A stretch of DNA of 64,000 nucleotides, taken from positions 275,517-339,516 of the forward strand of contig NZ_STFZ01000014.1 in the NCBI RefSeq assembly GCF_005222845.1, given 5' to 3'. The stretch is from Rhizobium sp. FY34 (GTDB lineage Bacteria; Pseudomonadota; Alphaproteobacteria; Rhizobiales; Rhizobiaceae). A program made the position numbers and the translations under genes. Shown in pieces: positions 1 to 64,000 of the stretch (position 1 is its first letter; the number at the start of each line of letters is the position of its first letter). A model generated the notes under the pieces. That model made no database searches, had not been told where the DNA came from, and saw only the letters and a list, made by a program, of their open reading frames with translations.

Positions 1-129
1 GACGGAGACACAATGCAGGGCCTCCAAAAACAGCCGGTCATCTCGACCCTTGTCGCCCCGCCGCGGCAGCGAGGCCCGAAAAGCATCAAGTGCGACCGCC
101 CAGTCCGTTTCTGTCATCTTCGTCAGCAT
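1..129 (-). CDS. Transposase N-terminal fragment, runs off left edge (IS5-type)
   Basis: The first 43 codons of a minus-strand gene are visible and the rest lies outside the window. The protein starts MLTKMTETDWAVALDAFRAS and continues with a basic stretch (residues 23-32) leading into LFLEALH. This resembles the N-terminus of small IS5-type transposases, where a PRRG-KGRDDR-FLEALH block precedes the catalytic domain. No catalytic residue is visible. There is no terminal inverted repeat that I can define in the 170 bases upstream. The family call is by recalled motif only. Confidence 0.5.
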   Translation of the reverse strand, partial: MLTKMTETDWAVALDAFRASLPRRGDKGRDDRLFLEALHCVSV

Positions 130-301
130 CGCCGATCTCCTCTGAAACCGGCAACCCATGAATCATCCAAATACTGGTTTAGGAATCGCAGAAATAAAAC
201 ATGCGGCAATCCGTCCACACCGCCTAACCACTCTACGAATACATCTGCAAAACCTGGAGAGCAGAGCCAGAACGGTTTAGACTCAATCCGCACCATCAAA
301 T

Positions 302-575
302 GCCGGGACTAAACACCTACGTCGCCATCACCGTAATGACGGCGTCCTCATCTATCTGAACGGTGAGTTCTTCAAGCGTGACGAGGCCAAGGTTTCCGTA
401 TGGTGACGCGCGGCAAGAAGAAAACGCCTAACCGCGATCCTCGCTTTGCTCTTGGACGGGCGACGATTGCCATCGTGGCGGAATTCAAGATTCCAAAGCC
501 TGAATCCAAGTCCAAGGGACTGACGCTGATGACCTCGACCGTGCGTTGCGGCGCGCCAACTCCGCCGATCTGTCG
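302..575 (+). pseudogene. Decayed fragment of a class-IV aminotransferase (BCAT/D-amino-acid type)
   Basis: Two short blocks match different parts of a fold-type IV PLP aminotransferase. The first (302-406) reads NDGVLIYLNGEFFKRDEAKV and then hits a stop, matching the N-terminal segment of the family. The second (400 onward, another frame) reads MVTRGKKKTPNRDPRFALG followed by AIVAEFKIPKPE and LTLMTSTVR, matching a region roughly 70 residues further on in intact members. An internal deletion near base 400 joined the two out of frame, and similarity fades after about 575. There is no PLP lysine or C-terminal half, so the locus cannot encode an enzyme. Confidence 0.65.
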
Positions 576-725
576 CCGTGGCGCGATAGTCTGCGCGACG
601 ACCACGCAAAATTAGCCGATTGCCGTACGCCGTTTATTGGATCCAGGACACACCGGACGCCCGGCGGGAGGTTTGTTGCCGTCCGACAAGGGCCGGCTTG
701 ACCACTGAGCCGCCCTCTGTCAGTG

Positions 726-744
726 TAGTTGTATGATGCAACTA
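726..744. promoter_or_regulatory. 19-bp palindromic operator upstream of the MarR-GNAT gene
   Basis: The sequence TAGTTGTATGATGCAACTA is an inverted repeat with 6-bp perfect outer arms and 8 of 9 base pairs symmetric overall. It ends 16 bases before the ATG of the MarR-GNAT gene. MarR proteins bind such 16-20 bp palindromes and usually repress their own genes, so autoregulation is the obvious reading. The centre also contains TATGAT, a good -10 hexamer, but no convincing -35 lies 17 bp upstream. Confidence 0.6.
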
Positions 745-760
745 ATTATGTTTTCGCCCT

Positions 761-1705
761 ATGCCCATGTCGCAATCCACCATTGATCTCATCCGCGCCG
801 CCTCACGGCTGCTCGTCCGCGAACTCGGTTTCATGGGCGGCGCCTTCGCGGGAACCGACCTTCCGCCTTCCGCCGTCCATGCCCTCATTGAAATAGACGC
901 CAGCGACGGCATCTCGGCGCGCGATCTTGGTGGACGTCTCCGCCTGGAAAAGTCGAGTGTCAGCCGGATGCTGCGCAAACTCGTCGTCTCCGGCGACCTC
1001 ATAGAAGAGCCGGGCGAGGAGGATGCTCGCACCAAGACGCTGACCCTGAGTGCGACTGGGCGAAAGCGTGTCGCGGAAATCCATGCCTTCGCCCGTGCGC
1101 AGGTCGCGGGCGCGCTGGAGCAACTTCCTTCTGAACGTCACCGAACCGTTCTTGACGGCCTGCGCCTCTACGCCGAGGCGCTGGCTGGGCGGCTGGAAGC
1201 CTCGAGCGCTGCGCCGCAAACTGAAATCGTCGCCGGCTACCGGCCTGGCCTCGTGGCCCGCGTCACCGAGATGCACGCGCTCTATTATGCGCGTGAGGCC
1301 GGTTTCGGCCAGCGCTTTGAAACCGTCGTCGCCGGTGGTCTCGCGGCCTTCTGTGATCGTCTCGACGCGCCGGTGAACGGGATCTGGGCTGCACTCTGCG
1401 ACGAGCGGATCGTCGGCTCGGTCGCCATCGACGGTGAGGATTTGGGTGCGGGCATCTCGCACCTGCGCTGGTTCATCGTCGATGATGAGATGCGCGGCAC
1501 GGGCGTGGGACGGCGGTTGCTAGAGGCCGCGCTCGCCTTCTCGGATGCGCAACGCTTCACCGAGAGCCATCTGTGGACCTTCGCCGGTCTTCATGCCGCA
1601 CGTCATCTCTATGAAAAGAATGGCTTCGTGCTGGCTGAAGAGCGTCTCGGCAGCCAGTGGGGCAAGGAAGTGCTCGAACAGCGCTTTGTGAGGAGACGGG
1701 CATGA
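761..1705 (+). CDS. MarR-family regulator fused to a GNAT acetyltransferase domain
   Basis: The 314-residue protein has two parts. Residues about 10-145 form a MarR winged helix: the segment DGISARDLGGRLRLEKSSVS (49-68) looks like the DNA-binding helices, followed by a basic wing. Residues about 160-312 form a GNAT N-acetyltransferase fold with the acetyl-CoA loop RGTGVG at 245-250 and a terminal YEKNGFVLAEE block. MarR-GNAT fusions are a known architecture, but their acetylation targets are mostly unknown. A second ATG at 767 is an alternative start, and neither has a strong ribosome-binding site. The stop overlaps the next start (ATGA), so the gene is co-transcribed with the SDR, and a palindromic operator lies just upstream. 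Confidence 0.85.
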   Translation: MPMSQSTIDLIRAASRLLVRELGFMGGAFAGTDLPPSAVHALIEIDASDGISARDLGGRLRLEKSSVSRMLRKLVVSGDLIEEPGEEDARTKTLTLSATGRKRVAEIHAFARAQVAGALEQLPSERHRTVLDGLRLYAEALAGRLEASSAAPQTEIVAGYRPGLVARVTEMHALYYAREAGFGQRFETVVAGGLAAFCDRLDAPVNGIWAALCDERIVGSVAIDGEDLGAGISHLRWFIVDDEMRGTGVGRRLLEAALAFSDAQRFTESHLWTFAGLHAARHLYEKNGFVLAEERLGSQWGKEVLEQRFVRRRA

Positions 1706-2526
1706 CGACCACAGAGACGATAGTGCCTTCGATCACCGAGCTGGCGGGAACTCCACCCTCCTACGTACCGGCAGGGCGGCTCGCCGGTAAGGTCTGTCTC
1801 GTCGTCGGCGCAACCAGCGGCATCGGTCGTGCAACGGCGTTGCGCATGGCTGAGGAAGGGGCGGCGGCTGTGGTCGTCTCGGGTCGACGGCAGGCGCTCG
1901 GCGAGGAACTCGCCGAGGCTCTGTGCCGCATAGGCACGATAGGCGTGTTCGTCACAGCCGACGTCACCCGCGAGGCACATCTGGCCGACCTCGTGGCGCA
2001 AACGATGACCCGCTTCGGCCGCCTCGATCTCGCCTTCAACAATGCCGGGTTCCAGGAGCGCCGGGCGCCGCTGGCCGCACAGACCGATGACGTCTACGGG
2101 CAGGTCTTCGACACCAATGTGCGCGCGGTCTTTCATGCCATGCGCCATGAAATTCCTGCGCTGATTGCCTCGGGCGGTGGAGCGATCGTCAACAACACCA
2201 GCGTCAGCGGGATACGTAACCCCAATCTCGGCCTGTCGCTCTATGGCGCCTCCAAGGCCGCTGCCATCGCGCTCACGCGCGCGGCGGCGATGGAATATGC
2301 GCAGCAAGGCGTGCGGATCAACGCGATCGCCCCAGGGCGCGTCGTCACGGACATGATGCTGTCCTCCGGCATCGCCGACATGCGCACCGTCGCAGGCGGC
2401 CTGCCGCTGCGGCGCATGGGTCATCCAGACGAAGTGGCTGCGGCGGTCGTCTGGCTGCTGTCGGGCGAGGCAAGTTACGTCGTCGGCCATGTGCTCGCCG
2501 CCGATGGCGGCTTCCTCGCGGGATGA
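1702..2526 (+). CDS. Short-chain dehydrogenase/reductase (SDR)
   Basis: A classical SDR of 274 residues that should oxidise or reduce an alcohol/ketone pair with NAD(P) in the cytoplasm. The nucleotide motif is GATSGIG at 36-42, the NNAG motif is at 113-116, and the catalytic Ser167, Tyr181 and Lys185 (YGASK) are all present. The C-terminus ends in AADGGFLAG, usual for the family. The ATG overlaps the stop of the MarR-GNAT gene by four bases, so translation is probably coupled. The regulator may therefore control this enzyme in response to its substrate. The substrate cannot be told from sequence. A longer in-frame start at 1657 lies inside the upstream gene and is unlikely. Confidence 0.88.
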   Translation: MTTTETIVPSITELAGTPPSYVPAGRLAGKVCLVVGATSGIGRATALRMAEEGAAAVVVSGRRQALGEELAEALCRIGTIGVFVTADVTREAHLADLVAQTMTRFGRLDLAFNNAGFQERRAPLAAQTDDVYGQVFDTNVRAVFHAMRHEIPALIASGGGAIVNNTSVSGIRNPNLGLSLYGASKAAAIALTRAAAMEYAQQGVRINAIAPGRVVTDMMLSSGIADMRTVAGGLPLRRMGHPDEVAAAVVWLLSGEASYVVGHVLAADGGFLAG

Positions 2527-2643
2527 GACTTCGCCTGCTTATAAGATCCGGTCTGCTTCATAATCTGCGGCGCGAGAACGTCCGGCAGGTTATGCTGACC
2601 ATGTGGTAGAAATCCTTTGATTGCACCTCGCCCGGTGTAGGGA

Positions 2644-3400
2644 TGGCACCGTTACGTTACCCGAGAATCGATGAAAATGTGGGATCTGGTGGGATGACCA
2701 GATTTAGCCGTGATCCACTCTATCGCCGCCAACGCTTTCCCGCTGAAATCATTGCTCACGCCGTGTGGCTCTATTTCCGGTTTCCTCTCAGCCTGCGGAT
2801 GGTTGAGGACTTGCTGGCTGCCCGTGGGTCACTGTCTCTCGTCAGACGGTCCGGCTGTGGGCAGAGAAGTTCGGCCGGCGTTTCGCCAAAGACATCCGTC
2901 GTCGCTCATTCGGCCAGCTTGGAAGCAAGTAGCACCTCGACGAGGTCGTCATTTCGATTCGAGGCAAGAAGCACTGGCTGTGGCGCGCCGTTGACCAGCA
3001 CGGATTTGTTCTGGAGGTGCTGGTGCAAAGCCGCCGCAATGCCAAAGCAGCCAAACGCCTGATGCGCAAGCTTTTGAAGAGCCAGGGGCGAGCGCCGCGG
3101 GTGATGATCACCGACAAGCTCCGGTCCTATGGCACAGCAAAACGCGAGATCATGCCCGGGGTCGAACGCCGCTCGCACGAAGGCCTGAACAATCGGGCGG
3201 AGAATTCACATCAGCCGACACGACGACGGGAGAGGATCATGAAGCGATTCAAGTCACAGCGACATCTACAACGTTTCGTCTCTATCCATGACCCGAGTGC
3301 CAAGCTGTTCCACATCCCGCGCCACGGCATCACCTTCAGCCATCATCGCGAACTGTGTTCGGCGGCGATGAACCTGTGGGCGAAAATTGCCAGAGCATGA
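2644..3400 (+). mobile_element. IS6-family element remnant, left copy
   Basis: The element appears to begin at GGCACCGTTACGTTACCCGA, because the same stretch starts the inverted copy near 25.89 kb. From there to the transposase start the two copies differ at very few positions, while they diverge clearly within the coding part. I cannot find the matching right inverted repeat after 3400, so the right end is lost or degenerate. With the inverted copy it brackets a 23-kb catabolic segment. Confidence 0.6.
2694..3400 (+). pseudogene. IS6-family transposase, inactivated by a frameshift and a stop
   Basis: The start is MTRFSRDPLYRRQRFPAEII, the IS6-type N-terminus. The frame is intact to about 2826, where one base seems to be missing: CGTGGGTCACTGTC instead of a form encoding RGITV. 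In the next frame the protein continues VSRQTVRLWAEKFGRRFAKD, but TAG replaces the expected TGG (Trp) at 2930-2932, just before the catalytic HLDE. Reading through gives the rest of the DDE domain: ITDKLRSYG with the second Asp and RAENSHQPTRRRERIMKRF with the Glu, ending ARA at 3400. Two independent lesions show an old, dead copy. Confidence 0.85.
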
Positions 3401-3524
3401 CCGACGAACTCGGCCGCTACCATGGTTTGCCCTCTTTGCCTTTAAGCTTACGATGCCGACAGAACTTGAACGTCATTTCTGAAGCAAAATCGCCAGCGGC
3501 TGGCCTTGCCGAGACGCGGGGGCT

Positions 3525-3553
3525 TTGACATTTACAAATTTTGTTAACATGCT
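3525..3553 (+). promoter_or_regulatory. Promoter with overlapping AT-rich palindrome before the AraC gene
   Basis: TTGACA at 3525-3530 is a consensus -35. The next 17 bases, TTTACAAATTTTGTTAA (3531-3547), form a palindrome with 7 of 8 base pairs symmetric, filling the spacer. The -10 is weak (CATGCT at 3548). A strong -35 with an operator in the spacer suggests a repressed or activator-dependent promoter. The controlling protein is not identified. Confidence 0.45.
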
Positions 3554-3589
3554 CATTAAATGCGAAGCCGGCTTTGGGAGGAGGCGGAT

Positions 3590-4543
3590 ATGTATCTGGA
3601 GAGCTTTGCGGGAAGGATCCCGCCGCAGTGGCCGTGTCTGCAATTCGACGACTGGTCGGCGAACTTGAAATCGATCTGCGGCCATTTCAATTCGCGTCGT
3701 TTGGAGAGGAACGACCGTGTCATAGGAGGCGCAGAGGTTTCCAATGCCGGAGGTTTGACTCTGGCCCAAGTCGCCAACAATCTCGACTATATTCGACGCG
3801 ATCCTGACGACATTCGTGCGGATCAGGGGGATAATCTCTTCCTGCTCCTTCAGCTTGAGGGGTCATGTGGCATCGAACAGTCCGGGCGGCAGGAGCACCT
3901 CCATCCGGGAGAGTGCATTCTCGTTGATTCCACCCGCCCATCAGTTTTTTACTTCGGTGGATCCTTCTCCAATCATCTGTCTGTTCATTTGCCCCGCCAA
4001 CTTCTCCTGTCGGACAAGACCGCTCTTATCTCGGTCAGTCGCAAGATCGGTGCAGATGATCCAATGTCGGTCATGCTCGGTGCGCTCGTCGCAAAGCTCA
4101 TGAAAACATCTGGAGATGATATTCGGGCACCCCATCTGCGTGATCTTTTGTTCAACACCGCGAGGCAGGCTTTCGCCACGGTGCCCGGCGAGAAACTGTT
4201 CCTGCGCGCCGATAGCGCGATGGGCCGGATCGAGGTGGTTCAGGTATTGATCGATGAAAACCTCACGGAGGAGTGGCTTTCGCCCCAGTGGTTGGCTGAC
4301 CGGGTCGGGGTGTCGCTGCGAACCCTGCAGGAAGACATGAGCGCGCAGGGTATGACGGTAACAGGGTTGATCAAGTTCAAGCGGCTGCATCTCGCACGTT
4401 CTCGCCTGGAAAGCCTGCGCGGCATCCGTCATCCCGGCGCTATCGCCGATGTCGCGTATTCCGTCGGGTTCAACGACATCTCCTATTTCAATCGCAGTTT
4501 CCGCAAGCTCTTCGATTGCAGTCCAAAGGACATCGCGTCCTGA
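3590..4543 (+). CDS. AraC-family transcriptional regulator
   Basis: A 317-residue regulator with an N-terminal sensor domain of the AraC-binding-like cupin type (about 30-190) and a C-terminal double helix-turn-helix. The latter shows LADRVGVSLRTLQEDMSAQG followed by IADVAYSVGFNDISYFNRSF, the AraC signature. ATG 3590 is chosen over the earlier one at 3560 because GGGAGGAGG sits seven bases before it. It faces the same way as the aldehyde dehydrogenase and GMC genes downstream and probably activates them. Between the genes, two TTTTTGT repeats (4553-4559 and 4568-4574) are 15 bp apart and could be half-sites for it. The inducer is unknown. Confidence 0.88.
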   Translation: MYLESFAGRIPPQWPCLQFDDWSANLKSICGHFNSRRLERNDRVIGGAEVSNAGGLTLAQVANNLDYIRRDPDDIRADQGDNLFLLLQLEGSCGIEQSGRQEHLHPGECILVDSTRPSVFYFGGSFSNHLSVHLPRQLLLSDKTALISVSRKIGADDPMSVMLGALVAKLMKTSGDDIRAPHLRDLLFNTARQAFATVPGEKLFLRADSAMGRIEVVQVLIDENLTEEWLSPQWLADRVGVSLRTLQEDMSAQGMTVTGLIKFKRLHLARSRLESLRGIRHPGAIADVAYSVGFNDISYFNRSFRKLFDCSPKDIAS

Positions 4544-4657
4544 TCTGGTCAATTTTTGTGCGTCGCGTTTTTGTCCAATTCAGGCTGCGTCCCGATCCAA
4601 GACGACGATCCGGTCTGCCGCTAGGGTCCTCCCAAGATCTGCATGGGAGGATGCATC

Positions 4658-6064
4658 ATGAAGGAATACGGGCTCGTTATTGATGGGCGCTCGATTGCGA
4701 CAGCACGTCAGAAGCCGGTTACCAGTCCGTCGACCGGTGCGCTAGTCGGTCTGTCGCCGCTGGCGACAACCGCCGACCTAGACAAGGCGGTCGCAGCCGC
4801 TAATCGGGCCTTCCCCGCTTGGGCGGCAATGAGTTCCAGTGAGCGCGCCGCCTTGTGTGGGAAGCTTGCGGAGACCATAGAAGCTCATGCCGAGGAACTC
4901 GCGCATCTCCTTACCCTTGAACAGGGCAAGCCGCTCAATGGGCTGGGTTCGCGCTTCGAGATCGGCGGTGCCGTCGCCTGGACCCGATACACCGCATCGC
5001 TCGACCTGCCGATCGAGATCGTGCAGGATGGCCCTGAGGGACGCGTCGAACTGCATCGTAAGCCGATCGGTGTCGTTGCTGCGATTACGCCGTGGAATTG
5101 GCCTGTCATGATTGCCTGCTGGCACATCATCCCCGCCATCCGCATCGGCAACACCGTCGTCATTAAGCCTTCGCCGAACACGCCGCTGTCGACGATCCGC
5201 TTGGTGGAATTGCTCAACACCGTCCTGCCGCCTGGTGTTGTCAACGTCATTGCCGATGACAACGATCTCGGAAGCGCGCTGACCACTCACAAAGATATCG
5301 CCAAGGTTACCTTCACGGGGTCAACTGCGACTGGTCGAAAGGTCATGGCTTCGGCTGCGGACACGCTGAAGCGCCTCACGTTGGAACTGGGCGGCAATGA
5401 TGCCGGCATCGTGCTGCCGGACGCTGATCCCAAGGCGATCGCCGAGGGCCTGTTCTGGGGTGCCTTCATCAATAGCGGTCAGACCTGCGCCTGCCTCAAG
5501 CGCCTTTATGTGCATGACAGTATCTATGACGCCGTCTGCGAGGCGCTCGCAGCCTACGCTGGTCAGATCAAGCTTGGTGACGGGCTGGCCGACGACAGCG
5601 TTCTCGGCCCGCTGCAGAACGCTCAGCAGTTCGCGATCGTGTCCGATTACGTCAATGATGCGATCGAGAAGGGTGGACGGGTTCTGACGGGTGGACGGCC
5701 TGCTGATGGGCCGGGCTATTTCTATCCTGTCACGCTCATTGCCGACGTGAAACACGGCGCTAAGCTCGTCGATCTCGAGCAATTCGGTCCGGCCCTGCCG
5801 ATCATTCGCTACTACGACATTGAGGAGGCGATCGCCATGGCTAACGACAATCCGAGTGGTCTCGGCGGCTCCGTCTGGTCCAGCGACACAGCACGGGCGA
5901 AGGCGGTCGCGAGCCGGATGGAATGCGGCTCTGTCTGGATCAACAAGCATGGCGCCGTCCAGCCGAATGCGCCGTTTGGCGGCATTAAGCAGTCGGGTGT
6001 CGGCATCGAATTCGGCGTCGATGGGCTGAAGGAATTCACGGTGATCCAGACCGTCTTTTCCTGA
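4658..6064 (+). CDS. NAD(P)-dependent aldehyde dehydrogenase
   Basis: A 468-residue class I-type aldehyde dehydrogenase that oxidises an aldehyde to the acid. ITPWNWP (144-150) is the nucleotide-binding turn, LTLELGG carries the general base Glu243, and INSGQTC carries the catalytic Cys277. The ending FGGIKQSGVGIEFG is typical. ATG 4658 is preferred to 4643 because GGGAGG lies eight bases upstream. The next gene, a GMC oxidoreductase, starts 65 bases after its stop. The pair suggests stepwise oxidation of a primary alcohol to aldehyde and acid, for example of an omega-hydroxy acid released by the esterase further downstream. The true substrate is not determinable. Confidence 0.9.
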   Translation: MKEYGLVIDGRSIATARQKPVTSPSTGALVGLSPLATTADLDKAVAAANRAFPAWAAMSSSERAALCGKLAETIEAHAEELAHLLTLEQGKPLNGLGSRFEIGGAVAWTRYTASLDLPIEIVQDGPEGRVELHRKPIGVVAAITPWNWPVMIACWHIIPAIRIGNTVVIKPSPNTPLSTIRLVELLNTVLPPGVVNVIADDNDLGSALTTHKDIAKVTFTGSTATGRKVMASAADTLKRLTLELGGNDAGIVLPDADPKAIAEGLFWGAFINSGQTCACLKRLYVHDSIYDAVCEALAAYAGQIKLGDGLADDSVLGPLQNAQQFAIVSDYVNDAIEKGGRVLTGGRPADGPGYFYPVTLIADVKHGAKLVDLEQFGPALPIIRYYDIEEAIAMANDNPSGLGGSVWSSDTARAKAVASRMECGSVWINKHGAVQPNAPFGGIKQSGVGIEFGVDGLKEFTVIQTVFS

Positions 6065-6129
6065 TTGCCAGCCTACAAGATAAGAGTGCGGGCTTGACGA
6101 AACTAAGCCTGCTTCCGGGAGGAGAGATC

Positions 6130-7725
6130 ATGCGTGAATTTGACTATATTGTTGTGGGTGGCGGTTCATCGGGCTCCGTCGTCGCAGCCCGCCTGTCGGA
6201 AAATCCGGCCAACAAGGTGCTGCTGATCGAGAGCGGCCAGAAGGACAGCGATCGCTTCATTCACATTCCGGGGACCTTCTTCAAGGTCATCGAGAAAGGA
6301 CGCGACGTTCATTTTTATACATCCGAGCCGGATCCGGGTCTGAAGGGCAAGCCGAATGTTGTGCCTCAGGGTAATGTGCTCGGTGGTGGTAGCTCGATCA
6401 ATGCGATGATCTACATTCGCGGTCAGCGTCAGGATTACGATACCTGGGCTCAGATGGGCTGCAGGTCCTGGTCCTATGACAAGGTGCTGCCGGTTTTCCG
6501 CGAAATCGAGGGCAATCAACGGCTGTCGGGCGAGTTCCATGGCGCCGAAGGGGCGCTGAAGGTGTCGGATCGCCGGTTCGGACACCCCTTGTCCTGGGCC
6601 TTTATTCGCGCCGCCCAGGAAGCCGGTCTGCGCTACAATGAAGACTTCAATGGCGAGCAGCAAGAGGGCGTCGGTTTCTACCAGACGACGACCAATAATG
6701 GCCGACGCTGGAGTGCTGCCCAGGCCTTCCTGCGCGATGCAGAGAAGCGCTCGAACCTTGAGATCATGACCGGGACGAAGGTGCACAAGGTGCTGTTCGA
6801 GGGACGCACCGCGGTCGGTGTGCTCCTGTCGAACGGAGAGCGGATCAAGGCAAGTGGCGAGATCGTGCTGACGGCCGGCGCCATCGCGACACCGAAGATC
6901 CTGCAACTGTCGGGCATCGGTGCTGCGGGGCAACTGGCCGCCCACGGCATCGATGTTGTGGCAGACCTTCCGGGCGTCGGCGAGAACTATCAGGACCATC
7001 TCGAGGCGACGGTTCAGGCCGAGGTGCGAGATCCGATCTCCCTGTTCGGGCAGGATCGTGGTGTGGCGGCCGTCGGGCACATGCTGCAATACATGCTGAC
7101 CAAGACCGGGGTCCTCACCTCTACCGTGGTCGAATCCGGTGGCTTCGTTGATACCGCAGGTACAGGACAGCCGGATATCCAGTTCCACGTGCTGCCGAGC
7201 TTCAACGGTTTCGGCGAGCGGCTGGCGCATCCGGGCCATGGCATTTCCATCGGGCCGTGTTTCCTGCGTCCGCAGTCGCGCGGGACGGTGAAGCTGCGCT
7301 CGTCCAATCCGGACGATCCGGCGCTGTTCAACGCAAACAGTTTCTCCAATCCGGCCGATATTGAGACGCTGGTGCGTGGTGTCGAACTTGCCATCCGGAT
7401 CACCGAGGCACCGTCGCTCGCCAGGCTGATCAAGCGGCGCATTCTGCCCGAGCCGGGTGTCGAGAAGGATCCGGACGCCTTGCGCGACTATATCCGTGGC
7501 GTGTCGAAGACCGTCTTCCATCCGTCCGGCACTGCGAAAATGGGAGTGTGCGAGGACCGCATGGCCGTGGTCGGCGAGGATCTCAAGGTGTTCGGCGTCG
7601 ACCGGTTGAGGGTTGCTGACGCGTCCATCATGCCGACGCTCGTTTCCGGCAACACCAATGCACCGACGATCATGATCGGGGAGCGGGCAAGCCGCTTCAT
7701 TCTTGGAAAGGATCTTGCCGCCTGA
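6130..7725 (+). CDS. GMC-family FAD oxidoreductase (choline/alcohol dehydrogenase-like)
   Basis: A 531-residue flavoprotein that oxidises alcohols to aldehydes. The ADP-binding motif VVGGGSSGSVVAARLSE (8-24) and the GMC signature 1 region NVLGGGSSINAMIYIRG are clear. Near the C-terminus VFHPSGTAKMG supplies the catalytic His and NTNAPTIMIGERAS the partner Asn. There is no signal peptide. ATG 6130 follows GGGAGGAGAG, which decides against the upstream start at 6094. It forms an apparent operon with the aldehyde dehydrogenase. Members of this branch act on aliphatic or polyethylene-glycol-type alcohols and choline, so the substrate stays open. Confidence 0.9.
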   Translation: MREFDYIVVGGGSSGSVVAARLSENPANKVLLIESGQKDSDRFIHIPGTFFKVIEKGRDVHFYTSEPDPGLKGKPNVVPQGNVLGGGSSINAMIYIRGQRQDYDTWAQMGCRSWSYDKVLPVFREIEGNQRLSGEFHGAEGALKVSDRRFGHPLSWAFIRAAQEAGLRYNEDFNGEQQEGVGFYQTTTNNGRRWSAAQAFLRDAEKRSNLEIMTGTKVHKVLFEGRTAVGVLLSNGERIKASGEIVLTAGAIATPKILQLSGIGAAGQLAAHGIDVVADLPGVGENYQDHLEATVQAEVRDPISLFGQDRGVAAVGHMLQYMLTKTGVLTSTVVESGGFVDTAGTGQPDIQFHVLPSFNGFGERLAHPGHGISIGPCFLRPQSRGTVKLRSSNPDDPALFNANSFSNPADIETLVRGVELAIRITEAPSLARLIKRRILPEPGVEKDPDALRDYIRGVSKTVFHPSGTAKMGVCEDRMAVVGEDLKVFGVDRLRVADASIMPTLVSGNTNAPTIMIGERASRFILGKDLAA

Positions 7726-7801
7726 GGAGGAGCGAGGGCGGCTTTGATCGGCCATTCTGCCACACGCTGGAATCATCCGGCACACATGGGAGGGAAACAA
7801 C

Positions 7802-9055
7802 ATACAGAGTGCGCATTTTCTTTATGGTGCGGCCGCAGTCGCGGCCCTGTTCTTTGCCAATGTCGGAACAGCTGTCGCTGCACCGAGCTGCGGACTGAAC
7901 AATGGTCAGGTGGCAAGCGGGGAGCCGATAAAGGTCGGTGCGATCGTCGGCCAGACAGGTCTTGACGATCTTTCGTCTGCATCGAAGGCGGCAAAGGCCT
8001 ATTTCGACTGCGTCAACGCTAATGGCGGCATCAATGGGCGACCAGTGGAATATCTGGTCGAGGACGATCAGTGGAACCCGGAAGTCGCGGCCCAAGTAGC
8101 AACCAAGCTGGTGAAGGACGAAAAGGTCGTCGCCCTGGTCGGCTGCCTCCTTCGTCGAGATGGGCGTCAACGCCAAACTCTACGAAGAAGAAGGTGTGAT
8201 GGCGATGGCCTCCGGCTGTGCGGTGGCGGAATGCTTCGAATCGCGCAACATCGTGTCTACCAATGAAGGACCGCTTCCATCGTCGGTTGGGGCTGCCCAG
8301 TGGGCGGTCGGCAATCTCGGCTCGAAGAACGTCGTCTTCATCGGGCTGACCATCCCGAGCGTGGGACCCTATTCCTGCGGCTGGACGGAAAAATACATGC
8401 AGTCGAAGGGACTTTCTGGCTCCAGCGTGCTGCTTGATCCGGCTGCGGCTGATATGAACTCCGCCTTCCTGGAAGCAGTTGCATCGGGGGCCGATACCAT
8501 CCTCGTCAACCTGCCGGCCGGCATGGCGGCGGCGCTTCTGAAAGTGGTTCAGGAATCGGGCCAGCGCGACAGCTACACATGGATTTCCTCGGCGCCGCTT
8601 TATGACCGCGATGTGCCCAGCATGCTCGGCGATGACTGGGCGGGTGTCTTGTATGTCAACGCCGAATTGATTCCGATCGATGGCACGGGGCCGGATGCCA
8701 CCAACTGGCGCGGCGTGCTTGACACACATGGCAAGCCCGAGGATCCGCGCGACACCTTCAGCCAGGCCGGCCATCTCTCGGCGCGCTTCTTCGTCGAGGT
8801 GCTTTCTGAAGCAAGATCCCGCCAAGTTCGACCGTGCCGCGGTCACCAAGGCGATCCGCGGCATCAAGAACTACATCTCTGCTCTGCGGCCGTTACTATG
8901 TCGGCAATGGCGACCGGCACATGCCGAACCATGCCATTATGATGGTCCAGATGGTCTCGGGCGGCTATAAGGTTGTCGGCGAATGCACCGACATCGACAG
9001 TGCCTATCTCGAACCCTACCGCGCCGACGAAAAAGCGCTGGGTATCGGCAACTGA
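7802..9055 (+). pseudogene. Branched-chain-type ABC substrate-binding protein, frameshifted
   Basis: Translation in pieces gives a periplasmic-binding protein of the Leu/Ile/Val type. A signal peptide (LYGAAAVAALFFANVGTAVAA) is followed by GEPIKVGAIVGQTG, then a long central part (NAKLYEEEGVMAMASGCAVA onward) and an ending GRYYVGNGDRHMPNHAIMMV. The reading frame shifts near 8142, near 8804 and near 8877. The codon seven bases after the GGGAGGG ribosome-binding site (7788-7794) is ATA, where ATG would be expected. With four separate defects the gene is dead unless the assembly is wrong. It follows the GMC gene and was probably the uptake protein for that pathway. Confidence 0.85.
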
Positions 9056-9057
9056 GG

Positions 9058-9434
9058 ATGTCAGGCATGTTGGGCGCCTATGGAATGTTCCTAGTTTCGG
9101 GGCTTGCCGTCGCCACCCTCAATGCCTTCGAGCGCCGGATGACGGAACTGGCGCGATGCGTGGCCGGCCGTCCGAAACTGATCTTGCTTGATGAGCCAGG
9201 CGCCGGCTTCTCCCAAGTCGAGGTTGCGCGGCTGCGCAGCGTGATCGGCGGGATCGCGGGTGTGATCGGCGCAAGGACGTTTGTGATCGACCAGACGTGG
9301 ATCTGATCCAGGCCACCTGCCAGCATACCATGGTGCTCGATTTCGGATCACTGGTGACCTATGGCGAGACCGCGACGATATTAGTCGACGATCGTGTTCG
9401 CGCTGTTTATCTAGGGACGGAGGAGGTGAAATGA
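9058..9434 (+). pseudogene. Deletion fusion: permease start joined to LivG-like ATPase C-terminus
   Basis: The first 24 or so codons (MSGMLGAYGMFLVSGLAVAT) look like the first membrane segment of a LivH-type permease. At about 9131 the sequence switches to the C-terminal part of a LivG-type ATPase: TELARCVAGRPKLILLDEPG contains Walker B. A further one-base loss near 9293 turns the expected HDVDLI into QTWI plus a stop. The ATPase tail then continues in another frame (TMVLDFGSLVTYGE to GTEEVK) and stops at 9434. So a deletion removed most of both permeases and the front of the ATPase. Confidence 0.7.
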
Positions 9435-9583
9435 GCGTGATTGAAATCTCCAACCTGTCGGTCCGTCGCGATGTGAAACGGGTCGTTGACGATGTTTCCA
9501 TTCGGCTCGCGCCTGGCTTAGAAATCGCGGCTGGTGTCAGCTTGGAGGCGGGACGCGGTAGCCTTTCTTCAATCAGAACTTGA
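9431..9583 (+). pseudogene. LivF-like ABC ATPase, N-terminal stub
   Basis: ATG 9431 overlaps the stop of the LivG remnant (ATGA), as is usual for livG-livF pairs. The first residues MSVIEISNLSVRRDVKRVVD and DVSIRLAPG fit the start of a branched-chain transporter ATPase. The similarity then ends before Walker A, and a stop follows at 9581-9583. It is the last trace of the ABC system whose binding protein lies just upstream. Confidence 0.6.
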
Positions 9584-9679
9584 TGTCTCCGTCAGGTCAG
9601 GTCAACTTTTTGCCAAACGAGTTGCTGGTCTAGAGAATGGGCGCGGTCGCGGGACCCGCATGCGCAGCAGAAAGAAGAA

Positions 9680-10591
9680 ATGACAAACCTTGCGCCTTTT
9701 AGTGAGGCTTTCCTGAACTGGGACCTCAACATCTCGCCTGAAGTTGCCAGAGACACCCGACTGGAGTGCCGGCACTACGGCGATGTGCGGATTTCATCGC
9801 TCGAAGGCGGTGTATGCAGGGGCGCGCGCTCAGAAATCCACAATGCCCACGATGGTGGCGAATACACGGGGCTGGTCACCTTGATGCGGGGAAACATGCT
9901 CGTCAGCACCGAGGGTGTCGAAATGGAGCTTTCCGAAGGCGACACTCTCATCTGGAGCAATCGGGGGAACCACGAGTTTCACGTCAACGACCGGGTTCAG
10001 CAGCTGATCATCATCGTCCCAACCAGCCGTTTCCAGACTTACATGGCCCGCCCTCTGCCATTCACACAATGGGCGCTTCAGGGCAGAACCCCTGTTGGCG
10101 GTCTCATTTCAGGGTTCATGCGCGCACTGTCACAGAACATTGAGCTGTTGGACCGGCGGTCAGGCGAGACGGCGGTCGACATGTTCCTCGCCATGCTGAG
10201 CAAGGCGATCAAGGGTACGCACGTAAATGTCGAGGCAACACCCCGAACTGCAAGATACGACCGCATTCTGTCTTTCATCGAAGATCAGCTTGAAAATTCC
10301 AAATTGACGCCTGCTCTCATTGCGCGAGCACATGATATTTCTACTCGATATCTGAATTTTCTCTTCCATCAGCACGGTCAAACTGTTGTTGCCTGGATCA
10401 GGGAGCGCCGCCTTGTACACGGCGCCGAAGATCTTCAGGAAAACCAGGACGCATTGAGCATTACAGAAATTGCGCATAAATGGCATTTCAGCGACGGGGC
10501 GCATTTCACCAGATCGTTCAAGGCGAAATTTGGCGTCACGCCGAGCGCCTGGCGTCGCGACAATCGACCGACCAAGGATGAGGCCGAATAG
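9680..10591 (+). CDS. AraC-family transcriptional regulator
   Basis: A 303-residue protein with an AraC-ligand-binding-like N-terminal half (about 30-200) and a C-terminal HTH_18-type DNA-binding domain (about 205-300). The ending GAHFTRSFKAKFGVTPSAWR is the second helix-turn-helix signature. The start ATG follows AAAGAAGAA, a weak ribosome-binding site. It lies between the ruined ABC locus and a convergent alpha/beta hydrolase gene. It is the second of three AraC genes within 11 kb, and which promoter it controls is not visible. Confidence 0.85.
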   Translation: MTNLAPFSEAFLNWDLNISPEVARDTRLECRHYGDVRISSLEGGVCRGARSEIHNAHDGGEYTGLVTLMRGNMLVSTEGVEMELSEGDTLIWSNRGNHEFHVNDRVQQLIIIVPTSRFQTYMARPLPFTQWALQGRTPVGGLISGFMRALSQNIELLDRRSGETAVDMFLAMLSKAIKGTHVNVEATPRTARYDRILSFIEDQLENSKLTPALIARAHDISTRYLNFLFHQHGQTVVAWIRERRLVHGAEDLQENQDALSITEIAHKWHFSDGAHFTRSFKAKFGVTPSAWRRDNRPTKDEAE

Positions 10592-10630
10592 ACACGCCGC
10601 GACGCCAGAAAATAGTCCGGGCTGACTGCC

Positions 10631-11524
10631 TCAGAGGTGTTTCTTGAACCATGCCAGCGCCAGTTCGGCGGCTTCATCGAACTTGTCGTAGTACAGGTCG
10701 AAGTGTCCGCCTTCGACGATGGCGAGGTTCTTTGGATAGCCCGCCCGATCGAAGGCTGCCTGCGCAATGTCAGGAGTGGTGACGCGGTCGGTAGAGCCGA
10801 TGATCATCTGGAACGGCCGGGGCGAAATCATATGGATCAGGGCCGCCGGTTCATAGGTGCTGGCAAGTTCCATCGAGCGCACGGTGACCCGGTTTTCCCA
10901 TGTTTTCGACTTGCCTTGATGAGCCACCGTATGAGTCCAGGCATCGGCCATCGGCATGACGGCGGGCTCCATCGGGTTCTCTGTCACAACAGGCATCATC
11001 AGGGGAGGCTGACCCGCCATGCGTCCCATTCTGTCGCCTGCCCACATCTTCCGCACCATGGCAAGAAAATCGGGGCGGACCTGACGCGCGACGGTCTGGC
11101 TGCCGCTGACAAAGGGTACCTGCACTGAAACGCATTTAACGCGGTGATCAATCGATGCGACATTGATCGCGTGGCCGCCGCTGAAGCTCGACCCCCAGAC
11201 GCCGATGCGCTCAGCGTCGATGCCCGGTTGCATCTGGGCAAAGGTGATTGCGTCGCGCATGTCCTCGACCTGCTGTTGTGGCAAGACCTCCTGCCGTTGC
11301 GCGCCATCACTCAGGCCGAAATTGCGGTGATCATAGAGAAGAACGGAAAACCCTGCATTGGCGAAATACTCCGAAAAGCCTTCGTGATTTGAGAAATCGA
11401 TGGTGGAGCTGATGCCGCCCGTAAGAATGATCAAGGGCTTCGCCGCTTCGTCACCGGCACCGCTGTAGAGGCGGCCGCGCAATGTCGTGCCGTCAGCTGC
11501 CTGGAAAGAAATTTCTGAGTACAT
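10631..11524 (-). CDS. Alpha/beta hydrolase (dienelactone-hydrolase-like)
   Basis: A 297-residue serine hydrolase. The nucleophile elbow is GSSFSGG (G-x-S-x-G), an oxyanion-region LTGGISS lies near residue 35, a late Asp is in IGSTDRVTTPD, and the His is in VEGGHFDLYYD, giving a complete Ser-Asp-His triad. There is no signal peptide, so it is cytoplasmic. It sits downstream of an SDR and a broken MFS gene on the same strand, in a cluster with a Baeyer-Villiger monooxygenase. A role in hydrolysing an ester or lactone from that reaction is plausible but inferred. Confidence 0.85.
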   Translation of the reverse strand: MYSEISFQAADGTTLRGRLYSGAGDEAAKPLIILTGGISSTIDFSNHEGFSEYFANAGFSVLLYDHRNFGLSDGAQRQEVLPQQQVEDMRDAITFAQMQPGIDAERIGVWGSSFSGGHAINVASIDHRVKCVSVQVPFVSGSQTVARQVRPDFLAMVRKMWAGDRMGRMAGQPPLMMPVVTENPMEPAVMPMADAWTHTVAHQGKSKTWENRVTVRSMELASTYEPAALIHMISPRPFQMIIGSTDRVTTPDIAQAAFDRAGYPKNLAIVEGGHFDLYYDKFDEAAELALAWFKKHL

Positions 11525-11686
11525 GATTGATATCCTTATTGGAGTTTGCTTCGAGGTGACGAATGTTCCGGTCGCAAGAAGATCGGACGGGCTCCACCAT
11601 TCCAGTTTTCGTGGACCGGGATTTGGACTACGCCGCTGCTCTTGCGACAGCGGTTGCGTTTCTGGCGCAACTGAAGAGAAACAGCG

Positions 11687-12053
11687 CTAGGCTTCCATGC
11701 CGATGGCCAAATAGCCTACCGCCGTAAAGCCGAACATTTGCACGATGATGCCGCCGGTAAATCCACCGATTGTCGATCCACCCATTACGATAACCGGTGT
11801 CGCTGCTGTTGCGCGGCCTGTCGTTTCGATGCGAGACAAGAGACCGAAAATGAAGGTGTTTGCGATGGCGAAAGCGAAGGGAATCAGCAGCAGCGCCGCG
11901 AAATACCATGCAAAGTTTGTAGTGCTGGGAAGCCACAGCCAGCCGGCCTAGGTAGGTCCCATGACCATCGCCGTGTTCAGCGGGATAATCCAATGCTGCG
12001 TAAGGCCGACCATCAAGGGCAAACCATGATCGCTTCGTATCAATATTCTTCAT
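11687..12053 (-). pseudogene. MFS transporter, internally deleted and frameshifted
   Basis: The start MKNIDTKRSWFAL has a good ribosome-binding site (GGGGGGAGAA). A one-base shift then gives MVGLTQHWIIPLNTAMVMGP, followed by a stop (TAG). Homology resumes near the C-terminus with NTFIFGLLSRIETTGRATAA and IIVQMFGFTAVGYLAIGME. Eight or more membrane segments are missing. The C-terminal block resembles the intact carrier at 37204-38385 (TFVFGLLAALEPSGRTNAAT), so it was a member of the same subfamily. It lies between the SDR and hydrolase genes of one transcription unit. Confidence 0.75.
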
Positions 12054-12118
12054 ATTTCTCCCCCCGGAGATCTAATACCAAACCAGCCTCCTCCAACGAC
12101 GGCTCGGCATGATTGGTT

Positions 12119-12862
12119 TCAGCTGACGCTTGCCCCTGCATCGACCTGGAACGAAACCCCGGTCATGCCGCTGCTTTGATCGCTCAAGAGGAAGACAACG
12201 CTTTCCGCGACCTCATTGACGGTCACTGCTCTTCCCAGAGGGTGTCTGATTTTCAGCATTTGTTGAAAGCCCGGGTCGGCGAACATTGGACCCGTCATCG
12301 GCGTTTCGAAGAATGTCGGGCAGATCGCGTTGCAGCGGATACCTGCGCTGCCATAGTCCAGGGCAATGGATTTGGTCAGCCCTATGACACCGTGTTTGGA
12401 TGAGACATAAGCCGGCAGCCCCCGCTCGGCGAGAAGGCCAGCCATAGAGGCGGTGTTGACGATTACGCCGCCTCCGACCGTCAGAAAGTGGCGAATTTCA
12501 GCCCGTGCCGAATAGAATACGCCATTCAGGTTTACACTCAGCACAGCCGCCCAGTTTTCGTCGCTGCATTCGTGCAGAGACCCGAGTTTGCCACCGATTC
12601 CGGCATTGTTGACCGCCCCATCCAATCTGCCAAAATCCGCAACGATACTTGCCACGACGTCATCGATGTCAGAGGACTTTGTCACGTCGACCTGATACGC
12701 TTTTGCTCCGTCGATCTCCTCCGCAAGCATCCGGGCAGCGGCGATATCGTAGTCGGCGATTGCGACGCGTGCGCCGCGTGCAGCCAACAGTTCAACGATT
12801 TTTGCGCCCAGACCAGACGCGCCTCCGGTCACAAGAATAACCCTGCCTTCAAAATCTTTCAT
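12119..12862 (-). CDS. Short-chain dehydrogenase/reductase (SDR)
   Basis: A 247-residue classical SDR. It has TGGASGLG near residue 12, NNAGIGG near 88, ASM with the catalytic Ser near 140, and YVSSK with Tyr and Lys near 154-158. The ending SFQVDAGASVS is normal. The frame stays open to 13180, but the Met at 12862 is chosen because the SDR fold begins there (MKDFEGRVILVTGG) and GGAGG precedes it. It heads a minus-strand unit with the dead MFS gene and the alpha/beta hydrolase. In this setting it may oxidise a secondary alcohol to the ketone used by the monooxygenase at 14548, which is inference. Confidence 0.87.
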   Translation of the reverse strand: MKDFEGRVILVTGGASGLGAKIVELLAARGARVAIADYDIAAARMLAEEIDGAKAYQVDVTKSSDIDDVVASIVADFGRLDGAVNNAGIGGKLGSLHECSDENWAAVLSVNLNGVFYSARAEIRHFLTVGGGVIVNTASMAGLLAERGLPAYVSSKHGVIGLTKSIALDYGSAGIRCNAICPTFFETPMTGPMFADPGFQQMLKIRHPLGRAVTVNEVAESVVFLLSDQSSGMTGVSFQVDAGASVS

Positions 12863-13362
12863 GATGTCCTCCATTACAGACGAGCGCAGCGATTTTGATG
12901 GGCTCTTCTGATCTGGGCAGGCTAGTCTTCCCTCCAACTCGATGCTTGTTTTTGCGGGAATGAAGACTTGAACGTTTGCGAAGTGAACGAGCAGATCGAC
13001 AGATCGGCGGTGCCGGCCATGGACTTGAAATCCCGAAGATTTCCCGTCGTAGAGATCTGCTTCCAACCCACAGCCAGGTTGCAATGCCTCGATATCGCCT
13101 GAGAAACACGCGCCGCCTGACGTGTGCAAGCCTGTGTGAGGCAGCAGGATCCCATCCTGCTTCAACTGATCGCCAGACAACTGCGGGCTCGCAATATCAA
13201 CAGGGCGTTAGACCATTGTGATCTGCCCGAAGCTGCCTTCGTTTGGCGGAGCGCGGCGAACGTTTCGGGTAGCCCGGTTTTGTAATGGCGCGTCGTCGCA
13301 ACGGGCGCGGATCTTGTCGCCCGGTGTATCTGATCGCGTCGAGGGATGGCCCCGGCCCAGGA
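12863..13362. other. Intergenic stretch with no supportable gene
   Basis: Five hundred bases separate the SDR start from the AraC stop, both on the minus strand. A minus-strand frame is open through much of it (to 13180), but the translation shows no recognisable motif. The promoter of the SDR unit should lie at its left edge. I saw no strong repeat or hairpin. Confidence 0.5.
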
Positions 13363-14250
13363 CTACGTCAATTGTTGTCGGAACTTTCCTGGCGTCGCGC
13401 CGAAGCGGCGGGAGAATTGTCGCGTCAAATGAGACTGATCCGCAAAACCGCAAGACGCCGCGATCTCAGCCAGGGGCATGGCTGCATGCTTGATGAGGTG
13501 CCGCGCGCGATCAAGGCGCTGCTCCTGAACATAGGCATATGCCGCCACGCCGAATGTTTCGCGAAAATGCCTGGAGAATGTGCATACGCCGAGATTGACC
13601 AGCCGAGCCAGGGAATTCAGATCCAGTGCTTCGTGAAGATGCGCGTCGATAAACTCTCTGATCAGATGTTGCTGCCGGTCATCGAGCTTTCCTTGCAAGC
13701 GAACCGGAGAAAAAGCCATTTGAGCATAATGCCTGAGCAGATGAATGGTGAACAGGCGTGCCATGAGATCGATATAGAGCACACCGCCACTTGCAGGCTC
13801 GTCGAGCTCCTGCTCGATGCGTTGTATCCCCTCGACCAGCACGGGATCTCGACAGTCGAGAATATCCAGAACGGCAACGTCGTCCACTGGGCGATTCATG
13901 ACCTCGTTGGCGACATCCACCATGAGGCTGCGACTCAAATAAAGGTGGCTCGCCTCCACAGGCGGCAGCCAGCGCCATTGAGATGACACTCCCCGCGCCA
14001 GAAGCGACACCGATCCTGGCGGACAAACCCGTTTCGTCCAGCGCCCGTCCACCCGCCTTTCCAGCGTCGAACCACCCGACTTGCACAACACAATCAATGT
14101 ATCGCGCATTGCAGGAAGCGCGACATCCTGTCCGGCATAGGCATATTTCCGGAAAGTCCCCTCTTTCCAGCCGCTGTGATCACTTTGCGCAAGCAACTTG
14201 CCGGGCAACCAGACGGGCAAGTCCGCAGGCGCTACACCTCCCTCGTGCAC
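13363..14250 (-). CDS. AraC-family transcriptional regulator
   Basis: A 295-residue regulator starting with GTG, supported by GGAGGA seven bases upstream. The N-terminal cupin-like sensor covers about residues 20-170. The C-terminal double HTH shows LNSLARLVNLGVCTFSRHFR and LAEIAASCGFADQSHLTRQF. It is divergent from the Baeyer-Villiger monooxygenase gene, with 297 bases between them, so it most likely activates the 14548-18749 unit. The inducer is not known. Confidence 0.87.
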   Translation of the reverse strand: MHEGGVAPADLPVWLPGKLLAQSDHSGWKEGTFRKYAYAGQDVALPAMRDTLIVLCKSGGSTLERRVDGRWTKRVCPPGSVSLLARGVSSQWRWLPPVEASHLYLSRSLMVDVANEVMNRPVDDVAVLDILDCRDPVLVEGIQRIEQELDEPASGGVLYIDLMARLFTIHLLRHYAQMAFSPVRLQGKLDDRQQHLIREFIDAHLHEALDLNSLARLVNLGVCTFSRHFRETFGVAAYAYVQEQRLDRARHLIKHAAMPLAEIAASCGFADQSHLTRQFSRRFGATPGKFRQQLT

Positions 14251-14547
14251 CGCGCTCCTCCTCTCGATGACAGACCGACCTGGCCCGCTGCGAGCAGGCC
14301 AGTATCAGGCCGTCGGCAACGCTCCTCAACCTTGCCGCCGGACAATCTCTTCATATGTTAACTATATGGCGCCCGTCCCGCAAGCCCGCGTGTTTCCGTC
14401 CGGGCGGCAAATCGCCTTTGCGTGTTTTGTTCAAAAAATCGCGTGGATCGATCAAGAACCGACGCGATGCCTCATGCAGCTTATTCGGGCCAAACCTGCC
14501 GGTCACGGACCGGGATGATGGGCAACGTGGGTGCGGGAGGAAAACGC

Positions 14548-16182
14548 ATGTCGAATAAAATCATCGAAAAAGCACCCGCCGGTGCCGGTACCGAGCTGGA
14601 CGTGTTGATCATCGGCGCAGGAGTATCCGGCCTCTATCAGTTGCATCTCATGCGCGAGAAAGGTCTGACGGCCCGCATTTGTGAAGCCGGTTCAGGCATC
14701 GGAGGAACCTGGTTCTGGAACCGCTATCCGGGTGCCCGTCTCGATTCAGAATCGCCGAGCTATCAGTATCTGTTCTCCGAGGAGCTCTATCGCAACTGGA
14801 CCTGGAGCGAACGCTTTGCGACCCAGGCAGAAGTCGAGGCATGGCTGAATTATGTGGCTGACAGTTTGGCTTTGAGGCAGGACATAGATCTAGACACCGC
14901 CGTGACGAGCGCAGTCTGGGACGAAAGCATATTGCGCTGGACCGTGCAGACCTCGCGCGGCACGACACTCAGGCCGCGCTTTGTCATTGCCTGCTGTGGC
15001 ATGTTGTCGGCGCCGCTCACGGACCAGTTTCCGGGTCAGACGCTGTTTAAAGGCCAGATTTTTCACACCGCACGCTGGCCGGCGACCGGAGCTAATCTTG
15101 CCGGAAAACGCGTCGGCGTCATCGGCACCGGCGCCACCGGCATTCAGGTCGTGCAGGCCCTCGCCCCGGTTGCGGGCGAATTGACCGTATTCGTGCGGAC
15201 GCCGCATTATGCACTGCCCATGCAGAACGTTCAGTATTCGGCTGTTGAGATCGAAGCTTACAAATCGAACTTCCGCGCCTTGCAGGATCAGCTGCCGGTT
15301 TCCTTCGGCGGTTTCGATTTCGCCCCCGAATATGCCTGGGCGGATCTGTCGCCGGAAAAGCGGCTTGAAATCCTCGAAGCATGCTATTCGGACGGTTCGC
15401 TGAAGTTCTGGCTTGCGTCATTCGCCGAATTATTCGTTGACGAAGAGGTCAACGCGGAAATCTCTGCCTTTATCCGTGCCAAGATGCGGGCGCGCCTGAA
15501 TGATGACCGGCTGAGTGAGATCCTGGTTCCTGCCGACTATGGTTTCGGCACGCGGCGCGTGCCGCTTGAAAACGGCTTCCTCGAAGCCTTTCTGCAACCA
15601 AATGTCCACGCCGTTCCCGTCAAGTCGAACCCGATTGCCGCCGTGACGCCCACGGGGTTGCAACTCGCCGATGGAACGGTTCACGAACTCGATGCAATTA
15701 TCATGGCCACCGGATTCGATGCCGGTACCGGCGCATTTGCGCGGATCGACTTCAGGGGTCGCGATGGTCTGTCGTTGCGTGACCATTGGCAAAAGGGTGT
15801 ATCCACCGCGTTTGGCCTGCAGATGAACGGGTTCCCCAATCTTTTCATGACGGGCGCACCTCTGGCGCCGTCGGCGGCACTTTGCAACATGCCCATCTGC
15901 CTGCAGTTCCAGAATGAATGGATAGCGGACTGCATCGAGCATGTCCTCGAAAACGGTGGCCATGTGATCGAGCCTACGGCGCAAATCGAACGGGAGTGGG
16001 TAGAGCATCACGATCTCGTCGCCGCCAGCGTGCTGATGAGCAAGACGGACTCCTGGTATGTCGGCTCCAACGTGGCTGGCAAGCCCCGGCGCCTGCTGGC
16101 TTACGCCGGTGGCGCGGACGCCTATCGGACCCGATGCCTTGAGATTGCCGAAAGCGGCTATTCCGGCTTCGACATCCACTGA
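14548..16182 (+). CDS. Baeyer-Villiger-type flavin monooxygenase
   Basis: A 544-residue FAD/NADPH monooxygenase that inserts oxygen next to a ketone carbonyl to give an ester or lactone. The FAD Rossmann motif GAGVSGL is at 23-29. The type I BVMO fingerprint FxGxxxHxxxWP is present exactly (FKGQIFHTARWP, 167-178). The NADPH Rossmann motif GTGATG is at about 193. The ATG is set by GCGGGAGG eight bases upstream. A putative esterase follows, the usual partner that hydrolyses the product. The members I recall with this beginning act on cyclic or aryl ketones, so the substrate remains open. Confidence 0.92.
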   Translation: MSNKIIEKAPAGAGTELDVLIIGAGVSGLYQLHLMREKGLTARICEAGSGIGGTWFWNRYPGARLDSESPSYQYLFSEELYRNWTWSERFATQAEVEAWLNYVADSLALRQDIDLDTAVTSAVWDESILRWTVQTSRGTTLRPRFVIACCGMLSAPLTDQFPGQTLFKGQIFHTARWPATGANLAGKRVGVIGTGATGIQVVQALAPVAGELTVFVRTPHYALPMQNVQYSAVEIEAYKSNFRALQDQLPVSFGGFDFAPEYAWADLSPEKRLEILEACYSDGSLKFWLASFAELFVDEEVNAEISAFIRAKMRARLNDDRLSEILVPADYGFGTRRVPLENGFLEAFLQPNVHAVPVKSNPIAAVTPTGLQLADGTVHELDAIIMATGFDAGTGAFARIDFRGRDGLSLRDHWQKGVSTAFGLQMNGFPNLFMTGAPLAPSAALCNMPICLQFQNEWIADCIEHVLENGGHVIEPTAQIEREWVEHHDLVAASVLMSKTDSWYVGSNVAGKPRRLLAYAGGADAYRTRCLEIAESGYSGFDIH

Positions 16183-16185
16183 TCG

Positions 16186-16205
16186 CCCCCCCCCCCAAAA
16201 AAAAA
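16186..16205 (+). repeat. C11-A9 homopolymer tract
   Basis: Eleven C residues are followed directly by nine A residues, four bases after the stop of the monooxygenase. Such tracts slip during replication and sequencing, so the exact length is uncertain. It is noncoding, in the 52-base gap before the esterase. Confidence 0.95.
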
Positions 16206-16234
16206 TCCCAGCTGAGACAGATCGAGGAAGACCT

Positions 16235-17440
16235 ATGAATTCCGAACTCAAACAGGCAATGGATGCACATCTGGCCAAGACTGTTTCGACATCGCCGGGG
16301 CTGCCGGGCGTCATCGCCATGATCACCGATCGTGATGGCGACATCTATCGGGGAAGCGCAGGAACGCGTGCCATAGGCGGCGGCGACGAAATGACACTCG
16401 ACACCGTTTTTGCCCTCTATTCGACCACCAAGGCGGTGACGGCCGTTGCGGTCCTTCAACTGATGGAAGACGGGTCTCTCGACCTTGACGCCCCTGCACG
16501 AACCTATCTGCCGGAAATCGGTGACCTGAAGGTGCTGGAAGGCTTCGGGGCCGACGGTCACCCAATCCTGCGCCGCCCGGCTCGCGAGATCACCACCCGC
16601 ATGCTGCTCACCCATACGGCGGGGCTGGCCTATGATTTCTTCAGTGGCGATTACGTCCGCTTCATGCAAGCCACCGGAACGCCAAGCCCATTCAGCGGGC
16701 GCCGCGCCGCCCTCAACACGCCTCTGCTGTTCGAGCCTGGGGAACGCTGGCACTATGGGTCCAACATCGACTGGTGCGGGCAGATTGTCGAGGCCATTGC
16801 GGGGCAGCGTCTCGGCGAGGTCTTCGAAAAGCGCATCTTCGCACCTCTGGGCATGCGCGATACGAGCTTTCGTCTCCATGAAGGCCTGCACCCACGGCTC
16901 GCGACGCTGCACGACCGTCACGCCGATGGCAGCTTGACGCGCTCTGCCTTCTCGCTACCAGCCGAACCGGAAGTCGATATGGGCGGACACGGCCTTTTTG
17001 GCACCGTGGGCGACTACATGAAATTCATTCGGATGTGGCTTAACCAGGGTCGTGGCGATCACGGGCGGGTTCTGAGGTCCGAAACGGTCGCTTTGGCGCT
17101 GAGCAACCAGATGGGTGATCTGAAGGTGCAGCCCATGCAAGGCATGGTCCCGGCGCTTGCCAGTGATGCAGAATTTTTCCCCGGCATGCCGAAATCCTGG
17201 GGTTACAGCTTCATGATCAACGATGAGGATACCCCGATGGGCAGGCCAGCGGGCGCAGCCGCTTGGGCAGGGCTGGCAAACCTCTTCTATTGGATAGACC
17301 ACCGGAACGGCTTCGGCGGCTTCTGGGCAACGCAGATCATCCCGCTCGGCGATCTGACCTCTATTGTTGGCTTCTTTGAAATGGAAGCAATTTTCAACCA
17401 TGGTTTCGCCCCGCGTCTGCGTGGTGCCTCCGTGGCCTGA
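16235..17440 (+). CDS. Serine hydrolase, beta-lactamase/esterase fold
   Basis: A 401-residue hydrolase of the class C beta-lactamase/EstB esterase family. The S-x-x-K motif is at Ser63-Lys66 (STTK), and a conserved Tyr lies in HYGSNIDW. The late GGHGLFGTVGDYMKF fits the family's third motif region. No signal peptide is seen, so it is cytoplasmic, unlike true beta-lactamases. It lies 52 bases after the Baeyer-Villiger gene and most likely hydrolyses its ester or lactone product. The ATG has GAGGAAG upstream. Other peptidase-like activities cannot be excluded. Confidence 0.88.
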   Translation: MNSELKQAMDAHLAKTVSTSPGLPGVIAMITDRDGDIYRGSAGTRAIGGGDEMTLDTVFALYSTTKAVTAVAVLQLMEDGSLDLDAPARTYLPEIGDLKVLEGFGADGHPILRRPAREITTRMLLTHTAGLAYDFFSGDYVRFMQATGTPSPFSGRRAALNTPLLFEPGERWHYGSNIDWCGQIVEAIAGQRLGEVFEKRIFAPLGMRDTSFRLHEGLHPRLATLHDRHADGSLTRSAFSLPAEPEVDMGGHGLFGTVGDYMKFIRMWLNQGRGDHGRVLRSETVALALSNQMGDLKVQPMQGMVPALASDAEFFPGMPKSWGYSFMINDEDTPMGRPAGAAAWAGLANLFYWIDHRNGFGGFWATQIIPLGDLTSIVGFFEMEAIFNHGFAPRLRGASVA

Positions 17441-17552
17441 GCACGGATGCCGGCATCTCGGCAATTTGTTTCCCTTCCTCCCAGCTATCTGGGGGTAGGG
17501 GGACTACACGATATGGGTGGCACCCTCGGGGAGAGGATGCCGGGAGGAACAA

Positions 17553-18749
17553 ATGAGTGACGGAATGAACGAAACCGGCGGCTTGCGAACCGCCCCAGGA
17601 ACCTCTCAGGGCATCCTGCTCGGTCTTTTATCGTTAGTATCGGTGGCCGCAAGCGTTTTGCTCGCACCCGTTCTACCCAGTATGGTGGCGCATTTCGCAC
17701 CACTCGATCCTCATGCCGAAACCAAGGTCGTTCTTGCCATGATGGCGCCGGCGCTCATGGTTGCCGTCAGTTCAAGCTTTGTTGGTATCCTGATCGATAA
17801 GATCGGGCGGCGGAGCGTTCTTATTGTCAGTCTCCTGCTCTACGGGCTGATCGGCATTTCGCCAGCCTTTATCCATGACCTGAATATCCTCGTCTGCTCT
17901 CGCTTCCTGCTTGGCATATTCGAAGCCGCGATCATGGTGGCATCAACGACCCTCATTGGAGACTATTTCGAGGGTAAAGAAAGACAAAAGTGGCTGATCA
18001 TGCAGACGGTATTCGTTGCGGTTTCCGGGATTCCCTTCATCTTGATTGGCGGTGTTCTTGGGCAACTGCATTGGAATGTTCCCTTTTATGTCTACGGCGT
18101 ATTTATCCTGGCCATACCAGCCGCGTTGACGTTGCTCAGGGAGCCGTCGCATCGCCCGCGCGACGATAATTCCCTGGCATTTCCGTGGCGCGATGTGATT
18201 GGCTTTTATGCAATAGGCTTGCTGGTCGCTATCTTGTTTCTCATCGTCCCCATCCAGTTGCCATTCTTGTTGACGCAGCGTGGCATCACCTCACCGTTGA
18301 CAATCTCCGTGGGTAACATGGCGAATTCATTCGCCATACTTGTGGGTTCCATCTATTTCCGACGTCGGGCTGATCATCCCGTCTGGGCGAACTTTGCCTT
18401 CGCCTTTGCCTTCATCGGCGTTGGTTTGCTCCTTGTCGTTGGAACAGGAAATTTCTGGCTCACGCTTGTGGGGGCTGTGCTCTCCGGTTTGGGAGGAGGG
18501 TTCATTCTGCCTGCAGTTGTCAGCGAAATTCTCCGGCATCTGCCGTTCGAGCTGCGTGGACGCGGAACCGGACGCTGGCAGACGTCTTATTTTGCCGGCA
18601 GTTTCGGTGGCCCGTTGATCGTGCTGGGCATCACCAGTTTGACCGGCGCGCTAGAGAGCACGTTGATCGTCATGGCTCTTGTTTCGTTGGCAAGTGCTCT
18701 CGCAAGTCTGGTGGCGCTGTACAAGGTCAGAACAGTTTCACAAGACTAG
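17553..18749 (+). CDS. MFS transporter
   Basis: A 398-residue inner-membrane carrier with about 12 hydrophobic segments. The loop between segments 2 and 3 reads GILIDKIGRRSVL, the major-facilitator G-x-x-x-D-x-x-G-R-R motif. The ATG follows GGGAGGAAC. It ends the monooxygenase-esterase unit and probably imports the substrate or exports a product. A short hairpin (CCCAG ctat CTGGG, 17480-17493) lies between the esterase and this gene. Confidence 0.88.
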   Translation: MSDGMNETGGLRTAPGTSQGILLGLLSLVSVAASVLLAPVLPSMVAHFAPLDPHAETKVVLAMMAPALMVAVSSSFVGILIDKIGRRSVLIVSLLLYGLIGISPAFIHDLNILVCSRFLLGIFEAAIMVASTTLIGDYFEGKERQKWLIMQTVFVAVSGIPFILIGGVLGQLHWNVPFYVYGVFILAIPAALTLLREPSHRPRDDNSLAFPWRDVIGFYAIGLLVAILFLIVPIQLPFLLTQRGITSPLTISVGNMANSFAILVGSIYFRRRADHPVWANFAFAFAFIGVGLLLVVGTGNFWLTLVGAVLSGLGGGFILPAVVSEILRHLPFELRGRGTGRWQTSYFAGSFGGPLIVLGITSLTGALESTLIVMALVSLASALASLVALYKVRTVSQD

Positions 18750-19028
18750 TGGTCGATTTAATTCCATAAATGTGCTTACCTGATTTTTAATAAATCATTG
18801 ATTTGCAATGAAGAAAAATCGATAGCAACGACGGAATCTTTGTATTCGACACGTCCGTTGCGGTCAGCGAACAACGTTGCGGTTTATCAACAGGCGTAGA
18901 GCATTTTTCGAATGCGTTGGAACTGGTGAGGTCCAGAATATCGCTGCGGGACACCGTCCGAGGGGGACGCTCGCGGCCATGCGAGCGTGAACTGGCACAG
19001 AGTGTCACCTCTGATTATGGTTTTCTGA
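18750..19028. other. Intergenic stretch next to an IS21 remnant
   Basis: The left half is AT-rich with no open frame of note. The right half holds a perfect short hairpin (CGCTCG cggccat GCGAGCG region, about 18971) and the sequence GTGTCACCTCTGATTATGG just outside the IstB remnant, which may be part of that element's end. No gene is supportable. Confidence 0.4.
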
Positions 19029-19331
19029 TCAGGGCTTGGTCAATGGGCTGGGCTTTTCTCCTCTCTTCTGTGCTGCGGCTGACGAGCTGGCTTTGAAGCG
19101 GAAGCTGTCGGTTTCCAGGATATGGCAAAGTTGGGTCAAGCGATCGAGCGGAGCCGTCGTCATCTTGGCGTCGCCGAAGACCGTGGCCCATTCGCTGAAG
19201 CTGAGGTTGGTGGTGATAGCGACGCTTGTTCGTTCGTAGAGCTTGCTCAGGAGGTGGAAGAGCAATGCGCCGCCTGAGGCGCAGAACGGCAGGTATCCCA
19301 ACTCGTCCAGGATTGCCAAATCATCGCCACC
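19029..19331 (-). pseudogene. IstB-like ATPase fragment (IS21 family)
   Basis: The readable part is the C-terminal third of the IS21 helper ATPase. [14 protein letters not shown] carries Walker B, and it continues [43 protein letters not shown] and [14 protein letters not shown], ending in PSPLTKP. Walker A and the whole N-terminal part are absent. Upstream (19332-19622) the sequence carries no recognisable transposase. The remnant therefore cannot move, and it marks an old insertion between the MFS gene and the phosphorylase operon. Confidence 0.75.
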
Positions 19332-19622
19332 CTGTTTGTGCAGATCCTGCCCAGGCCGATCCGCCTGCCTGACAGGCGTGTCACGGTGTCAGCCGCGACA
19401 CGCCTCACCATCCAACTCGGTGCGCTCGTCATTGCCCTGTGGAGGAATGATATCGCTGACGCCAGATGACCATAGGTTCCTTCAATTTGCGCCAACAATC
19501 CTTCCATTTTTGTATGAGTCTTGACCGGACGCGGAGCGCCGCCAGCGGCACGCGATCCCTGCGACCCCGCGAGGTTCGGTAAGGCCAGTCGTGGGGCTGA
19601 CCATAGCTCATCAGAGGCGCCA

Positions 19623-20519
19623 TCAAAACCGTTCGTAGCGCTCTGCGGGCTGTGGTGATTTCAGGCTAGAGCAGACGCAATTTCCGTCGGTGGGTATCCT
19701 CGCGGCGGCTTCGAGGGCGACCCGCGAGGCCAGCATCGACAGGTTCGGCAGCACACCCTCCTGTAGTAGACTTCCCCGGCTGCGGTCCATGTAGTCGTTG
19801 AACCCTGCCGTTACGAAGGCGCAAGGCACGAAGCACGCGCCGATTTCGCGCGACAGGGTCGCTTCCGGCGCTATCGAATGGTTGATGACGTCTGCCCCCA
19901 TGGAGCGGAAGGCCAATGCTTCTGCCGGGCTCGTCAGTCGCGGTCCGTAGGCATGGGCAGCAACCAATCCCTGTTCGATTCCATGCACGCGGCAGGTGGC
20001 TGGCCAGAACTCGCGGGCTGTCTCCGCCAGGATCCTGGCGCAATGCGGGCAGACGATCTGCTTGCCGGAGCAATCGAAGCGCTGGCGGCCCGGCAACAGG
20101 GAATAGGGGGTCTGGGTGAGTTCGATGATGTCGGCATTGATGACCATGTCACCCGGCTGGATCGCCTTGTTGACCGCCCCGATTGTTGAGCAGGCGATAA
20201 CGTGGGTAACGCCTGATTCCATCAGGACCCAGAAGGATCGGCGGTGGCAGGAATGGTCGATGTGGTCGCGCGGATTGCCGTGCGAATACATGCACAAAGC
20301 CTGCCGTGTCTTGCCTTCGGCTGTGATGCTGGCGTCGAATTCCAGAAGCTTCCAGTTTTCCGAGATGCCATAGGGCGTGTCGAAGGCCAGGTCACGGGTG
20401 AGCACCCTGACGCCCGGCATGCCGACATCCTCCGGAAAGGCGAGGCCCCAATTGGCCGAGCCGGTGATGATGGCCAATCCGGTTTTCGGAATGGGAGAGA
20501 GAAGAATGTCATGCGTCAT
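19623..20519 (-). CDS. MTAP/PNP-family nucleoside phosphorylase
   Basis: A 298-residue purine-nucleoside/methylthioadenosine phosphorylase homologue, cleaving a nucleoside with phosphate. IITGSANWGL is the N-terminal phosphate-loop region. Also visible are YSHGNPRDHIDHS, the central IACSTIGAVN block corresponding to the MTAP A-C-N-S-x-G segment, and GADVINHSIAPEATLSREIG near the purine site. It is the last gene of a five-gene ABC operon, ten bases after the permease stop. The link suggests the transporter imports a nucleoside or thio-nucleoside. The ribose and base pockets cannot be assigned, so specificity is open. The C-terminal tail is longer than in most members. Confidence 0.82.
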   Translation of the reverse strand: MTHDILLSPIPKTGLAIITGSANWGLAFPEDVGMPGVRVLTRDLAFDTPYGISENWKLLEFDASITAEGKTRQALCMYSHGNPRDHIDHSCHRRSFWVLMESGVTHVIACSTIGAVNKAIQPGDMVINADIIELTQTPYSLLPGRQRFDCSGKQIVCPHCARILAETAREFWPATCRVHGIEQGLVAAHAYGPRLTSPAEALAFRSMGADVINHSIAPEATLSREIGACFVPCAFVTAGFNDYMDRSRGSLLQEGVLPNLSMLASRVALEAAARIPTDGNCVCSSLKSPQPAERYERF

Positions 20520-20529
20520 GTTATGTCTT

Positions 20530-21330
20530 TCAGGCGTTCTGCCCACGGTCGCGCAAATTGAAGAACAGGACCACACCGGAAATCAACACGGTCCAGAGGG
20601 TGGAAATGGCGGCAATCGTCGGGTCGATCTGGTCGCGCAACGAGATGAACATCAGCTTCGGCAGCGTGCTGCTCGGGCCGTTGGCGACGAAGATTGAAAT
20701 GACCGCCTCGTCCAGCGACGTGAGGAAAGCCATCAGCGCCGCAGTTGACAGGCTCAATCCGAGTTGCGGCAGAATGATGCCGCCCATGGTCTGAAACCAG
20801 CTCGCGCCGAGGCTGCGCGCGGCCTGCGCCTGGGCCCAGTCGAACCGGTTGAGCGCCGGATAGAGCACGATCACCGCGACCGGAATGGCAAGCACCACAT
20901 GTCCGGCCAGGACCCCGGTCAGCGTGCCGACGAGGCCGAGCTTCGCCAGCACGAAGAACAGCCCGATCGCGAGAAGGATGCCGGGCGTCACCGACGGCGA
21001 GAGCAGCAGCGCATAGATACCGGCGGCTGTCCGACCACCGAGCCGATTGAGTGCGAAGCAGGCCAGAAAACTCGCCGGTACGGCAACCGCAGCCGTCAAT
21101 ATGCCGAGGATCAGACTGGTGCGCAGCGCCGCCATCCACGCGGAAGACATAAAGAAGCTCTCGTACCAGCGAAGGGACCATTCGCGGGGCGGAAATTCAA
21201 GCAGATCCGACGCGGAGAATGACAGGGGCACCACGATCAGCGTGGGCAGCATCAGAAAGAGCAGGACCAGAGCAGAGAAGCTCCACAGCAAGGTTTTGCT
21301 CAAGCGATTGTCCTGATAGGCGTCAAGCAT
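20530..21330 (-). CDS. ABC transporter permease (PotC-like)
   Basis: A 266-residue inner-membrane protein with six hydrophobic segments. The cytoplasmic EAA loop AQAQAARSLGASWFQTMGGI (about residue 170) binds the ATPase. The ATG lies eight bases inside the preceding permease gene, so the two are coupled. With its partner it forms the channel of a spermidine/putrescine-class importer. Confidence 0.88.
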   Translation of the reverse strand: MLDAYQDNRLSKTLLWSFSALVLLFLMLPTLIVVPLSFSASDLLEFPPREWSLRWYESFFMSSAWMAALRTSLILGILTAAVAVPASFLACFALNRLGGRTAAGIYALLLSPSVTPGILLAIGLFFVLAKLGLVGTLTGVLAGHVVLAIPVAVIVLYPALNRFDWAQAQAARSLGASWFQTMGGIILPQLGLSLSTAALMAFLTSLDEAVISIFVANGPSSTLPKLMFISLRDQIDPTIAAISTLWTVLISGVVLFFNLRDRGQNA

Positions 21331-22192
21331 GGCGTGTCCCCCGGTTAAGGAACCAGCGCGTAGCAAACAGCATTGCGCCGGTGAGGAGAACGAGGACGAG
21401 CAACAGTACGCCGAGTGCGCTTGCCGAACCCCAGTCCTGGAAAGTGGAAAGCGTGCGGTCGATGCGGATAGAGATCGGATTGACCTTGCCGCCGCCCAGC
21501 ACCGCCGGCGTGATGAAGAAGCCGAGCGTGTAGATGAAGACGATCGTTGAGCCCGACAGGATACCACCCGCTGAAAGCGGCAGGATGACCGTGCGCACGC
21601 AATGCCAGAGGCCTGCACCCATGCTGGCCGCAGCCCGGATAATGTTGCTGTCGATATCGCGCATGGCCGCATAGACCGGGAGCACGAAGAGCGGCAGCAT
21701 GTAGTGCACCATGCCTATCAGGGTGCCATTGAAATTGTAGACAAGCGGCAACGGAGCGTCGGTAAGGCCTAGGCTTTGCAGTGCCGCATTCACCAGACCG
21801 TCTTTGCGCAGGAGGACGAGCCAGCCATAGGTGCGCACAAGGATCGATGTCCAGAGCGGCAGCATGATCAGGATCAGCACCCGGTTGGCGATCCGCGTGC
21901 TGGTACTTGCTAGCGTGAGCGCCAGCGGTATGCCAAGGATCATGCAGAGCACAAGTGTGGTCCCCGACAAAGCGAGCGTTGTGCCGAGTGCCGACCAGGT
22001 GAGCCCGCTGGACAGGATCTTTCCGTAATTGGCCGTGGTGAAGTTGCCACCGAGATCGAGAAAGGACTGGCGCAGGATCCAGGCGACCGGGAGCAGGGCG
22101 GCAAACCCCACCAGAACGAGCGCCGGCAGCGCCAGCGACAGATAGAAGCGCCGTTCGCGCCGGGCATCCTGCAGATAGGCGGCAGCACTCAT
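21323..22192 (-). CDS. ABC transporter permease (PotB-like)
   Basis: A 289-residue permease with six membrane segments and an EAA-type loop (IIRAAASMGAGLWHCVRTVI). The start overlaps the ATPase stop by four bases (ATGA) and the end overlaps the next permease by eight, giving a tight operon. The first cytoplasmic stretch is basic (DARRERRFYL), fitting an N-in topology. Confidence 0.88.
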   Translation of the reverse strand: MSAAAYLQDARRERRFYLSLALPALVLVGFAALLPVAWILRQSFLDLGGNFTTANYGKILSSGLTWSALGTTLALSGTTLVLCMILGIPLALTLASTSTRIANRVLILIMLPLWTSILVRTYGWLVLLRKDGLVNAALQSLGLTDAPLPLVYNFNGTLIGMVHYMLPLFVLPVYAAMRDIDSNIIRAAASMGAGLWHCVRTVILPLSAGGILSGSTIVFIYTLGFFITPAVLGGGKVNPISIRIDRTLSTFQDWGSASALGVLLLVLVLLTGAMLFATRWFLNRGTRHA

Positions 22193-23235
22193 CGGGCGGC
22201 ACCTTCCGGGAGGCTGTGCACCGTTGCGGCGGCGGCATAGGCGGTCAGTTCCTGACCGGGCCGGAACCCGGCGCAACCGGCTGAGCGGGTCGCCGGCACG
22301 CTCAGCATCACTTCGTCGCCATTCGCCGTCTTGAGGTTGAGGAGCCAGTTCTCGCCGCGGAAGGCCTTGGTAGACAGGGTTCCCTTCACTGCCACCTTGC
22401 TCCCGGCGATTTCGGCGGGATCGAGGTGAAAACTCTCGGCGCGGATCATCGCCAGCCCCGAGATCGTGGCCCCGGCATCATCGCGGTGGAGCAGATCGAT
22501 CGGCAGGATGTTCGCCTCGCCCATAAACTCCGCGACGAAGCGCGTCTTCGGCCGATGGTAGATCTCCGAGGGGGTGGCGATCTGCTGGATCTCACCGGCA
22601 TCCATGACGGCGATCCGGTCCGACATGGTCAGTGCCTCGCGCTGGTCATGGGTGACGTAGATGGTGGTGATGCCAAGATCGTCGTGCAGACGCCGGATCT
22701 CAAACTGCATGTGTTCGCGCAAGTTCTTGTCGAGCGCAGACAGAGGCTCGTCCATCAGCATGACACGCGGTTCGAAGACGATCGCGCGGGCGAGCGCCAC
22801 CCGCTGCCGCTGTCCGCCGGACAGGGCGGCGATGTTGCGGTCACCGTAGCCCTCGAGCTTCACACGTGCCAGAGCGGTCAGTGCCCGCGCACGGGCGTCC
22901 GCCTTGGATACCTTTCGTAGGATCAGCGGGTACTCGACATTGGCGAGCACGCTCATGTGCGGGAACAGAGCATAGTTCTGGAAGACGATGCCGATATCCC
23001 GCTTGTCGGGCGACAGCCGGGTAACATCCCGACCGCCGATGACAAGGGAGCCGCTGTCGGGGCGGACAAAACCCGCGAGCGCCATCAGGAGCGTCGTCTT
23101 GCCGGAGCCTGAGGGGCCGAGCAGTGTCAGGAATTCGCCGGCGGCGATCTCCAGGGAAATGTCGTTCAGCGCCACATAGGTACCGAAGGCTTTCCGGACG
23201 CGATCGATGGTGATGGGAAGCGAGGTGATGGCCAT
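22189..23235 (-). CDS. ABC transporter ATPase (PotA/FbpC-like)
   Basis: A 348-residue importer ATPase. Walker A GPSGSGKTT is at 40-48, the Q-loop FQNYALF at about 85, the signature LSGGQ at 138-142, Walker B with MDEP at 161-164, and the switch His in YVTHDQ. The last 110 residues form a TOBE regulatory domain. It lies between the binding protein and the permeases. It energises uptake of the same solute, probably a polyamine-like or nucleoside-like cation or amide, which is inference from the neighbours. Confidence 0.92.
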   Translation of the reverse strand: MAITSLPITIDRVRKAFGTYVALNDISLEIAAGEFLTLLGPSGSGKTTLLMALAGFVRPDSGSLVIGGRDVTRLSPDKRDIGIVFQNYALFPHMSVLANVEYPLILRKVSKADARARALTALARVKLEGYGDRNIAALSGGQRQRVALARAIVFEPRVMLMDEPLSALDKNLREHMQFEIRRLHDDLGITTIYVTHDQREALTMSDRIAVMDAGEIQQIATPSEIYHRPKTRFVAEFMGEANILPIDLLHRDDAGATISGLAMIRAESFHLDPAEIAGSKVAVKGTLSTKAFRGENWLLNLKTANGDEVMLSVPATRSAGCAGFRPGQELTAYAAAATVHSLPEGAAR

Positions 23236-23259
23236 GGTGAAAGCGGCTCCAGGATTGTG

Positions 23260-24303
23260 TCAGCGGTTCATCATCTCGTCGAAGGCGGCCTGGGCCGCAT
23301 CGCCGTTCTTCACCCACCAGTCTGCCTTAGAGAAGACCGAGGTTTCGACATTGCCGGGAGCTGTTGCCAGAAGCTGCAGGCGTTCTGCGGGGATCAGGCC
23401 ACCTTCATAGGCTTTGGGGTTCAGCGGGCCGTAGGCGATGTAGTTAGTGAGTTTGGCACCGCGCTCCGGCTTGGTCATGGCGGCGATCAGCTTCATCGCG
23501 GCGTCTTTGTTGGCCGAGCCCTTCGGCACCGCGAGGCAGTCCGTGCCGATCACCGAGCCCTTGAAGCTGTAGTTCGCGGCGCCACCGTCTGCCTTGACAC
23601 TTTCGGCACGGCCGTTCCAGGTGACGACGAGGTCCGCTTCGCCGTCCTTGAGGATCTGCGCCGACTGGGCACCCGAGGTCCACCAGACCGAAACATTCGG
23701 CTTCAGGACTTCCAGCCGGTCGATCGCGCGCTTCAGGCCTTCGGCGCTGTCGAGCACGGTGTAGACCTCGCTTGGGGCGACACCCTCCGACAGGAGTGCG
23801 ATTTCGATCAGGTCCTGGGCATTGGCACGCAGTGCACGCGTGCCGGGGAAGGCCTTCACGTCCCAGAACTCCGCCCAGCTTGCCGGCGGCTTCTCGCCGA
23901 TGGTCTTGGTGTTCCAGGCCATGACGGTGCCGTAGGAGCTGAAGGGGTAGCAATAGGCGGATTCCGCGCCGGCCGGCAGCGACTTCGGATCGATGATCGA
24001 ATAGTCGATCGGCTCGAGCAATCCCTGGGCGGCAGCCTGGGCGCCTTCGGGTGAACCGAGATGGATGACGTCGGTCGTCACGGCACCGGACGTTACCTGC
24101 ATCTTGAGGGCGGCGAAGCCGTCGCTCTGGGTTTCCTCGCGCACCTCAATGCCGAGTTCCGCCGCGGCGGGTCCCCACATGGCCTCTTTCATGGCGGTGC
24201 CATAATCGCCGCCGGCCGTCGTGATTGTCAGTGTCTGTGCAGCCAGCGGGCTGGCGGCAGCGATGGCAATTGCAGCCACGGAAAGGCGCAGAATACGTTT
24301 CAT
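23260..24303 (-). CDS. Periplasmic solute-binding protein (PotD/SBP_bac_8-like)
   Basis: A 347-residue exported protein. The signal peptide is MKRILRLSVAAIAIAAASPL with a likely cut after LAAQ, followed by TLTITTAGGDYGTAMKEAMW, the fold start of spermidine/putrescine-class binding proteins. The body has the hinge-typical VWWTSGAQSAQILKDGEADL and a C-terminal FDEMMNR. It is the first gene of the operon, 25 bases before the ATPase, and is divergent from the LacI gene with an operator between. The ligand is not predictable from sequence alone. Confidence 0.88.
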   Translation of the reverse strand: MKRILRLSVAAIAIAAASPLAAQTLTITTAGGDYGTAMKEAMWGPAAAELGIEVREETQSDGFAALKMQVTSGAVTTDVIHLGSPEGAQAAAQGLLEPIDYSIIDPKSLPAGAESAYCYPFSSYGTVMAWNTKTIGEKPPASWAEFWDVKAFPGTRALRANAQDLIEIALLSEGVAPSEVYTVLDSAEGLKRAIDRLEVLKPNVSVWWTSGAQSAQILKDGEADLVVTWNGRAESVKADGGAANYSFKGSVIGTDCLAVPKGSANKDAAMKLIAAMTKPERGAKLTNYIAYGPLNPKAYEGGLIPAERLQLLATAPGNVETSVFSKADWWVKNGDAAQAAFDEMMNR

Positions 24304-24365
24304 GGGTCAGTCTCCTATGTTCACCCTCGAATGACGATTTTGGGTCTTAATGCCCGAATTTTGAA

Positions 24366-24383
24366 AATCGTAACGTTACGATT
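24366..24383. promoter_or_regulatory. Perfect 18-bp palindromic operator (LacI type)
   Basis: AATCGTAACGTTACGATT is a perfect palindrome with a central CG, the form recognised by LacI/GalR proteins. It lies in the 197-bp gap between the divergent binding-protein and LacI genes, 63 bases from the former. The LacI product probably represses the transporter-phosphorylase operon, and perhaps itself, through this site. Confidence 0.8.
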
Positions 24384-24500
24384 GCGAGATATCTGCGTTC
24401 CGTCAAGCGGAATCTTGTTGAAGCGAACTGCCCACTTCCAATCTTTCGGAGGAAAGGGCACTGTGTCCCGGTTTCGAACCAGACAGGAATAACCGCGCGC

Positions 24501-25520
24501 ATGGCATTGAATTCCAGACCCAATTTGAGGCAGATCGCGACCGAATTGGGCCTGTCGGTGACAACAGTTTCGAGGGCTCTCAAGGATGGCCCAGAGGTTC
24601 ATCCAGATACCATCCGGCGGGTAAAGGCCGCAGCCGATGCCGCCGGTTACGTGCCGAATCTGCATGGGCGGGCGCTTCGCACCGGTCTGACGCGGACGCT
24701 GACCGCCATTCTTCCGATGGAGACCCGCGACTACCTTTCCGATATCGCCAAGCTGCCCCTGATCGAGGGCATGACGCTGGCTGCCCGCGAAGGCGGTTAC
24801 AGCCTCTCGGTGTATTCGACCACGCCGGAGGAGGATCCGCAGGAAAACCTCGCGCGTCTGATCCAGATCGGTGGAGCAGACGGGATCGTCATCACGCGTA
24901 TGGTTTCCGACGATCCCCGCATCCCGTATTTGCTCGAACGCGGTATTCCGTTCATCGCCTTCGGTCGAACGAGCACCGCGTTTGATTACGCGTTTGTGGA
25001 CGTCGACAACGAGGGCATCGCCTTTGATGCGACGCGCATGCTGCTTGATCGGGGCTGCCGCCGCATTGCACTACAGCTGCTGACCCGCGAGGACCAGTAT
25101 AGCGCTGCCCGCCTCGTCGGCTATACGAAGGCCATGAACACGGCAGGACAGCCGATAGACCCGCAGATGATCGGCCATGAGGATTTCACCATGGAAGCCA
25201 GCGAAGGCTGGATTTCCCGTTTGCTGGACATGCCCGATCCGCCGACCGGTCTCGTCTGTGCCAACGAACTGGGTCTACTTGGCGCCCTCGGGGCGACGCG
25301 CCGCAAACGACTGGTCGTCGGTCGCGACTTCCACATCGTCGTGCGCGACAACACGCATATGTGCCGCTATCTCTCCGTTCCCCTGATCGCTCACGTCGTT
25401 GACATGGTCGGGATCGGGCGCAGCCTCGTTCAAGGCCTGATCCGCCAGATCGAGGAACCGAACGCGCCGCGCATGCAGCGTGTCGTCGAGGGCAAGGTCC
25501 AGCAGATCGCCAAGATCTGA
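24501..25520 (+). CDS. LacI-family transcriptional regulator
   Basis: A 339-residue repressor. The N-terminal helix-turn-helix LRQIATELGLSVTTVSRALK (9-28) and hinge GYVPNLHGRALRTGLT are textbook LacI. The rest is a periplasmic-binding-like effector domain (about 60-330). It is transcribed away from the ABC-phosphorylase operon, with a perfect palindrome between them, so local control is likely. The inducer may be the transported solute or its phosphorylysis product. Confidence 0.9.
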   Translation: MALNSRPNLRQIATELGLSVTTVSRALKDGPEVHPDTIRRVKAAADAAGYVPNLHGRALRTGLTRTLTAILPMETRDYLSDIAKLPLIEGMTLAAREGGYSLSVYSTTPEEDPQENLARLIQIGGADGIVITRMVSDDPRIPYLLERGIPFIAFGRTSTAFDYAFVDVDNEGIAFDATRMLLDRGCRRIALQLLTREDQYSAARLVGYTKAMNTAGQPIDPQMIGHEDFTMEASEGWISRLLDMPDPPTGLVCANELGLLGALGATRRKRLVVGRDFHIVVRDNTHMCRYLSVPLIAHVVDMVGIGRSLVQGLIRQIEEPNAPRMQRVVEGKVQQIAKI

Positions 25521-25709
25521 CCGGGACAGAGGCCCGCGCGCCGGTCAGCCGGTGCCGAACCGGCCGACCGAGCCTGCGCACTGGAAAGCTTGCTCGTCAG
25601 CCGAGCTGTGCCGTCGCAGCGCCATAACCATAGACCCAGGCAGGTTCCTCCAGCTGCTTTAGCCAGGTATTTGCGTTCGAGATCGTCTGGACTTTGGTCG
25701 CGCAGTCTC

Positions 25710-25892
25710 GTCGAGCCACTAGCATATCCTCGACCATGCGCAGACTGAGCGGGAAACGGAAGTAGAGCCAAACGGCACGGGCAATCACGTCGGCTGGAAA
25801 TCGGTGGCGACGATAAAGAGGAGCACGGCTAAATCTGGTCATCCCACCAGATCCCACATTTTCATCGATGCTCGGGTAACGTGACGGTGCCA
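25710..25892 (-). mobile_element. IS6-family element remnant, right copy (N-terminal stub)
   Basis: The minus strand begins GGCACCGTCACGTTACCCGA and encodes MTRFSRAPLYRRHRFPADVI through YFRFPLSLRMVEDMLVAR, the first part of an IS6 transposase. Similarity stops at about 25710. The next bases (to 25606) stay open but are not transposase. The leader is almost identical to that of the copy at 2644, whereas the coding parts differ at many third positions. The two copies are in inverted orientation. Confidence 0.7.
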
Positions 25893-25933
25893 TGGCGAAT
25901 TCAGCCAATAACAGGTACCCGCGCGTCAGATAC

Positions 25934-26608
25934 TCAAGGGCTGTAAGCCTTCAAGAAGGCTTCTACGCCAGCTCGCGCCATGTTTTTCCGGTACTGCAGA
26001 TCAATTGTATCTGCCAATCCCAGCAAGGCGCGTATCTGCATATCACCGAGAATGCCGCCGAAGAACTGTGCAGCAGCTACGCCGGGTTGCTCGGACCTAA
26101 GCTCTCCTTTCGCCATCGCACTCGCCAGAAAGGTCGCGAATTCATTCATGAGAGCCGCCGGCCCTTCCTCAAAGAAGCGCTTTGCCAGGTCTGGAAACAG
26201 CACGGCCTCTGCGGCGGCGGTTCTGTAAACTGCCACTGTAATCGGCGAGAGCAAAAGATCGATGGCATCGAGCGCGAATTTCTCCAGTACGGAGGCGAGA
26301 GGCTCACCGGGTTTTGATTGCAGGGCAAGGGTGTGCTGACGACCTTCTCGGACTATGATTTCGGAAAAGAGTTTTTCCTTGCACTCAAAATGGGCATAGA
26401 CCGTAGCTTTTCCGACATTTGCGCGCTGTGCGATCGCGTCCATGGTCGTCGCGCCGAAGCCGCGCTCTGCGAAAAGATCTCGGGCAGCCTTCAGGATCTT
26501 CTCGCTCTTCACCTGAGACAGAGATCCGCGCTCTCGCCTGACGGGGGCAGGATTGTCGTTTTTCATGCGTTCAGTTTCATCAGCTTTCATCCGGTAGCCG
26601 TATACCAT
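25934..26608 (-). CDS. TetR-family transcriptional regulator
   Basis: A 224-residue repressor. The HTH is ATTMDAIAQRANVGKATVYA followed by HFECKEKLFSEII, the TetR signature. The ligand domain ends ARAGVEAFLKAYSP. I chose the Met at 26608 because GGAGA lies eight bases upstream. Other in-frame Mets at 26590 and 26566 remain possible. It is 37 bases downstream of maleylacetate reductase on the same strand, so it probably belongs to and controls the hydroxyquinol operon. The palindrome at 35536 is a candidate target too. Confidence 0.85.
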   Translation of the reverse strand: MVYGYRMKADETERMKNDNPAPVRRERGSLSQVKSEKILKAARDLFAERGFGATTMDAIAQRANVGKATVYAHFECKEKLFSEIIVREGRQHTLALQSKPGEPLASVLEKFALDAIDLLLSPITVAVYRTAAAEAVLFPDLAKRFFEEGPAALMNEFATFLASAMAKGELRSEQPGVAAAQFFGGILGDMQIRALLGLADTIDLQYRKNMARAGVEAFLKAYSP

Positions 26609-26645
26609 GATTTTTCTCCGGTTGGTATCGAAGTGGCAGCCGACT

Positions 26646-27713
26646 TCAAGGAGTTGTGCCTTCAAAGGCATTCTGAAGCAGATGACGTATCGTTTCCCTG
26701 TCAAAGGGCTTTGGTGACCAATAGGGGTTCAGGGTCGCAAGTTCTGCAGCCCGATCCAGCTGATCTGCGTTCATTCCGATCTGGGCAAGGTTGGTTGGCG
26801 CTCCGCAGCCCCTTGCAAGGTCCTGAATGGCTTTGGCAGGGCTCCGGTCACCCAGATTGGCCGCGCGTTGAATGCGCTTCATGGCCTGTGGCACTGCGTC
26901 GGAGACGAAACCCGTCACATAGGGCAGCATTACCGTATGCGTTTCCGCGTGAGGCAGATCAAAGGAGCCTCCCAGCACATGGCATAACTTGTGATGGATC
27001 GACATACTGACCGATCCCAGGCAGGAGCCGGCAAGCCAAGCTCCCTGGAGAGCGAGACACCTGCCGTCGATGCTTTGAGGGTACCGGTGGATGAGTGGCA
27101 AGGCGCCCATCAGATTACTGATCGCCTCCTGTGCCATAAGAGATATGATCGGATTACCATCTTGCGCATAGAGGGCCTCCACCGCATGGGCCATCGCATT
27201 CATGCCGCTTGTCACGCTGAGGGTGGTTGGCAATCCAAGGGTCAGCTCCACATCATAAACGGTCGCGGCAGGCAATATTGAAGGTGCCCGCTGGGTCGTT
27301 TTGATCCCATTTTTCGTTTCTCCCAGAATCGGGGTCATTTCAGAACCGGCATAGGTGGTGGGTACCGCAAGATGCGGAAGACCGGTGCGCAATGCCACCG
27401 CTTTTCCAAGGCCGATTGCCGAGCCTCCTCCGACGGAAATTATTCCGTTGGCGGAGGCTCGCGCCAGGTCCGCCATCGCCAAGTCGGTAATGTCTTTGGG
27501 TGTGTGCATCACTGCTCGAGGGCACAGTGCGGCACGAACTGTACCAAGGTGTTCGGCGACATCTGCTGCCATGTCTTGCTGTTCTGCCGTTGAAACGACA
27601 AGAGCATTCGACATTCCAAGCCTTTCGGCTTGCTGTCCAACAAGGCGCCTGGTGCCGCTGCCGAAAATCACGCGGTTGCTGGAGAACTGTAATGAGAAGT
27701 CGAAATCGCTCAC
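26646..27713 (-). CDS. Maleylacetate reductase
   Basis: A 355-residue iron-type alcohol dehydrogenase of the maleylacetate reductase branch, reducing maleylacetate to 3-oxoadipate with NAD(P)H. The Rossmann-like region carries SVGGGSAIGLGKAVA. Metal-binding candidates are in GMNAMAHAVEALY, IHHKLCHVLGG and LPHAETHTVMLPY. Its ATG overlaps the stop of the intradiol dioxygenase by four bases. This is the normal partner of hydroxyquinol 1,2-dioxygenase, whose product it reduces. That pairing makes the assignment strong. Confidence 0.9.
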   Translation of the reverse strand: MSDFDFSLQFSSNRVIFGSGTRRLVGQQAERLGMSNALVVSTAEQQDMAADVAEHLGTVRAALCPRAVMHTPKDITDLAMADLARASANGIISVGGGSAIGLGKAVALRTGLPHLAVPTTYAGSEMTPILGETKNGIKTTQRAPSILPAATVYDVELTLGLPTTLSVTSGMNAMAHAVEALYAQDGNPIISLMAQEAISNLMGALPLIHRYPQSIDGRCLALQGAWLAGSCLGSVSMSIHHKLCHVLGGSFDLPHAETHTVMLPYVTGFVSDAVPQAMKRIQRAANLGDRSPAKAIQDLARGCGAPTNLAQIGMNADQLDRAAELATLNPYWSPKPFDRETIRHLLQNAFEGTTP

Positions 27714-28570
27714 TGTGCAGCCGCCTCCGCAAGTATGAAATCATAGTCCAGCACCAGATAGGGGCGGTCCATCTGCGTGCCGTCTGGGGCAGTACCGGGC
27801 TGACATTCCCGGTAGCGGGTAACGAGCGAGGTCTTGACACCGAACACCACATCGCTTTCCAGGTAGGGATCACCATCGATGAAGACATGTGTCACAAGGG
27901 TTTGGAAGCCCGGTGCTTCAATCATGAAGTGAACGTGTTCCGGCCGGAACGGGTGACGTCCCTGTGCCTCCAGCATCTGGCCGACAGGTCCATCATTGGG
28001 GATCGGGTAGTACTTCGGTTTGACCGACCAGAACCAGAACCTGCCGTCGACATCCGTGCGAAAGCTGCCCCGCATCTTCAGCTCATCGCTGACCTGAACA
28101 TCATAGAAGCCTTCATCGTCGGAATGCCATGTGTCCACGAGGGCCGATAGGGGCGCGCCATCCGGGCCGCGAACTGTTCCGCTCACAAAGAGCGGCACGC
28201 CCGGCACGCCCGGCGATATGTTGTCCCCAAGTGACAGCTGTGGTCGCGTCTCTACAAAGAACGGGCCGAAGACTGTGGTTTCTGTTGCTGCATCTGCCGT
28301 GCGATGATTGATGGCATCGACAAGCATGGATACGCCCAGCGTATCCGACAGGAGAACGAATTCCTGTCGGGTCTCGCTGCACATTTGGCCCACCCGCGTC
28401 AGGAACGAGACACCGAACTCCCATTCCGCCTGGCTGGGCTCGATTTCCCGCACGAAGGCGTGAAGATGACGGACGAGGGATTCGCTGATCTGACGGATCC
28501 GCGGATTCTCAGCCTGCCCGACGGCGCACAGGACTTCCGCCGTTATGCTCTCTTCGTTGAGATCACGCAT
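27710..28570 (-). CDS. Intradiol dioxygenase, probably hydroxyquinol 1,2-dioxygenase
   Basis: A 286-residue non-haem Fe(III) enzyme that opens a catecholic ring between the hydroxyls. Ligands expected for the family are present: Tyr in DEGFYDVQ, Tyr in VKPKYYPIPNDGP, and two His in RPEHVHFMI. The first 100 residues form the helical dimerisation domain of catechol/hydroxyquinol dioxygenases. The HPFRPEHVHF form and the coupled maleylacetate reductase point to hydroxyquinol (1,2,4-trihydroxybenzene). The catechol enzyme of this window (56140) has a different HGNRPAHIHF form. The ribosome-binding site is weak. Confidence 0.85.
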   Translation of the reverse strand: MRDLNEESITAEVLCAVGQAENPRIRQISESLVRHLHAFVREIEPSQAEWEFGVSFLTRVGQMCSETRQEFVLLSDTLGVSMLVDAINHRTADAATETTVFGPFFVETRPQLSLGDNISPGVPGVPLFVSGTVRGPDGAPLSALVDTWHSDDEGFYDVQVSDELKMRGSFRTDVDGRFWFWSVKPKYYPIPNDGPVGQMLEAQGRHPFRPEHVHFMIEAPGFQTLVTHVFIDGDPYLESDVVFGVKTSLVTRYRECQPGTAPDGTQMDRPYLVLDYDFILAEAAAQ

Positions 28571-28613
28571 GGTCGAACTCTTTCATGGCTTCCCGACAAC
28601 GACTGAAAGGCGT

Positions 28614-29213
28614 TTAGCCCACAAACGGCGATCCGCCATTCAGCCAATCCGCGCCACGAGAATAGAGAGCTTCCACTTCCGGTCCCACCAGACCCGGCAT
28701 GTCCGGCTTGACCTTGTAGCCGATGGCGGTCTGCAGATAGGCCAGATGTCGGTAGCCTTCTGGAAAACTGTTCAAACGTTGCTGATCCAGAACAGGTCGC
28801 TCCATCGGATTGACGGCATCGATCCGGTCCTTCTCATAGATCGGCTGACGCACGACAATGCCCCAGCGTCCATCGCGCCGCTCAATGAAATCATAGAATC
28901 GGCCGGTGCAAACCACATCGCACAACACACCTTCGACCACGGCACGTTGGCTGATGGTCATCTTCGTCTGTGCGATCGCACGATCTCCCTTGATGTCGAT
29001 CAGCGTTCCACCGAGGAAATGCAGAATACGAACACCCTTGGCAAAAGCAGCCTTGCTTATCTCGATGAATTCATCCGGCGTCCCCTGAAACCAGGTCGCC
29101 ATCATCCGTCCGTCCGGGTGCCAACATGTGCGAAACCTCTCCCAAAGGCACGCATCGCGCGTGAGCGCCCATTCCTCAATAAGATCCCGGATGGCGTCGC
29201 GTTCTGCTTTCAT
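28614..29213 (-). CDS. NTF2/SnoaL-like protein of an aromatic operon
   Basis: A 199-residue protein with the alpha-plus-beta cone fold of the SnoaL/NTF2 family. The beginning DLIEEWALTRDACLWERFRT and the WFQGTPDEFIE stretch are typical of SnoaL_4-type sequences, which also include small subunits of ring-hydroxylating dioxygenases. No iron site is known in these, and no large subunit is nearby. It is the first gene of the hydroxyquinol operon, with a strong GGGAGGAAG site. It may be a small enzyme (isomerase, decarboxylase or hydratase) acting before ring cleavage. That is a guess. Confidence 0.7.
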   Translation of the reverse strand: MKAERDAIRDLIEEWALTRDACLWERFRTCWHPDGRMMATWFQGTPDEFIEISKAAFAKGVRILHFLGGTLIDIKGDRAIAQTKMTISQRAVVEGVLCDVVCTGRFYDFIERRDGRWGIVVRQPIYEKDRIDAVNPMERPVLDQQRLNSFPEGYRHLAYLQTAIGYKVKPDMPGLVGPEVEALYSRGADWLNGGSPFVG

Positions 29214-29427
29214 GGTCTTCCTCCCTGCGAATTACCGGTGCGGCGAGCGGCTGAAGCTCAGAGGCACCTTCGAAATTGACGCTAAGGCTTCGTTTCATGC
29301 TCTGCCTCATCCGTTCGGATGATGCTGCCCTGCCTTCATTCAGCGAAAGTGCGCACCGTAATGCCGAGCGAGAGCCTCGAGAGGGGATGGTTGTCGCCCG
29401 CCGATGGAAGAATTCTGGGAGGAATGA

Positions 29428-30600
29428 ATGGCCAAGCTATTGCAGTCTATTACCTGTTCGTCGCTGTCACTGCTGCTGTCAACCGCTGTGCCGGTGTTTG
29501 CTCTCGCAGCAGATATCGGCGCCGGCGCGCCGCCCCGTGGGCAGCCGAGCCTCGGCATCCTGACAAGCGCGAACTTGTCGAAGGCGGGTTTGCTTGAGCC
29601 GCTGTTTTCGGAAGAATTGATGGGGTCGATGCAGGCGCGCATCGGGGGGGCGCGCGCAACGGACGGTTATGCAACCTCGCTACCGTCTGGCGTGCCGCAG
29701 CCGAATTACCGTGACCGCGAGCTCTTCTATATTGCCCCGGTCAGCGTCATGTTCGAGCTGCCGTCGTCGGAGGGCGTCAATTTCATACGCCTGGCTGCCG
29801 TCGGCACCTGGGATGATGGCGCCTCGGACACTGCATTGTCTAACAATGGCGATGTGCGGCGTGCGGCGGTGCAGTTCTTCCATGCGACAGATCCCAGCCA
29901 GATCTTCGGCATCGGCGCAAGCTACGAGCGTCGCGATATAGATACGGATATCACCTCGGACGCCCTGGGCAGCTATTTCAACAACAAGTGGGAAGCCTGG
30001 GGCATTCAGGGCTTTTACGCGAAGGATTTCGGAAACAACTGGGGTCTGGAAGCAAAGGCTGAATGGCAAAGCGGACAGCATGATTTCCAGCTCACGCAGT
30101 ACATTGCGCCGGGTCGTGTCTTGCCTATCAGCTATAGCCAGAACGACGACCACCTTTATGGAGAGGTTCAATTCGTTGGCACCTATACGAAAAAGGATGC
30201 CAACTGGATTCCGGATGGTCTCGTTCTGCACCCGTCCGTGGGTATTACGTTCCAGCGCAATTATCTTGAAGAAGTGCGCAACTCCATGGGTGCTCTTGTC
30301 TCCGGCGCTGCCGGGCGGACAGAGGATTATGGCCTTCTGCTTGCAACGCTTAGGCTTGAAAAGGAGCAGGCGCTATCACCGGAATTGCAATTCCTGCCCA
30401 ATATGACAGTCGGCATTGAGCATGAATACGTCCACGATCTGGCGCTCTTCCAGAAGGATCCGACCTACGCCGTCGTAGGTGCAGGCTTCACGCTGACTGC
30501 CTACGGCCAGCGACTGGATGTCGGCTACAAGCTGCGGCAGGGTTTGAACGGCGAACGTCAGTATCAGACCTTCTCGACCGTGCTTGCATTCTCATTTTGA
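29428..30600 (+). CDS. Outer-membrane beta-barrel protein, probable aromatic-compound channel
   Basis: A 390-residue exported protein. The signal peptide runs to about residue 27 (STAVPVFALAA). The rest is rich in alternating Tyr/Phe/Gly strands, and the end TFSTVLAFSF with a terminal Phe is the mark of outer-membrane barrels. It could belong to the family linked to phenol meta-cleavage genes, but I would not insist. It heads the plus-strand half of the aromatic cluster, and a stable hairpin follows it. Passive uptake of a hydrophobic aromatic is the likely role. GGGAGGAATGA precedes the ATG. Confidence 0.75.
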   Translation: MAKLLQSITCSSLSLLLSTAVPVFALAADIGAGAPPRGQPSLGILTSANLSKAGLLEPLFSEELMGSMQARIGGARATDGYATSLPSGVPQPNYRDRELFYIAPVSVMFELPSSEGVNFIRLAAVGTWDDGASDTALSNNGDVRRAAVQFFHATDPSQIFGIGASYERRDIDTDITSDALGSYFNNKWEAWGIQGFYAKDFGNNWGLEAKAEWQSGQHDFQLTQYIAPGRVLPISYSQNDDHLYGEVQFVGTYTKKDANWIPDGLVLHPSVGITFQRNYLEEVRNSMGALVSGAAGRTEDYGLLLATLRLEKEQALSPELQFLPNMTVGIEHEYVHDLALFQKDPTYAVVGAGFTLTAYGQRLDVGYKLRQGLNGERQYQTFSTVLAFSF

Positions 30601-30615
30601 CAATTGCGCACCTGC

Positions 30616-30641
30616 GCGTGGCGGGAAGGAGTCCGCCACGC
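30616..30641 (+). terminator. Stem-loop after the outer-membrane protein gene
   Basis: GCGTGGCGG and CCGCCACGC are perfect 9-bp arms around an 8-base loop. No U-run follows, so it may attenuate or protect the upstream message rather than end it completely. The aldehyde dehydrogenase start is 37 bases further on. Confidence 0.6.
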
Positions 30642-30677
30642 AATGTGGGTCGAACATGACAGTGGAGGAAAAATATC

Positions 30678-32084
30678 ATGGATAACGCTTTACCATCTCA
30701 TGTCCAACAGGGCGTAGCTGATCCGGTTTCTGCCGTATCGTCCATGACGCTGACGCAAGCCCTTCAGGCAGCGGACCGAGCAGCTGCAGCGTTTGATCAA
30801 TGGTCGAAAGTGGGGCCGACCGAACGTCGGCGCATTCTTCTGCGTGCGGCTGATCTCTTCGAGGCGGGCAAGGAACGCCTTGCGCAGGCGATGGCATCTG
30901 AAACCGGTGCCGCGCCGGCCTGGATCGGCTTCAATGCCATGCTTTCTGCCTCTCTCATCCGCGAGGCGGCGGCGCTGACCACCCAGATTACCGGCCAGGT
31001 CTTTCAATCCGATCACATGGAAAACCTTTCTATGGCGATGCGTATTCCTGCGGGCGTAGTCCTGAGCATCGCGCCCTGGAACGCACCGGCCATCCTCTCG
31101 GTCCGTGCGATTGCAACGCCGCTCGCCTGCGGCAATACGGTTGTCCTCAAGGCGTCGGAACTGTGCCCGCGCACCCATCGCACGATCGTGGATCTCTTCC
31201 TGGAGGCGGGTGTTCCCGAGGGCGTTCTCGAATTCGTGACCCACGAGGCTCAGGATGCCGCTGCAATCGTGGAGGCCCTGATTGCCCATCCCAAAGTGCG
31301 CCGCGTGAATTTCACCGGGTCGACGCGTGTGGGGCGCATCATCGGCGAGACTGCTGGACGTCATCTGAAGCCCGCTCTGCTTGAGCTGGGTGGGAAGGCG
31401 CCGCTCATCGTGCTCGATGATGCCGACCTCGACGAGGCCGTCAGCGCTGCCGCATTCGGCGCTTACATGCATCAGGGGCAGATCTGCATGTCCACGGAAA
31501 AGCTGGTTGTGGATGAGAGGGTTGCCGATCTCTTCGTCGAGAAACTGGCTGCCAAGGCCGCGACTTTGACAGCTGGAAATCCGGCGAAAACCAATGCGGT
31601 TCTCAGTTCGGTCATCGACCAGAATGCGGTCAAGCGTGTTGCCGATCTGGTTGCCGATGCACTTGCCAAGGGTGCAACGCAGCGGGCTGGTGGCCGCGTG
31701 GAGGATACCTATGTCGATGCAATTCTGCTTGATCATGTCACTCCGGACATGAAGGTCTATCATGAGGAAACCTTCGGCCCCTGCGTGAGCGTGATCCGCG
31801 TCAAGGACGTGGACGAGGCGGTTCGAGTTGCCAACGATACCGAATACGGACTTGCAGCCGCTATCTTCGGGCGCGACGTGGATCGTGCACTGAGCGTCGG
31901 TCGACGGATTGAAAGCGGACTGGTTCATATCAATGGTCCAACCGTTCAGGATGAGGCGCATGTTCCCTTTGGCGGTGTGAAGGCCAGCGGTTATGGCCGC
32001 TTCAATGGACAACCGAGCATCGATTTCTTCACGGAACTGAAGACGCTCACGATCCAGCACGGCCACAGGCACTACCCGATTTGA
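30678..32084 (+). CDS. Aromatic aldehyde dehydrogenase (salicylaldehyde/vanillin type)
   Basis: A 468-residue aldehyde dehydrogenase. SIAPWNAPAIL is the cofactor turn, LLELGGKAPLIVLDDADLDE carries the general base Glu, and HQGQICMSTEKL carries the catalytic Cys. The GQICMSTE form is shared by salicylaldehyde and vanillin dehydrogenases. The gene overlaps the frame of the following hydratase-aldolase, which would supply an aromatic aldehyde. That matches the nahE-nahF logic of naphthalene degradation. It could also oxidise the aldehydes made by the carotenoid-oxygenase-family enzyme at 35567. Confidence 0.88.
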   Translation: MDNALPSHVQQGVADPVSAVSSMTLTQALQAADRAAAAFDQWSKVGPTERRRILLRAADLFEAGKERLAQAMASETGAAPAWIGFNAMLSASLIREAAALTTQITGQVFQSDHMENLSMAMRIPAGVVLSIAPWNAPAILSVRAIATPLACGNTVVLKASELCPRTHRTIVDLFLEAGVPEGVLEFVTHEAQDAAAIVEALIAHPKVRRVNFTGSTRVGRIIGETAGRHLKPALLELGGKAPLIVLDDADLDEAVSAAAFGAYMHQGQICMSTEKLVVDERVADLFVEKLAAKAATLTAGNPAKTNAVLSSVIDQNAVKRVADLVADALAKGATQRAGGRVEDTYVDAILLDHVTPDMKVYHEETFGPCVSVIRVKDVDEAVRVANDTEYGLAAAIFGRDVDRALSVGRRIESGLVHINGPTVQDEAHVPFGGVKASGYGRFNGQPSIDFFTELKTLTIQHGHRHYPI

Positions 32085-32140
32085 TCCCATCTACGCCGCC
32101 CGTCTCGGGCGCACGGGCTTCTGCATGGAGAATGAAGATC

Positions 32141-33130
32141 ATGACAAAACGATTTGAACTGACCGCCGCCGATATCAAGGGTGTCTGGGCCATCGTTCCG
32201 ACACCGTCCAACAGCGAAGTGGGCGATATCGGTTCAAGCACTACCGTGGACCTTGACGAGGCGGCGCGGGTGGTGGATGCGCTGGTTACGACTGGCGTGG
32301 ATGGCATTCTGTCGCTGGGCACATTCGGCGAATGTGCGACGCTCACCTGGGGCGAGAAGCGCAGCTTCATGGCAACGATTGCCGAGGCGGCGCGCGGGCG
32401 CGTGCCGGTCTTCGGCGGCACGACCACGCTCAACACACGCGATACGATCGAGCAGACCCGTCAACTCCCCGATCTTGGCATCAGCGGAACAATGCTGGGG
32501 TTGCCGATGTGGGTGCGTTGCGACGAGGATACGGCAGTGCGTTTCTATCAGGATGTGGCGGAAGCCTGCCCTGATGTGGCCATCTGCCTCTATGCCAATC
32601 CGCAGGCATTCAAGTTCGATTACCCGACGTCGTTCTGGTCGCGCGTAAGCTCGATCCCGCAGATTGTCAGCGCAAAATACCTGTCCATGGCGCGCCTTGC
32701 CGTAGACCTCGAAGCCGTCGGCGGCAGAATTGCCTTACTTCCAAACGAAGTTGAATACCCGAAGGCTGCCGAGCTTCATCCAGACGCTGTCTCCGCCTTC
32801 TGGTCCAGTTCTGCGACCACCGGCCCCAATACGGTGCTTGCGCTGCGCGATGCGGTTGCCTTCGCCAAGGCAAGCCATGACTGGAGCGCCGTTCAAGCCA
32901 TGGACAGCGACATACACAAAGCGGAAGCGGGTTTCTTTCCGAACGGCGATTTCGCTGAATTCTCAAAATATAACATCATTCTGGAAAAGGCCCGTATGGA
33001 CGCAGCCGGCTGGATGCGTGCCGGACCTGTGCGGCCGCCCTATCGTGAAGCACCGGCCGATTATGTGGCGGGCGCCCGTCGGTCTGGCGAGGCCTGGGCT
33101 TCGCTCCACAAGCGATATGCAAGCCGCTGA
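32141..33130 (+). CDS. Hydratase-aldolase, NahE-like (DapA superfamily)
   Basis: A 329-residue class I aldolase of the dihydrodipicolinate-synthase fold. Family members hydrate and cleave trans-o-hydroxybenzylidenepyruvate (or close analogues) into an aromatic aldehyde plus pyruvate. LTAADIKGVWAIVPTPS and DGILSLGTFGECATLTWGEK are characteristic of this branch, and VSAKYLS holds the Schiff-base Lys. The first in-frame ATG is at 32081, inside the preceding gene. I chose 32141 because GGAG lies 11 bases before it. Its presence between an aldehyde dehydrogenase and an extradiol dioxygenase indicates a meta-type pathway on a fused-ring or vinylogous substrate. Confidence 0.85.
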   Translation: MTKRFELTAADIKGVWAIVPTPSNSEVGDIGSSTTVDLDEAARVVDALVTTGVDGILSLGTFGECATLTWGEKRSFMATIAEAARGRVPVFGGTTTLNTRDTIEQTRQLPDLGISGTMLGLPMWVRCDEDTAVRFYQDVAEACPDVAICLYANPQAFKFDYPTSFWSRVSSIPQIVSAKYLSMARLAVDLEAVGGRIALLPNEVEYPKAAELHPDAVSAFWSSSATTGPNTVLALRDAVAFAKASHDWSAVQAMDSDIHKAEAGFFPNGDFAEFSKYNIILEKARMDAAGWMRAGPVRPPYREAPADYVAGARRSGEAWASLHKRYASR

Positions 33131-33166
33131 TCAAGGCGTGTTCCCGTTCAAGGAGGAGATCGGACA

Positions 33167-34366
33167 ATGAATGCCGAAGTTTTGGACCATGCCATGCGCG
33201 AAGCAGGCCTGATAGAGCAGGCGCGCGCAATGATGCCGGAACTCAAGCGGCGTGCTCGCGCCGCCGAGGCTGCACGCATGCTGCAGACCGAAACAATTGA
33301 TGATTTCCGCAAGGCGGGCTTCTTCAAGATCCTGCAATCGCCTGCCTATGGGGGCTTTGGGCTATCGCCTCTCACTCTCTGCCGTGTCGTCTTCGAGGTT
33401 GGCCGGGGAGATATGTCCGCCGGTTGGGTGCTGTTCGTTCTTGCCCTGCACCAGTATGAGGTTACTCTCATGGGTGAGGCTGCCTGTGAAACGATCTGGG
33501 GTGAGAACCCTGACGCACTGGTTGCTTCTTCGGTTGCTCCCTTTGGAGCGCTGGAGCGGGTAGAAGGCGGCTTCAGATTGAATGGACGCTGGCGCTTCAG
33601 CAGCGGCATCGATCATTCCGACTGGGTTGGCGTCGGCGGGCTCGTTGCCAATCTGGACGGCAAGGGCAAGGACTTCCGCATGTCCTTGATCCCTACGAAA
33701 GACGCAAGGATCGATCCACAGTCGTGGAATCCGTTCGGTCTTGCGGGAACGGGCAGCAAGGACCTCGACATCGATAACGTATTTGTGCCGGAGCATCTGA
33801 GCTTCAGCCTTGTCGATGCCCATCGAATGATCGGACAGGACAAGCTGTCTCGCAACTTCCGCTATCCTTTCTGGATCGTGTTCAACGCGGTTCTCGGCGC
33901 GGCCATTATCGGCGGTGCGAATGGCGGCGTGGACGAAGCAATTGAGCAGATGTCGGTTCGCGTTGGTTCGGCAGATAACGGGAATGGCAAACAGGCGGCC
34001 GCTGACGATCACTTCGTGCGCATGAGGGTTGGCCGTGCACGAGTTCTGGTTCGCACTGCGCAGGCGCGCTACAGCGCTATATTCGCGGAGATGGACGATT
34101 ACATCTCCAAGGGCGAAGCGATCCCGGTCGAGCAGCGTATGCATTACATCGCAGAGATTGCCCAATGTGGCCGTGATTGCGAGGAGGCCGTGCTGACCCT
34201 CTACAAGACCACCGGAGGGCGCGGTATTTCCTTGGACAACAATATGCAGGCCATTCTGCGCAACGTGCTGGCAGGCGCCAATCACGTGGCGATGAACCTT
34301 GACCCCATGCTGCAAAACCTTGGGGGACAATTGCTGGGCGGCGAGATTCCGCCGGTGATGTGCTGA
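33167..34366 (+). CDS. Acyl-CoA-dehydrogenase-fold flavin monooxygenase (HsaA/DszC-like)
   Basis: A 399-residue protein of the group D flavin monooxygenases, which use reduced FMN or FAD from a partner reductase to hydroxylate an aromatic ring. The acyl-CoA-dehydrogenase fold is shown by GDMSAGWVLFVLALHQYEVT, FRLNGRWRFSSGIDHSDWV and the terminal TGGRGISLDNNMQAILRNVL. The catalytic Glu of true acyl-CoA dehydrogenases is not evident. The reductase likely serving it lies 6.7 kb away (41064). It is followed by the extradiol dioxygenase that would cleave its catecholic product. Confidence 0.85.
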   Translation: MNAEVLDHAMREAGLIEQARAMMPELKRRARAAEAARMLQTETIDDFRKAGFFKILQSPAYGGFGLSPLTLCRVVFEVGRGDMSAGWVLFVLALHQYEVTLMGEAACETIWGENPDALVASSVAPFGALERVEGGFRLNGRWRFSSGIDHSDWVGVGGLVANLDGKGKDFRMSLIPTKDARIDPQSWNPFGLAGTGSKDLDIDNVFVPEHLSFSLVDAHRMIGQDKLSRNFRYPFWIVFNAVLGAAIIGGANGGVDEAIEQMSVRVGSADNGNGKQAAADDHFVRMRVGRARVLVRTAQARYSAIFAEMDDYISKGEAIPVEQRMHYIAEIAQCGRDCEEAVLTLYKTTGGRGISLDNNMQAILRNVLAGANHVAMNLDPMLQNLGGQLLGGEIPPVMC

Positions 34367-34388
34367 GTGCGGCTGTTTCGGGAGTTGA

Positions 34389-35294
34389 ATGAACATGCCA
34401 TTGCAAAAGCTCGCCTTTGCTGAACTTCGTGTGCCAGACCTTGGATCGTGTCTTGATTTCCACACCCAGGTTCTCGGACTGAACATCATCGCGCAATCCG
34501 CCGGTCGGGCCTATCTCGGTGCAGGTGGAGACGATGGCCTCGATCTGATCCTGACGGAAGATCCGGCCGGAAGAAGCGGGGCGCCCCGGTTTGCCCTGAT
34601 GGTTGACGGTGCCGATGATCTTATCGGTTACCAGAGCAGATTGCAGGAAGCAGGACTGGACAGTTGGCGCGAAAGTGCACCTGCGCCAGGCATTGCTGAA
34701 AGCCTGTCCTTCACCCTGCCATCTGGTCATGTTGTGGCACTGGTGACAGCCGCCGCCAGTAGCAAATATCTCCATCCTGCCCGGCGGTCTGCAGGCATTT
34801 CATGGGGCATAGGTCCGGTAGACGTCGACCACATCACGCTGCGGGTCGGCGACAGTCTTGCCTTGAATATGAAGTGTCTGAGCGAGGTTCTGGGTTTCCG
34901 GGCCTCGGATGTTTCCGTCATGCCGGATGGAAATGTGGCAGCTGTCTGGATGCGCGTCGGCGATTATCATCACGATGTCGCGATGTTTGGAGGCCCCCCC
35001 GGAGAAAGCCTCGATCATCTGGCCTGGAACGTATCGACATTCGAGAATATCAAGCGGTCTCTCGATGTTCTCGGTCAGTTCGGAATCCCGGCAGAAGCTG
35101 GCCCTGGACGCCACGGAATAGGCGGCAACCTGTATGCCTATTTCCGGGCACCCGGTGGCAACCGGTATGAACTAAGCGCGGAAATGCCGCGGTTTCTTAA
35201 CCGCGACGCCGAACCGGTTATATGGACAGATCCGGCAGCTGGTTTCAGCGCATGGGGCAGCCGCCATCCGGAATCGTTCAAGGATGGCTCCTGA
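34389..35294 (+). CDS. Type I extradiol ring-cleavage dioxygenase (VOC fold)
   Basis: A 301-residue two-domain protein, the normal length for 1,2-dihydroxynaphthalene and 2,3-dihydroxybiphenyl dioxygenases. The C-terminal domain has the metal triad: His in VDVDHITLRV, His in SLDHLAWNV and Glu in NRYELSAE, with the active-site Tyr in LYAYFRAPGG. It cleaves a catechol next to the hydroxyls with Fe(II) or Mn(II). The N-terminal domain has lost the ligands, as usual. The flavin monooxygenase upstream and hydratase-aldolase nearby place it in a bicyclic-aromatic route. The substrate is inferred. Confidence 0.85.
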   Translation: MNMPLQKLAFAELRVPDLGSCLDFHTQVLGLNIIAQSAGRAYLGAGGDDGLDLILTEDPAGRSGAPRFALMVDGADDLIGYQSRLQEAGLDSWRESAPAPGIAESLSFTLPSGHVVALVTAAASSKYLHPARRSAGISWGIGPVDVDHITLRVGDSLALNMKCLSEVLGFRASDVSVMPDGNVAAVWMRVGDYHHDVAMFGGPPGESLDHLAWNVSTFENIKRSLDVLGQFGIPAEAGPGRHGIGGNLYAYFRAPGGNRYELSAEMPRFLNRDAEPVIWTDPAAGFSAWGSRHPESFKDGS

Positions 35295-35504
35295 TTGATC
35301 CTGTTACTTTAGAGATATTCGATGAACACTCTAGCGTCGGATCGACCCAATATAAGATGTTATTGCAGTGCATATATACTACTGCGATTGCATTATTGAG
35401 TTTGAAATTCAGTCTTCGCTCTATTCTAAACATCGACATGTGGCGTTGATGTTTTGTCGGAGCGGTGAATTTTTCAGAAAATATACAGAATAACTTCAAC
35501 TGCA

Positions 35505-35533
35505 TTGACAGATGCAAACTCTGAACGCAATAT
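35505..35533 (+). promoter_or_regulatory. Sigma-70 promoter upstream of the carotenoid-oxygenase gene
   Basis: TTGACA (35505-35510), a 17-base spacer and CAATAT (35528-35533) make one of the best promoters in the window. The surrounding 270-base gap is AT-rich. A perfect palindrome starts three bases after the -10, so the promoter would be blocked when it is bound. Confidence 0.7.
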
Positions 35534-35535
35534 AT

Positions 35536-35554
35536 GAACTGAACGGTTCAGTTC
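35536..35554. promoter_or_regulatory. Perfect 19-bp palindromic operator at the transcription start
   Basis: GAACTGAACGGTTCAGTTC has perfect 9-bp arms around one G. It covers the expected start of transcription and ends just before the GGGAGG ribosome-binding site, a repressor position. TetR-type proteins favour such sites, and the TetR product encoded at 25934-26608 is the nearest candidate. I did not find a second copy before the TetR operon. Confidence 0.75.
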
Positions 35555-35566
35555 TGGGAGGATAAA

Positions 35567-37039
35567 ATGGACACGTTTACCCCATCAGTGCCTCATGGCC
35601 TCAGATTTCCCCAAGGCGTCGCATTCGACGGCTGGTTTGCCCCCAGCCGCGTGGAGGCGGATGTCTATGACCTTGAGGTGATTGGTCGCATTCCCGAAGT
35701 CATGAATGGTGCCTACTACAAGGCAGCCGCCGATCCGCAGTATCCGCCGCTGCTCGGCGAGGCCATCTACCTCGACGGTGACGGCATGGTCACGATGCTG
35801 CGTCTGGAAAATGGTCATGCCGATCTGAGAACGCGCTATGTTCGCACGCCCCGTTTCATTGCTGAGCGTGAAGCACGTCGCTCTCTGTTCGGCAAATATC
35901 GCAATCCCTTCTTCGACGATCCTGCCGCAGAAGGCGTGGAGCGCGGCACGGCCAACACGGCCATCGGCTGGCATGCGGGCAAGCTGTTTGCCTTGAAGGA
36001 AGACAGCCGGCCAATCGAGCTGGATCCCAATACGCTCGATACAATCGGCTATTACGATTTCGACAAGCGGCTAACCCAGGGCACGTTCACGGCTCATCCC
36101 AAGATTGACCCGGAAACAGGCGAGCTGATTGCATTCTCCTATAATGCGGAAGGTATCGGCAGCACGACGATCTGGACCCACGTTATCTCGCCGGATGGTC
36201 AGAGCGTTCAGTCGGAATCCTTCGAGGCCCCCTATGCGTCGATGGTACATGACTTCCTGGTTTCCCGGAACTACATCGCCTTCACGATCCATCCCATGGT
36301 CAACGATCTGGAACTGGTCAAGCGCGGCGAACCCTTCTTCCGCTGGATGCCTGAACGCGGTGCACGGGTAGCGGTCATTCCGCGCAAGGGCGGCGTCGGC
36401 GGCATTCGCTGGTTCAACTGCCCCACCCCCGTCATGGAGGCGCATACGATCAATGCTTTCGATGAAAACGGGGTGCTCTATCTCGATCACGATATTCAGC
36501 AGTCTGGCTGGTTCTCCCAGTTCCCGTCGGAAAATCAGCCGCCGCACCATGAAGCACCGCCGATTGCACAGCGCTGGCGTTTCGACATGAACAGCCTGGC
36601 AGACGAATACCAGGTTCGCGATCTGACGGACGATCCGGGTGAAATGCCTGCAGTCGATCCGCGCTTCCTGATGCGCGAGGCACGCCATGTTTTCATGGGT
36701 TGCGTCAATCCCAAGCTGGGCCCGTTTGCGGAATTCGGTCCATTCGGACCTCCCTTCAACGCTGTCGTTCGGATTGATACGCAATCAGGTGCGCGCAAAT
36801 ACTACTATGCAGGTCCGACATCGGCGCCAGAAGAACCAGTCTTCGTGCCGAAATCCGCCGATGCACCTGAAGGCGATGGATGGATCATCACGATTGTTGA
36901 GCGTCGAACGGAAAACCGCAGCGATTTCGTGATCCTCGACTCCGCTACGATGGAACCGGTTGCCACGATCAAGGTTCCGTTCCGGTTGCGTTACGGCTTC
37001 CATGGCAAGTGGCTTTCAGCCGCCGAACTCGGCTGGTGA
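35567..37039 (+). CDS. Carotenoid-oxygenase-family dioxygenase (lignostilbene dioxygenase type)
   Basis: A 490-residue non-haem Fe(II) enzyme that splits a carbon-carbon double bond with O2 into two aldehydes. The four iron His are visible in order: FTAHPK, MVHDF, MEAHTIN and the terminal YGFHGKW. Bacterial members of this length usually cleave stilbenes (lignostilbene, resveratrol), not carotenoids. It has no signal peptide. It is transcribed from its own strong operator-controlled promoter, and an aromatic aldehyde dehydrogenase is in the same cluster. An aryl-alkene substrate is therefore likely, which is inference. Confidence 0.88.
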   Translation: MDTFTPSVPHGLRFPQGVAFDGWFAPSRVEADVYDLEVIGRIPEVMNGAYYKAAADPQYPPLLGEAIYLDGDGMVTMLRLENGHADLRTRYVRTPRFIAEREARRSLFGKYRNPFFDDPAAEGVERGTANTAIGWHAGKLFALKEDSRPIELDPNTLDTIGYYDFDKRLTQGTFTAHPKIDPETGELIAFSYNAEGIGSTTIWTHVISPDGQSVQSESFEAPYASMVHDFLVSRNYIAFTIHPMVNDLELVKRGEPFFRWMPERGARVAVIPRKGGVGGIRWFNCPTPVMEAHTINAFDENGVLYLDHDIQQSGWFSQFPSENQPPHHEAPPIAQRWRFDMNSLADEYQVRDLTDDPGEMPAVDPRFLMREARHVFMGCVNPKLGPFAEFGPFGPPFNAVVRIDTQSGARKYYYAGPTSAPEEPVFVPKSADAPEGDGWIITIVERRTENRSDFVILDSATMEPVATIKVPFRLRYGFHGKWLSAAELGW

Positions 37040-37203
37040 TTTTCGGTCCGGGCGCAGGAGCCTGAGATCGTTCGCCGACGGACCGATTGGTTCGTCGGCG
37101 CGTCCAGAAGATGGCCGCTGCGATTTCTAGGCTGCGTCCGGAATGGCGCCATCCTGTTCAGTTTCACGTTTTCATAGCGAAGCAAGTTTCTTGGGAGGGA
37201 AAA

Positions 37204-38385
37204 ATGCAAGCCAAAGAGAGCCGCACCGTGTGGTTTGCTCTGATGCTCGGCCATGTCGCCGGCATGCTCGATCTCATTATTCTGCCATTGTGGGTGAGCG
37301 GTCTCATGACCGGCTTCGGCTTTGGCGCTGCCAGCGTCGGCAGTCTGGTTACGCTCTATCTCGCCGGAACATTGTGCGCCAACGCGCTGCTGGCACGCAG
37401 GTTCGATAGTCTGCCGCCGCGTGTTGTTGCAGGTACCGGTTTCGTAGTCGCTGCCCTTGCGTTCATCATGATGACGGAAGTGAAGTCGTGGGATGAGGCT
37501 TCGCACTACTCTCTGCTGGCCATTCTGAACTTTGTGGCCGGGGCAGGGGCGGGTGCCGGTCTGGCGACGATCCATGGCCTCATTGGACGGAGCATCAACC
37601 CGCATCGCCTGTTTGCCTTCGTAAATTTCGGCATCAGCATCTGGGCTATCGTGTTTTTCGGGGCAACTCCCGGATTGATGGCGCGTTTCGGCGTCAACGG
37701 TCTGTTCGCCATCGTCGCCGGCATGTTCATTGCGGCGGTTGCTGCCATGCTTTTCGGCCTGCCCAGACGGGTGCCGGAGAAAAGGCAGTTGCAAAGCGAC
37801 CGGGCAGGCACCACTGCGCCGCCTGTCGTCCTGGCGCTGTGTTTTGCCGGGGTGGTATTTCTGCAAGCCGGACAAGCCATGACGAATTCCTTCGTCGAGC
37901 GGATCGGGAACTACCGCGGCTTCACCTCCAGCCAGATCGAGTGGGTTCTCATCGCAGCTTCGGTTCTGGTGCTGATTTCGCCGCTCATTGCAGGTCTGCT
38001 CCAGAACAAGCTGGCCCCGCTCACTGTTGCAATCGGTGGCCTCTTGTTCCACGGCTGCCTGTGCGCCACGGTCTCCACCTCCACCAGCTTCGTGCCCTAT
38101 GCGATCGCAACCTCGATGATGGTGATGACGGTGGTCTTCGTCCACACCTTCGTTTTCGGGCTGCTGGCTGCTCTGGAGCCAAGCGGCCGTACCAATGCGG
38201 CGACCCCTTCCATGCTGATGATTGGTACCGCCGTTGGGCCATCGGTTGGAGGTTTCATGGCGCAGGCATTTGGTTTTTCCTCGATCGGATTTGCGGCTTT
38301 TGTTTCCGCATGCCTCGGCGCGGCCTGCTTTTTTCTGGTTCGGCGCAAGCTTGCACACCAGACGACAGCGACCGTCGCTGTCTGA
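37204..38385 (+). CDS. MFS transporter
   Basis: A 393-residue carrier with about 12 membrane segments. The ATG follows TTGGGAGGGAAA, which rules out the earlier start at 37087. The C-terminal half has TFVFGLLAALEPSGRTNAAT, a block also present in the decayed gene at 11687. It lies 165 bases after the carotenoid-oxygenase gene and 37 before the GlcG-like gene. It probably imports the aromatic substrate of this cluster. Confidence 0.87.
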   Translation: MQAKESRTVWFALMLGHVAGMLDLIILPLWVSGLMTGFGFGAASVGSLVTLYLAGTLCANALLARRFDSLPPRVVAGTGFVVAALAFIMMTEVKSWDEASHYSLLAILNFVAGAGAGAGLATIHGLIGRSINPHRLFAFVNFGISIWAIVFFGATPGLMARFGVNGLFAIVAGMFIAAVAAMLFGLPRRVPEKRQLQSDRAGTTAPPVVLALCFAGVVFLQAGQAMTNSFVERIGNYRGFTSSQIEWVLIAASVLVLISPLIAGLLQNKLAPLTVAIGGLLFHGCLCATVSTSTSFVPYAIATSMMVMTVVFVHTFVFGLLAALEPSGRTNAATPSMLMIGTAVGPSVGGFMAQAFGFSSIGFAAFVSACLGAACFFLVRRKLAHQTTATVAV

Positions 38386-38421
38386 CCCCTTCGATCATCA
38401 ACATCACCAAAGGAGTAACGA

Positions 38422-38862
38422 ATGTTGAAGCGTATTCAGGCCAATTCGATCATCGAGGGCGCCTTGACCGAAGCCCGCAAGCGTCAGATTGCCCCACTCG
38501 CCGTGAGTGTTCTCGATGCCGGGGGCGCACTGGTGGCATTCCAGCGTGAAGACGGTGCCGGTCTGCTGCGCCAGGATATCGCCGTTGCCAAGGCCTGGGG
38601 ATCGCTTGGCCTCGGCATTGCCTCTCGCCAGCAAGCCGAATTCGCTCAAGCGCAGCCGGGTGTCTTTGCAACGCTTGTCAGCGTGGCGGGTGGGCGCCTG
38701 GCTCCCCTTCCGGGCGGCGTCTTCATTCTCGATGAGAACAAGAAGGTGATCGGCGCCGTTGGTATCTCCGGCGATGTTGGCGATCAGGATGAAGCCTGCG
38801 CAATTGCTGGTATCGAGGCCGCAGGCTTGTCCTACTCAGCCGGCTTTGCCGGTCGCGGCTAA
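38422..38862 (+). CDS. GlcG/HbpS-like protein
   Basis: A 146-residue single-domain protein of the GlcG/HbpS family. It begins with a helix, then PLAVSVLDAGGALVAFQRED, a block of the family, and ends with VIGAVGISGDVGDQDEACAI. Members bind haem or small organic ligands, and many sit in catabolic operons with no proven role. The Gly-rich GISG segment and the two acidic residues after it are conserved. It is 12 bases before the 2-hydroxyacid dehydrogenase, so both are likely expressed together. Confidence 0.82.
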   Translation: MLKRIQANSIIEGALTEARKRQIAPLAVSVLDAGGALVAFQREDGAGLLRQDIAVAKAWGSLGLGIASRQQAEFAQAQPGVFATLVSVAGGRLAPLPGGVFILDENKKVIGAVGISGDVGDQDEACAIAGIEAAGLSYSAGFAGRG

Positions 38863-38873
38863 GGAGAGGGCGC

Positions 38874-39815
38874 ATGAAGACGATCATCGTCCATGACGAC
38901 GCCGCAGACTGGTACTGCTCGGCTCTTGCCGATCTTCCCGGCTGCCGCTTCGTGCCATCAACCGCTGTCACTTCGGCAAGCGCGATGGATGTGGAGGCTC
39001 TGATCGCCTTCGCGCCTTCAACTCCGGCCTCTCTGCTGGAAAGCCTGCCCGCCCTTCGCTGGATCCACTCTCTGACTGCGGGGGTGGACAGGCTTATGGC
39101 CATGCCCGCACTTGGGCGTGGTGTGGCGGTCACCACCAGCAGCGGCATTCATGGTCCGCAAATGTCGGAGATGGCCTTCTTGCTGATGCTGGCCGCCGCC
39201 CGTCAGTTTCCCGCCATGATAGCCAATCAGGCCGCAGCCCACTGGGAGCGGTGGCCGCAGCCGCTGCTGTTGAACAAGACAGCCTGCATCGTCGGGCTTG
39301 GCGCCATAGCCGAAACTCTGGTTGAACGCTGCCGTGCCTTCGGCATGCGCGTAACGGGCGTCTCTTCCGGCAGAAGCGACATGGCCGGCGTCGATAGAAT
39401 ATACCCGCGTGAGGCACTGCGGGAAGCGGCTGCCGAGGCCGACTTTCTCATAGTTCTGGTTCCCTATGCAGCCTCCACCCATCATCTGATCGACGCTTCT
39501 GTCCTTGCATCCATGAAGCGGTCGTCGATCTTGATCAATCTCTCGCGGGGCGGTTGCGTCGACGAGGACGCGCTTTGCAAGGCGTTGCGTGCCGGCAATT
39601 TGTTCGCGGCGGGATGCGACGTGTTCAGCCAGGAGCCGCTGCCAAGCGACAATCCACTCTGGTCATTACCCAATCTGATCGTAACGCCACATGTCGGCGG
39701 CTGGAGCGATGTCTACGCCGAGCAGACAGTGCCGCTGCTGCGCCGCAACCTGCAACGTTTTCTGGCGGGCGATATCGACGGGCTTGAAAATCTTGTTTCG
39801 AGGAATCATGCATGA
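38874..39815 (+). CDS. D-2-hydroxyacid dehydrogenase (NAD-dependent)
   Basis: A 313-residue enzyme of the D-isomer 2-hydroxyacid dehydrogenase family, interconverting a 2-hydroxy and a 2-oxo acid. The Rossmann motif is VGLGAIAETLVERCRAFGM. The catalytic Arg is in LINLSRGGCVD, the Glu in CDVFSQEPLP, and the His in VTPHVGGW. The stop overlaps the next ATG by four bases. In this cluster it might reduce a 2-oxo acid released by the aldolase or an arylpyruvate, which is a guess. Confidence 0.87.
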   Translation: MKTIIVHDDAADWYCSALADLPGCRFVPSTAVTSASAMDVEALIAFAPSTPASLLESLPALRWIHSLTAGVDRLMAMPALGRGVAVTTSSGIHGPQMSEMAFLLMLAAARQFPAMIANQAAAHWERWPQPLLLNKTACIVGLGAIAETLVERCRAFGMRVTGVSSGRSDMAGVDRIYPREALREAAAEADFLIVLVPYAASTHHLIDASVLASMKRSSILINLSRGGCVDEDALCKALRAGNLFAAGCDVFSQEPLPSDNPLWSLPNLIVTPHVGGWSDVYAEQTVPLLRRNLQRFLAGDIDGLENLVSRNHA

Positions 39816-40993
39816 CACGCTTCCGCTCTGGCATTTCCGATCAGGAATTATCCCGCCGCTGGTCGCTGGTGCGCCAGTGGATGCGCGAGGCCGATATTGA
39901 CGTGCTGGTGATGCAGGGCGCGCAGGACTGGCTGGGTGGCATGGTTCGCTGGTTTACGGATTTTCCGGCAACCGCCGGCTACCCGCGGACCGTTCTTTTC
40001 TTCGCGGAAGGGCCAATGACCCTTGTGGAGATGGGCCCCTTTAACGGCAATCGTGTTCCTCCGATAGATGAACCCACCTATCGAGGTGTCGGCCGTGTCC
40101 TCACGATGCCTTCCTTTTCTTCCGCCCATTTCACCCATGGCTACGACCGTGATCGAGTTCTGGACGAACTGACACAGCGCGGCCTGAAACGCGTGGGCGT
40201 GGTCAATCCGGGGGCGCTGCCGCACGTGTTGATGCAGTCGCTTCTGGAGCGCTTTGGCTCGCTGGTCGATACGACCGATGTCATTGACACCTTCAAGGCG
40301 GTCAAGAGTGAAGAAGAGCTGGGCCGTCTTCGTGAGGTTGCTCATCTGCAGGACGATATATTTGCACAGGTTCTCGATTTCATACGGCCCGGCCTGAAGG
40401 ATATCGATGTCGCCAATTTTGCTCAGGCAGAAGCGCACCGGCGTGGCAGCGACCAGGGCATTCTTCTCGGCGTGTCCGCGCAACTCGGCTCGTCGGCCCG
40501 CTTTGGCGGTCGCGCCGTTCAGGGCAGGGAATTACATGCGGGCGACCACCTTACGCTTCTGATTGAAGTCAATGGCGCGTGTGGAATGTATACCGAAATC
40601 GCCCGTACGATTGTTCTGGGTACGGCCAGCGATAAACTGCTCCAGGCGTTCGACAATGTCCGTCGCGCGCAGGATCACACTCTCTCCCTGATCCGAGCCG
40701 GGGCATTGCCGGCCGATATTGCCCAGGCGCACGATGCCTGGATGCAGGCAGAGGGCCTGCCGGTTGAAACACGTCTTTACGCGCACGGCCAGGGACAGGA
40801 TCTGGTGGAGCGTCCCCTGATCCGCCATGACGAGACGATGCCGCTCGCCGCGGGGATGTGTCTAGCGGTGCACCCAAGCTATGACGACGGATCGGTCTTC
40901 GCAGTGATCTGCGACAACTACATCGTGGAAGCAAATGGCGTCAGCGAATGCCTCCACCGAACTGAGAAGAAAATTTTCGAGAAATATGTCTGA
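39812..40993 (+). CDS. M24-family (creatinase/prolidase-fold) protein with altered metal site
   Basis: A 393-residue protein with the N-terminal creatinase domain (about 15-170) and a C-terminal pita-bread M24 fold. In metallopeptidases five ligands (D, D, H, E, E) hold two metals. Here the first Asp region reads IEVNGACG, the second YTEIART, the His is kept in YAHGQGQD, the fourth position reads AGMCLAVHPSY where Glu is expected, and the fifth reads AVICDNYIVEAN where Glu is replaced by Cys. So at most part of the site remains, as in creatinase, which is metal-free. It may hydrolyse a C-N bond of a small molecule rather than a peptide. Confidence 0.75.
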   Translation: MTRFRSGISDQELSRRWSLVRQWMREADIDVLVMQGAQDWLGGMVRWFTDFPATAGYPRTVLFFAEGPMTLVEMGPFNGNRVPPIDEPTYRGVGRVLTMPSFSSAHFTHGYDRDRVLDELTQRGLKRVGVVNPGALPHVLMQSLLERFGSLVDTTDVIDTFKAVKSEEELGRLREVAHLQDDIFAQVLDFIRPGLKDIDVANFAQAEAHRRGSDQGILLGVSAQLGSSARFGGRAVQGRELHAGDHLTLLIEVNGACGMYTEIARTIVLGTASDKLLQAFDNVRRAQDHTLSLIRAGALPADIAQAHDAWMQAEGLPVETRLYAHGQGQDLVERPLIRHDETMPLAAGMCLAVHPSYDDGSVFAVICDNYIVEANGVSECLHRTEKKIFEKYV

Positions 40994-41063
40994 GAGACCC
41001 AAGAGGGTGCTGGCAGGTTGATCCTGCAAGCGCCGGTTCGAACGATTGCAGGAGGAACCCAGA

Positions 41064-41555
41064 ATGGACGACCTGATACAGAGCTTCAAAGCTACCATGG
41101 CACGCTACCCGGCCGGTGTGGTCGTGGTGACAACGACCGATGAGGAAGGTCGCGCCTACGGCTTTACCGCGACTTCATTTTCATCCCTGTCGCTGAAGCC
41201 GCCGTCGATCATCGTATGTCTGGCCAACACCGCCTATTGCTACAATGCTTTCGTCAATTCGCGCCATTTCGCCGTGCATTTCATTGATGCTGAAGACAGC
41301 GCGCTCGCCATGGGATTTGCGAGCAAGGGCATCGACAAGTTCAGCGGCGTGAAGGTCGATCTTTCTGCAGAAGGCGTTCCGCTTCTGAAGGACAGCGTTG
41401 CCGTGCTTGAATGTGGAGCCGGCGGGCATTTCGTCAGCGGCGATCATGCAATTCTGATCGGGAATGTTTTGCGCACCAAGGTCAGCGACGACCGCGACGT
41501 TCTCGTCCACTACCGCAGACAGTTTGGCAAGGTCAGCATGCCCGCAGCAATCTGA
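41064..41555 (+). CDS. Flavin reductase (HpaC/HsaB-like)
   Basis: A 163-residue NAD(P)H:flavin oxidoreductase that supplies free reduced flavin to a monooxygenase. MARYPAGVVVVTTTDEEGRA and YGFTATSFSSLSLKPPSIIV are the family's flavin-binding hallmark. The end GDHAILIGNVLRTKV is also typical. AGGAGGAA ahead of ATG 41064 decides the start. The probable partner is the monooxygenase at 33167, and no other flavin-dependent two-component oxygenase is in the cluster. Confidence 0.9.
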   Translation: MDDLIQSFKATMARYPAGVVVVTTTDEEGRAYGFTATSFSSLSLKPPSIIVCLANTAYCYNAFVNSRHFAVHFIDAEDSALAMGFASKGIDKFSGVKVDLSAEGVPLLKDSVAVLECGAGGHFVSGDHAILIGNVLRTKVSDDRDVLVHYRRQFGKVSMPAAI

Positions 41556-41596
41556 GCCGCAATTCACCCACTGCAACGCGAATGGAGGAGCATCGC

Positions 41597-41791
41597 ATGT
41601 GTGCAGGTATGAAGATTTGCAATGTAAGTGTATGCGAAGGCAAGTGCGCGGGGAACGGCAGGCGATGGCAGGAGGCGCTGGCCATCGTATCACCCGTCAC
41701 GCCGACACCTGAGTTGCCGTGTGCGGAAAAACCCAGTTCGGTCGGTGGTTCACAAAACCCCGTGCGTGGGGTTGGCCAACATGCGCAATGA
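41597..41791 (+). CDS. Possible small Cys-rich protein (64 aa)
   Basis: The frame begins MCAGMKICNVSVCEGKCAGN, with Cys at 2, 8, 13 and 17 and a fifth at about 44, then a Pro-rich tail. GGAGGA stands at ideal distance (9 bases) before the ATG, better than for the next gene. The stop overlaps the start of the LuxR gene by 11 bases. This could be a metal-binding micro-protein, a leader peptide for the regulator, or just an open frame. I do not recognise it. Confidence 0.35.
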   Translation: MCAGMKICNVSVCEGKCAGNGRRWQEALAIVSPVTPTPELPCAEKPSSVGGSQNPVRGVGQHAQ

Positions 41792-42929
41792 ACCCTTCAG
41801 TGCCATGCCCTCCCTGGGCTTCTCCCACCTGATGTTTGGAAGCAGCCCTGACGACGGCGACTTTCCAGACCTCGATGCAGGCGTCCTCACCATTCGCCGC
41901 AAGCTTTCGGTCGAACACGCGGCCCTGATCTTCCGGGCTGCCGATTCGCCTTCGAATATATCCGGCATTACGATCTCCACCGATCAGTCGACCCAATGGA
42001 ACGGTCCTCGTCAAGAGGCACGTTATCTGGATACATTCAGGGTCAGAGATCCCTTCGTGAACCTGCCTGTAGGGCGCCCCGTAGTCATTCAGGAATTCCA
42101 AGATGAAGGAACATGGAACAGCAATGATTTCTATCAGCAGTTCCTTAAACCCATGGGCGTGTTCCATGTGATGGGCGTCGATCTGGCCGCAAAACCTGGC
42201 ATGATATGCAGTTTGCGGATCTGCAGAAGCCAACTTGCGGGCCGCTTCATGGAAGATGAGTTAGCCTATCTCTCGTCGCTTTTGCCGGACATCGCGCGTT
42301 TTATCAAACTGCGGGTGCGCCTGAACGAGATGGAAATGCAATCGCGCATGCTTGATACGGTAACCGAGCGGCTCGATATCGGCGTCGTGCTTGTCGACGA
42401 CAGTATGCGGATCCTGCAATATGTGGGAAACGATGCTGAAAAACGTCTTGAAAAGCGAGGATTTCTGGTCTCCGGCGGACGATTGCGCGCCAAGTCTTCA
42501 GCGCGCAATCGCGAACTCCAGAGTCTCGTCCAGAATGCAGCGAACGCGACGGCGGGTACCAGTCTTGCATGCCGGTTTGAGCGAATCGACGACGATGCAG
42601 CACTCGGCGTTGTCGTGAAGCAAATGGCGCATCGTGTGGTACAGGGTGAATTTCATCAGCGCCCTTCGATCATGGTCATGTTCCGCGATCTGAACGCGGA
42701 TAGCGGCGTCTCGGAGGAACGTGTCAAATGGATGTTCGATTTGACTGGAGCAGAAGCAAGGCTGGCTCGTCTATTGACGGAAGGTATGAGCCTGGATGAA
42801 GCGGCTGCTCATCTGAATGTCAGCCGCAACACCCTGCGCAGTCACTTGAGAGTACTCTTCCTCAAAACGCATACATCCCGACAATCCGAACTTATGCGAA
42901 AGTTGATGTCGAGTTTGGCCCTACTCTGA
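41781..42929 (+). CDS. LuxR-type regulator (C-terminal HTH)
   Basis: A regulator of about 382 residues. The last 65 residues form the LuxR helix-turn-helix: LTGAEARLARLLTEGMSLDE, then AAAHLNVSRNTLRSHLRVLF. The N-terminal 280 residues show no receiver phosphorylation site and no clear acyl-homoserine-lactone pocket. The segment 185-300 has a PAS-like feel (LDIGVVLVDDSMRILQYVGN). It lies at the end of the aromatic cluster and may sense its substrate. The start could be 41781 or 41805. No strong ribosome-binding site precedes either, so coupling to the small frame upstream is possible. Confidence 0.8.
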   Translation: MRNEPFSAMPSLGFSHLMFGSSPDDGDFPDLDAGVLTIRRKLSVEHAALIFRAADSPSNISGITISTDQSTQWNGPRQEARYLDTFRVRDPFVNLPVGRPVVIQEFQDEGTWNSNDFYQQFLKPMGVFHVMGVDLAAKPGMICSLRICRSQLAGRFMEDELAYLSSLLPDIARFIKLRVRLNEMEMQSRMLDTVTERLDIGVVLVDDSMRILQYVGNDAEKRLEKRGFLVSGGRLRAKSSARNRELQSLVQNAANATAGTSLACRFERIDDDAALGVVVKQMAHRVVQGEFHQRPSIMVMFRDLNADSGVSEERVKWMFDLTGAEARLARLLTEGMSLDEAAAHLNVSRNTLRSHLRVLFLKTHTSRQSELMRKLMSSLALL

Positions 42930-43021
42930 AAGCACTTGAACGCATAATTGCTGCGCTCAAGAACAGGCTGATCCTTCAAGGGGAAGAGTTTGATCAGGGC
43001 GACGCGCGCATGAGCAACTTT

Positions 43022-43062
43022 TTGATTTGAAAGGCTCAAGGAGCTTAAGTCTTTCAAATCAA
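43022..43062. terminator. 12-bp perfect stem-loop between convergent genes
   Basis: TTGATTTGAAAG (43022-43033) and CTTTCAAATCAA (43051-43062) are perfect complements with a 17-base loop. It lies between the LuxR stop and the stop of the convergent oxidoreductase gene, a position expected for a two-way terminator. The loop itself holds a smaller GCTC-aag-GAGC repeat. Confidence 0.55.
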
Positions 43063-43095
43063 TCGGATAAGTCCAATTTGTCAACAAGTCGGTAC

Positions 43096-44439
43096 TTATC
43101 TTCCCCTAAACTTGCGCTCCATCTCACGGCGCAGGCGCACCGCCGGTAGACGATCGTCCAGATCAACATCTGTCGATTTGACGACGCTTCCTTCCGGCAC
43201 ATCAACCCTTAGCCGCACACCATGCGCAAGGCCAAGCGGCAACCATCCTTCTGCAACGGATCGTTCCGCCGGACGTAGACCGCCGGCCACGGTATACCCG
43301 CCCTCGCCATCCAGTGTCTCGCCGGCTTTCAAATCGCGTTTTGCAACAGCAACTGCATCGGCATTGAAATAACGGGAAACGCCGGTTGCCTCTCTGCGCA
43401 GCGCCACGGAGGCGACCGAAACGGCCAGTTCGAGACCAATCAAATGCCATTTACGCGTCAGCGCCATGTAGCGTCCCGACGGGTCGGTGGTAACGTTATA
43501 CTCTTCAAAGCAGTTCTTCAGATATTCCGTATCTGCCTCGATGGCGACCCAGACGCCCTTCCGGATGTCGTTTGCGATCGGTTTGCCGTCGCGCGTGAGG
43601 CAGGAAACGACCTCAACCATGCCCTTGGCATCCAGCACGCCACCTTCGGAGACCGGTCGCATCAGGCCCGGAATATCCTCGATGGAGCCTGGCGGATACT
43701 TCAACCCCTCGGCTGGTGCGGCAAGGCCGGTCGCATTGGCGATGGCCGCACTTTCGATCGCAGGCTTCGAACCGTCGAGAAATGCATTGAACATTTTCGG
43801 ATTGAGGCGACCGCGTTCTGCCTGTTCCCGCGTCAGACCCCAGTGATCCCAAACGGTTTCCGGTGTTGAAGCCCGGTAATGCGGTAGCCACTTATGGCCC
43901 CGACCGGCAGCCACCACCGGGAAGCCTGCCGTGCGAGCCCAATCGACAAGCTCGGATGCCAGGGCAGGCTGGTCTCCGTAGGCCATCGAATAGATGACGT
44001 CTTTTGCCTTGGCAGCTTCGGCCAGTCCGTAACCGCAGAAGGCGTCGGCCTCGACGGTGACGTTGATGACGTCCTTCCCGGCGTCGAATGCTGCCAGTGC
44101 ATGCTCCACCGCTGCCAGCGGATTGCCGGTCGCTTCAATGACTATGGAGACCTTGGGGTGCTTGACCAATGCCTGCCAGTCATCACTGACATAGGTTGTA
44201 CCCTTCGCCGCTGCATCATCCAGACTGGCGGCGGCGAAACGCGCCTGCGGCCAGCCCACTAGCGCTAAGTTGCTGCGCGCCCGATCCGGCGACAGGTCAC
44301 ATATACCGACGAGATGAATTCCTGGCAGCCGGTTCAACTGCGCAAGGAACATCGAGCCGAATTTCCCGGCGCCGATCAATCCAATGCGCACGGGGTCGTT
44401 CTCGGCCGCGCGTGCGGCGAGTTTGGAAAACAGATTCAT
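43096..44439 (-). CDS. NAD(P)-binding oxidoreductase with C-terminal SAF domain
   Basis: A 447-residue protein. The N-terminal Rossmann fold is VRIGLIGAGKFGSMFLAQL (17-35), followed by homoserine-dehydrogenase-like features. The C-terminal part carries a SAF-like domain (DAVAVAKRDLKAGETLDGEG onward to GSVVKSTDVDLDD), as found in sugar-acid dehydratases and antifreeze-like proteins. Proteins with this mix occur beside TctC-type transporters in proteobacteria. The reaction is not established to my knowledge. It ends the minus-strand three-gene unit that is divergent from tctC. Confidence 0.8.
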   Translation of the reverse strand: MNLFSKLAARAAENDPVRIGLIGAGKFGSMFLAQLNRLPGIHLVGICDLSPDRARSNLALVGWPQARFAAASLDDAAAKGTTYVSDDWQALVKHPKVSIVIEATGNPLAAVEHALAAFDAGKDVINVTVEADAFCGYGLAEAAKAKDVIYSMAYGDQPALASELVDWARTAGFPVVAAGRGHKWLPHYRASTPETVWDHWGLTREQAERGRLNPKMFNAFLDGSKPAIESAAIANATGLAAPAEGLKYPPGSIEDIPGLMRPVSEGGVLDAKGMVEVVSCLTRDGKPIANDIRKGVWVAIEADTEYLKNCFEEYNVTTDPSGRYMALTRKWHLIGLELAVSVASVALRREATGVSRYFNADAVAVAKRDLKAGETLDGEGGYTVAGGLRPAERSVAEGWLPLGLAHGVRLRVDVPEGSVVKSTDVDLDDRLPAVRLRREMERKFRGR

Positions 44440-44452
44440 GATCGGTTACCTT

Positions 44453-46156
44453 CTAGGCTTTATCAGATGGTGGTGCAGCGGTCAGGAAGTCGAAGTCGCA
44501 ACCCTCTGCGGCCTGCGTGACATGCTTGGCATAGAGCGCCCGATAGCCTCGGGGCGGTGCCGGCGGTAGCTTTACACCGGCAAGTCGATCGCGGATTTCG
44601 GCTTCAGGCACCAGGAGATCGAGCCGCTTCTCCTGAATGGACAGACGTATGCGATCTCCGTTTCTGACTGCGGCCAGGGGGCCGCCGACATGTGCTTCCG
44701 GCGCGATATGCAACACGATGGTGCCGAAGGCGGTTCCCGACATGCGGGCATCGGAAATACGCACCATGTCCTTCACACCCTGCTTGGCGAGTTTCTTCGG
44801 AATCGGTAGGTAGCCCGCTTCCGGCATGCCTGCCGCAACCGGCCCAGCATTCTTGAGGACGAGAATATCATTGGCTTCGACATCCAACTCCGGATCGTCG
44901 ATACGGGCGGCAAGGTCTGCCAGATTTTCAAAGACCACGGCCCTGCCTTCAACCTCGAACAGCTCTGGCGTGGCAGCGGCACGCTTGAAGATGGCTCCTC
45001 CCGGTGCCAGATTTCCCGACAGCGCGATCAGGCCACCAACAGGCGATACCGGATTGCTGAGAGGACGAATGACTTTGCTATCGATCCAATCCGTCGGTTG
45101 CTCCAATCGCTGACCAAGTGTCTGACCGGTCACATTGATCGTATCCAGATGCAGAAGATGGCGAATTTCTCTCAGCACAGCCCCGACGCCACCTGCGGAA
45201 TGGAAATCTTCCATGTAACCGGCCCCGACGGGCTTCAGATCAACCAGCACCGGCGTTTCGTCTGAGATCGTATTCAATCGCTCCTGCGAAATGCGGATAC
45301 CAGCACGGCCGGCAACAGCAGCCAGATGGACAACGGCATTCGTGGAGCCGGATACGGCCATAAGGACTCGCAAAGCGTTTTCCACCGAATGCAGGGTGAC
45401 GATTTCGTCAGGTCTCGGCCCCTTGTCGATTAATTGCACCGCCAACCTGCCGCTTTCCTCGGCGGCGACCAACCGATCGGAATGGACTGCTGGAATGGCG
45501 GCGGTCCCTGGCAACGACATGCCGAGAACTTCCGCAATTATGGCCATGGTGGAAGCCGTGCCCATCACGGCGCAGGTGCCGGCGGTCGTCGCGAGCCGTC
45601 CTTCGACCTGATCGATTTCCGCCCGATCCACTTCGCCGGCACGGTACTTGCCCCAGAAGCGACGACAATCCGTACAGGCGCCCAAGCGCTCCCCCTTGTG
45701 GCGTCCGGTCATCATCGGGCCGGTCACGAGCTGCACTGCAGGCAGATTGGCCGACACGGCACCCATCAACTGGGCAGGAACCGTCTTGTCGCAGCCCCCG
45801 ATCAGAACGACGGAATCCATGGGCTGGGCACGCACCATCTCTTCGGTGTCCATCGCCATCAGATTGCGATAGACCATGGATGTCGGCTCCAGGAAAACCT
45901 CCCCCAGCGAGATGGTAGGAAACGGCCGCGGCAGGCCACCGGCGGCCAGAACGCCTCTGGATACGGCCTCGACCAGTTCATCCATCGTCCGGTGACAGTT
46001 GTTGAAGCCCGAAGGCGTCATGGCAATGCCGACAATCGGGCGGGACAGCATCTCACGCGACAGCCCCATGGAGCGGGCAAATGACATGCGCAGATATCGC
46101 GCAAAATCCCGATCGCCGTAATTCGTCAGCCCCCGTTCAATACCCTTGCCTGTCAT
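44453..46156 (-). CDS. IlvD/Edd-family dehydratase (sugar-acid type)
   Basis: A 567-residue Fe-S dehydratase that removes water from a polyhydroxy acid to give a 2-oxo-3-deoxy acid. Cluster-binding candidates are Cys in IGGCDKTVPAQ, in GACTDCRRFW and in TAGTCAVMGTASTMA. The GTC-x-x-MGTASTM form marks sugar-acid dehydratases rather than IlvD itself. The end region PEAHVGGPLAAVRNGDRIRL is conserved. It overlaps the next gene upstream by four bases. It probably dehydrates the acid imported by the TctCBA system nearby. Confidence 0.9.
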   Translation of the reverse strand: MTGKGIERGLTNYGDRDFARYLRMSFARSMGLSREMLSRPIVGIAMTPSGFNNCHRTMDELVEAVSRGVLAAGGLPRPFPTISLGEVFLEPTSMVYRNLMAMDTEEMVRAQPMDSVVLIGGCDKTVPAQLMGAVSANLPAVQLVTGPMMTGRHKGERLGACTDCRRFWGKYRAGEVDRAEIDQVEGRLATTAGTCAVMGTASTMAIIAEVLGMSLPGTAAIPAVHSDRLVAAEESGRLAVQLIDKGPRPDEIVTLHSVENALRVLMAVSGSTNAVVHLAAVAGRAGIRISQERLNTISDETPVLVDLKPVGAGYMEDFHSAGGVGAVLREIRHLLHLDTINVTGQTLGQRLEQPTDWIDSKVIRPLSNPVSPVGGLIALSGNLAPGGAIFKRAAATPELFEVEGRAVVFENLADLAARIDDPELDVEANDILVLKNAGPVAAGMPEAGYLPIPKKLAKQGVKDMVRISDARMSGTAFGTIVLHIAPEAHVGGPLAAVRNGDRIRLSIQEKRLDLLVPEAEIRDRLAGVKLPPAPPRGYRALYAKHVTQAAEGCDFDFLTAAPPSDKA

Positions 46157-47034
46157 TGGACTTCTACCTTATCTGCCCGGAACTTCACATTCAGCAAATT
46201 CTCAAAGACAAGGATCATTGCCCCCTTGTCTTTGCTTCCATGCCCTTCACGCAGCGCCTGCTGATAGGTGGCGCTTGCGGCATAAAGGACCGGTGCGGGG
46301 ATCTGGCGTTCGGCGCACAGACGCAACCCGGATGCAATGTCCTTGTAGGCTGCCGCCAGCGGATAACCTTGACTGAAATCAGCCTCCAGAATGCGTGGCA
46401 GGAAAAACTCGCTGGCAAAGCTTCTGCCCGTTCCGGAATTGATGACGTCGGAAATCGCCGTTGGATTCAGCCCCATAAGAACTGCGAGCGGCCCAATTTC
46501 CGCAATGGCCGCAGCATTGATATCGAATAGCAGCTGATTGATCAGCTTGGCGGTCTGCCCCGCGCCTTCGGGACCCATGTGCAGAATTGAGTTTGCCATC
46601 GTCGAAAGATAAGGTTCCAGCGATTTCAGCAAGGTGCTATCGCCGCCAACCATCATTGTGAGTGTCCCATCTTCAGCGCGCGATTGCATGCCAGATACGG
46701 GCGCATCCAGAAACCGCAAACCGGCTTCGGACAGCTTACGTGCAAACCTCAAGGTTTCGGAGACGTCAGTTGTTCCGGTGTCGATGATGATCGTACCTGG
46801 CTTCAGCCTGTCGGCCAGACCACTTTGAAACAAAACGCTGTCGATGATCTCCGCTCGCGGCAAAGACAGCAGGATGAGATCGGCCGCAGCAAGATCAGAA
46901 AGATCGGCAGCAACTCGGCCAAAGCCGCGCTTAGAATCCTGATTTGCATCAAATACGATCAAATCCGTTGTTTTGGACAAGTTGACCGCCATCGGTCGCC
47001 CCATCTGACCCAGTCCCACAAACGCGACCTCCAT
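46153..47034 (-). CDS. 3-hydroxyisobutyrate-dehydrogenase-like oxidoreductase
   Basis: A 293-residue beta-hydroxyacid dehydrogenase. The NAD-binding start is MEVAFVGLGQMGRPMAVNLS, the substrate motif is DAPVSGMQSRAEDGTLTMMV, and the catalytic Lys is in GAGQTAKLINQLL. Relatives include tartronate semialdehyde reductase and L-threonate 2-dehydrogenase. It is the first gene of the minus-strand unit, with a GGGAGG site, and would oxidise a hydroxy acid before or after the dehydratase step. The exact substrate is not shown. Confidence 0.9.
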   Translation of the reverse strand: MEVAFVGLGQMGRPMAVNLSKTTDLIVFDANQDSKRGFGRVAADLSDLAAADLILLSLPRAEIIDSVLFQSGLADRLKPGTIIIDTGTTDVSETLRFARKLSEAGLRFLDAPVSGMQSRAEDGTLTMMVGGDSTLLKSLEPYLSTMANSILHMGPEGAGQTAKLINQLLFDINAAAIAEIGPLAVLMGLNPTAISDVINSGTGRSFASEFFLPRILEADFSQGYPLAAAYKDIASGLRLCAERQIPAPVLYAASATYQQALREGHGSKDKGAMILVFENLLNVKFRADKVEVQ

Positions 47035-47356
47035 CGCAATCCTCCCTGCTTGTCGGTGATGGTCAACTTACTGGGACTTTGAACCCACAAAAGTTGTCGT
47101 TGGCGAGGCCTGCCGTCTTGAAACGCGATGGCTGGACTCATTGTTGCCAACGAATAGCTGCGTTCTATCCCAGCATATCGTATGCGACACGAGACTCCTC
47201 TCGCAAATCCGCCATCGCAGATCGCGATGGTGCTCATCACCAATCAAGACTGGTTAAGGTCGGCCGGCTCTGGTGCATTGCAGACGCCGGGTTGGACTGG
47301 TGTTGGAGGACACACCACAGACTCGGAACTTAATCATACAAACAGGGAGGTTTAGT
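47035..47356. promoter_or_regulatory. Divergent control region with two inverted repeats
   Basis: This gap separates the dehydrogenase unit (left) and tctC (right). It contains GCATATCGTATGC (47173-47185), a perfect 5-bp-arm palindrome, and CCATCGC-agatc-GCGATGG (47212-47230) with perfect 7-bp arms. Both are candidate operators for shared control. The nearest unassigned regulator is the LysR gene at 50913. No open frame inside looks real. Confidence 0.45.
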
Positions 47357-48331
47357 ATGACCGGCAATTGGCTATTTGTCGCAGCTGCAACTTTGATGTG
47401 CACTCTGGGACCCGCGAATGCTCAAGACGCATATCCTTCGAAAACGGTGACGATTGTGGTCCCCTCTTCTCCTGGCGGAACGACAGACATCACAGGACGC
47501 ATGCTTGCTGAAGGTCTGTCGAAACGCTTCAACCAAACGTTCATTGTTGAAAACAAAGGGGGAGCGAGCGGTAACATCGGTATTACCGAAGTGGCCCGTG
47601 CCAAACCTGACGGCTACAAGCTCCTCGTCACCTATTCCGGCTACCAGGTCACCAATCCGGCTCTCTTCACCAATCTGGCCTGGGATCCCATCAAGAGCTT
47701 CGATCCAGTCGCGCTTGCCGTCACTGCACCGCATGTAATTTTGGTCAACGGTAAACTGCCTGTCACAACCTTGTCGGACTTCATCGCTTACGCGCGTGAA
47801 AAGAACGGCGCAGTTACCTACGCATCGTCCGGTCCGGGATCCTTGCAGCAAATCGGAGCCGAACAGCTGGCCCGCCTGACGGGCACAAAGATGATTCACG
47901 TGCCCTACAAGGGTGCCGGGCCCGCGCTGACCGACCTTATCGCAGGTTCGGTGGATCTTTTCATCACCACACCGCCGTCGGCCGTCGGCCACATCCAATC
48001 CGGTGCCGCCAAGGGTCTGGCTCTAGCCGCCAAGGAACGTCATCCGCTGCTGCCGAGCGTGCCCACAACCACGGAAGCGGGCGTACCTGGGCTCGACCTG
48101 ACTGCTTGGTTTGCACTTTATGCACCTGCCGGCACGCCAGAACCGATTACTGAAAAGCTCTCTTTGGCGATCAAGGACCTGGTGTCCAGCCCGGAATTTC
48201 AAGAGCAGGCGATCAAGCAAGGCGCCTATGCAAAATATATGAGCCCTGCCGAGCTGAAGGCCTTCACTCAAAGCGAACTGGCTGTCTGGAGCGACATCAT
48301 CAAACAGACCGGCATCACCGTACAACAGTAA
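47357..48331 (+). CDS. TTT-family solute-binding protein (TctC/BugT-like)
   Basis: A 324-residue periplasmic binding protein of the tripartite tricarboxylate family. The signal peptide ends near CTLGPANAQDA. The mature start YPSKTVTIVVPSSPGGTTDI is the carboxylate-binding hallmark, followed by NKGGASGNIG and VPYKGAGPALTDLIAGSVDL. ATG 47357 follows GGGAGG and is preferred to the in-frame 47273. Together with the next two genes it imports an organic acid. The dehydratase unit divergent to it probably uses that acid. Confidence 0.92.
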   Translation: MTGNWLFVAAATLMCTLGPANAQDAYPSKTVTIVVPSSPGGTTDITGRMLAEGLSKRFNQTFIVENKGGASGNIGITEVARAKPDGYKLLVTYSGYQVTNPALFTNLAWDPIKSFDPVALAVTAPHVILVNGKLPVTTLSDFIAYAREKNGAVTYASSGPGSLQQIGAEQLARLTGTKMIHVPYKGAGPALTDLIAGSVDLFITTPPSAVGHIQSGAAKGLALAAKERHPLLPSVPTTTEAGVPGLDLTAWFALYAPAGTPEPITEKLSLAIKDLVSSPEFQEQAIKQGAYAKYMSPAELKAFTQSELAVWSDIIKQTGITVQQ

Positions 48332-48399
48332 GAATGGTTCGGCGGTGACAAACACCGCCGTCTAATCGTTGCTTCACCAACATTTATGGATTGAACGGG

Positions 48400-48846
48400 A
48401 TGCGCATCCAAAACGAACGTGACTTCTTCAGCGGAGCCGGGTTGACGTCGATTGCTGCAATCATGTGGTATCAAGTCTCCGCTTTATCGCTAACGCAAGG
48501 AACAAGCCTCGGCTCGGGCGGTCTGCCGAAGCTTTCTGCAATCATTCTGGCCTTGTATGGCCTCTATTTCGTCTTCAGGGGCATCACGAAGTCCGGTGAG
48601 CGTATCGGTAAACTGCCATATGTCGGCATGGCGGCGCTTGCCGCATCCGTTGCAGTTTTCGCGCTCGGTCTGGAGCCTCTCGGCGCGGCGATTTCAGGCG
48701 TTCTTGCAGCGGGACTGGCGGGCTTTGCTGCGCCTGACCGTCGTTTCAAGGAGCTGATGATTTTTCCGTTGATCGTTTGCGCCGGTTGTCTGCTGCTCTT
48801 TGTCTACTTCCTCGGGATTCCGCTTCCCATCTGGCCGTCAACGTGA
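48400..48846 (+). CDS. TTT-family small membrane protein (TctB-like)
   Basis: A 148-residue protein with four hydrophobic segments, including a terminal LIVCAGCLLLFVYFLGIPLP. Small subunits of this transporter class have this length and topology. TTG 48391 is an alternative start, but ATG 48400 gives the usual MRIQNERDFFSGAG beginning. It stands between tctC and tctA, 11 bases before the latter. Confidence 0.87.
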   Translation: MRIQNERDFFSGAGLTSIAAIMWYQVSALSLTQGTSLGSGGLPKLSAIILALYGLYFVFRGITKSGERIGKLPYVGMAALAASVAVFALGLEPLGAAISGVLAAGLAGFAAPDRRFKELMIFPLIVCAGCLLLFVYFLGIPLPIWPST

Positions 48847-48857
48847 AGGAGACGACA

Positions 48858-50366
48858 ATGGAGCTTCTTTCCAATATCGGGCTCGGCCTGTCTGTGGCCC
48901 TTTCTCTATCGAACCTTCTGTACTGTCTTATCGGCGTGCTGGTGGGAACGCTGGTTGGTGTGCTTCCTGGTCTCGGTACAACCGCGACGCTGGCGATCTT
49001 GCTTCCGCTGACCTATCAGCTCGACCCTACAGGTTCGCTGATCATACTTGCTGGTATCTACTACGGTGCGCAGTATGGCGGCTCAACCACCGCCATACTG
49101 GTCAATATGCCTGGGGAAGGCACATCGGTTGTTACAGCTCTCGACGGCTATCAGATGGCGCGACGCGGGCGTGCTGGTGCAGCTCTTGCCAGTGCCGCTC
49201 TTGCTTCCTTTCTTGCTGGCACACTGGCCACGCTGGTCATTTCGGTTTTCGGGCCGCTCCTCGCGGGTGCGGCACTCTCCTTCGGTCCCACAGAATACTT
49301 TTCGCTGATGGTTTTCGGCCTCACCATGTCCGTCGTCATCGCGTCGGGAAGCCTGGTGAAAGCATCGGCTATGGTATTCCTCGGCCTGCTGCTCGGCGCG
49401 ATCGGAACGGACATCGAGACCGGCGCGCAACGAATGACATTTGGCCTGCTGGATCTCTATGATGGCGTGGAGTTTGCTGTCGTTGCCGTAGGCCTCTACG
49501 GTATCGCGGAGATCCTGAGCAATCTGGAAGGCAAACAGCAGCGCTCTATCCTTTCCGAGAAGCTGAGCAATCTGTGGCCTTCGAAAGACGATTTCCGCCG
49601 CGGTACACCCGCAGCGCTTCGCGGTTCCGTGCTGGGTTCGATTCTGGGCATCCTGCCGGGCAATGGGGCAGTGCTTGCTCCCTTTCTCTCCTACGTTACG
49701 GAGAAAACGCTTTCCAAGCATCCGGATGAGTTTGGAAAGGGAGCCGTAGAGGGCGTTGCCGGGCCGGAAGCCGCAAATAACGCAGCCGCGCAGACGGCCT
49801 TCATACCGATGCTGACACTGGGTATTCCGCCAAATGCAGTCATGGCGGTGATGATTGGCGCCATGATGATCCAGGGTCTTGTTCCCGGACCGCAGGTCAT
49901 GTCTTCCAAGCCCGATCTTTTCTGGGGCCTTGTCGCCAGTATGTGGATTGGCAACATCATGCTGCTGATCATAAATCTGCCGCTTATCGGAATCTGGGTG
50001 CAGCTCCTGCGCGTCCCATTCCGTCTGTTGTTCCCGGCTATTATCCTGATCTGTTTCATCGGTGTCTTTTCATTGAGAAATTCTACCTTCGACGTGGCAA
50101 TGGTAGGGGTATTCGGCTTTCTCGGCTATGCGATGGTGAAGTTCGGCTTCGAGCGCACCCCTTTCGTAATCGCCTTCATTCTGGGGGACCTGATGGAGGA
50201 AAAGCTCCGGCAGGCTCTTCTGATTGGCCGGGGTGATTTAACGGTCTTCGTGCGCAGCCCGATCAGTCTGGTTCTGCTGATCATGGCGGCAGGAATGATT
50301 GCGCTCTGTTTTCTACCTTCGGTTCGCCGTCGCCGTGAAGAGGCCATGGCAGATGAAGACGGTTAA
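48858..50366 (+). CDS. TTT-family large membrane protein (TctA-like)
   Basis: A 502-residue transporter subunit with about 11 membrane segments. VGTLVGVLPGLGTTATLAIL is the family's conserved loop (residues 25-50), with a second copy at GSVLGSILGILPGNGAVLAP. That pattern is a known internal duplication of TctA. The other conserved element is YYGAQYGGSTTAILVNMPGE. AAGGAGACG precedes ATG 48858. It uses an ion gradient with TctB and TctC for acid uptake. Confidence 0.92.
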   Translation: MELLSNIGLGLSVALSLSNLLYCLIGVLVGTLVGVLPGLGTTATLAILLPLTYQLDPTGSLIILAGIYYGAQYGGSTTAILVNMPGEGTSVVTALDGYQMARRGRAGAALASAALASFLAGTLATLVISVFGPLLAGAALSFGPTEYFSLMVFGLTMSVVIASGSLVKASAMVFLGLLLGAIGTDIETGAQRMTFGLLDLYDGVEFAVVAVGLYGIAEILSNLEGKQQRSILSEKLSNLWPSKDDFRRGTPAALRGSVLGSILGILPGNGAVLAPFLSYVTEKTLSKHPDEFGKGAVEGVAGPEAANNAAAQTAFIPMLTLGIPPNAVMAVMIGAMMIQGLVPGPQVMSSKPDLFWGLVASMWIGNIMLLIINLPLIGIWVQLLRVPFRLLFPAIILICFIGVFSLRNSTFDVAMVGVFGFLGYAMVKFGFERTPFVIAFILGDLMEEKLRQALLIGRGDLTVFVRSPISLVLLIMAAGMIALCFLPSVRRRREEAMADEDG

Positions 50367-50416
50367 CCGTTCGGAATACCAGCTACTAGAAATGACACGA
50401 TTGGAAGGATACCACC

Positions 50417-50797
50417 ATGCAGATTGACCGCGTTGATCACTTCGTTCTGACCGTTCAGGACATAGACGCAACTTGTGACTTTTACCGCAAGGCTTGCGGG
50501 ATGGATGTGGTTGTGTTTGGAGAGGGACGAAAGGCGTTGGCGTTCGGCCGCCAGAAGATCAATCTTCATCAGGCGGGTGCGGAATTCCTGCCGAAAGCTG
50601 CGAATCCAACCAAGGGAAGCGGCGATTTCTGCCTCATCAGCAGTGTCCCTCTGGAAGAGGTCATGGCAAACCTAGAAGCTCATGGCATTGTCATCGAAGA
50701 AGGGCCGATCAACAGAACGGGGGCCACTGGAGCTATAAGATCAGTCTACTTCCGTGACCCGGATCAGAATCTGGTAGAGATTTCGGTCTATCTCTAA
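50417..50797 (+). CDS. VOC-family protein (glyoxalase/dioxygenase-like)
   Basis: A 126-residue single VOC module. MQIDRVDHFVLTVQDIDATC contains the first metal His (DHFVL), and SVYFRDPDQNLVEISVYL the final Glu and the family ending. The middle His in INLHQAG is a further candidate ligand. It follows tctA by 50 bases. Single-module VOC proteins may be isomerases, lyases or resistance enzymes, and a role in the sugar-acid unit is only suggested by position. Confidence 0.85.
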   Translation: MQIDRVDHFVLTVQDIDATCDFYRKACGMDVVVFGEGRKALAFGRQKINLHQAGAEFLPKAANPTKGSGDFCLISSVPLEEVMANLEAHGIVIEEGPINRTGATGAIRSVYFRDPDQNLVEISVYL

Positions 50798-50810
50798 CTC
50801 GATCCAGAAC

Positions 50811-50833
50811 GTGGGGCTACATCTCTGCCCCAC
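50811..50833 (+). terminator. Stem-loop after the VOC gene
   Basis: GTGGGGC and GCCCCAC are perfect 7-bp arms around a 9-base loop, 13 bases past the VOC stop and ahead of the convergent LysR gene. No U-run follows, so the strength is uncertain. Confidence 0.55.
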
Positions 50834-50912
50834 CTTGAAGGGTATGTGCGGCGAAACCGGCCCCGCCTGAGATGCTCTTTCTGAGAGTATTCATGCGAAA
50901 TAACTTTCACTT

Positions 50913-51851
50913 TCACTTGCTCTGCGCCGGCGCAAGCAGATCGAGCAGTGCCCGGGCAACGATCGGCAGGGATTTGTATTCCCGGCAGCCGATGAGCAGG
51001 GCACGGGTCGCCCATTGTTCATCCAACGGTACGCTGGAGAACATACCAGTCCCGAGATAGGGAAGGACGGCACCCGCTGGAAGAACCGCAACGCCGAGGC
51101 CAGCCTCGACCATTCGACGGACACCGTCGAAGCTCATGACCTTGACCCGGAAGCGCAAGGCCTTTTCGTTCAAGACCGCTTCGTTCGTCAGCTTTGCCTG
51201 CAAAGAACTGCCGTCCTGAAGACCCACCTGCTGGTATTGCGCCACTTCCAGCATCCTGACGCCCGACTTGCCCTCGAGTTCATGGCCCCGAGGCACGATA
51301 ACCATCAACGTATCTCGACGGTAGACTCTTGTCTCCAGACCAGGATGACTTGTATGTTCGGAAAAAATGCCAATATCGGCGAGTCCATCACGGATGGCGT
51401 TTACGATGATGCCGCTTGTTTCTTCCTTTAGAAGAACTCCGACATCTGGATACAGTCCAAGGTAATGCGTAAGGTCTTCTGGTAGAAACTGCGTGACCGC
51501 TGACGTGTTGGCCCAGACACGGACCTGCCCCTTATCGCCATCCGAGTATTCGCTGATTTCAGCATCGAGCTCTTCCAACTGCGCCAGCACACGACGGATA
51601 TGGCGCAACAGCACGATTCCGGCCGGCGTCGGTTCTACTCCATCCTTCAACCGATAAAGAAGCTTCACGCCCAATAGTGCCTCCAGGTCGGAGATGCGCT
51701 TGCTAACGGCCGAAGCAGCTATGTTGTTTAGGCGCGAAGCAGCCGCAATGTTGGCGTGGTCGACAACCGAAGCGAAAAGCTTCATGGTTACGAGATCGAT
51801 TGCCGGCAAAGAGCTTCGCGCAGAAACCTGGTCTTTAGGTGCCGATGTCAA
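50913..51851 (-). CDS. LysR-family transcriptional regulator
   Basis: A 312-residue regulator. The HTH begins after residue 15 (LPAIDLVTMKLFASVVDHAN) and continues AAASRLNNIAASAVSKRISD, LEALLGVKLLYR. The co-inducer domain covers about 100-300. It is convergent with the VOC gene and probably regulates the tct/dehydratase unit. No target site is proven, but a palindrome 95 bases upstream of its start (51946-51960) is a candidate for self-control. Confidence 0.88.
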   Translation of the reverse strand: MTSAPKDQVSARSSLPAIDLVTMKLFASVVDHANIAAASRLNNIAASAVSKRISDLEALLGVKLLYRLKDGVEPTPAGIVLLRHIRRVLAQLEELDAEISEYSDGDKGQVRVWANTSAVTQFLPEDLTHYLGLYPDVGVLLKEETSGIIVNAIRDGLADIGIFSEHTSHPGLETRVYRRDTLMVIVPRGHELEGKSGVRMLEVAQYQQVGLQDGSSLQAKLTNEAVLNEKALRFRVKVMSFDGVRRMVEAGLGVAVLPAGAVLPYLGTGMFSSVPLDEQWATRALLIGCREYKSLPIVARALLDLLAPAQSK

Positions 51852-52423
51852 GAGACCCCCCTTATCATTCCTCCACTAGAGATTGGCGACGCATTCCACG
51901 TCGAATTGCGCCGCGTCCTTTCAGGATATGGCAAAAATCGCTCACTTTCGCGTCGCGAAACCTGGATGGATATCGGATCCACCGGCGGCTTCGCTCCTAA
52001 AACTGAACTATTTCTGGCCATGCCACGCTCCAAACCCTGAATGTCGATCGGTCCTCTTCCGGAACGGTCATAGCACAGCTCCCGAAGAGGAGCGAAGATC
52101 TTCCCACATGACACTGGAACCGGGAGATCTTTGTAAGAAAGAAGCACATTAGAAGAACCGATGAGCCTCCTGGAATTTTTCAGTAGAGAGCCTTGCATTG
52201 TGATAGATCATCTTATTGCACGGTAGGCTGGTGGTTGCGCTTCTCGATTTTCCAGACGTCGCCATTCTTGATTGAACTGCGCCGGCGTTCCAGACGACAT
52301 GCGGACCTCTCGCACGAAGCCGGAGATTGGACACCTCGATTTACCCCGATTTCCTGGGTTGACGGGACGATCTGAGCCTATCGCCGCGACCGGTGGCGAT
52401 ATTTGAACTGTCGGTACTGGCAT
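51852..52423. other. Intergenic stretch with no supportable gene
   Basis: About 570 bases hold only short frames in all directions, none with a recognisable product. The one clear element is TTTCGCG-T-CGCGAAA at 51946-51960, a perfect 7-bp-arm palindrome. The right half adjoins transposase debris and may be remains of deleted genes. Confidence 0.5.
51946..51960. promoter_or_regulatory. Perfect 15-bp palindrome upstream of the LysR gene
   Basis: TTTCGCGTCGCGAAA has 7-bp perfect arms around a single T. It lies 95 bases before the LysR start, within range for an operator of that gene. No LysR-type T-N11-A spacing is obvious inside it. Confidence 0.4.
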
Positions 52424-53067
52424 TCACGCCCCTTTCGGAGCGTTCCTCGTCATGGGTGTCGGCGTTTCCGTCGGTTTCTTGGCCTTGGAATACTTCACCG
52501 TCCAGCGCGCATCGCGATCCTTCTGTGCAAGCTTGCCGGGCTTCTCCTTCCAGTCCTGCGGTATCTCACTGGCTTTGATCGCGCCCTTCTCTTCCTGGCT
52601 GTTGTGCTGCCTGGAGCCTGGATGATTGTCGCATCTATGATCTGCCCACCCCTGGCCAGATACCCGGACCGTGAGAGATGTTTGTCGAAACGTGCGATAA
52701 GGTTTTCGATGGCACCGGCTCGCACGAGGCTTTCGCGAAACAGCCAGATCGTTTTGGCATCTGGAATCTTGTCGGACAGGCCGAGCCCCAGAAACCGCAT
52801 GAAGGACAGCCGGTCCTGGATGACGAACTCGGCCTCATCGTCAGAGAGATTACAGAGAGCCTGCAGAACCAGGATCTTGAACATCATGACCGCCGGAAAC
52901 GGCGAACGGCCGCCGTTCGATCCATCCGATCGCTTCAGCGGCTTGGCGAACGGCTTTTCAAACACCGACCATGGAATGATCGCGTTCAGCTTTTCCAGAG
53001 GATCGCCGACCGCGCTCAGCCGCTCGTAACGCTCGTCCAAATCCCAAAAACCCGGCTGTCCCCGCAT
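52424..53067 (-). pseudogene. IS5-family transposase, frameshifted and truncated
   Basis: The start MRGQPGFWDLDERYERLSAV is the IS5 beginning. The N-terminal domain is complete, and the first catalytic Asp is in QIIDATII. Near 52612 one base is lost, and the protein continues in another frame (ARWTVKYSKAK region) to a stop at 52424-52426. The second Asp and the Glu of the DDE site are missing. An upstream Met (53088) is less typical. The copy is dead. Confidence 0.82.
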
Positions 53068-53144
53068 CAGCCGTTCCCAGCAAATCACACAAGCAGGATG
53101 GAATCACGAACACCGGCAAAGGGGGAGGTATTTCGAGGTCTCCA

Positions 53145-53232
53145 ATTGCTCTTGCTGAGATCGATCGGTTGATCGTGAACGGTATCCGGTTTGGCACAGT
53201 GCTGGCCGACGCAGGTTACGGCCTGTCCAACT
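53145..53232 (+). pseudogene. IS701-type transposase scrap
   Basis: Thirty residues, IALAEIDRLIVNGIRFGTVL plus ADAGYGLS, match the region of IS701-type transposases that contains the Asp of ADAGYG. Both sides diverge at once. It lies 77 bases from the edge of the IS5 remnant, on the other strand. Confidence 0.55.
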
Positions 53233-53563
53233 TGCCGGTCGATGTGACATTGAAAGTGCTGGCGGACGCGATCAATGTACTTGCTATACCGGGAGCACAG
53301 ATCCGATGTCCGCACTGTCAAAGCAAAAATTCAATTCTGCAAAAGTCGTCATAGATGGGCAGTGGTTGATCGAAACGCGAGTCACCTTTTGAACTTCCAG
53401 ATCGCCGGCTGGCTGCGCAACACTGACGCCACGTTGTTGCGGCAACTTCACGGCTTAAAGCTTGTGCTCACGGCTGCATATTCGTCTTTGCATTCAAGCT
53501 CTCCGGGTTCAGCTGGAACACCTGAACTCGATGTCCATGAAACCGGCCGCCGGGCAGGCTGGC
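53233..53563. other. Intergenic stretch between transposase scrap and LysR
   Basis: Plus-strand frames stay open over most of this region but show no family I know. One contains IRCPHCQSKN, a zinc-ribbon-like scrap that could come from another transposase. I would treat the region as insertion debris ending at the stop of the CatR-like gene. Confidence 0.4.
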
Positions 53564-54523
53564 TCAGTTGGAATCCGTCGGCCTAAGCTCAACTCCGGAA
53601 TCTATCTTCACATTGGAGAGCTGTAGCCAGATGGGATTGTCAGCATACATTTCGCGGATGATCTGCTTGATCTCCTCGATACGGCTGCCGGCTTCTTCGC
53701 GTCTGTAGCTCATGATGATGGGGGAAGTTGCATTCTCGTCCTTGATCATGCGGTAGCAGACATCGTCTGGTCGTTGGCGTTGGGAGGCAGCCGGAATGAT
53801 GCAGAGGCTGACGCCTGCGGCAACAATGCCAAGGGCCGTCTGGATTTCACGCACCTCATCGACATGCGACGGCGAAACGCCCAGTTCCTCCAGCATATTG
53901 AGAACTTCATCGGCAAAACTCGGCCGGGGTTGAGAGGGATAGACGAGCAGCGGCTCGTTTTGCAGTTCGGTCAGCGCAATCGGCTCATTGGAAAAGGACT
54001 TCGGGTGCCCCTTGGGCAGGGCCAGAACCAGGCGTTCCTCCCGCAATGTCAGTCTTTCCACCTCGCGATCGTTGAAGCGCACTCGCCCGAAGCCGAGATC
54101 GATCCGGTGTTCCTTAAGCGCGCTCACCTGTTCGGTCGAGGCCATTTCGCGGATTTCGAAGTCAAGATCCGGCCAGCGGATCCGCATTCGGCGAACAAGG
54201 TCCGGCATGCCGCCGTACAGCGTCGAGCCGACACAGCCAATGATATACCTTTCCCGTCGCGACAGGCCGATACGTCGGGTCTGTTCGCGCACATGCTCGG
54301 TCCTGGCGATGATCTGGCCGGCCTGCCGGTAGAAGAAGCGCCCGGCCTCGGTCAGCGTCAGAGGGCGGTGACTGCGGTCGATGAGGAGAACGCCCAGTTC
54401 CTCTTCCAACTGCTGGATCTGCCGGCTGAGAGGCGGTTGGGCCATATGCAGAATTTCCGCAGCACGGGAAAAGTTTCTCTCACGTGCAACCGCAACAAAG
54501 TACCTCAGCTGTCTCAGTTCCAT
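53564..54523 (-). CDS. catR: LysR-family regulator of the cat genes (CatR-like)
   Basis: A 319-residue regulator that begins MELRQLRYFVAVARERNFSR, followed by AAEILHMAQPPLSRQIQQLE, the HTH of the CatR/CatM/BenM branch. I chose the Met at 54523 because AAGG is at the right distance. The Met two codons earlier is too close to it. It is divergent from catB, and an ATAC-N7-GTAT site lies right between. Relatives respond to cis,cis-muconate (and some to benzoate), activating catBCA. The symbol rests on position and motif, so other LysR names are possible. Confidence 0.85.
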   Translation of the reverse strand: MELRQLRYFVAVARERNFSRAAEILHMAQPPLSRQIQQLEEELGVLLIDRSHRPLTLTEAGRFFYRQAGQIIARTEHVREQTRRIGLSRRERYIIGCVGSTLYGGMPDLVRRMRIRWPDLDFEIREMASTEQVSALKEHRIDLGFGRVRFNDREVERLTLREERLVLALPKGHPKSFSNEPIALTELQNEPLLVYPSQPRPSFADEVLNMLEELGVSPSHVDEVREIQTALGIVAAGVSLCIIPAASQRQRPDDVCYRMIKDENATSPIIMSYRREEAGSRIEEIKQIIREMYADNPIWLQLSNVKIDSGVELRPTDSN

Positions 54524-54527
54524 TTTC

Positions 54528-54542
54528 ATACCTTTTGAGTAT
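54528..54542. promoter_or_regulatory. CatM/BenM-type LysR binding site
   Basis: ATACCTTTTGAGTAT fits the ATAC-N7-GTAT consensus known for CatM/BenM sites exactly. Its centre is about 63 bases before the likely catB transcription start, the normal place of a LysR recognition site. It also overlaps the upstream edge of the catR coding start, which fits autorepression. Confidence 0.8.
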
Positions 54543-54562
54543 CGAATGCCACTTTTATAGTT

Positions 54563-54591
54563 TTGGACTGATTTCCGGCAGAACGCTAATT
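54563..54591 (+). promoter_or_regulatory. Probable catB promoter
   Basis: TTGGAC (54563-54568), a 17-base spacer and CTAATT (54586-54591) form a modest sigma-70 promoter, as expected for one that needs an activator. It lies 27 bases before the GTG of catB. Confidence 0.5.
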
Positions 54592-54618
54592 TCCCTATCA
54601 AGACAGGGAGGAAGCGTG

Positions 54619-55770
54619 GTGTCAGCAGAAAGTCGCATCGTCGAGATCGAGACGATTATACTCGATTTGCCTACCATCAGACCGCACCGTCTGTCGATGG
54701 TGACCATGAGCGGCCAGAGCATGACGATCGTGCGGATCCGCTGCGCCGATGGGTTTGAGGGCTTGGGTGAAGGCACGACCATCGGTGGCCTTGCCTATGG
54801 TTCGGAAAGCCCCGAGGGGATGAAGCTTACCATTGATACCTATGTCGCGCCGCTTCTGATCGGTCAGGACGCCGCGCGCATCCAGTCCTTGATGGACCGT
54901 GTGACAGGGGCGGTTAAGGGCAATCATTTCGCCAAATGTGCCGTGGAATCGGCTTTGCTGGATTGCCATGCACGCCGCCTGGGACTGCCGCTGTCGGAAC
55001 TTCTGGGTGGTCGTCGGCGTGACAGTCTGCCGGTTGCCTGGACGCTGGCGTCCGGCGATACGGCCAAGGACATCGATGAGGCGCAGACCATGCTGGATCG
55101 GCGTCGTCACAAGGATTTCAAGCTGAAGATCGGTCGTCGCGTGCTTACCGACGATGTCCGCCATGTGGCCGAAATTCGCAAGGCGCTGCCGGATCACGCT
55201 TCCATCCGCGTCGATGTGAACATGGCCTGGCGCGAACGCGAGGCACGTCAGGGCATTGCTGCCCTCGCTGACGCGGGCTGCGTGCTTGTCGAACAGCCGG
55301 TGGCCGGCATTGCGCCTCTTGCGAGGCTGACGCGCACATCTTCCATCGCCATCATGGCCGATGAGGTGCTTGTCGGCCCTGAAAGTGCGCTGGAAGCGGC
55401 TGTGGCACGCGCGGGCGACGTCTTCTCCATCAAGATCGAACAGGCTGGCGGTCTCTTTGCTGCTGCAAAGGTGGTGGCCATTGCCGAGACGGCGGGTGTC
55501 AGCATCTATGGCGGCACCATGCTGGAAGGCCCGATCGGCACGATCGCTGCAGCCCAGCTCATGGCGGGTGTGAAGGATCTGCATTGGGGAACGGAGTTTT
55601 TCGGTCCCCTGCTGCTCACGGAAGACATCCTGCAGGAACCGCTGAATTTCTCAGATTTCGAGCTGAAGCTGCCGACTGGGCCCGGTCTGGGAATTGATCT
55701 CGATGAAGCGGCTGTCGCCCGGTTCCGACGCGACGGCAAGCCGGCCAATTCCTTGCGCGTGGTGGGGTAA
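54619..55770 (+). CDS. catB: Muconate cycloisomerase
   Basis: A 383-residue enolase-superfamily enzyme converting cis,cis-muconate to muconolactone with Mn2+. The K-x-K base pair is in DFKLKIGRR, metal ligands are the Asp in RVDVNMAW, the Glu in LVEQPVAG and the Asp in MADEVLVG, and a second base Lys is in FSIKIEQAGG. It starts with GTG. A second GTG lies three bases earlier, and GGGAGG spacing favours 54619. The stop is four bases from catC. With catC and catA it forms the catechol ortho-cleavage unit. Confidence 0.92.
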   Translation: MSAESRIVEIETIILDLPTIRPHRLSMVTMSGQSMTIVRIRCADGFEGLGEGTTIGGLAYGSESPEGMKLTIDTYVAPLLIGQDAARIQSLMDRVTGAVKGNHFAKCAVESALLDCHARRLGLPLSELLGGRRRDSLPVAWTLASGDTAKDIDEAQTMLDRRRHKDFKLKIGRRVLTDDVRHVAEIRKALPDHASIRVDVNMAWREREARQGIAALADAGCVLVEQPVAGIAPLARLTRTSSIAIMADEVLVGPESALEAAVARAGDVFSIKIEQAGGLFAAAKVVAIAETAGVSIYGGTMLEGPIGTIAAAQLMAGVKDLHWGTEFFGPLLLTEDILQEPLNFSDFELKLPTGPGLGIDLDEAAVARFRRDGKPANSLRVVG

Positions 55771-55774
55771 ATTC

Positions 55775-56065
55775 ATGCTTTTTCATGTCGAAATGACCGT
55801 CAACATTCCGCACGACATTCCGAAGGAGGAGGTCGAGCGAATGAAGGTACTCGAGCGGGAGCAAGCCCATGAGCTCCAGCGGACGGGGCAGTGGCGGCAT
55901 CTGTGGCGCATCGCCGGCCGTTTCGCCAATGTCAGCATTTTTGATGTCGCAAGCCCTCAGGCCTTGCATGACATCCTGTCCAATCTGCCGCTGTTTCCGT
56001 TCATGGAGATCAAGGTGATGCCGCTTTGCCGGCATCCCTCGTCGATCCGCGACGACGACACCTGA
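55775..56065 (+). CDS. catC: Muconolactone delta-isomerase
   Basis: A 96-residue protein, the family's normal size. MLFHVEMTVNIPHDIPKEEV, then EREQAHELQRTGQWRHLWRI, and PLFPFMEIKVMPLCRHPSSI are family landmarks. It shifts the double bond of muconolactone to the enol-lactone. No good ribosome-binding site precedes it, but the catB stop is only four bases away, so translational coupling is likely. Confidence 0.92.
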   Translation: MLFHVEMTVNIPHDIPKEEVERMKVLEREQAHELQRTGQWRHLWRIAGRFANVSIFDVASPQALHDILSNLPLFPFMEIKVMPLCRHPSSIRDDDT

Positions 56066-56139
56066 ATCGTCCGGGAGGGACGGTTTTCTCACCCATCAAT
56101 AGCGACCTCGTGGGGTCGCACATGCCAAAGGAGGATGTC

Positions 56140-57069
56140 ATGGCAAAGGGTCTGATCGAAAAGGAAGTGATCGCAGCGCTCGCAAGGCGCGCAAGCGGGA
56201 TCGACGAGGAAGGCGGCGACCGCCGTCTGAAGGAAATCATGAACCGCCTGCTGGCGGATCTCTTCCAGGCGATCGACGATCTGGATATCAGCATGAACGA
56301 GGTGTGGAGCGCGGTCGCCTATATCGGAGCCGCCGGTCGCAGCAACGAGCTTGGCCTGATCGCGCCCGGCATCGGTCTTGAGCATTTCCTCGATCTGCGT
56401 CTCGACGAGGAAGAGCGTCGTGCCGGTCTTGCCGGCGGTACGTCCCGTACCATCGAAGGCCCGCTCTACATCGCCGGTGCACCTCTCTGTCAGCATTTTG
56501 CGCGTCTCGACGACGGTTCGGACAAGGGCGAAGTCCTGTTCATGAACGGTCAGGTGCGCGATCAATACGGCAAGCCGGTGGCCGGTGCCGTGGTTGATGT
56601 GTGGCACGCCAACACGCGCGGCAACTATTCGCACTTCGATCCCGAGCAGGCACCTTACAACCTGCGCCGTCGCATCGTCACCGACGCCGAGGGGCGGTAT
56701 CGCTTCCGCACCATCATGCCGAGCGGCTATTCGACGCCTCCGGGCGGCAATACGGAAAAGCTGTTGTTCGCCATCGGGCGTCACGGCAACCGGCCGGCCC
56801 ACATCCACTTCTTCGTGGAAGCTCCCGGTCACCGTCACCTGACGACACAGATCAACATCGAGGGCGATCCCTATCTGTTCGACGACTTTGCCTTCGGCAC
56901 GCGTGACGATCTGATCCCGCCGGTCGAGCGCGTCACCGATCCCAAGGCGATGGCCGACAACCAGGTCCAGGAGCCTTTCGCCACCATCGAATTCGACTTC
57001 GTGCTGATGCCGGCCGTCGAAGGTGTCGTCGGCACCATCGTTAATCGCGAACGGGCGCAGGCCGCGTAA
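56140..57069 (+). CDS. catA: Catechol 1,2-dioxygenase
   Basis: A 309-residue intradiol dioxygenase that opens catechol to cis,cis-muconate. Iron ligands are Tyr in TRGNYSHFD, Tyr in MPSGYSTPP and two His in RHGNRPAHIHFFV. The helical N-terminal domain (about 1-105) has the usual LLADLFQAIDDLDISMNEVW. AAAGGAGGAT sets ATG 56140. A Met six codons earlier is also possible. It is the third gene of catBCA and directly precedes benA. Confidence 0.93.
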   Translation: MAKGLIEKEVIAALARRASGIDEEGGDRRLKEIMNRLLADLFQAIDDLDISMNEVWSAVAYIGAAGRSNELGLIAPGIGLEHFLDLRLDEEERRAGLAGGTSRTIEGPLYIAGAPLCQHFARLDDGSDKGEVLFMNGQVRDQYGKPVAGAVVDVWHANTRGNYSHFDPEQAPYNLRRRIVTDAEGRYRFRTIMPSGYSTPPGGNTEKLLFAIGRHGNRPAHIHFFVEAPGHRHLTTQINIEGDPYLFDDFAFGTRDDLIPPVERVTDPKAMADNQVQEPFATIEFDFVLMPAVEGVVGTIVNRERAQAA

Positions 57070-57096
57070 GCAACCTGTCCGGCTGAACAACTGGAA

Positions 57097-57120
57097 GGGG
57101 TGAGGGCTCTGCCCCACCCC
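57097..57120 (+). terminator. GC-rich hairpin between catA and benA
   Basis: GGGGTGaGGG pairs with CCCcACCCC around a short loop with one mismatch. Few T residues follow. It may only partially end catBCA transcription or stabilise the message. The benA ribosome-binding site (AGGAGGAG) begins a few bases later. Confidence 0.5.
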
Positions 57121-57139
57121 CGTTTAGGAGGAGAAAAGC

Positions 57140-58510
57140 ATGCTTGACGTGACCGTCGATCCCTACATCGAGAACAAGCTTGAAGCGTCCGTCGTCGATG
57201 ATGCTGCGACAGGCACCTATCGCTGTCGCCGAGACATCTTCACTGATCCGGAACTTTTCGAACTGGAGATGAAGCACATCTGGGAAGGCAACTGGGTCTA
57301 TCTGGCGCATGAGAGCCAGATTCCCAGCCCGAATGACTACCTCACGGGCTTCATCGGGCGTCAGCCTATCGTCATCTCGCGCGACAAGAACGGTGAGCTG
57401 CACTGCTTCCTCAATGCCTGCTCGCATCGCGGCGCGATGGTCTGCCGCCACAAGCGCGGCAACAAGTCCACCTATACCTGCCCCTTCCACGGCTGGTCCT
57501 TCTCCAATACGGGCAAGCTGCTGAAGGCCAAGGATCCGAATGGCGCTGGCTATCCCGAGCAGTTCAACAAGAACGGTTCACACGACCTGACCAAGGTCGC
57601 CCGGTTCGAAAGCTATCGCGGCTTCCTGTTCGGCAGCCTCAATGCCGACGTGCTTTCGCTGGAAGAACATCTGGGCGAGGCGCGCAAGATCATCGACATG
57701 GTGGTGGGCCAGTCTCCTGACGGGCTGGAGATCCTGCGTGGCAGCTCGACCTATGTTTATGACGGCAATTGGAAGCTGCAGACCGAAAACGGTGCCGACG
57801 GCTACCATGTCTCCTCGGTCCACTGGAACTATGCGGCGACGACGCAACACCGCAAGGAGGCGATTGCTGCGGCCAATGGCCAGGATGTCACCCGCGCCAT
57901 GGATGCCGGCGGATGGGCCAAGCAGGGAGGCGGCTTCTATTCCTTCGAGCATGGGCATCTGCTGCTGTGGACCCGCTGGTCGAACCCGGAAGACCGGCCA
58001 TTGGCGGAAAAGCGCGGCGAACTGACGGAGCAGTTCGGTCAAGCCTGGGCTGACTGGATGATCGACCGCTCGCGCAATCTCTGCCTTTATCCGAACGTCT
58101 ATCTGATGGATCAATTCTCCTCGCAGATCCGCATGTACCGGCCGATCGCCGTGGATAAGACGGAAGTGACGATCTATTGCATCGCGCCCAAGGGCGAGAG
58201 TGCCGAAGCACGCGCGCGCCGTATCCGCCAGTATGAGGATTTCTTCAATGCCAGCGGCATGGCAACGCCCGATGATCTCGAGGAGTTCCGCTCCTGCCAG
58301 ATCGGCTATCAGGCGCGCCATGCGGAATGGAACGACCTGAGCCGCGGCGCGGCCCACTGGATCGAAGGCCCGGATGATGGGGCTGCAGCCATCGGGCTTC
58401 AGCCGCTGTTGTCAGGTGTGAAGACCGAGGACGAGGGCCTGTTCGTCGTCCAGCACAGCTATTGGAAACAGGCGCTGCAGAAGGCCATCGGACGCGATCC
58501 GACCCTCTGA
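57140..58510 (+). CDS. benA: Benzoate 1,2-dioxygenase, large subunit
   Basis: A 456-residue Rieske oxygenase alpha subunit. The Rieske motif C-x-H...C-x2-H is seen as [10 protein letters not shown] and YTCPFHGW. The mononuclear-iron motif lies in [16 protein letters not shown]. It adds O2 to benzoate to give the cis-1,2-dihydrodiol carboxylate, together with BenB and the BenC reductase. The ATG has AGGAGGAGAAAAG before it. The order benABCD with catBCA is usual in proteobacteria. Confidence 0.95.
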
Positions 58511-58616
58511 GTGGTCGGCAAACGAACCAACTGACACATGGATGTGCGGGCGGGCCGGGAGGGCGCGCCCACCTGGAAAGGATACGGCCGCCTTAGATGC
58601 GGTTCGAGGAGGAAAC

Positions 58617-59108
58617 ATGACGATATCCCGCCAAGAGGTGGAAGACTTCCTGTATCGCGAGGCGCGTTATCTCGATGACCGCGATTGGGACAGCTGGCTT
58701 GCACTGTACGCCCCCCATGTCGATTTCTGGATGCCGGCCTGGGATGATGATGACCGGCTGACGGAGGATCCGCAGACAGAAATTTCGCTGATGTACTACC
58801 CCACCAAACAGGGGCTGGAAGATCGCATCTTCCGCATCCGTACCGACCGGTCCAGCGCCACCAGTCTGCCCGAGCCGCGCACGCTGCACCATATTTCCAA
58901 TGTCGAGATCCTGTCGCAGACGCCGGAAAAGCTGGAGATCCGCTTCAACTGGATGACGCAGAACTTCCGCTACAAGACCACCGACACCCATTACGGCACC
59001 AATTATTACACGCTCGAAGTGTCGGGCGGCCAGATGCTGATCGCATCGAAGAAGATCGTTCTCGTCAACGACTACATTCACCACGTCATCGATATCTATC
59101 ACGTCTGA
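58617..59108 (+). CDS. benB: Benzoate 1,2-dioxygenase, small subunit
   Basis: A 163-residue beta subunit of the ring-hydroxylating dioxygenase. VEDFLYREARYLDDRDWDSW and LALYAPHVDFWMPAWDDDDR are its conserved blocks, then NYYTLEVSGGQMLIASKKIV. The fold is NTF2-like and has no iron. GAGGAGGAAAC precedes the ATG. A 106-base gap separates it from benA. Confidence 0.94.
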   Translation: MTISRQEVEDFLYREARYLDDRDWDSWLALYAPHVDFWMPAWDDDDRLTEDPQTEISLMYYPTKQGLEDRIFRIRTDRSSATSLPEPRTLHHISNVEILSQTPEKLEIRFNWMTQNFRYKTTDTHYGTNYYTLEVSGGQMLIASKKIVLVNDYIHHVIDIYHV

Positions 59109-59123
59109 GCAGAGGGAAAGATC

Positions 59124-60140
59124 ATGCCGAGAGTGGCTTTGAACTTCGAGGACGGCGTGACCCGCTTCATCGAATGCGGTGCAAACGAAGTCCTGGTCGA
59201 TGCCGCCTATCGCGCCCGGCTGAACATTCCGATGGACTGCCGCGATGGTGTGTGTGGCACCTGCAAGTGCAAGGTGGAGGCCGGCTCCTTCGAGCTGGGC
59301 GACTACATAGAGGATGCGCTGTCGGACGACGAGCGCAGCCAGGGCTTTGCCCTGAGCTGCCAGATGCGCCCCAGCAGCGATTGCGTCGTCTCGGTTCCGG
59401 CCACGTCGGCCATGTGCAAGAGCGGTCCGGCTGAATTCGGCGCAAGCCTCCTCGAAGTGCGCCCGCTGTCTCACACGACCCTTGGCTTTTCGGTCTCGCT
59501 GGATGATCCGGATGCGCTGGGTTTCCTGCCCGGCCAGTATGTGCAGGTCTCCGTGCCTGGCATGGATACCAGTCGCGCCTATTCCTTCTCGTCCATGGTG
59601 AGTGATGGACGGGTGGACTTTCTGGTGCGCAACATTCCAGGCGGTCTGATGTCCACCTATCTATCCACAAAGGCCAAGCCCGGCGACCGGTTGACGTTGA
59701 AGGGGCCGTCCGGCGCTTTCTACCTGCGTGAAATGAAGCGTCCGGCGCTGTTTCTGGCGGGTGGAACCGGGCTTGCGCCGTTCCTTGCCATGCTCGAGCA
59801 TCTCTCTGAGCGCGATGAGCCGTTGCAAACCGTCCGGCTGATCTATGGCGTCACGCGCGATGTGGATCTGGTCGAGGTGCAGCGTCTGGAGGCGCTGCGC
59901 GCCAAGCTTCCGGGCTTCACCTATGATGTCTGCATATCCGATCCACAGAGCCAGGCGCCGCTCAAGGGCTTCGTCACCGACCATTTCGGGGCCGGCGACC
60001 TCAATGGCGGGGACTGTGACGTCTATCTCTGCGGTCCGCCGCCGATGGTGGAGGCCGTGCGCCGGCACTTCAGCACGATCGGGGTCACACCCGCCGTCTT
60101 CCATTACGAGAAGTTCAATCCGGCGGAGACGGTACAATGA
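59124..60140 (+). CDS. benC: Benzoate 1,2-dioxygenase electron-transfer component
   Basis: A 338-residue reductase. The plant-type 2Fe-2S domain has Cys39, Cys44, Cys47 (CRDGVCGTC) and Cys79. The FAD domain shows the R-x-Y-S motif in RAYSFSSM. The NAD domain shows GGTGLAPFLAML and the CGPPPMVEAV end block. It passes electrons from NADH to the BenAB oxygenase. It ends four bases inside benD, so the two are coupled. Confidence 0.95.
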   Translation: MPRVALNFEDGVTRFIECGANEVLVDAAYRARLNIPMDCRDGVCGTCKCKVEAGSFELGDYIEDALSDDERSQGFALSCQMRPSSDCVVSVPATSAMCKSGPAEFGASLLEVRPLSHTTLGFSVSLDDPDALGFLPGQYVQVSVPGMDTSRAYSFSSMVSDGRVDFLVRNIPGGLMSTYLSTKAKPGDRLTLKGPSGAFYLREMKRPALFLAGGTGLAPFLAMLEHLSERDEPLQTVRLIYGVTRDVDLVEVQRLEALRAKLPGFTYDVCISDPQSQAPLKGFVTDHFGAGDLNGGDCDVYLCGPPPMVEAVRRHFSTIGVTPAVFHYEKFNPAETVQ

Positions 60141-60919
60141 GCCGCGAGCGCTTTGCCGACAAGGTGATGGTGGTAACCGGTGCCGCCCAGGGTATAGGTC
60201 GCGAAGTTGCCCTACGGGCAGCGGGCGAAGGGGCAACCGTTGCGCTCATCGACCGCTCGCAACTGGTCAACGAGGTCGCTGCGGAGATCACCGCACAGGG
60301 TGGGATGGCGCATGCGATCACTGCGGACCTGGAAAGCTGGGAAGGCGCAGACAAGGCAATTGCCACGGCTCTTGAGCAGGCCGGCCGCATCGACATCCTG
60401 GTCAACAATGTCGGTGGCGCCATCTGGATGCAGCCCTTCGAAGTCTTCGAGGCGGAGCAGATCGTGGCTGAGGTCAGCCGGTCTCTCTTCCCGACGCTCT
60501 GGTGCTGTCGCGCGGTGCTGCCATCAATGATTGCCGCCCAAGCAGGTGTTATCGTCAACGTGTCGTCGATTGCGACGCGCGGCATCAATCGCGTGCCCTA
60601 TTCGGCGGCGAAGGGCGCGGTCAACGCACTGACCCTGTCACTTGCCATGGAAAATGCCACCCGTGGCATCCGCGTCAACGCAGTCGCGCCGGGTGGTACG
60701 GAAGCGCCGCCACGTAAAATTCCGCGCAATGCGAATGCGCAGAGCGAAGACGAGCGCCGCTGGATGGCCGAGGTCGTGGCCCAGACCAAGCAGAGCAGTT
60801 TCATGAAACGATACGGGACGCTGGAGGAACAGGCGAATGCCATCCTCTTCATGGCGTCCGATGAAGCCTCCTACCTGACGGGCACCATCCTGCCCGTCGG
60901 AGGCGGCGATAGCGGCTAG
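60137..60919 (+). CDS. benD: cis-1,2-dihydroxybenzoate (diol) dehydrogenase
   Basis: A 260-residue SDR that oxidises and decarboxylates the benzoate cis-diol to catechol. TGAAQGIG (about residue 14), NNVGGAIW, and the catalytic VSSIATRG...YSAAKGAVN block (Ser, Tyr, Lys) are present. The start overlaps the benC stop. The insertion with PPRKIPRNANAQSEDERRWM near residue 195 is typical of BenD rather than of general SDRs. Confidence 0.93.
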   Translation: MSRERFADKVMVVTGAAQGIGREVALRAAGEGATVALIDRSQLVNEVAAEITAQGGMAHAITADLESWEGADKAIATALEQAGRIDILVNNVGGAIWMQPFEVFEAEQIVAEVSRSLFPTLWCCRAVLPSMIAAQAGVIVNVSSIATRGINRVPYSAAKGAVNALTLSLAMENATRGIRVNAVAPGGTEAPPRKIPRNANAQSEDERRWMAEVVAQTKQSSFMKRYGTLEEQANAILFMASDEASYLTGTILPVGGGDSG

Positions 60920-61055
60920 AGCCTTATCCGACCGGCGTGAACACGTGCCGGGACGACCAGGCTTGAGAAACAAACTGACAGTGTCGATCTGCCACCCGAC
61001 CGGGGCGTCTTGAGGAGAAGGCCCCCGTCGATAACCGATAAGAGGAGGAACAAAA

Positions 61056-62267
61056 ATGACAAATGACAAGAGTGTTTCCAAGTTCGCAATCAGCCGTCGC
61101 GGACTGTTGGCCGCATCCGCAGCCGGCGCAACCGGCCTGGCGCTCGGCTTTCCAAGCCCGGCCCTTTCGCAAGGCGCCCCGCTGAAAGTGGGGCTTATGC
61201 TGCCATCAAGCGGCACATTCGCCAAGCTCGGCCAGTTCATCGACAACGGCTTTAGCCTTTATGTCGAGCAGAAGGGCGGCATGTTGGGCGGACGGCCTGT
61301 CGAATTCATCCGCCTCGACGATGAATCCAAGCCGGAAACCGCCACGGACAACATGAACAGGCTGGTGGGCCGCGACAAGGTGGATTTCGTCGTCGGCACC
61401 GTGCATTCCGGCGTTGCCATGGCGATGGTCAAGGTGGCGCGTGATACGGGCGTGCCGCTCATCATTCCCAATGCGGGCGCCGACGAGGCAACCGGCCCGC
61501 TCTGTGCTCCCAATATCTTCCGCACCTCCTTCTCCAACTGGCAGGTGTCTGAACCGATGGGCAAGGTCATGCACTATGTTGGCCACCGCAATGTCGTCAG
61601 CATTACCTGGCGCTATGCGGCAGGCATCCAGATGGCCAAGGGCTTTGCCGAGGGCTTTACCAAGGCCGGCGGTACCGTGGTGGAAGAACTGACGCTTCCC
61701 TTCCCGGAGGTCGAGTTCCAGGCCATGATCACCCGCATTGCGCAGCTGAAACCGGATGCCGTCTTCGCTTTCTTCGCCGGAGGCGGCGCAGTGAAATTCG
61801 TGACCGATTACGCAGCTGCCGGCTTGCAGGGCAAGATCCCGCTCTATGGCACGGGCTTCCTCACCGATGGCACTCTGCCGGCGCAAGGGGCTGCGGCTGA
61901 AGGCATCCGCACGACACTGCATTATGCCGATGATCTCAACAATCCGGCCAATGTCGCATTTCTGGAGGCTTTCAAGAAGAAGACCGGGCAGGTTGGCGAT
62001 ATCTATGCAGTCCAGGGCTTTGATGCCGCAGCATTGTTGGATGTGGGCCTCACGGCCACCAAGGGCGACAGTGCCGCTCGTGATGCAATGTTTGCCGTAA
62101 TGGGCAGCGCCAAGCTGGATAGCCCGCGCGGACCGCTGGCTTTCTCCGCCGCGCATAACCCGATCCAGGATATCTACCTGCGGGAAGTGCGACAGGGCAA
62201 AAACACACTGGTTTCCGTGGCCAGCAAGGGTGTGGCCGATCCGGCCCGTGGCTGCAAGATGACCTGA
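61056..62267 (+). CDS. Branched-chain-type ABC substrate-binding protein, probably for benzoate
   Basis: A 403-residue periplasmic binding protein. The leader has a twin-arginine motif (ISRRGLLAASA, residues about 11-21), then a hydrophobic run and a cut near ALSQGAP. The body PLKVGLMLPSSGTFAKLGQF is the family start. Aromatic-acid uptake by this class next to ben genes is known in alphaproteobacteria, so benzoate is the best guess. GAGGAGG precedes the ATG. A 136-base gap separates it from benD. Two permease genes follow. Confidence 0.87.
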   Translation: MTNDKSVSKFAISRRGLLAASAAGATGLALGFPSPALSQGAPLKVGLMLPSSGTFAKLGQFIDNGFSLYVEQKGGMLGGRPVEFIRLDDESKPETATDNMNRLVGRDKVDFVVGTVHSGVAMAMVKVARDTGVPLIIPNAGADEATGPLCAPNIFRTSFSNWQVSEPMGKVMHYVGHRNVVSITWRYAAGIQMAKGFAEGFTKAGGTVVEELTLPFPEVEFQAMITRIAQLKPDAVFAFFAGGGAVKFVTDYAAAGLQGKIPLYGTGFLTDGTLPAQGAAAEGIRTTLHYADDLNNPANVAFLEAFKKKTGQVGDIYAVQGFDAAALLDVGLTATKGDSAARDAMFAVMGSAKLDSPRGPLAFSAAHNPIQDIYLREVRQGKNTLVSVASKGVADPARGCKMT

Positions 62268-62323
62268 TGCTGCCGGCGGGGCATTCCGGTGCCCCGCCTA
62301 TCCCCAACCTTCCGGAGATGTTC

Positions 62324-63196
62324 ATGGATATCGCCACCTTCGCCATCCAGCTGTTGAATGCCGTGCAGTATGGGCTCGTGCTGTTTCTAGTCGCCAGCGG
62401 GTTGACCCTCGTTTTCGGCATCCTCGGGGTCATCAATCTCGCCCATGGTGCCTTCTACATGCTGGGCGCTTATTTCGCCTGGTGGTTTACGCTTGCCACG
62501 GGAAATCTGTTCATCGGCATCGTTGCGGCCTTCGTCGTCAGTTTTCTTCTGGGCCTGCTGCTCGAAAGCCTGTTCATCAAGCGCCTCTATGGGCGCGATC
62601 ACCTGTCGCAGGTCTTGCTCAGCTTCGGCCTGATCCTGGTGCTCGACAAGCTGCGTCAGATCGTCTTCGGCCGCGATGTGTATTCGGTTCCTTTGCCGGA
62701 ATGGCTGTCCGGGTCGATCCAGCTGACCGATCTCCAGTCCTACCCGCATTACCGGGTCGCGCTCATCGGTTTCTGTCTGCTGGTGGCAGCTGCCATCTTC
62801 TTCGTTATCAACCGCACGCGCATCGGCATGATCGTCCGTGCCGGAGCGGAGAACCGTGACATGACGCGGGCGCTTGGGATTCCCTTCGACAGGGTGAACC
62901 GGCTGGTATTTGCCGTGGGCATCGCGCTGGCGGCGCTTGCCGGCGCCGTCATTGCACCGGTGTCCACCGTCTTTCCAGGCATGGGTGACAGCATGCTGAT
63001 CCTCTCTTTCGTAGTGGTTGTGCTGGGGGGCGTGGGCTCCGTGCCCGGTGCGGCCATCGGCGCGCTGCTGATCGGCCTTATCGACACATTCGGGAAAGTC
63101 TTCCTGCCGGAATTCGCCGGTGTCCTCATCTATCTGCTCATGGCACTGGTGCTGCTCTGGCGGCCCACCGGCATCATGGGCAAACGGGAGATCTGA
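62324..63196 (+). CDS. ABC transporter permease (LivH-like)
   Basis: A 290-residue inner-membrane protein with about eight membrane segments. YGLVLFLVASGLTLVFGILG and NLAHGAFYMLGAY are LivH landmarks, then GAENRDMTRALGIPFDRVNR is the ATPase-contact loop. I chose ATG 62324 because GGAG is six bases before it. In-frame starts at 62267 and 62318 are less likely. It follows the binding protein and is two bases from the next permease. Confidence 0.9.
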   Translation: MDIATFAIQLLNAVQYGLVLFLVASGLTLVFGILGVINLAHGAFYMLGAYFAWWFTLATGNLFIGIVAAFVVSFLLGLLLESLFIKRLYGRDHLSQVLLSFGLILVLDKLRQIVFGRDVYSVPLPEWLSGSIQLTDLQSYPHYRVALIGFCLLVAAAIFFVINRTRIGMIVRAGAENRDMTRALGIPFDRVNRLVFAVGIALAALAGAVIAPVSTVFPGMGDSMLILSFVVVVLGGVGSVPGAAIGALLIGLIDTFGKVFLPEFAGVLIYLLMALVLLWRPTGIMGKREI

Positions 63197-63198
63197 TC

Positions 63199-64000
63199 AT
63201 GACGCCCTTGTTTTCGAGGAGCAGCGCGCCGATGGCAGCCATGTTTGCTACGGCTCTGTTCCTGCCTTTGGTGGTCGGTGACTACTATCTGCAGTTCGCC
63301 GCCAAGGTGATGCTGCTCGGCATTCTCGCAATGTCGCTCAACCTGAATGTCGGCTTTGGCGGCATGGTCAGCCTCTGTCATGCGGCCTTCTTCGGCCTGG
63401 CGGGCTACGTACTCGTCCTGGTGACCCCGGAATACGAGGCGCCGAACCTTGTCTGGACGCTGTTGGTCGCGCTTGCCGTGGTTGCCCTGGTGGCGGCTGT
63501 CATTGGTGCGCTTTCGCTACGCACCCGCGGCATCTACTTCATCATGGTGACGCTCGCCTTCGGGGAAATGCTGTATTTCCTGTTTCACGACACCTCGATC
63601 GGCGGTGGTTCGGACGGGATCTTCCTTTATGTAAAGCCTCTGCTGACGCTAGGCGGCCTTTCCATCGACCTGGAGAACCCGCTCACCTTCTACATGGTGG
63701 CACTCGTCTGTTGCGCCTTGTCCTGGGCGTTGATCACCCACCTGCTTGCAAGTCCTTTCGGAGATTCGCTGACGGCTGCCCGTGACAATGAAAGGCGGGC
63801 CATGTCACTCGGCATTCCGGTGTTTGCCGTCCGCCTCGTCGCCTTCATCGTCTCGGCGGTGATGGCGGGGCTTGCCGGTTACCTGTCCGCTGCGCAGTTC
63901 GGCTTCGTCGCCCCGCAGATGCTGGGATGGCACATGTCCGCCGTTGCGCTGGTCATGGTGGTTCTCGGTGGTACCCGCAAGGTCGCCGGGCCGCTCTTCG
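63199..64000 (+). CDS. ABC transporter permease (LivM-like), runs off right edge
   Basis: The first 267 codons of a LivM-type permease are visible. The start MTPLFSRSSAPMAAMFATAL leads into several membrane segments. MSLNLNVGFGGMVSLCHAAF and TRGIYFIMVTLAFGEMLYFL are family blocks, then AARDNERRAMSLGIPVFAVR is the coupling loop. GGGAG lies ten bases before the ATG. The ATPases (LivG, LivF types) should follow outside the window. Confidence 0.9.
   Translation, partial: MTPLFSRSSAPMAAMFATALFLPLVVGDYYLQFAAKVMLLGILAMSLNLNVGFGGMVSLCHAAFFGLAGYVLVLVTPEYEAPNLVWTLLVALAVVALVAAVIGALSLRTRGIYFIMVTLAFGEMLYFLFHDTSIGGGSDGIFLYVKPLLTLGGLSIDLENPLTFYMVALVCCALSWALITHLLASPFGDSLTAARDNERRAMSLGIPVFAVRLVAFIVSAVMAGLAGYLSAAQFGFVAPQMLGWHMSAVALVMVVLGGTRKVAGPLF

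Follow-up and report, generated by a model that had tools for sequence, protein, structure and literature searches.

The interval at positions 25934 to 42929 of the window analyzed here, a 64,000-nucleotide stretch of contig NZ_STFZ01000014.1 from Rhizobium sp. FY34, places stilbene-type, naphthalene-type, and hydroxyquinol-type genes next to one another, which raises the question of whether they serve one pathway or several. Our tentative reading is that the genes form one composite island for the breakdown of a hydroxylated aromatic compound, whether fused-ring (naphthol-like) or stilbenoid. A more doubtful reading is that two or three independent pathways lie side by side: one of naphthol/salicylaldehyde type, one that cleaves stilbenes, and a hydroxyquinol pathway supplied from a different acid (protocatechuate-derived or other hydroxybenzoates). 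They would have transporters, and perhaps regulation, in common but no intermediates.

Gene content and organization

The initial annotation had listed seven enzyme classes and a reductase within 17 kb, and all are present as full-length family homologues, at the coordinates given below, with scores far beyond chance. Its inventory overlooked a decarboxylase-like gene on the minus strand. The interval also encodes an outer-membrane protein, probably a porin (OMP; 29428 to 30600, plus strand; Pfam match weak and below the cutoff), a major facilitator (MFS) transporter (37087 to 38385, plus strand; start uncertain), a D-2-hydroxyacid dehydrogenase (38874 to 39815) and an M24-family protein (39812 to 40993), both on the plus strand with no obvious role in the island, and two regulators. 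One regulator is assigned by family match to the TetR family, with an AefR-like C-terminal domain (25934 to 26704, minus strand); the other (41628 to 42929, plus strand; start uncertain) is LuxR-like, with a C-terminal helix-turn-helix that falls below Pfam cutoffs. No core enzyme reaches the cutoff of any NCBIfam equivalog that it matched; the names used here are therefore family-level, and the unmet cutoffs weaken the composite reading. Per-gene GC content across the island is 0.545 to 0.611, with no sign of foreign DNA. The plus-strand frame at 28545 to 29279 was rejected as a gene because it has zero family matches, whereas the opposite frame encodes a conserved protein.

The gene sets of both strands start at one 214-bp divergent intergenic region (29214 to 29427), which favors joint control of the two strands, supports the composite reading, and counts against independent pathways. 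This region contains an inverted repeat (29304 to 29325) with 10-base arms that are 90% complementary; a search with its sequence matched only the repeat itself, on both strands, a result that does not serve as a control for inverted repeats generally. Independent pathways gain from the gaps of 272 bp and 488 bp that break the plus strand, from the separate inverted repeats before the stilbene-type oxygenase gene, among several listed by the inverted-repeat scan, and from the two regulators in the interval. Scanning for promoters and terminators gave no excess over shuffles (4 versus 7.1; 13 versus 15.3). Against independent pathways, the interval holds a single aldehyde dehydrogenase (ALDH) and a single flavin monooxygenase-reductase pair for all modules, and family searches recognized no salicylate or gentisate gene within it to complete a naphthol route.

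A candidate decarboxylase beside the hydroxyquinol genes

The intradiol enzyme (27710 to 28570, minus strand) matches hydroxyquinol 1,2-dioxygenase (PDB 1tmx) at 1.1e-83, compared with 2.7e-32 for the best catechol 1,2-dioxygenase, and a catechol dioxygenase identity was rejected. Its gene overlaps that of a maleylacetate reductase (26646 to 27713, minus strand; PDB 3hl0, 1.7e-111). For the conversion to hydroxyquinol, the earlier scheme had proposed the step without an enzyme; judged from sequence, the product of the adjoining gene (28614 to 29213, minus strand) is now the best candidate for converting an acid to hydroxyquinol or resorcinol.

This SnoaL-fold (SnoaL_4) protein of 199 amino acids is a candidate cofactor-free hydroxybenzoate decarboxylase, 34% identical over 189 positions to the yeast gallate decarboxylase AGDC1. 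The AGDC1 active-site set, comprising a His-Asp dyad, a Trp clamp, and substrate-binding residues, follows PMC7862292. All eight residues are kept (W35, R39, D40, T60, W61, H86, Y150, and Q192), as they are in 11 of 11 homologues compared, making 12 of 12 rhizobial-type sequences with the island's own. The homologues considered earlier, from lactic acid bacteria, are judged in PMC7862292 to be without the catalytic side chains. Although the island protein shares these residues and this level of identity with fungal AGDC1/PPP2, it is bacterial, is encoded beside a hydroxyquinol dioxygenase, and has a predicted function. Enzymes of the AGDC1 type form a K+-binding trimer; an AlphaFold2 model of the island protein (mean pLDDT, 57.2) was too weak for use.

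Genomic context bears on the role of this protein in both directions. Three of the four plasmid contexts opened, from 82 matching records, group the decarboxylase gene with those of hydroxyquinol dioxygenase and maleylacetate reductase, which together with the complete active-site set argues for the composite reading. That reading is weakened by the other family genomes opened, where neither hydroxyquinol gene lies within about 8 kb of the decarboxylase gene (7 of 7). At one locus (L097), the decarboxylase gene adjoins shikimate-dehydrogenase-like and isomerase-barrel genes, which suggests a protocatechuate-type substrate there and favors independent pathways.

In combining a group D flavin monooxygenase (FMO) with hydroxyquinol 1,2-dioxygenase and maleylacetate reductase, the island resembles gra-type resorcinol catabolism. 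It differs in that the FMO gene is coupled to one for an extradiol enzyme. Identity of the FMO to those, presumably GraA, that adjoin maleylacetate reductase in three members of the genus is only about 30 to 31%, which weakens the composite reading; its identity to relatives elsewhere reaches 41.5% and 43%. The decarboxylase also differs, being AGDC1-type, whereas that of hydroxyquinol/gra-type pathways is of the amidohydrolase type. Among the best 8 of 22 FAD_binding_3 places in the genome, none passes the salicylate 1-monooxygenase cutoff, in support of the composite reading. It is weakened by two flavoproteins of the genome (L067 and L068) that are possible aromatic-acid hydroxylases and by hydroxyquinol dioxygenase homologues in four of six other genomes tested (counted by presence, not by linkage to extradiol loci).

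A naphthol-type ring-cleavage set

The FMO oxygenase component (33167 to 34366, plus strand) is HsaA-like, with 3-HSA hydroxylase (2rfq) as its top PDB match, and its gene directly precedes that of the type I extradiol dioxygenase (34389 to 35294, plus strand). Its presumed partner, a flavin reductase (41046 to 41555, plus strand), sits about 6.7 kb away, behind the genes with no obvious role, a separation that weakens the composite reading. In the extradiol enzyme, H148, H210, and E261, which we take to be the metal ligands, are invariant in all eight aligned sequences; the enzyme is 49% identical to its counterpart in the Agrobacterium Sta004 cluster and, by homology, may act on 1,2-dihydroxynaphthalenes. 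The hydratase-aldolase (32081 to 33130, plus strand; true start probably an ATG about 17 to 20 codons in) is nearer NahE (3.3e-127) than PhdJ (1.1e-93) or other DHDPS-fold aldolases (next DHDPS, 7.3e-15) and is 53 to 58% identical to aldolases of naphthalene-type clusters. It has K198 (AKYL) in an aligned block and Y171 in YANP, presumably the Schiff-base Lys and the Tyr of the NahE type. The ALDH (30678 to 32084, plus strand) belongs to the salicylaldehyde/vanillin dehydrogenase group (salicylaldehyde dehydrogenase, 9.5e-164; vanillin dehydrogenase, 1.4e-157; NahF, 1.8e-148).

The order proposed initially, from hydroxylation through meta cleavage and aldolase cleavage to aldehyde oxidation, fits these homologies, and the same functions are grouped in other loci. 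In Arthrobacter sp. MA-N2, the FMO, reductase, aldolase, extradiol enzyme, and ALDH lie within 5.7 kb (27 to 48% identity), and four of them (FMO, aldolase, reductase, and ALDH) are also neighbors in G927. Naphthol/salicylate-type clusters of Agrobacterium Sta004 and Pseudaminobacter group comparable functions, and a scan of genome contigs, in which several loci were short or ended near the gene, found a NahE-type aldolase in 17 of 22 extradiol loci. The MA-N2 and G927 neighborhoods and the aldolase count support the composite reading.

The aldolase, the salicylaldehyde-type ALDH, the extradiol enzyme, and a two-component flavin hydroxylase are shared with the nah/nag naphthalene and carbaryl-type 1-naphthol pathways, but the island has hydroxyquinol genes in place of salicylate/gentisate genes. 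Its hydroxylase is HsaA-like, whereas that of the Sta004 cluster is HpaB-like. A further difference is the NahD isomerase, which was found neither in the cluster nor, with one Pfam model and one query, in the genome; a NahD-like isomerase occurs in 9 of 22 extradiol loci in the scan, and the composite reading is weakened accordingly. The PF01323 search gave three genomic hits, and none of them resembled the NahD of locus L005 at E 1e-3; the NahD-like protein of locus L118, used as a control, matched PF01323 at 3.5e-30. One frame (L046) was rejected as NahD because it carries a Cys-x-x-Cys motif and is missing NahD similarity. The initial annotation had also reported no Rieske dioxygenase. This is correct within the interval; outside it, a benzoate locus encodes a Rieske enzyme of the BenA type at 57140 to 58510.

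The stilbene-type oxygenase

The carotenoid oxygenase (CCO; 35567 to 37039, plus strand) has lignostilbene-type dioxygenases as its best PDB matches, with an NCBIfam score of 488 bits against a cutoff of 800. Like lignostilbene dioxygenases (LSD/NOV), it keeps the four iron-binding His residues (H177, H228, H293, and H479) and the Tyr and Lys (Y111 and K144) that bind the 4-hydroxyl in the 4-hydroxyphenyl pocket. It differs in having L69 where LSD4 has the stacking Phe-59, which weakens the composite reading; Leu at this position is common to the CCO of Agrobacterium larrymoorei but not to three other CCOs compared. The A. larrymoorei module, with its OMP beside the CCO, shares OMP (37%), MFS (37%), CCO (52%), and ALDH (55%) with the island, whose CCO differs in neighboring fused-ring-cleavage genes.

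These shared genes, the retained Tyr-Lys pair, an ALDH that is also near vanillin dehydrogenase, and a 4-hydroxybenzoate 3-monooxygenase in the genome (L062) would suit a purely stilbenoid pathway, in which the CCO would cleave a 4-hydroxystilbene (e.g., oxyresveratrol or a trihydroxystilbene), the ALDH would oxidize the aldehydes, the decarboxylase would yield resorcinol or hydroxyquinol, the FMO and reductase would act as a resorcinol hydroxylase, and the extradiol enzyme and aldolase would deal with a by-product or a different substrate, but this is improbable given the HsaA-like FMO encoded directly before the extradiol enzyme and a NahE-type aldolase that does not fit such a route.

Distribution of the modules

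The island is a new combination of known enzyme kinds. This 17-kb combination looks rare, and its parts look like three modules that occur separately in other genomes. One is of naphthol type; another, in A. larrymoorei, joins a porin, an MFS transporter, a stilbene oxygenase, and an ALDH; the third, on three rhizobial plasmids, joins the decarboxylase, hydroxyquinol dioxygenase, and maleylacetate reductase. That every module occurs without the others favors independent pathways. The initial annotation had proposed a search for the same neighborhood and had taken separate loci in relatives as evidence against its scheme; the parts do lie apart, and the complete set is absent from every locus opened or scanned, which makes the set patchy and composite but does not imply separate action here. 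Plasmid records were opened for the extradiol enzyme (6 of 412 matching), FMO (1 of 362), aldolase (2 of 540), CCO (3 of 101), decarboxylase (4 of 82), and M24 protein (2 of 166). The CCO survey used a threshold of E 1e-120, so weaker CCO genes are uncounted. In viral contigs, one stretch matched a pattern and none encoded a relative.

Proposed pathway

Overall, the initial interpretation is partly supported, and the composite reading draws on homology of each step to characterized enzymes. The sequence establishes the enzyme families and their neighborhood, from which we infer that the modules act as one pathway in the following order. The FMO and flavin reductase would convert a phenolic ring to a catechol, which the extradiol dioxygenase would open; the aldolase would release pyruvate and a hydroxybenzaldehyde, and the ALDH would oxidize the latter to a hydroxybenzoate. 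The decarboxylase may then convert 2,4,5- or 2,3,5-trihydroxybenzoate directly to hydroxyquinol and CO2 or, alternatively, 2,4-dihydroxybenzoate to resorcinol, which would then be hydroxylated, perhaps with the FMO acting again. From hydroxyquinol, its dioxygenase and maleylacetate reductase would lead to 3-oxoadipate. The stilbene-type oxygenase may act upstream, cleaving a 4-hydroxystyryl bond and passing the aldehyde to the same ALDH.

Several compounds fit and none is predicted uniquely, which weakens the composite reading. To our knowledge, extradiol cleavage of coumarins (daphnetin and esculetin), juglone, or lawsone gives no aldolase product leading to hydroxyquinol, and these were considered as substrates and disfavored on general chemistry. 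It is unlikely, if conceivable, that extradiol cleavage and the hydratase-aldolase yield a trihydroxybenzoate from a plant compound, polyhydroxylated and derived from naphthalene or stilbene, and that the decarboxylase acts directly on this acid to give hydroxyquinol; if so, direct decarboxylation would link fused-ring meta cleavage to the hydroxyquinol pathway and avoid salicylate, catechol, and gentisate. If the modules act together, they would channel fused-ring or stilbenoid phenolics to hydroxyquinol by a route that was not found in the literature searched, a body covering few subscription journals.

Whatever pathway holds, the island directs attention to a family of predicted cofactor-free hydroxybenzoate decarboxylases in bacteria. 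Such enzymes are wanted in biotechnology because they need no prenylated flavin, according to PMC7862292.

Two divergent gene sets

The island at 25934-42929 consists of two divergent gene sets, one per strand, and a 214-bp region with an inverted repeat (29304-29325, its significance uncontrolled against inverted repeats in general) is the common start of both operons. From this region, the minus strand encodes a decarboxylase-like protein (28614-29213), a hydroxyquinol 1,2-dioxygenase (27710-28570; best PDB relative 1tmx), a maleylacetate reductase (26646-27713; 3hl0), and, outermost, a TetR regulator (25934-26704). The first plus-strand block comprises genes for an outer membrane protein (OMP), an aldehyde dehydrogenase (ALDH), a NahE-type hydratase-aldolase, a group D flavin monooxygenase (FMO), and an extradiol dioxygenase. 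A lignostilbene-type carotenoid oxygenase (CCO) and an MFS transporter follow past a 272-bp gap, and a D-2-hydroxyacid dehydrogenase, an M24 protein, a flavin reductase, and a LuxR-like regulator past a 488-bp gap. Further inverted repeats ahead of the CCO gene, between it and the extradiol gene (35428-35454 and 35536-35554), could provide separate control of the CCO.

The PDB relatives bear out the enzyme families named in the initial annotation. The best matches are NahE (9frt and 6dao) for the aldolase; salicylaldehyde dehydrogenase (6qhn), vanillin dehydrogenase (9ihb), and NahF (4jz6) for the ALDH; 3-HSA hydroxylase (2rfq) for the FMO; lignostilbene-type dioxygenases (5v2d, 6xm6, and 6ojr) for the CCO; and catechol 2,3-dioxygenases for the extradiol enzyme. 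None of these island enzymes passes the NCBIfam cutoff of an equivalog that it matched, and substrate-level names are therefore unwarranted. Each family is commonplace, but the literature searched showed no such combination of them.

All four histidines of the CCO are present, as are the 4-hydroxyl-binding Tyr and Lys. Phe-59 of LSD4 (PMC8191317) is Leu in the window and Agrobacterium larrymoorei CCOs and Phe in three others compared, which would weakly fit a subgroup with a different substrate.

In Pacificitalea pDY25-C, homologues of the D-2-hydroxyacid dehydrogenase and M24 genes (38874-40993) lie side by side; in Aminobacter MSH1 pUSP2, ~6 kb separates them. Both pairs are close to a gene for a 3-keto-5-aminohexanoate cleavage protein.

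A candidate AGDC1-type decarboxylase

The initial annotation's gene list omitted the minus-strand gene at 28614-29213, which encodes a SnoaL_4 protein of 199 residues. At E 0.001, its PDB relatives are limited to 6w54, the yeast gallate decarboxylase AGDC1, and 7jmr, whose deposited name is pea pathogenicity protein 2 and which corresponds to PPP2 in the AGDC1 structure paper (PMC7862292). The printed alignment with AGDC1 has 64 of 189 positions identical, and all eight catalytic and substrate-binding residues reported in that paper are present, as they are in 11/11 homologues compared. The literature searched showed no bacterial protein with a complete AGDC1 active site.

The decarboxylase gene is grouped with maleylacetate reductase and intradiol dioxygenase genes on three plasmids, from Sinorhizobium meliloti Rm41 (73, 51, and 68% identity to the window for decarboxylase, reductase, and dioxygenase, respectively), Agrobacterium 15-1187-1-2a (70, 49, and 45%), and Shinella WSD5-1 (69, 42, and 50%); this grouping is absent from the fourth plasmid opened, from Bradyrhizobium elkanii. 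The family search found the gene in 8 of 199 genomes, its own included, and the other seven have no hydroxyquinol dioxygenase or maleylacetate reductase within ~8 kb of it. The link is thus recurrent but not general; its recurrence on rhizobial plasmids did not turn up in the literature searched. Among 10 neighboring proteins sampled from four loci of the family genomes, L097 has a shikimate dehydrogenase domain together with xylose-isomerase-like barrels, which would fit protocatechuate as a source. L100 has a GCV_T-domain protein, which would fit a LigM-like methoxybenzoate demethylase, and L098 has a P450 match alongside a class III aminotransferase. The L097 and L100 genes possibly belong to other aromatic-acid routes, and given such differing neighborhoods, the decarboxylase substrate may vary by context.

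Modules of the island in other genomes

The initial annotation read the island as one mixed aromatic pathway running through hydroxyquinol to 3-oxoadipate. A neighborhood search in other genomes recovered its modules, but apart; the whole set is absent from every locus opened or scanned. The extradiol enzyme is 42 to 50% identical to seven relatives, some of which sit in naphthalene- or naphthol-type clusters, such as that described for Sagittula MA-2 (PMC11705938). A pattern scan of an 84,980-species collection gave 22 extradiol loci, whose available flanks hold a match to the NahE-type aldolase in 17 and to NahD (2-hydroxychromene-2-carboxylate isomerase) in 9. The matches listed for these flanks (E 1e-8, >80 residues) include none to the window CCO, OMP, MFS transporter, decarboxylase, hydroxyquinol dioxygenase, or maleylacetate reductase. 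Pseudaminobacter salicylatoxidans carries two ALDH-aldolase-NahD-extradiol sets in ~11 kb.

The locus of Arthrobacter sp. MA-N2 matches the window in FMO (30%), reductase (27%), aldolase (41%), extradiol enzyme (48%), and ALDH (31%), with no NahD match. Genome G927 (locus L118) shares the FMO, aldolase, reductase, and ALDH, but its extradiol enzyme is a different one, and the locus also has a Rieske dioxygenase and a NahD-like gene. A. larrymoorei resembles the window in OMP (37%), MFS transporter (37%), CCO (52%), and ALDH (55%), with a weak extradiol match (28%). Counting its own genome each time, the extradiol enzyme occurs in 2/199 family genomes (E 1e-30), the aldolase in 3/397 (E 1e-60) and the CCO in 2/397 (E 1e-120) order genomes, and the FMO in 8/385 class genomes (E 1e-60) and 4/57 genus genomes (E 1e-40; the other three 30 to 31% identical).

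One pathway or several

The FMO and extradiol genes are adjacent in the window and in Diaphorobacter and close in Arthrobacter sp. MA-N2, which argues for an FMO role in making the catechol; most likely, the FMO would prepare it for the extradiol enzyme. NahE-type enzymes require an aryl-vinyl-pyruvate, the product of cleaving one ring of a fused-ring system. The window aldolase would act on such a compound, releasing an aldehyde that the ALDH would oxidize to the acid. One Pfam model and one query detected no NahD in the genome, so the isomerization would be spontaneous, dispensable, or carried out by another protein. A one-step route to hydroxyquinol would call for a trihydroxybenzoate, such as the 2,4,5-isomer; 2,4-dihydroxybenzoate would be decarboxylated to resorcinol and would require further hydroxylation. 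The genome has 22 FAD_binding_3 places, and none of the best 8 of these proteins passes the salicylate 1-monooxygenase cutoff; one of the 8 is a 4-hydroxybenzoate 3-monooxygenase (L062). Two more of the 8, L067 and L068, resemble 3-hydroxybenzoate 6-monooxygenase with scores under its cutoff and may be aromatic-acid hydroxylases.

A single pathway from a fused-ring or stilbenoid phenolic through a hydroxybenzoate and hydroxyquinol to 3-oxoadipate is the likeliest single reading, although we hold it tentatively and it is not established. Against it, and in keeping with modules lying side by side, the modules occur apart, 7/7 family genomes opened show no linkage between the decarboxylase and hydroxyquinol genes, and hydroxyquinol dioxygenase homologues occur in 4/6 other genomes tested without a demonstrated link. 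The lack of a detected NahD, the distant flavin reductase gene, and the two large plus-strand gaps also weigh against it.

Beyond the island, 43096-50366 holds genes for a DRL-type oxidoreductase, an IlvD/Edd dehydratase, a 3-hydroxyisobutyrate-dehydrogenase-like protein, and a TctC/TctA transporter, apparently a separate set; DRL homologues occur in 7/56 other genus genomes at only 48 to 50% identity. A benzoate locus at 54484-60919 encodes muconate cycloisomerase, catechol 1,2-dioxygenase, BenA, BenC, and BenD, all above NCBIfam cutoffs.
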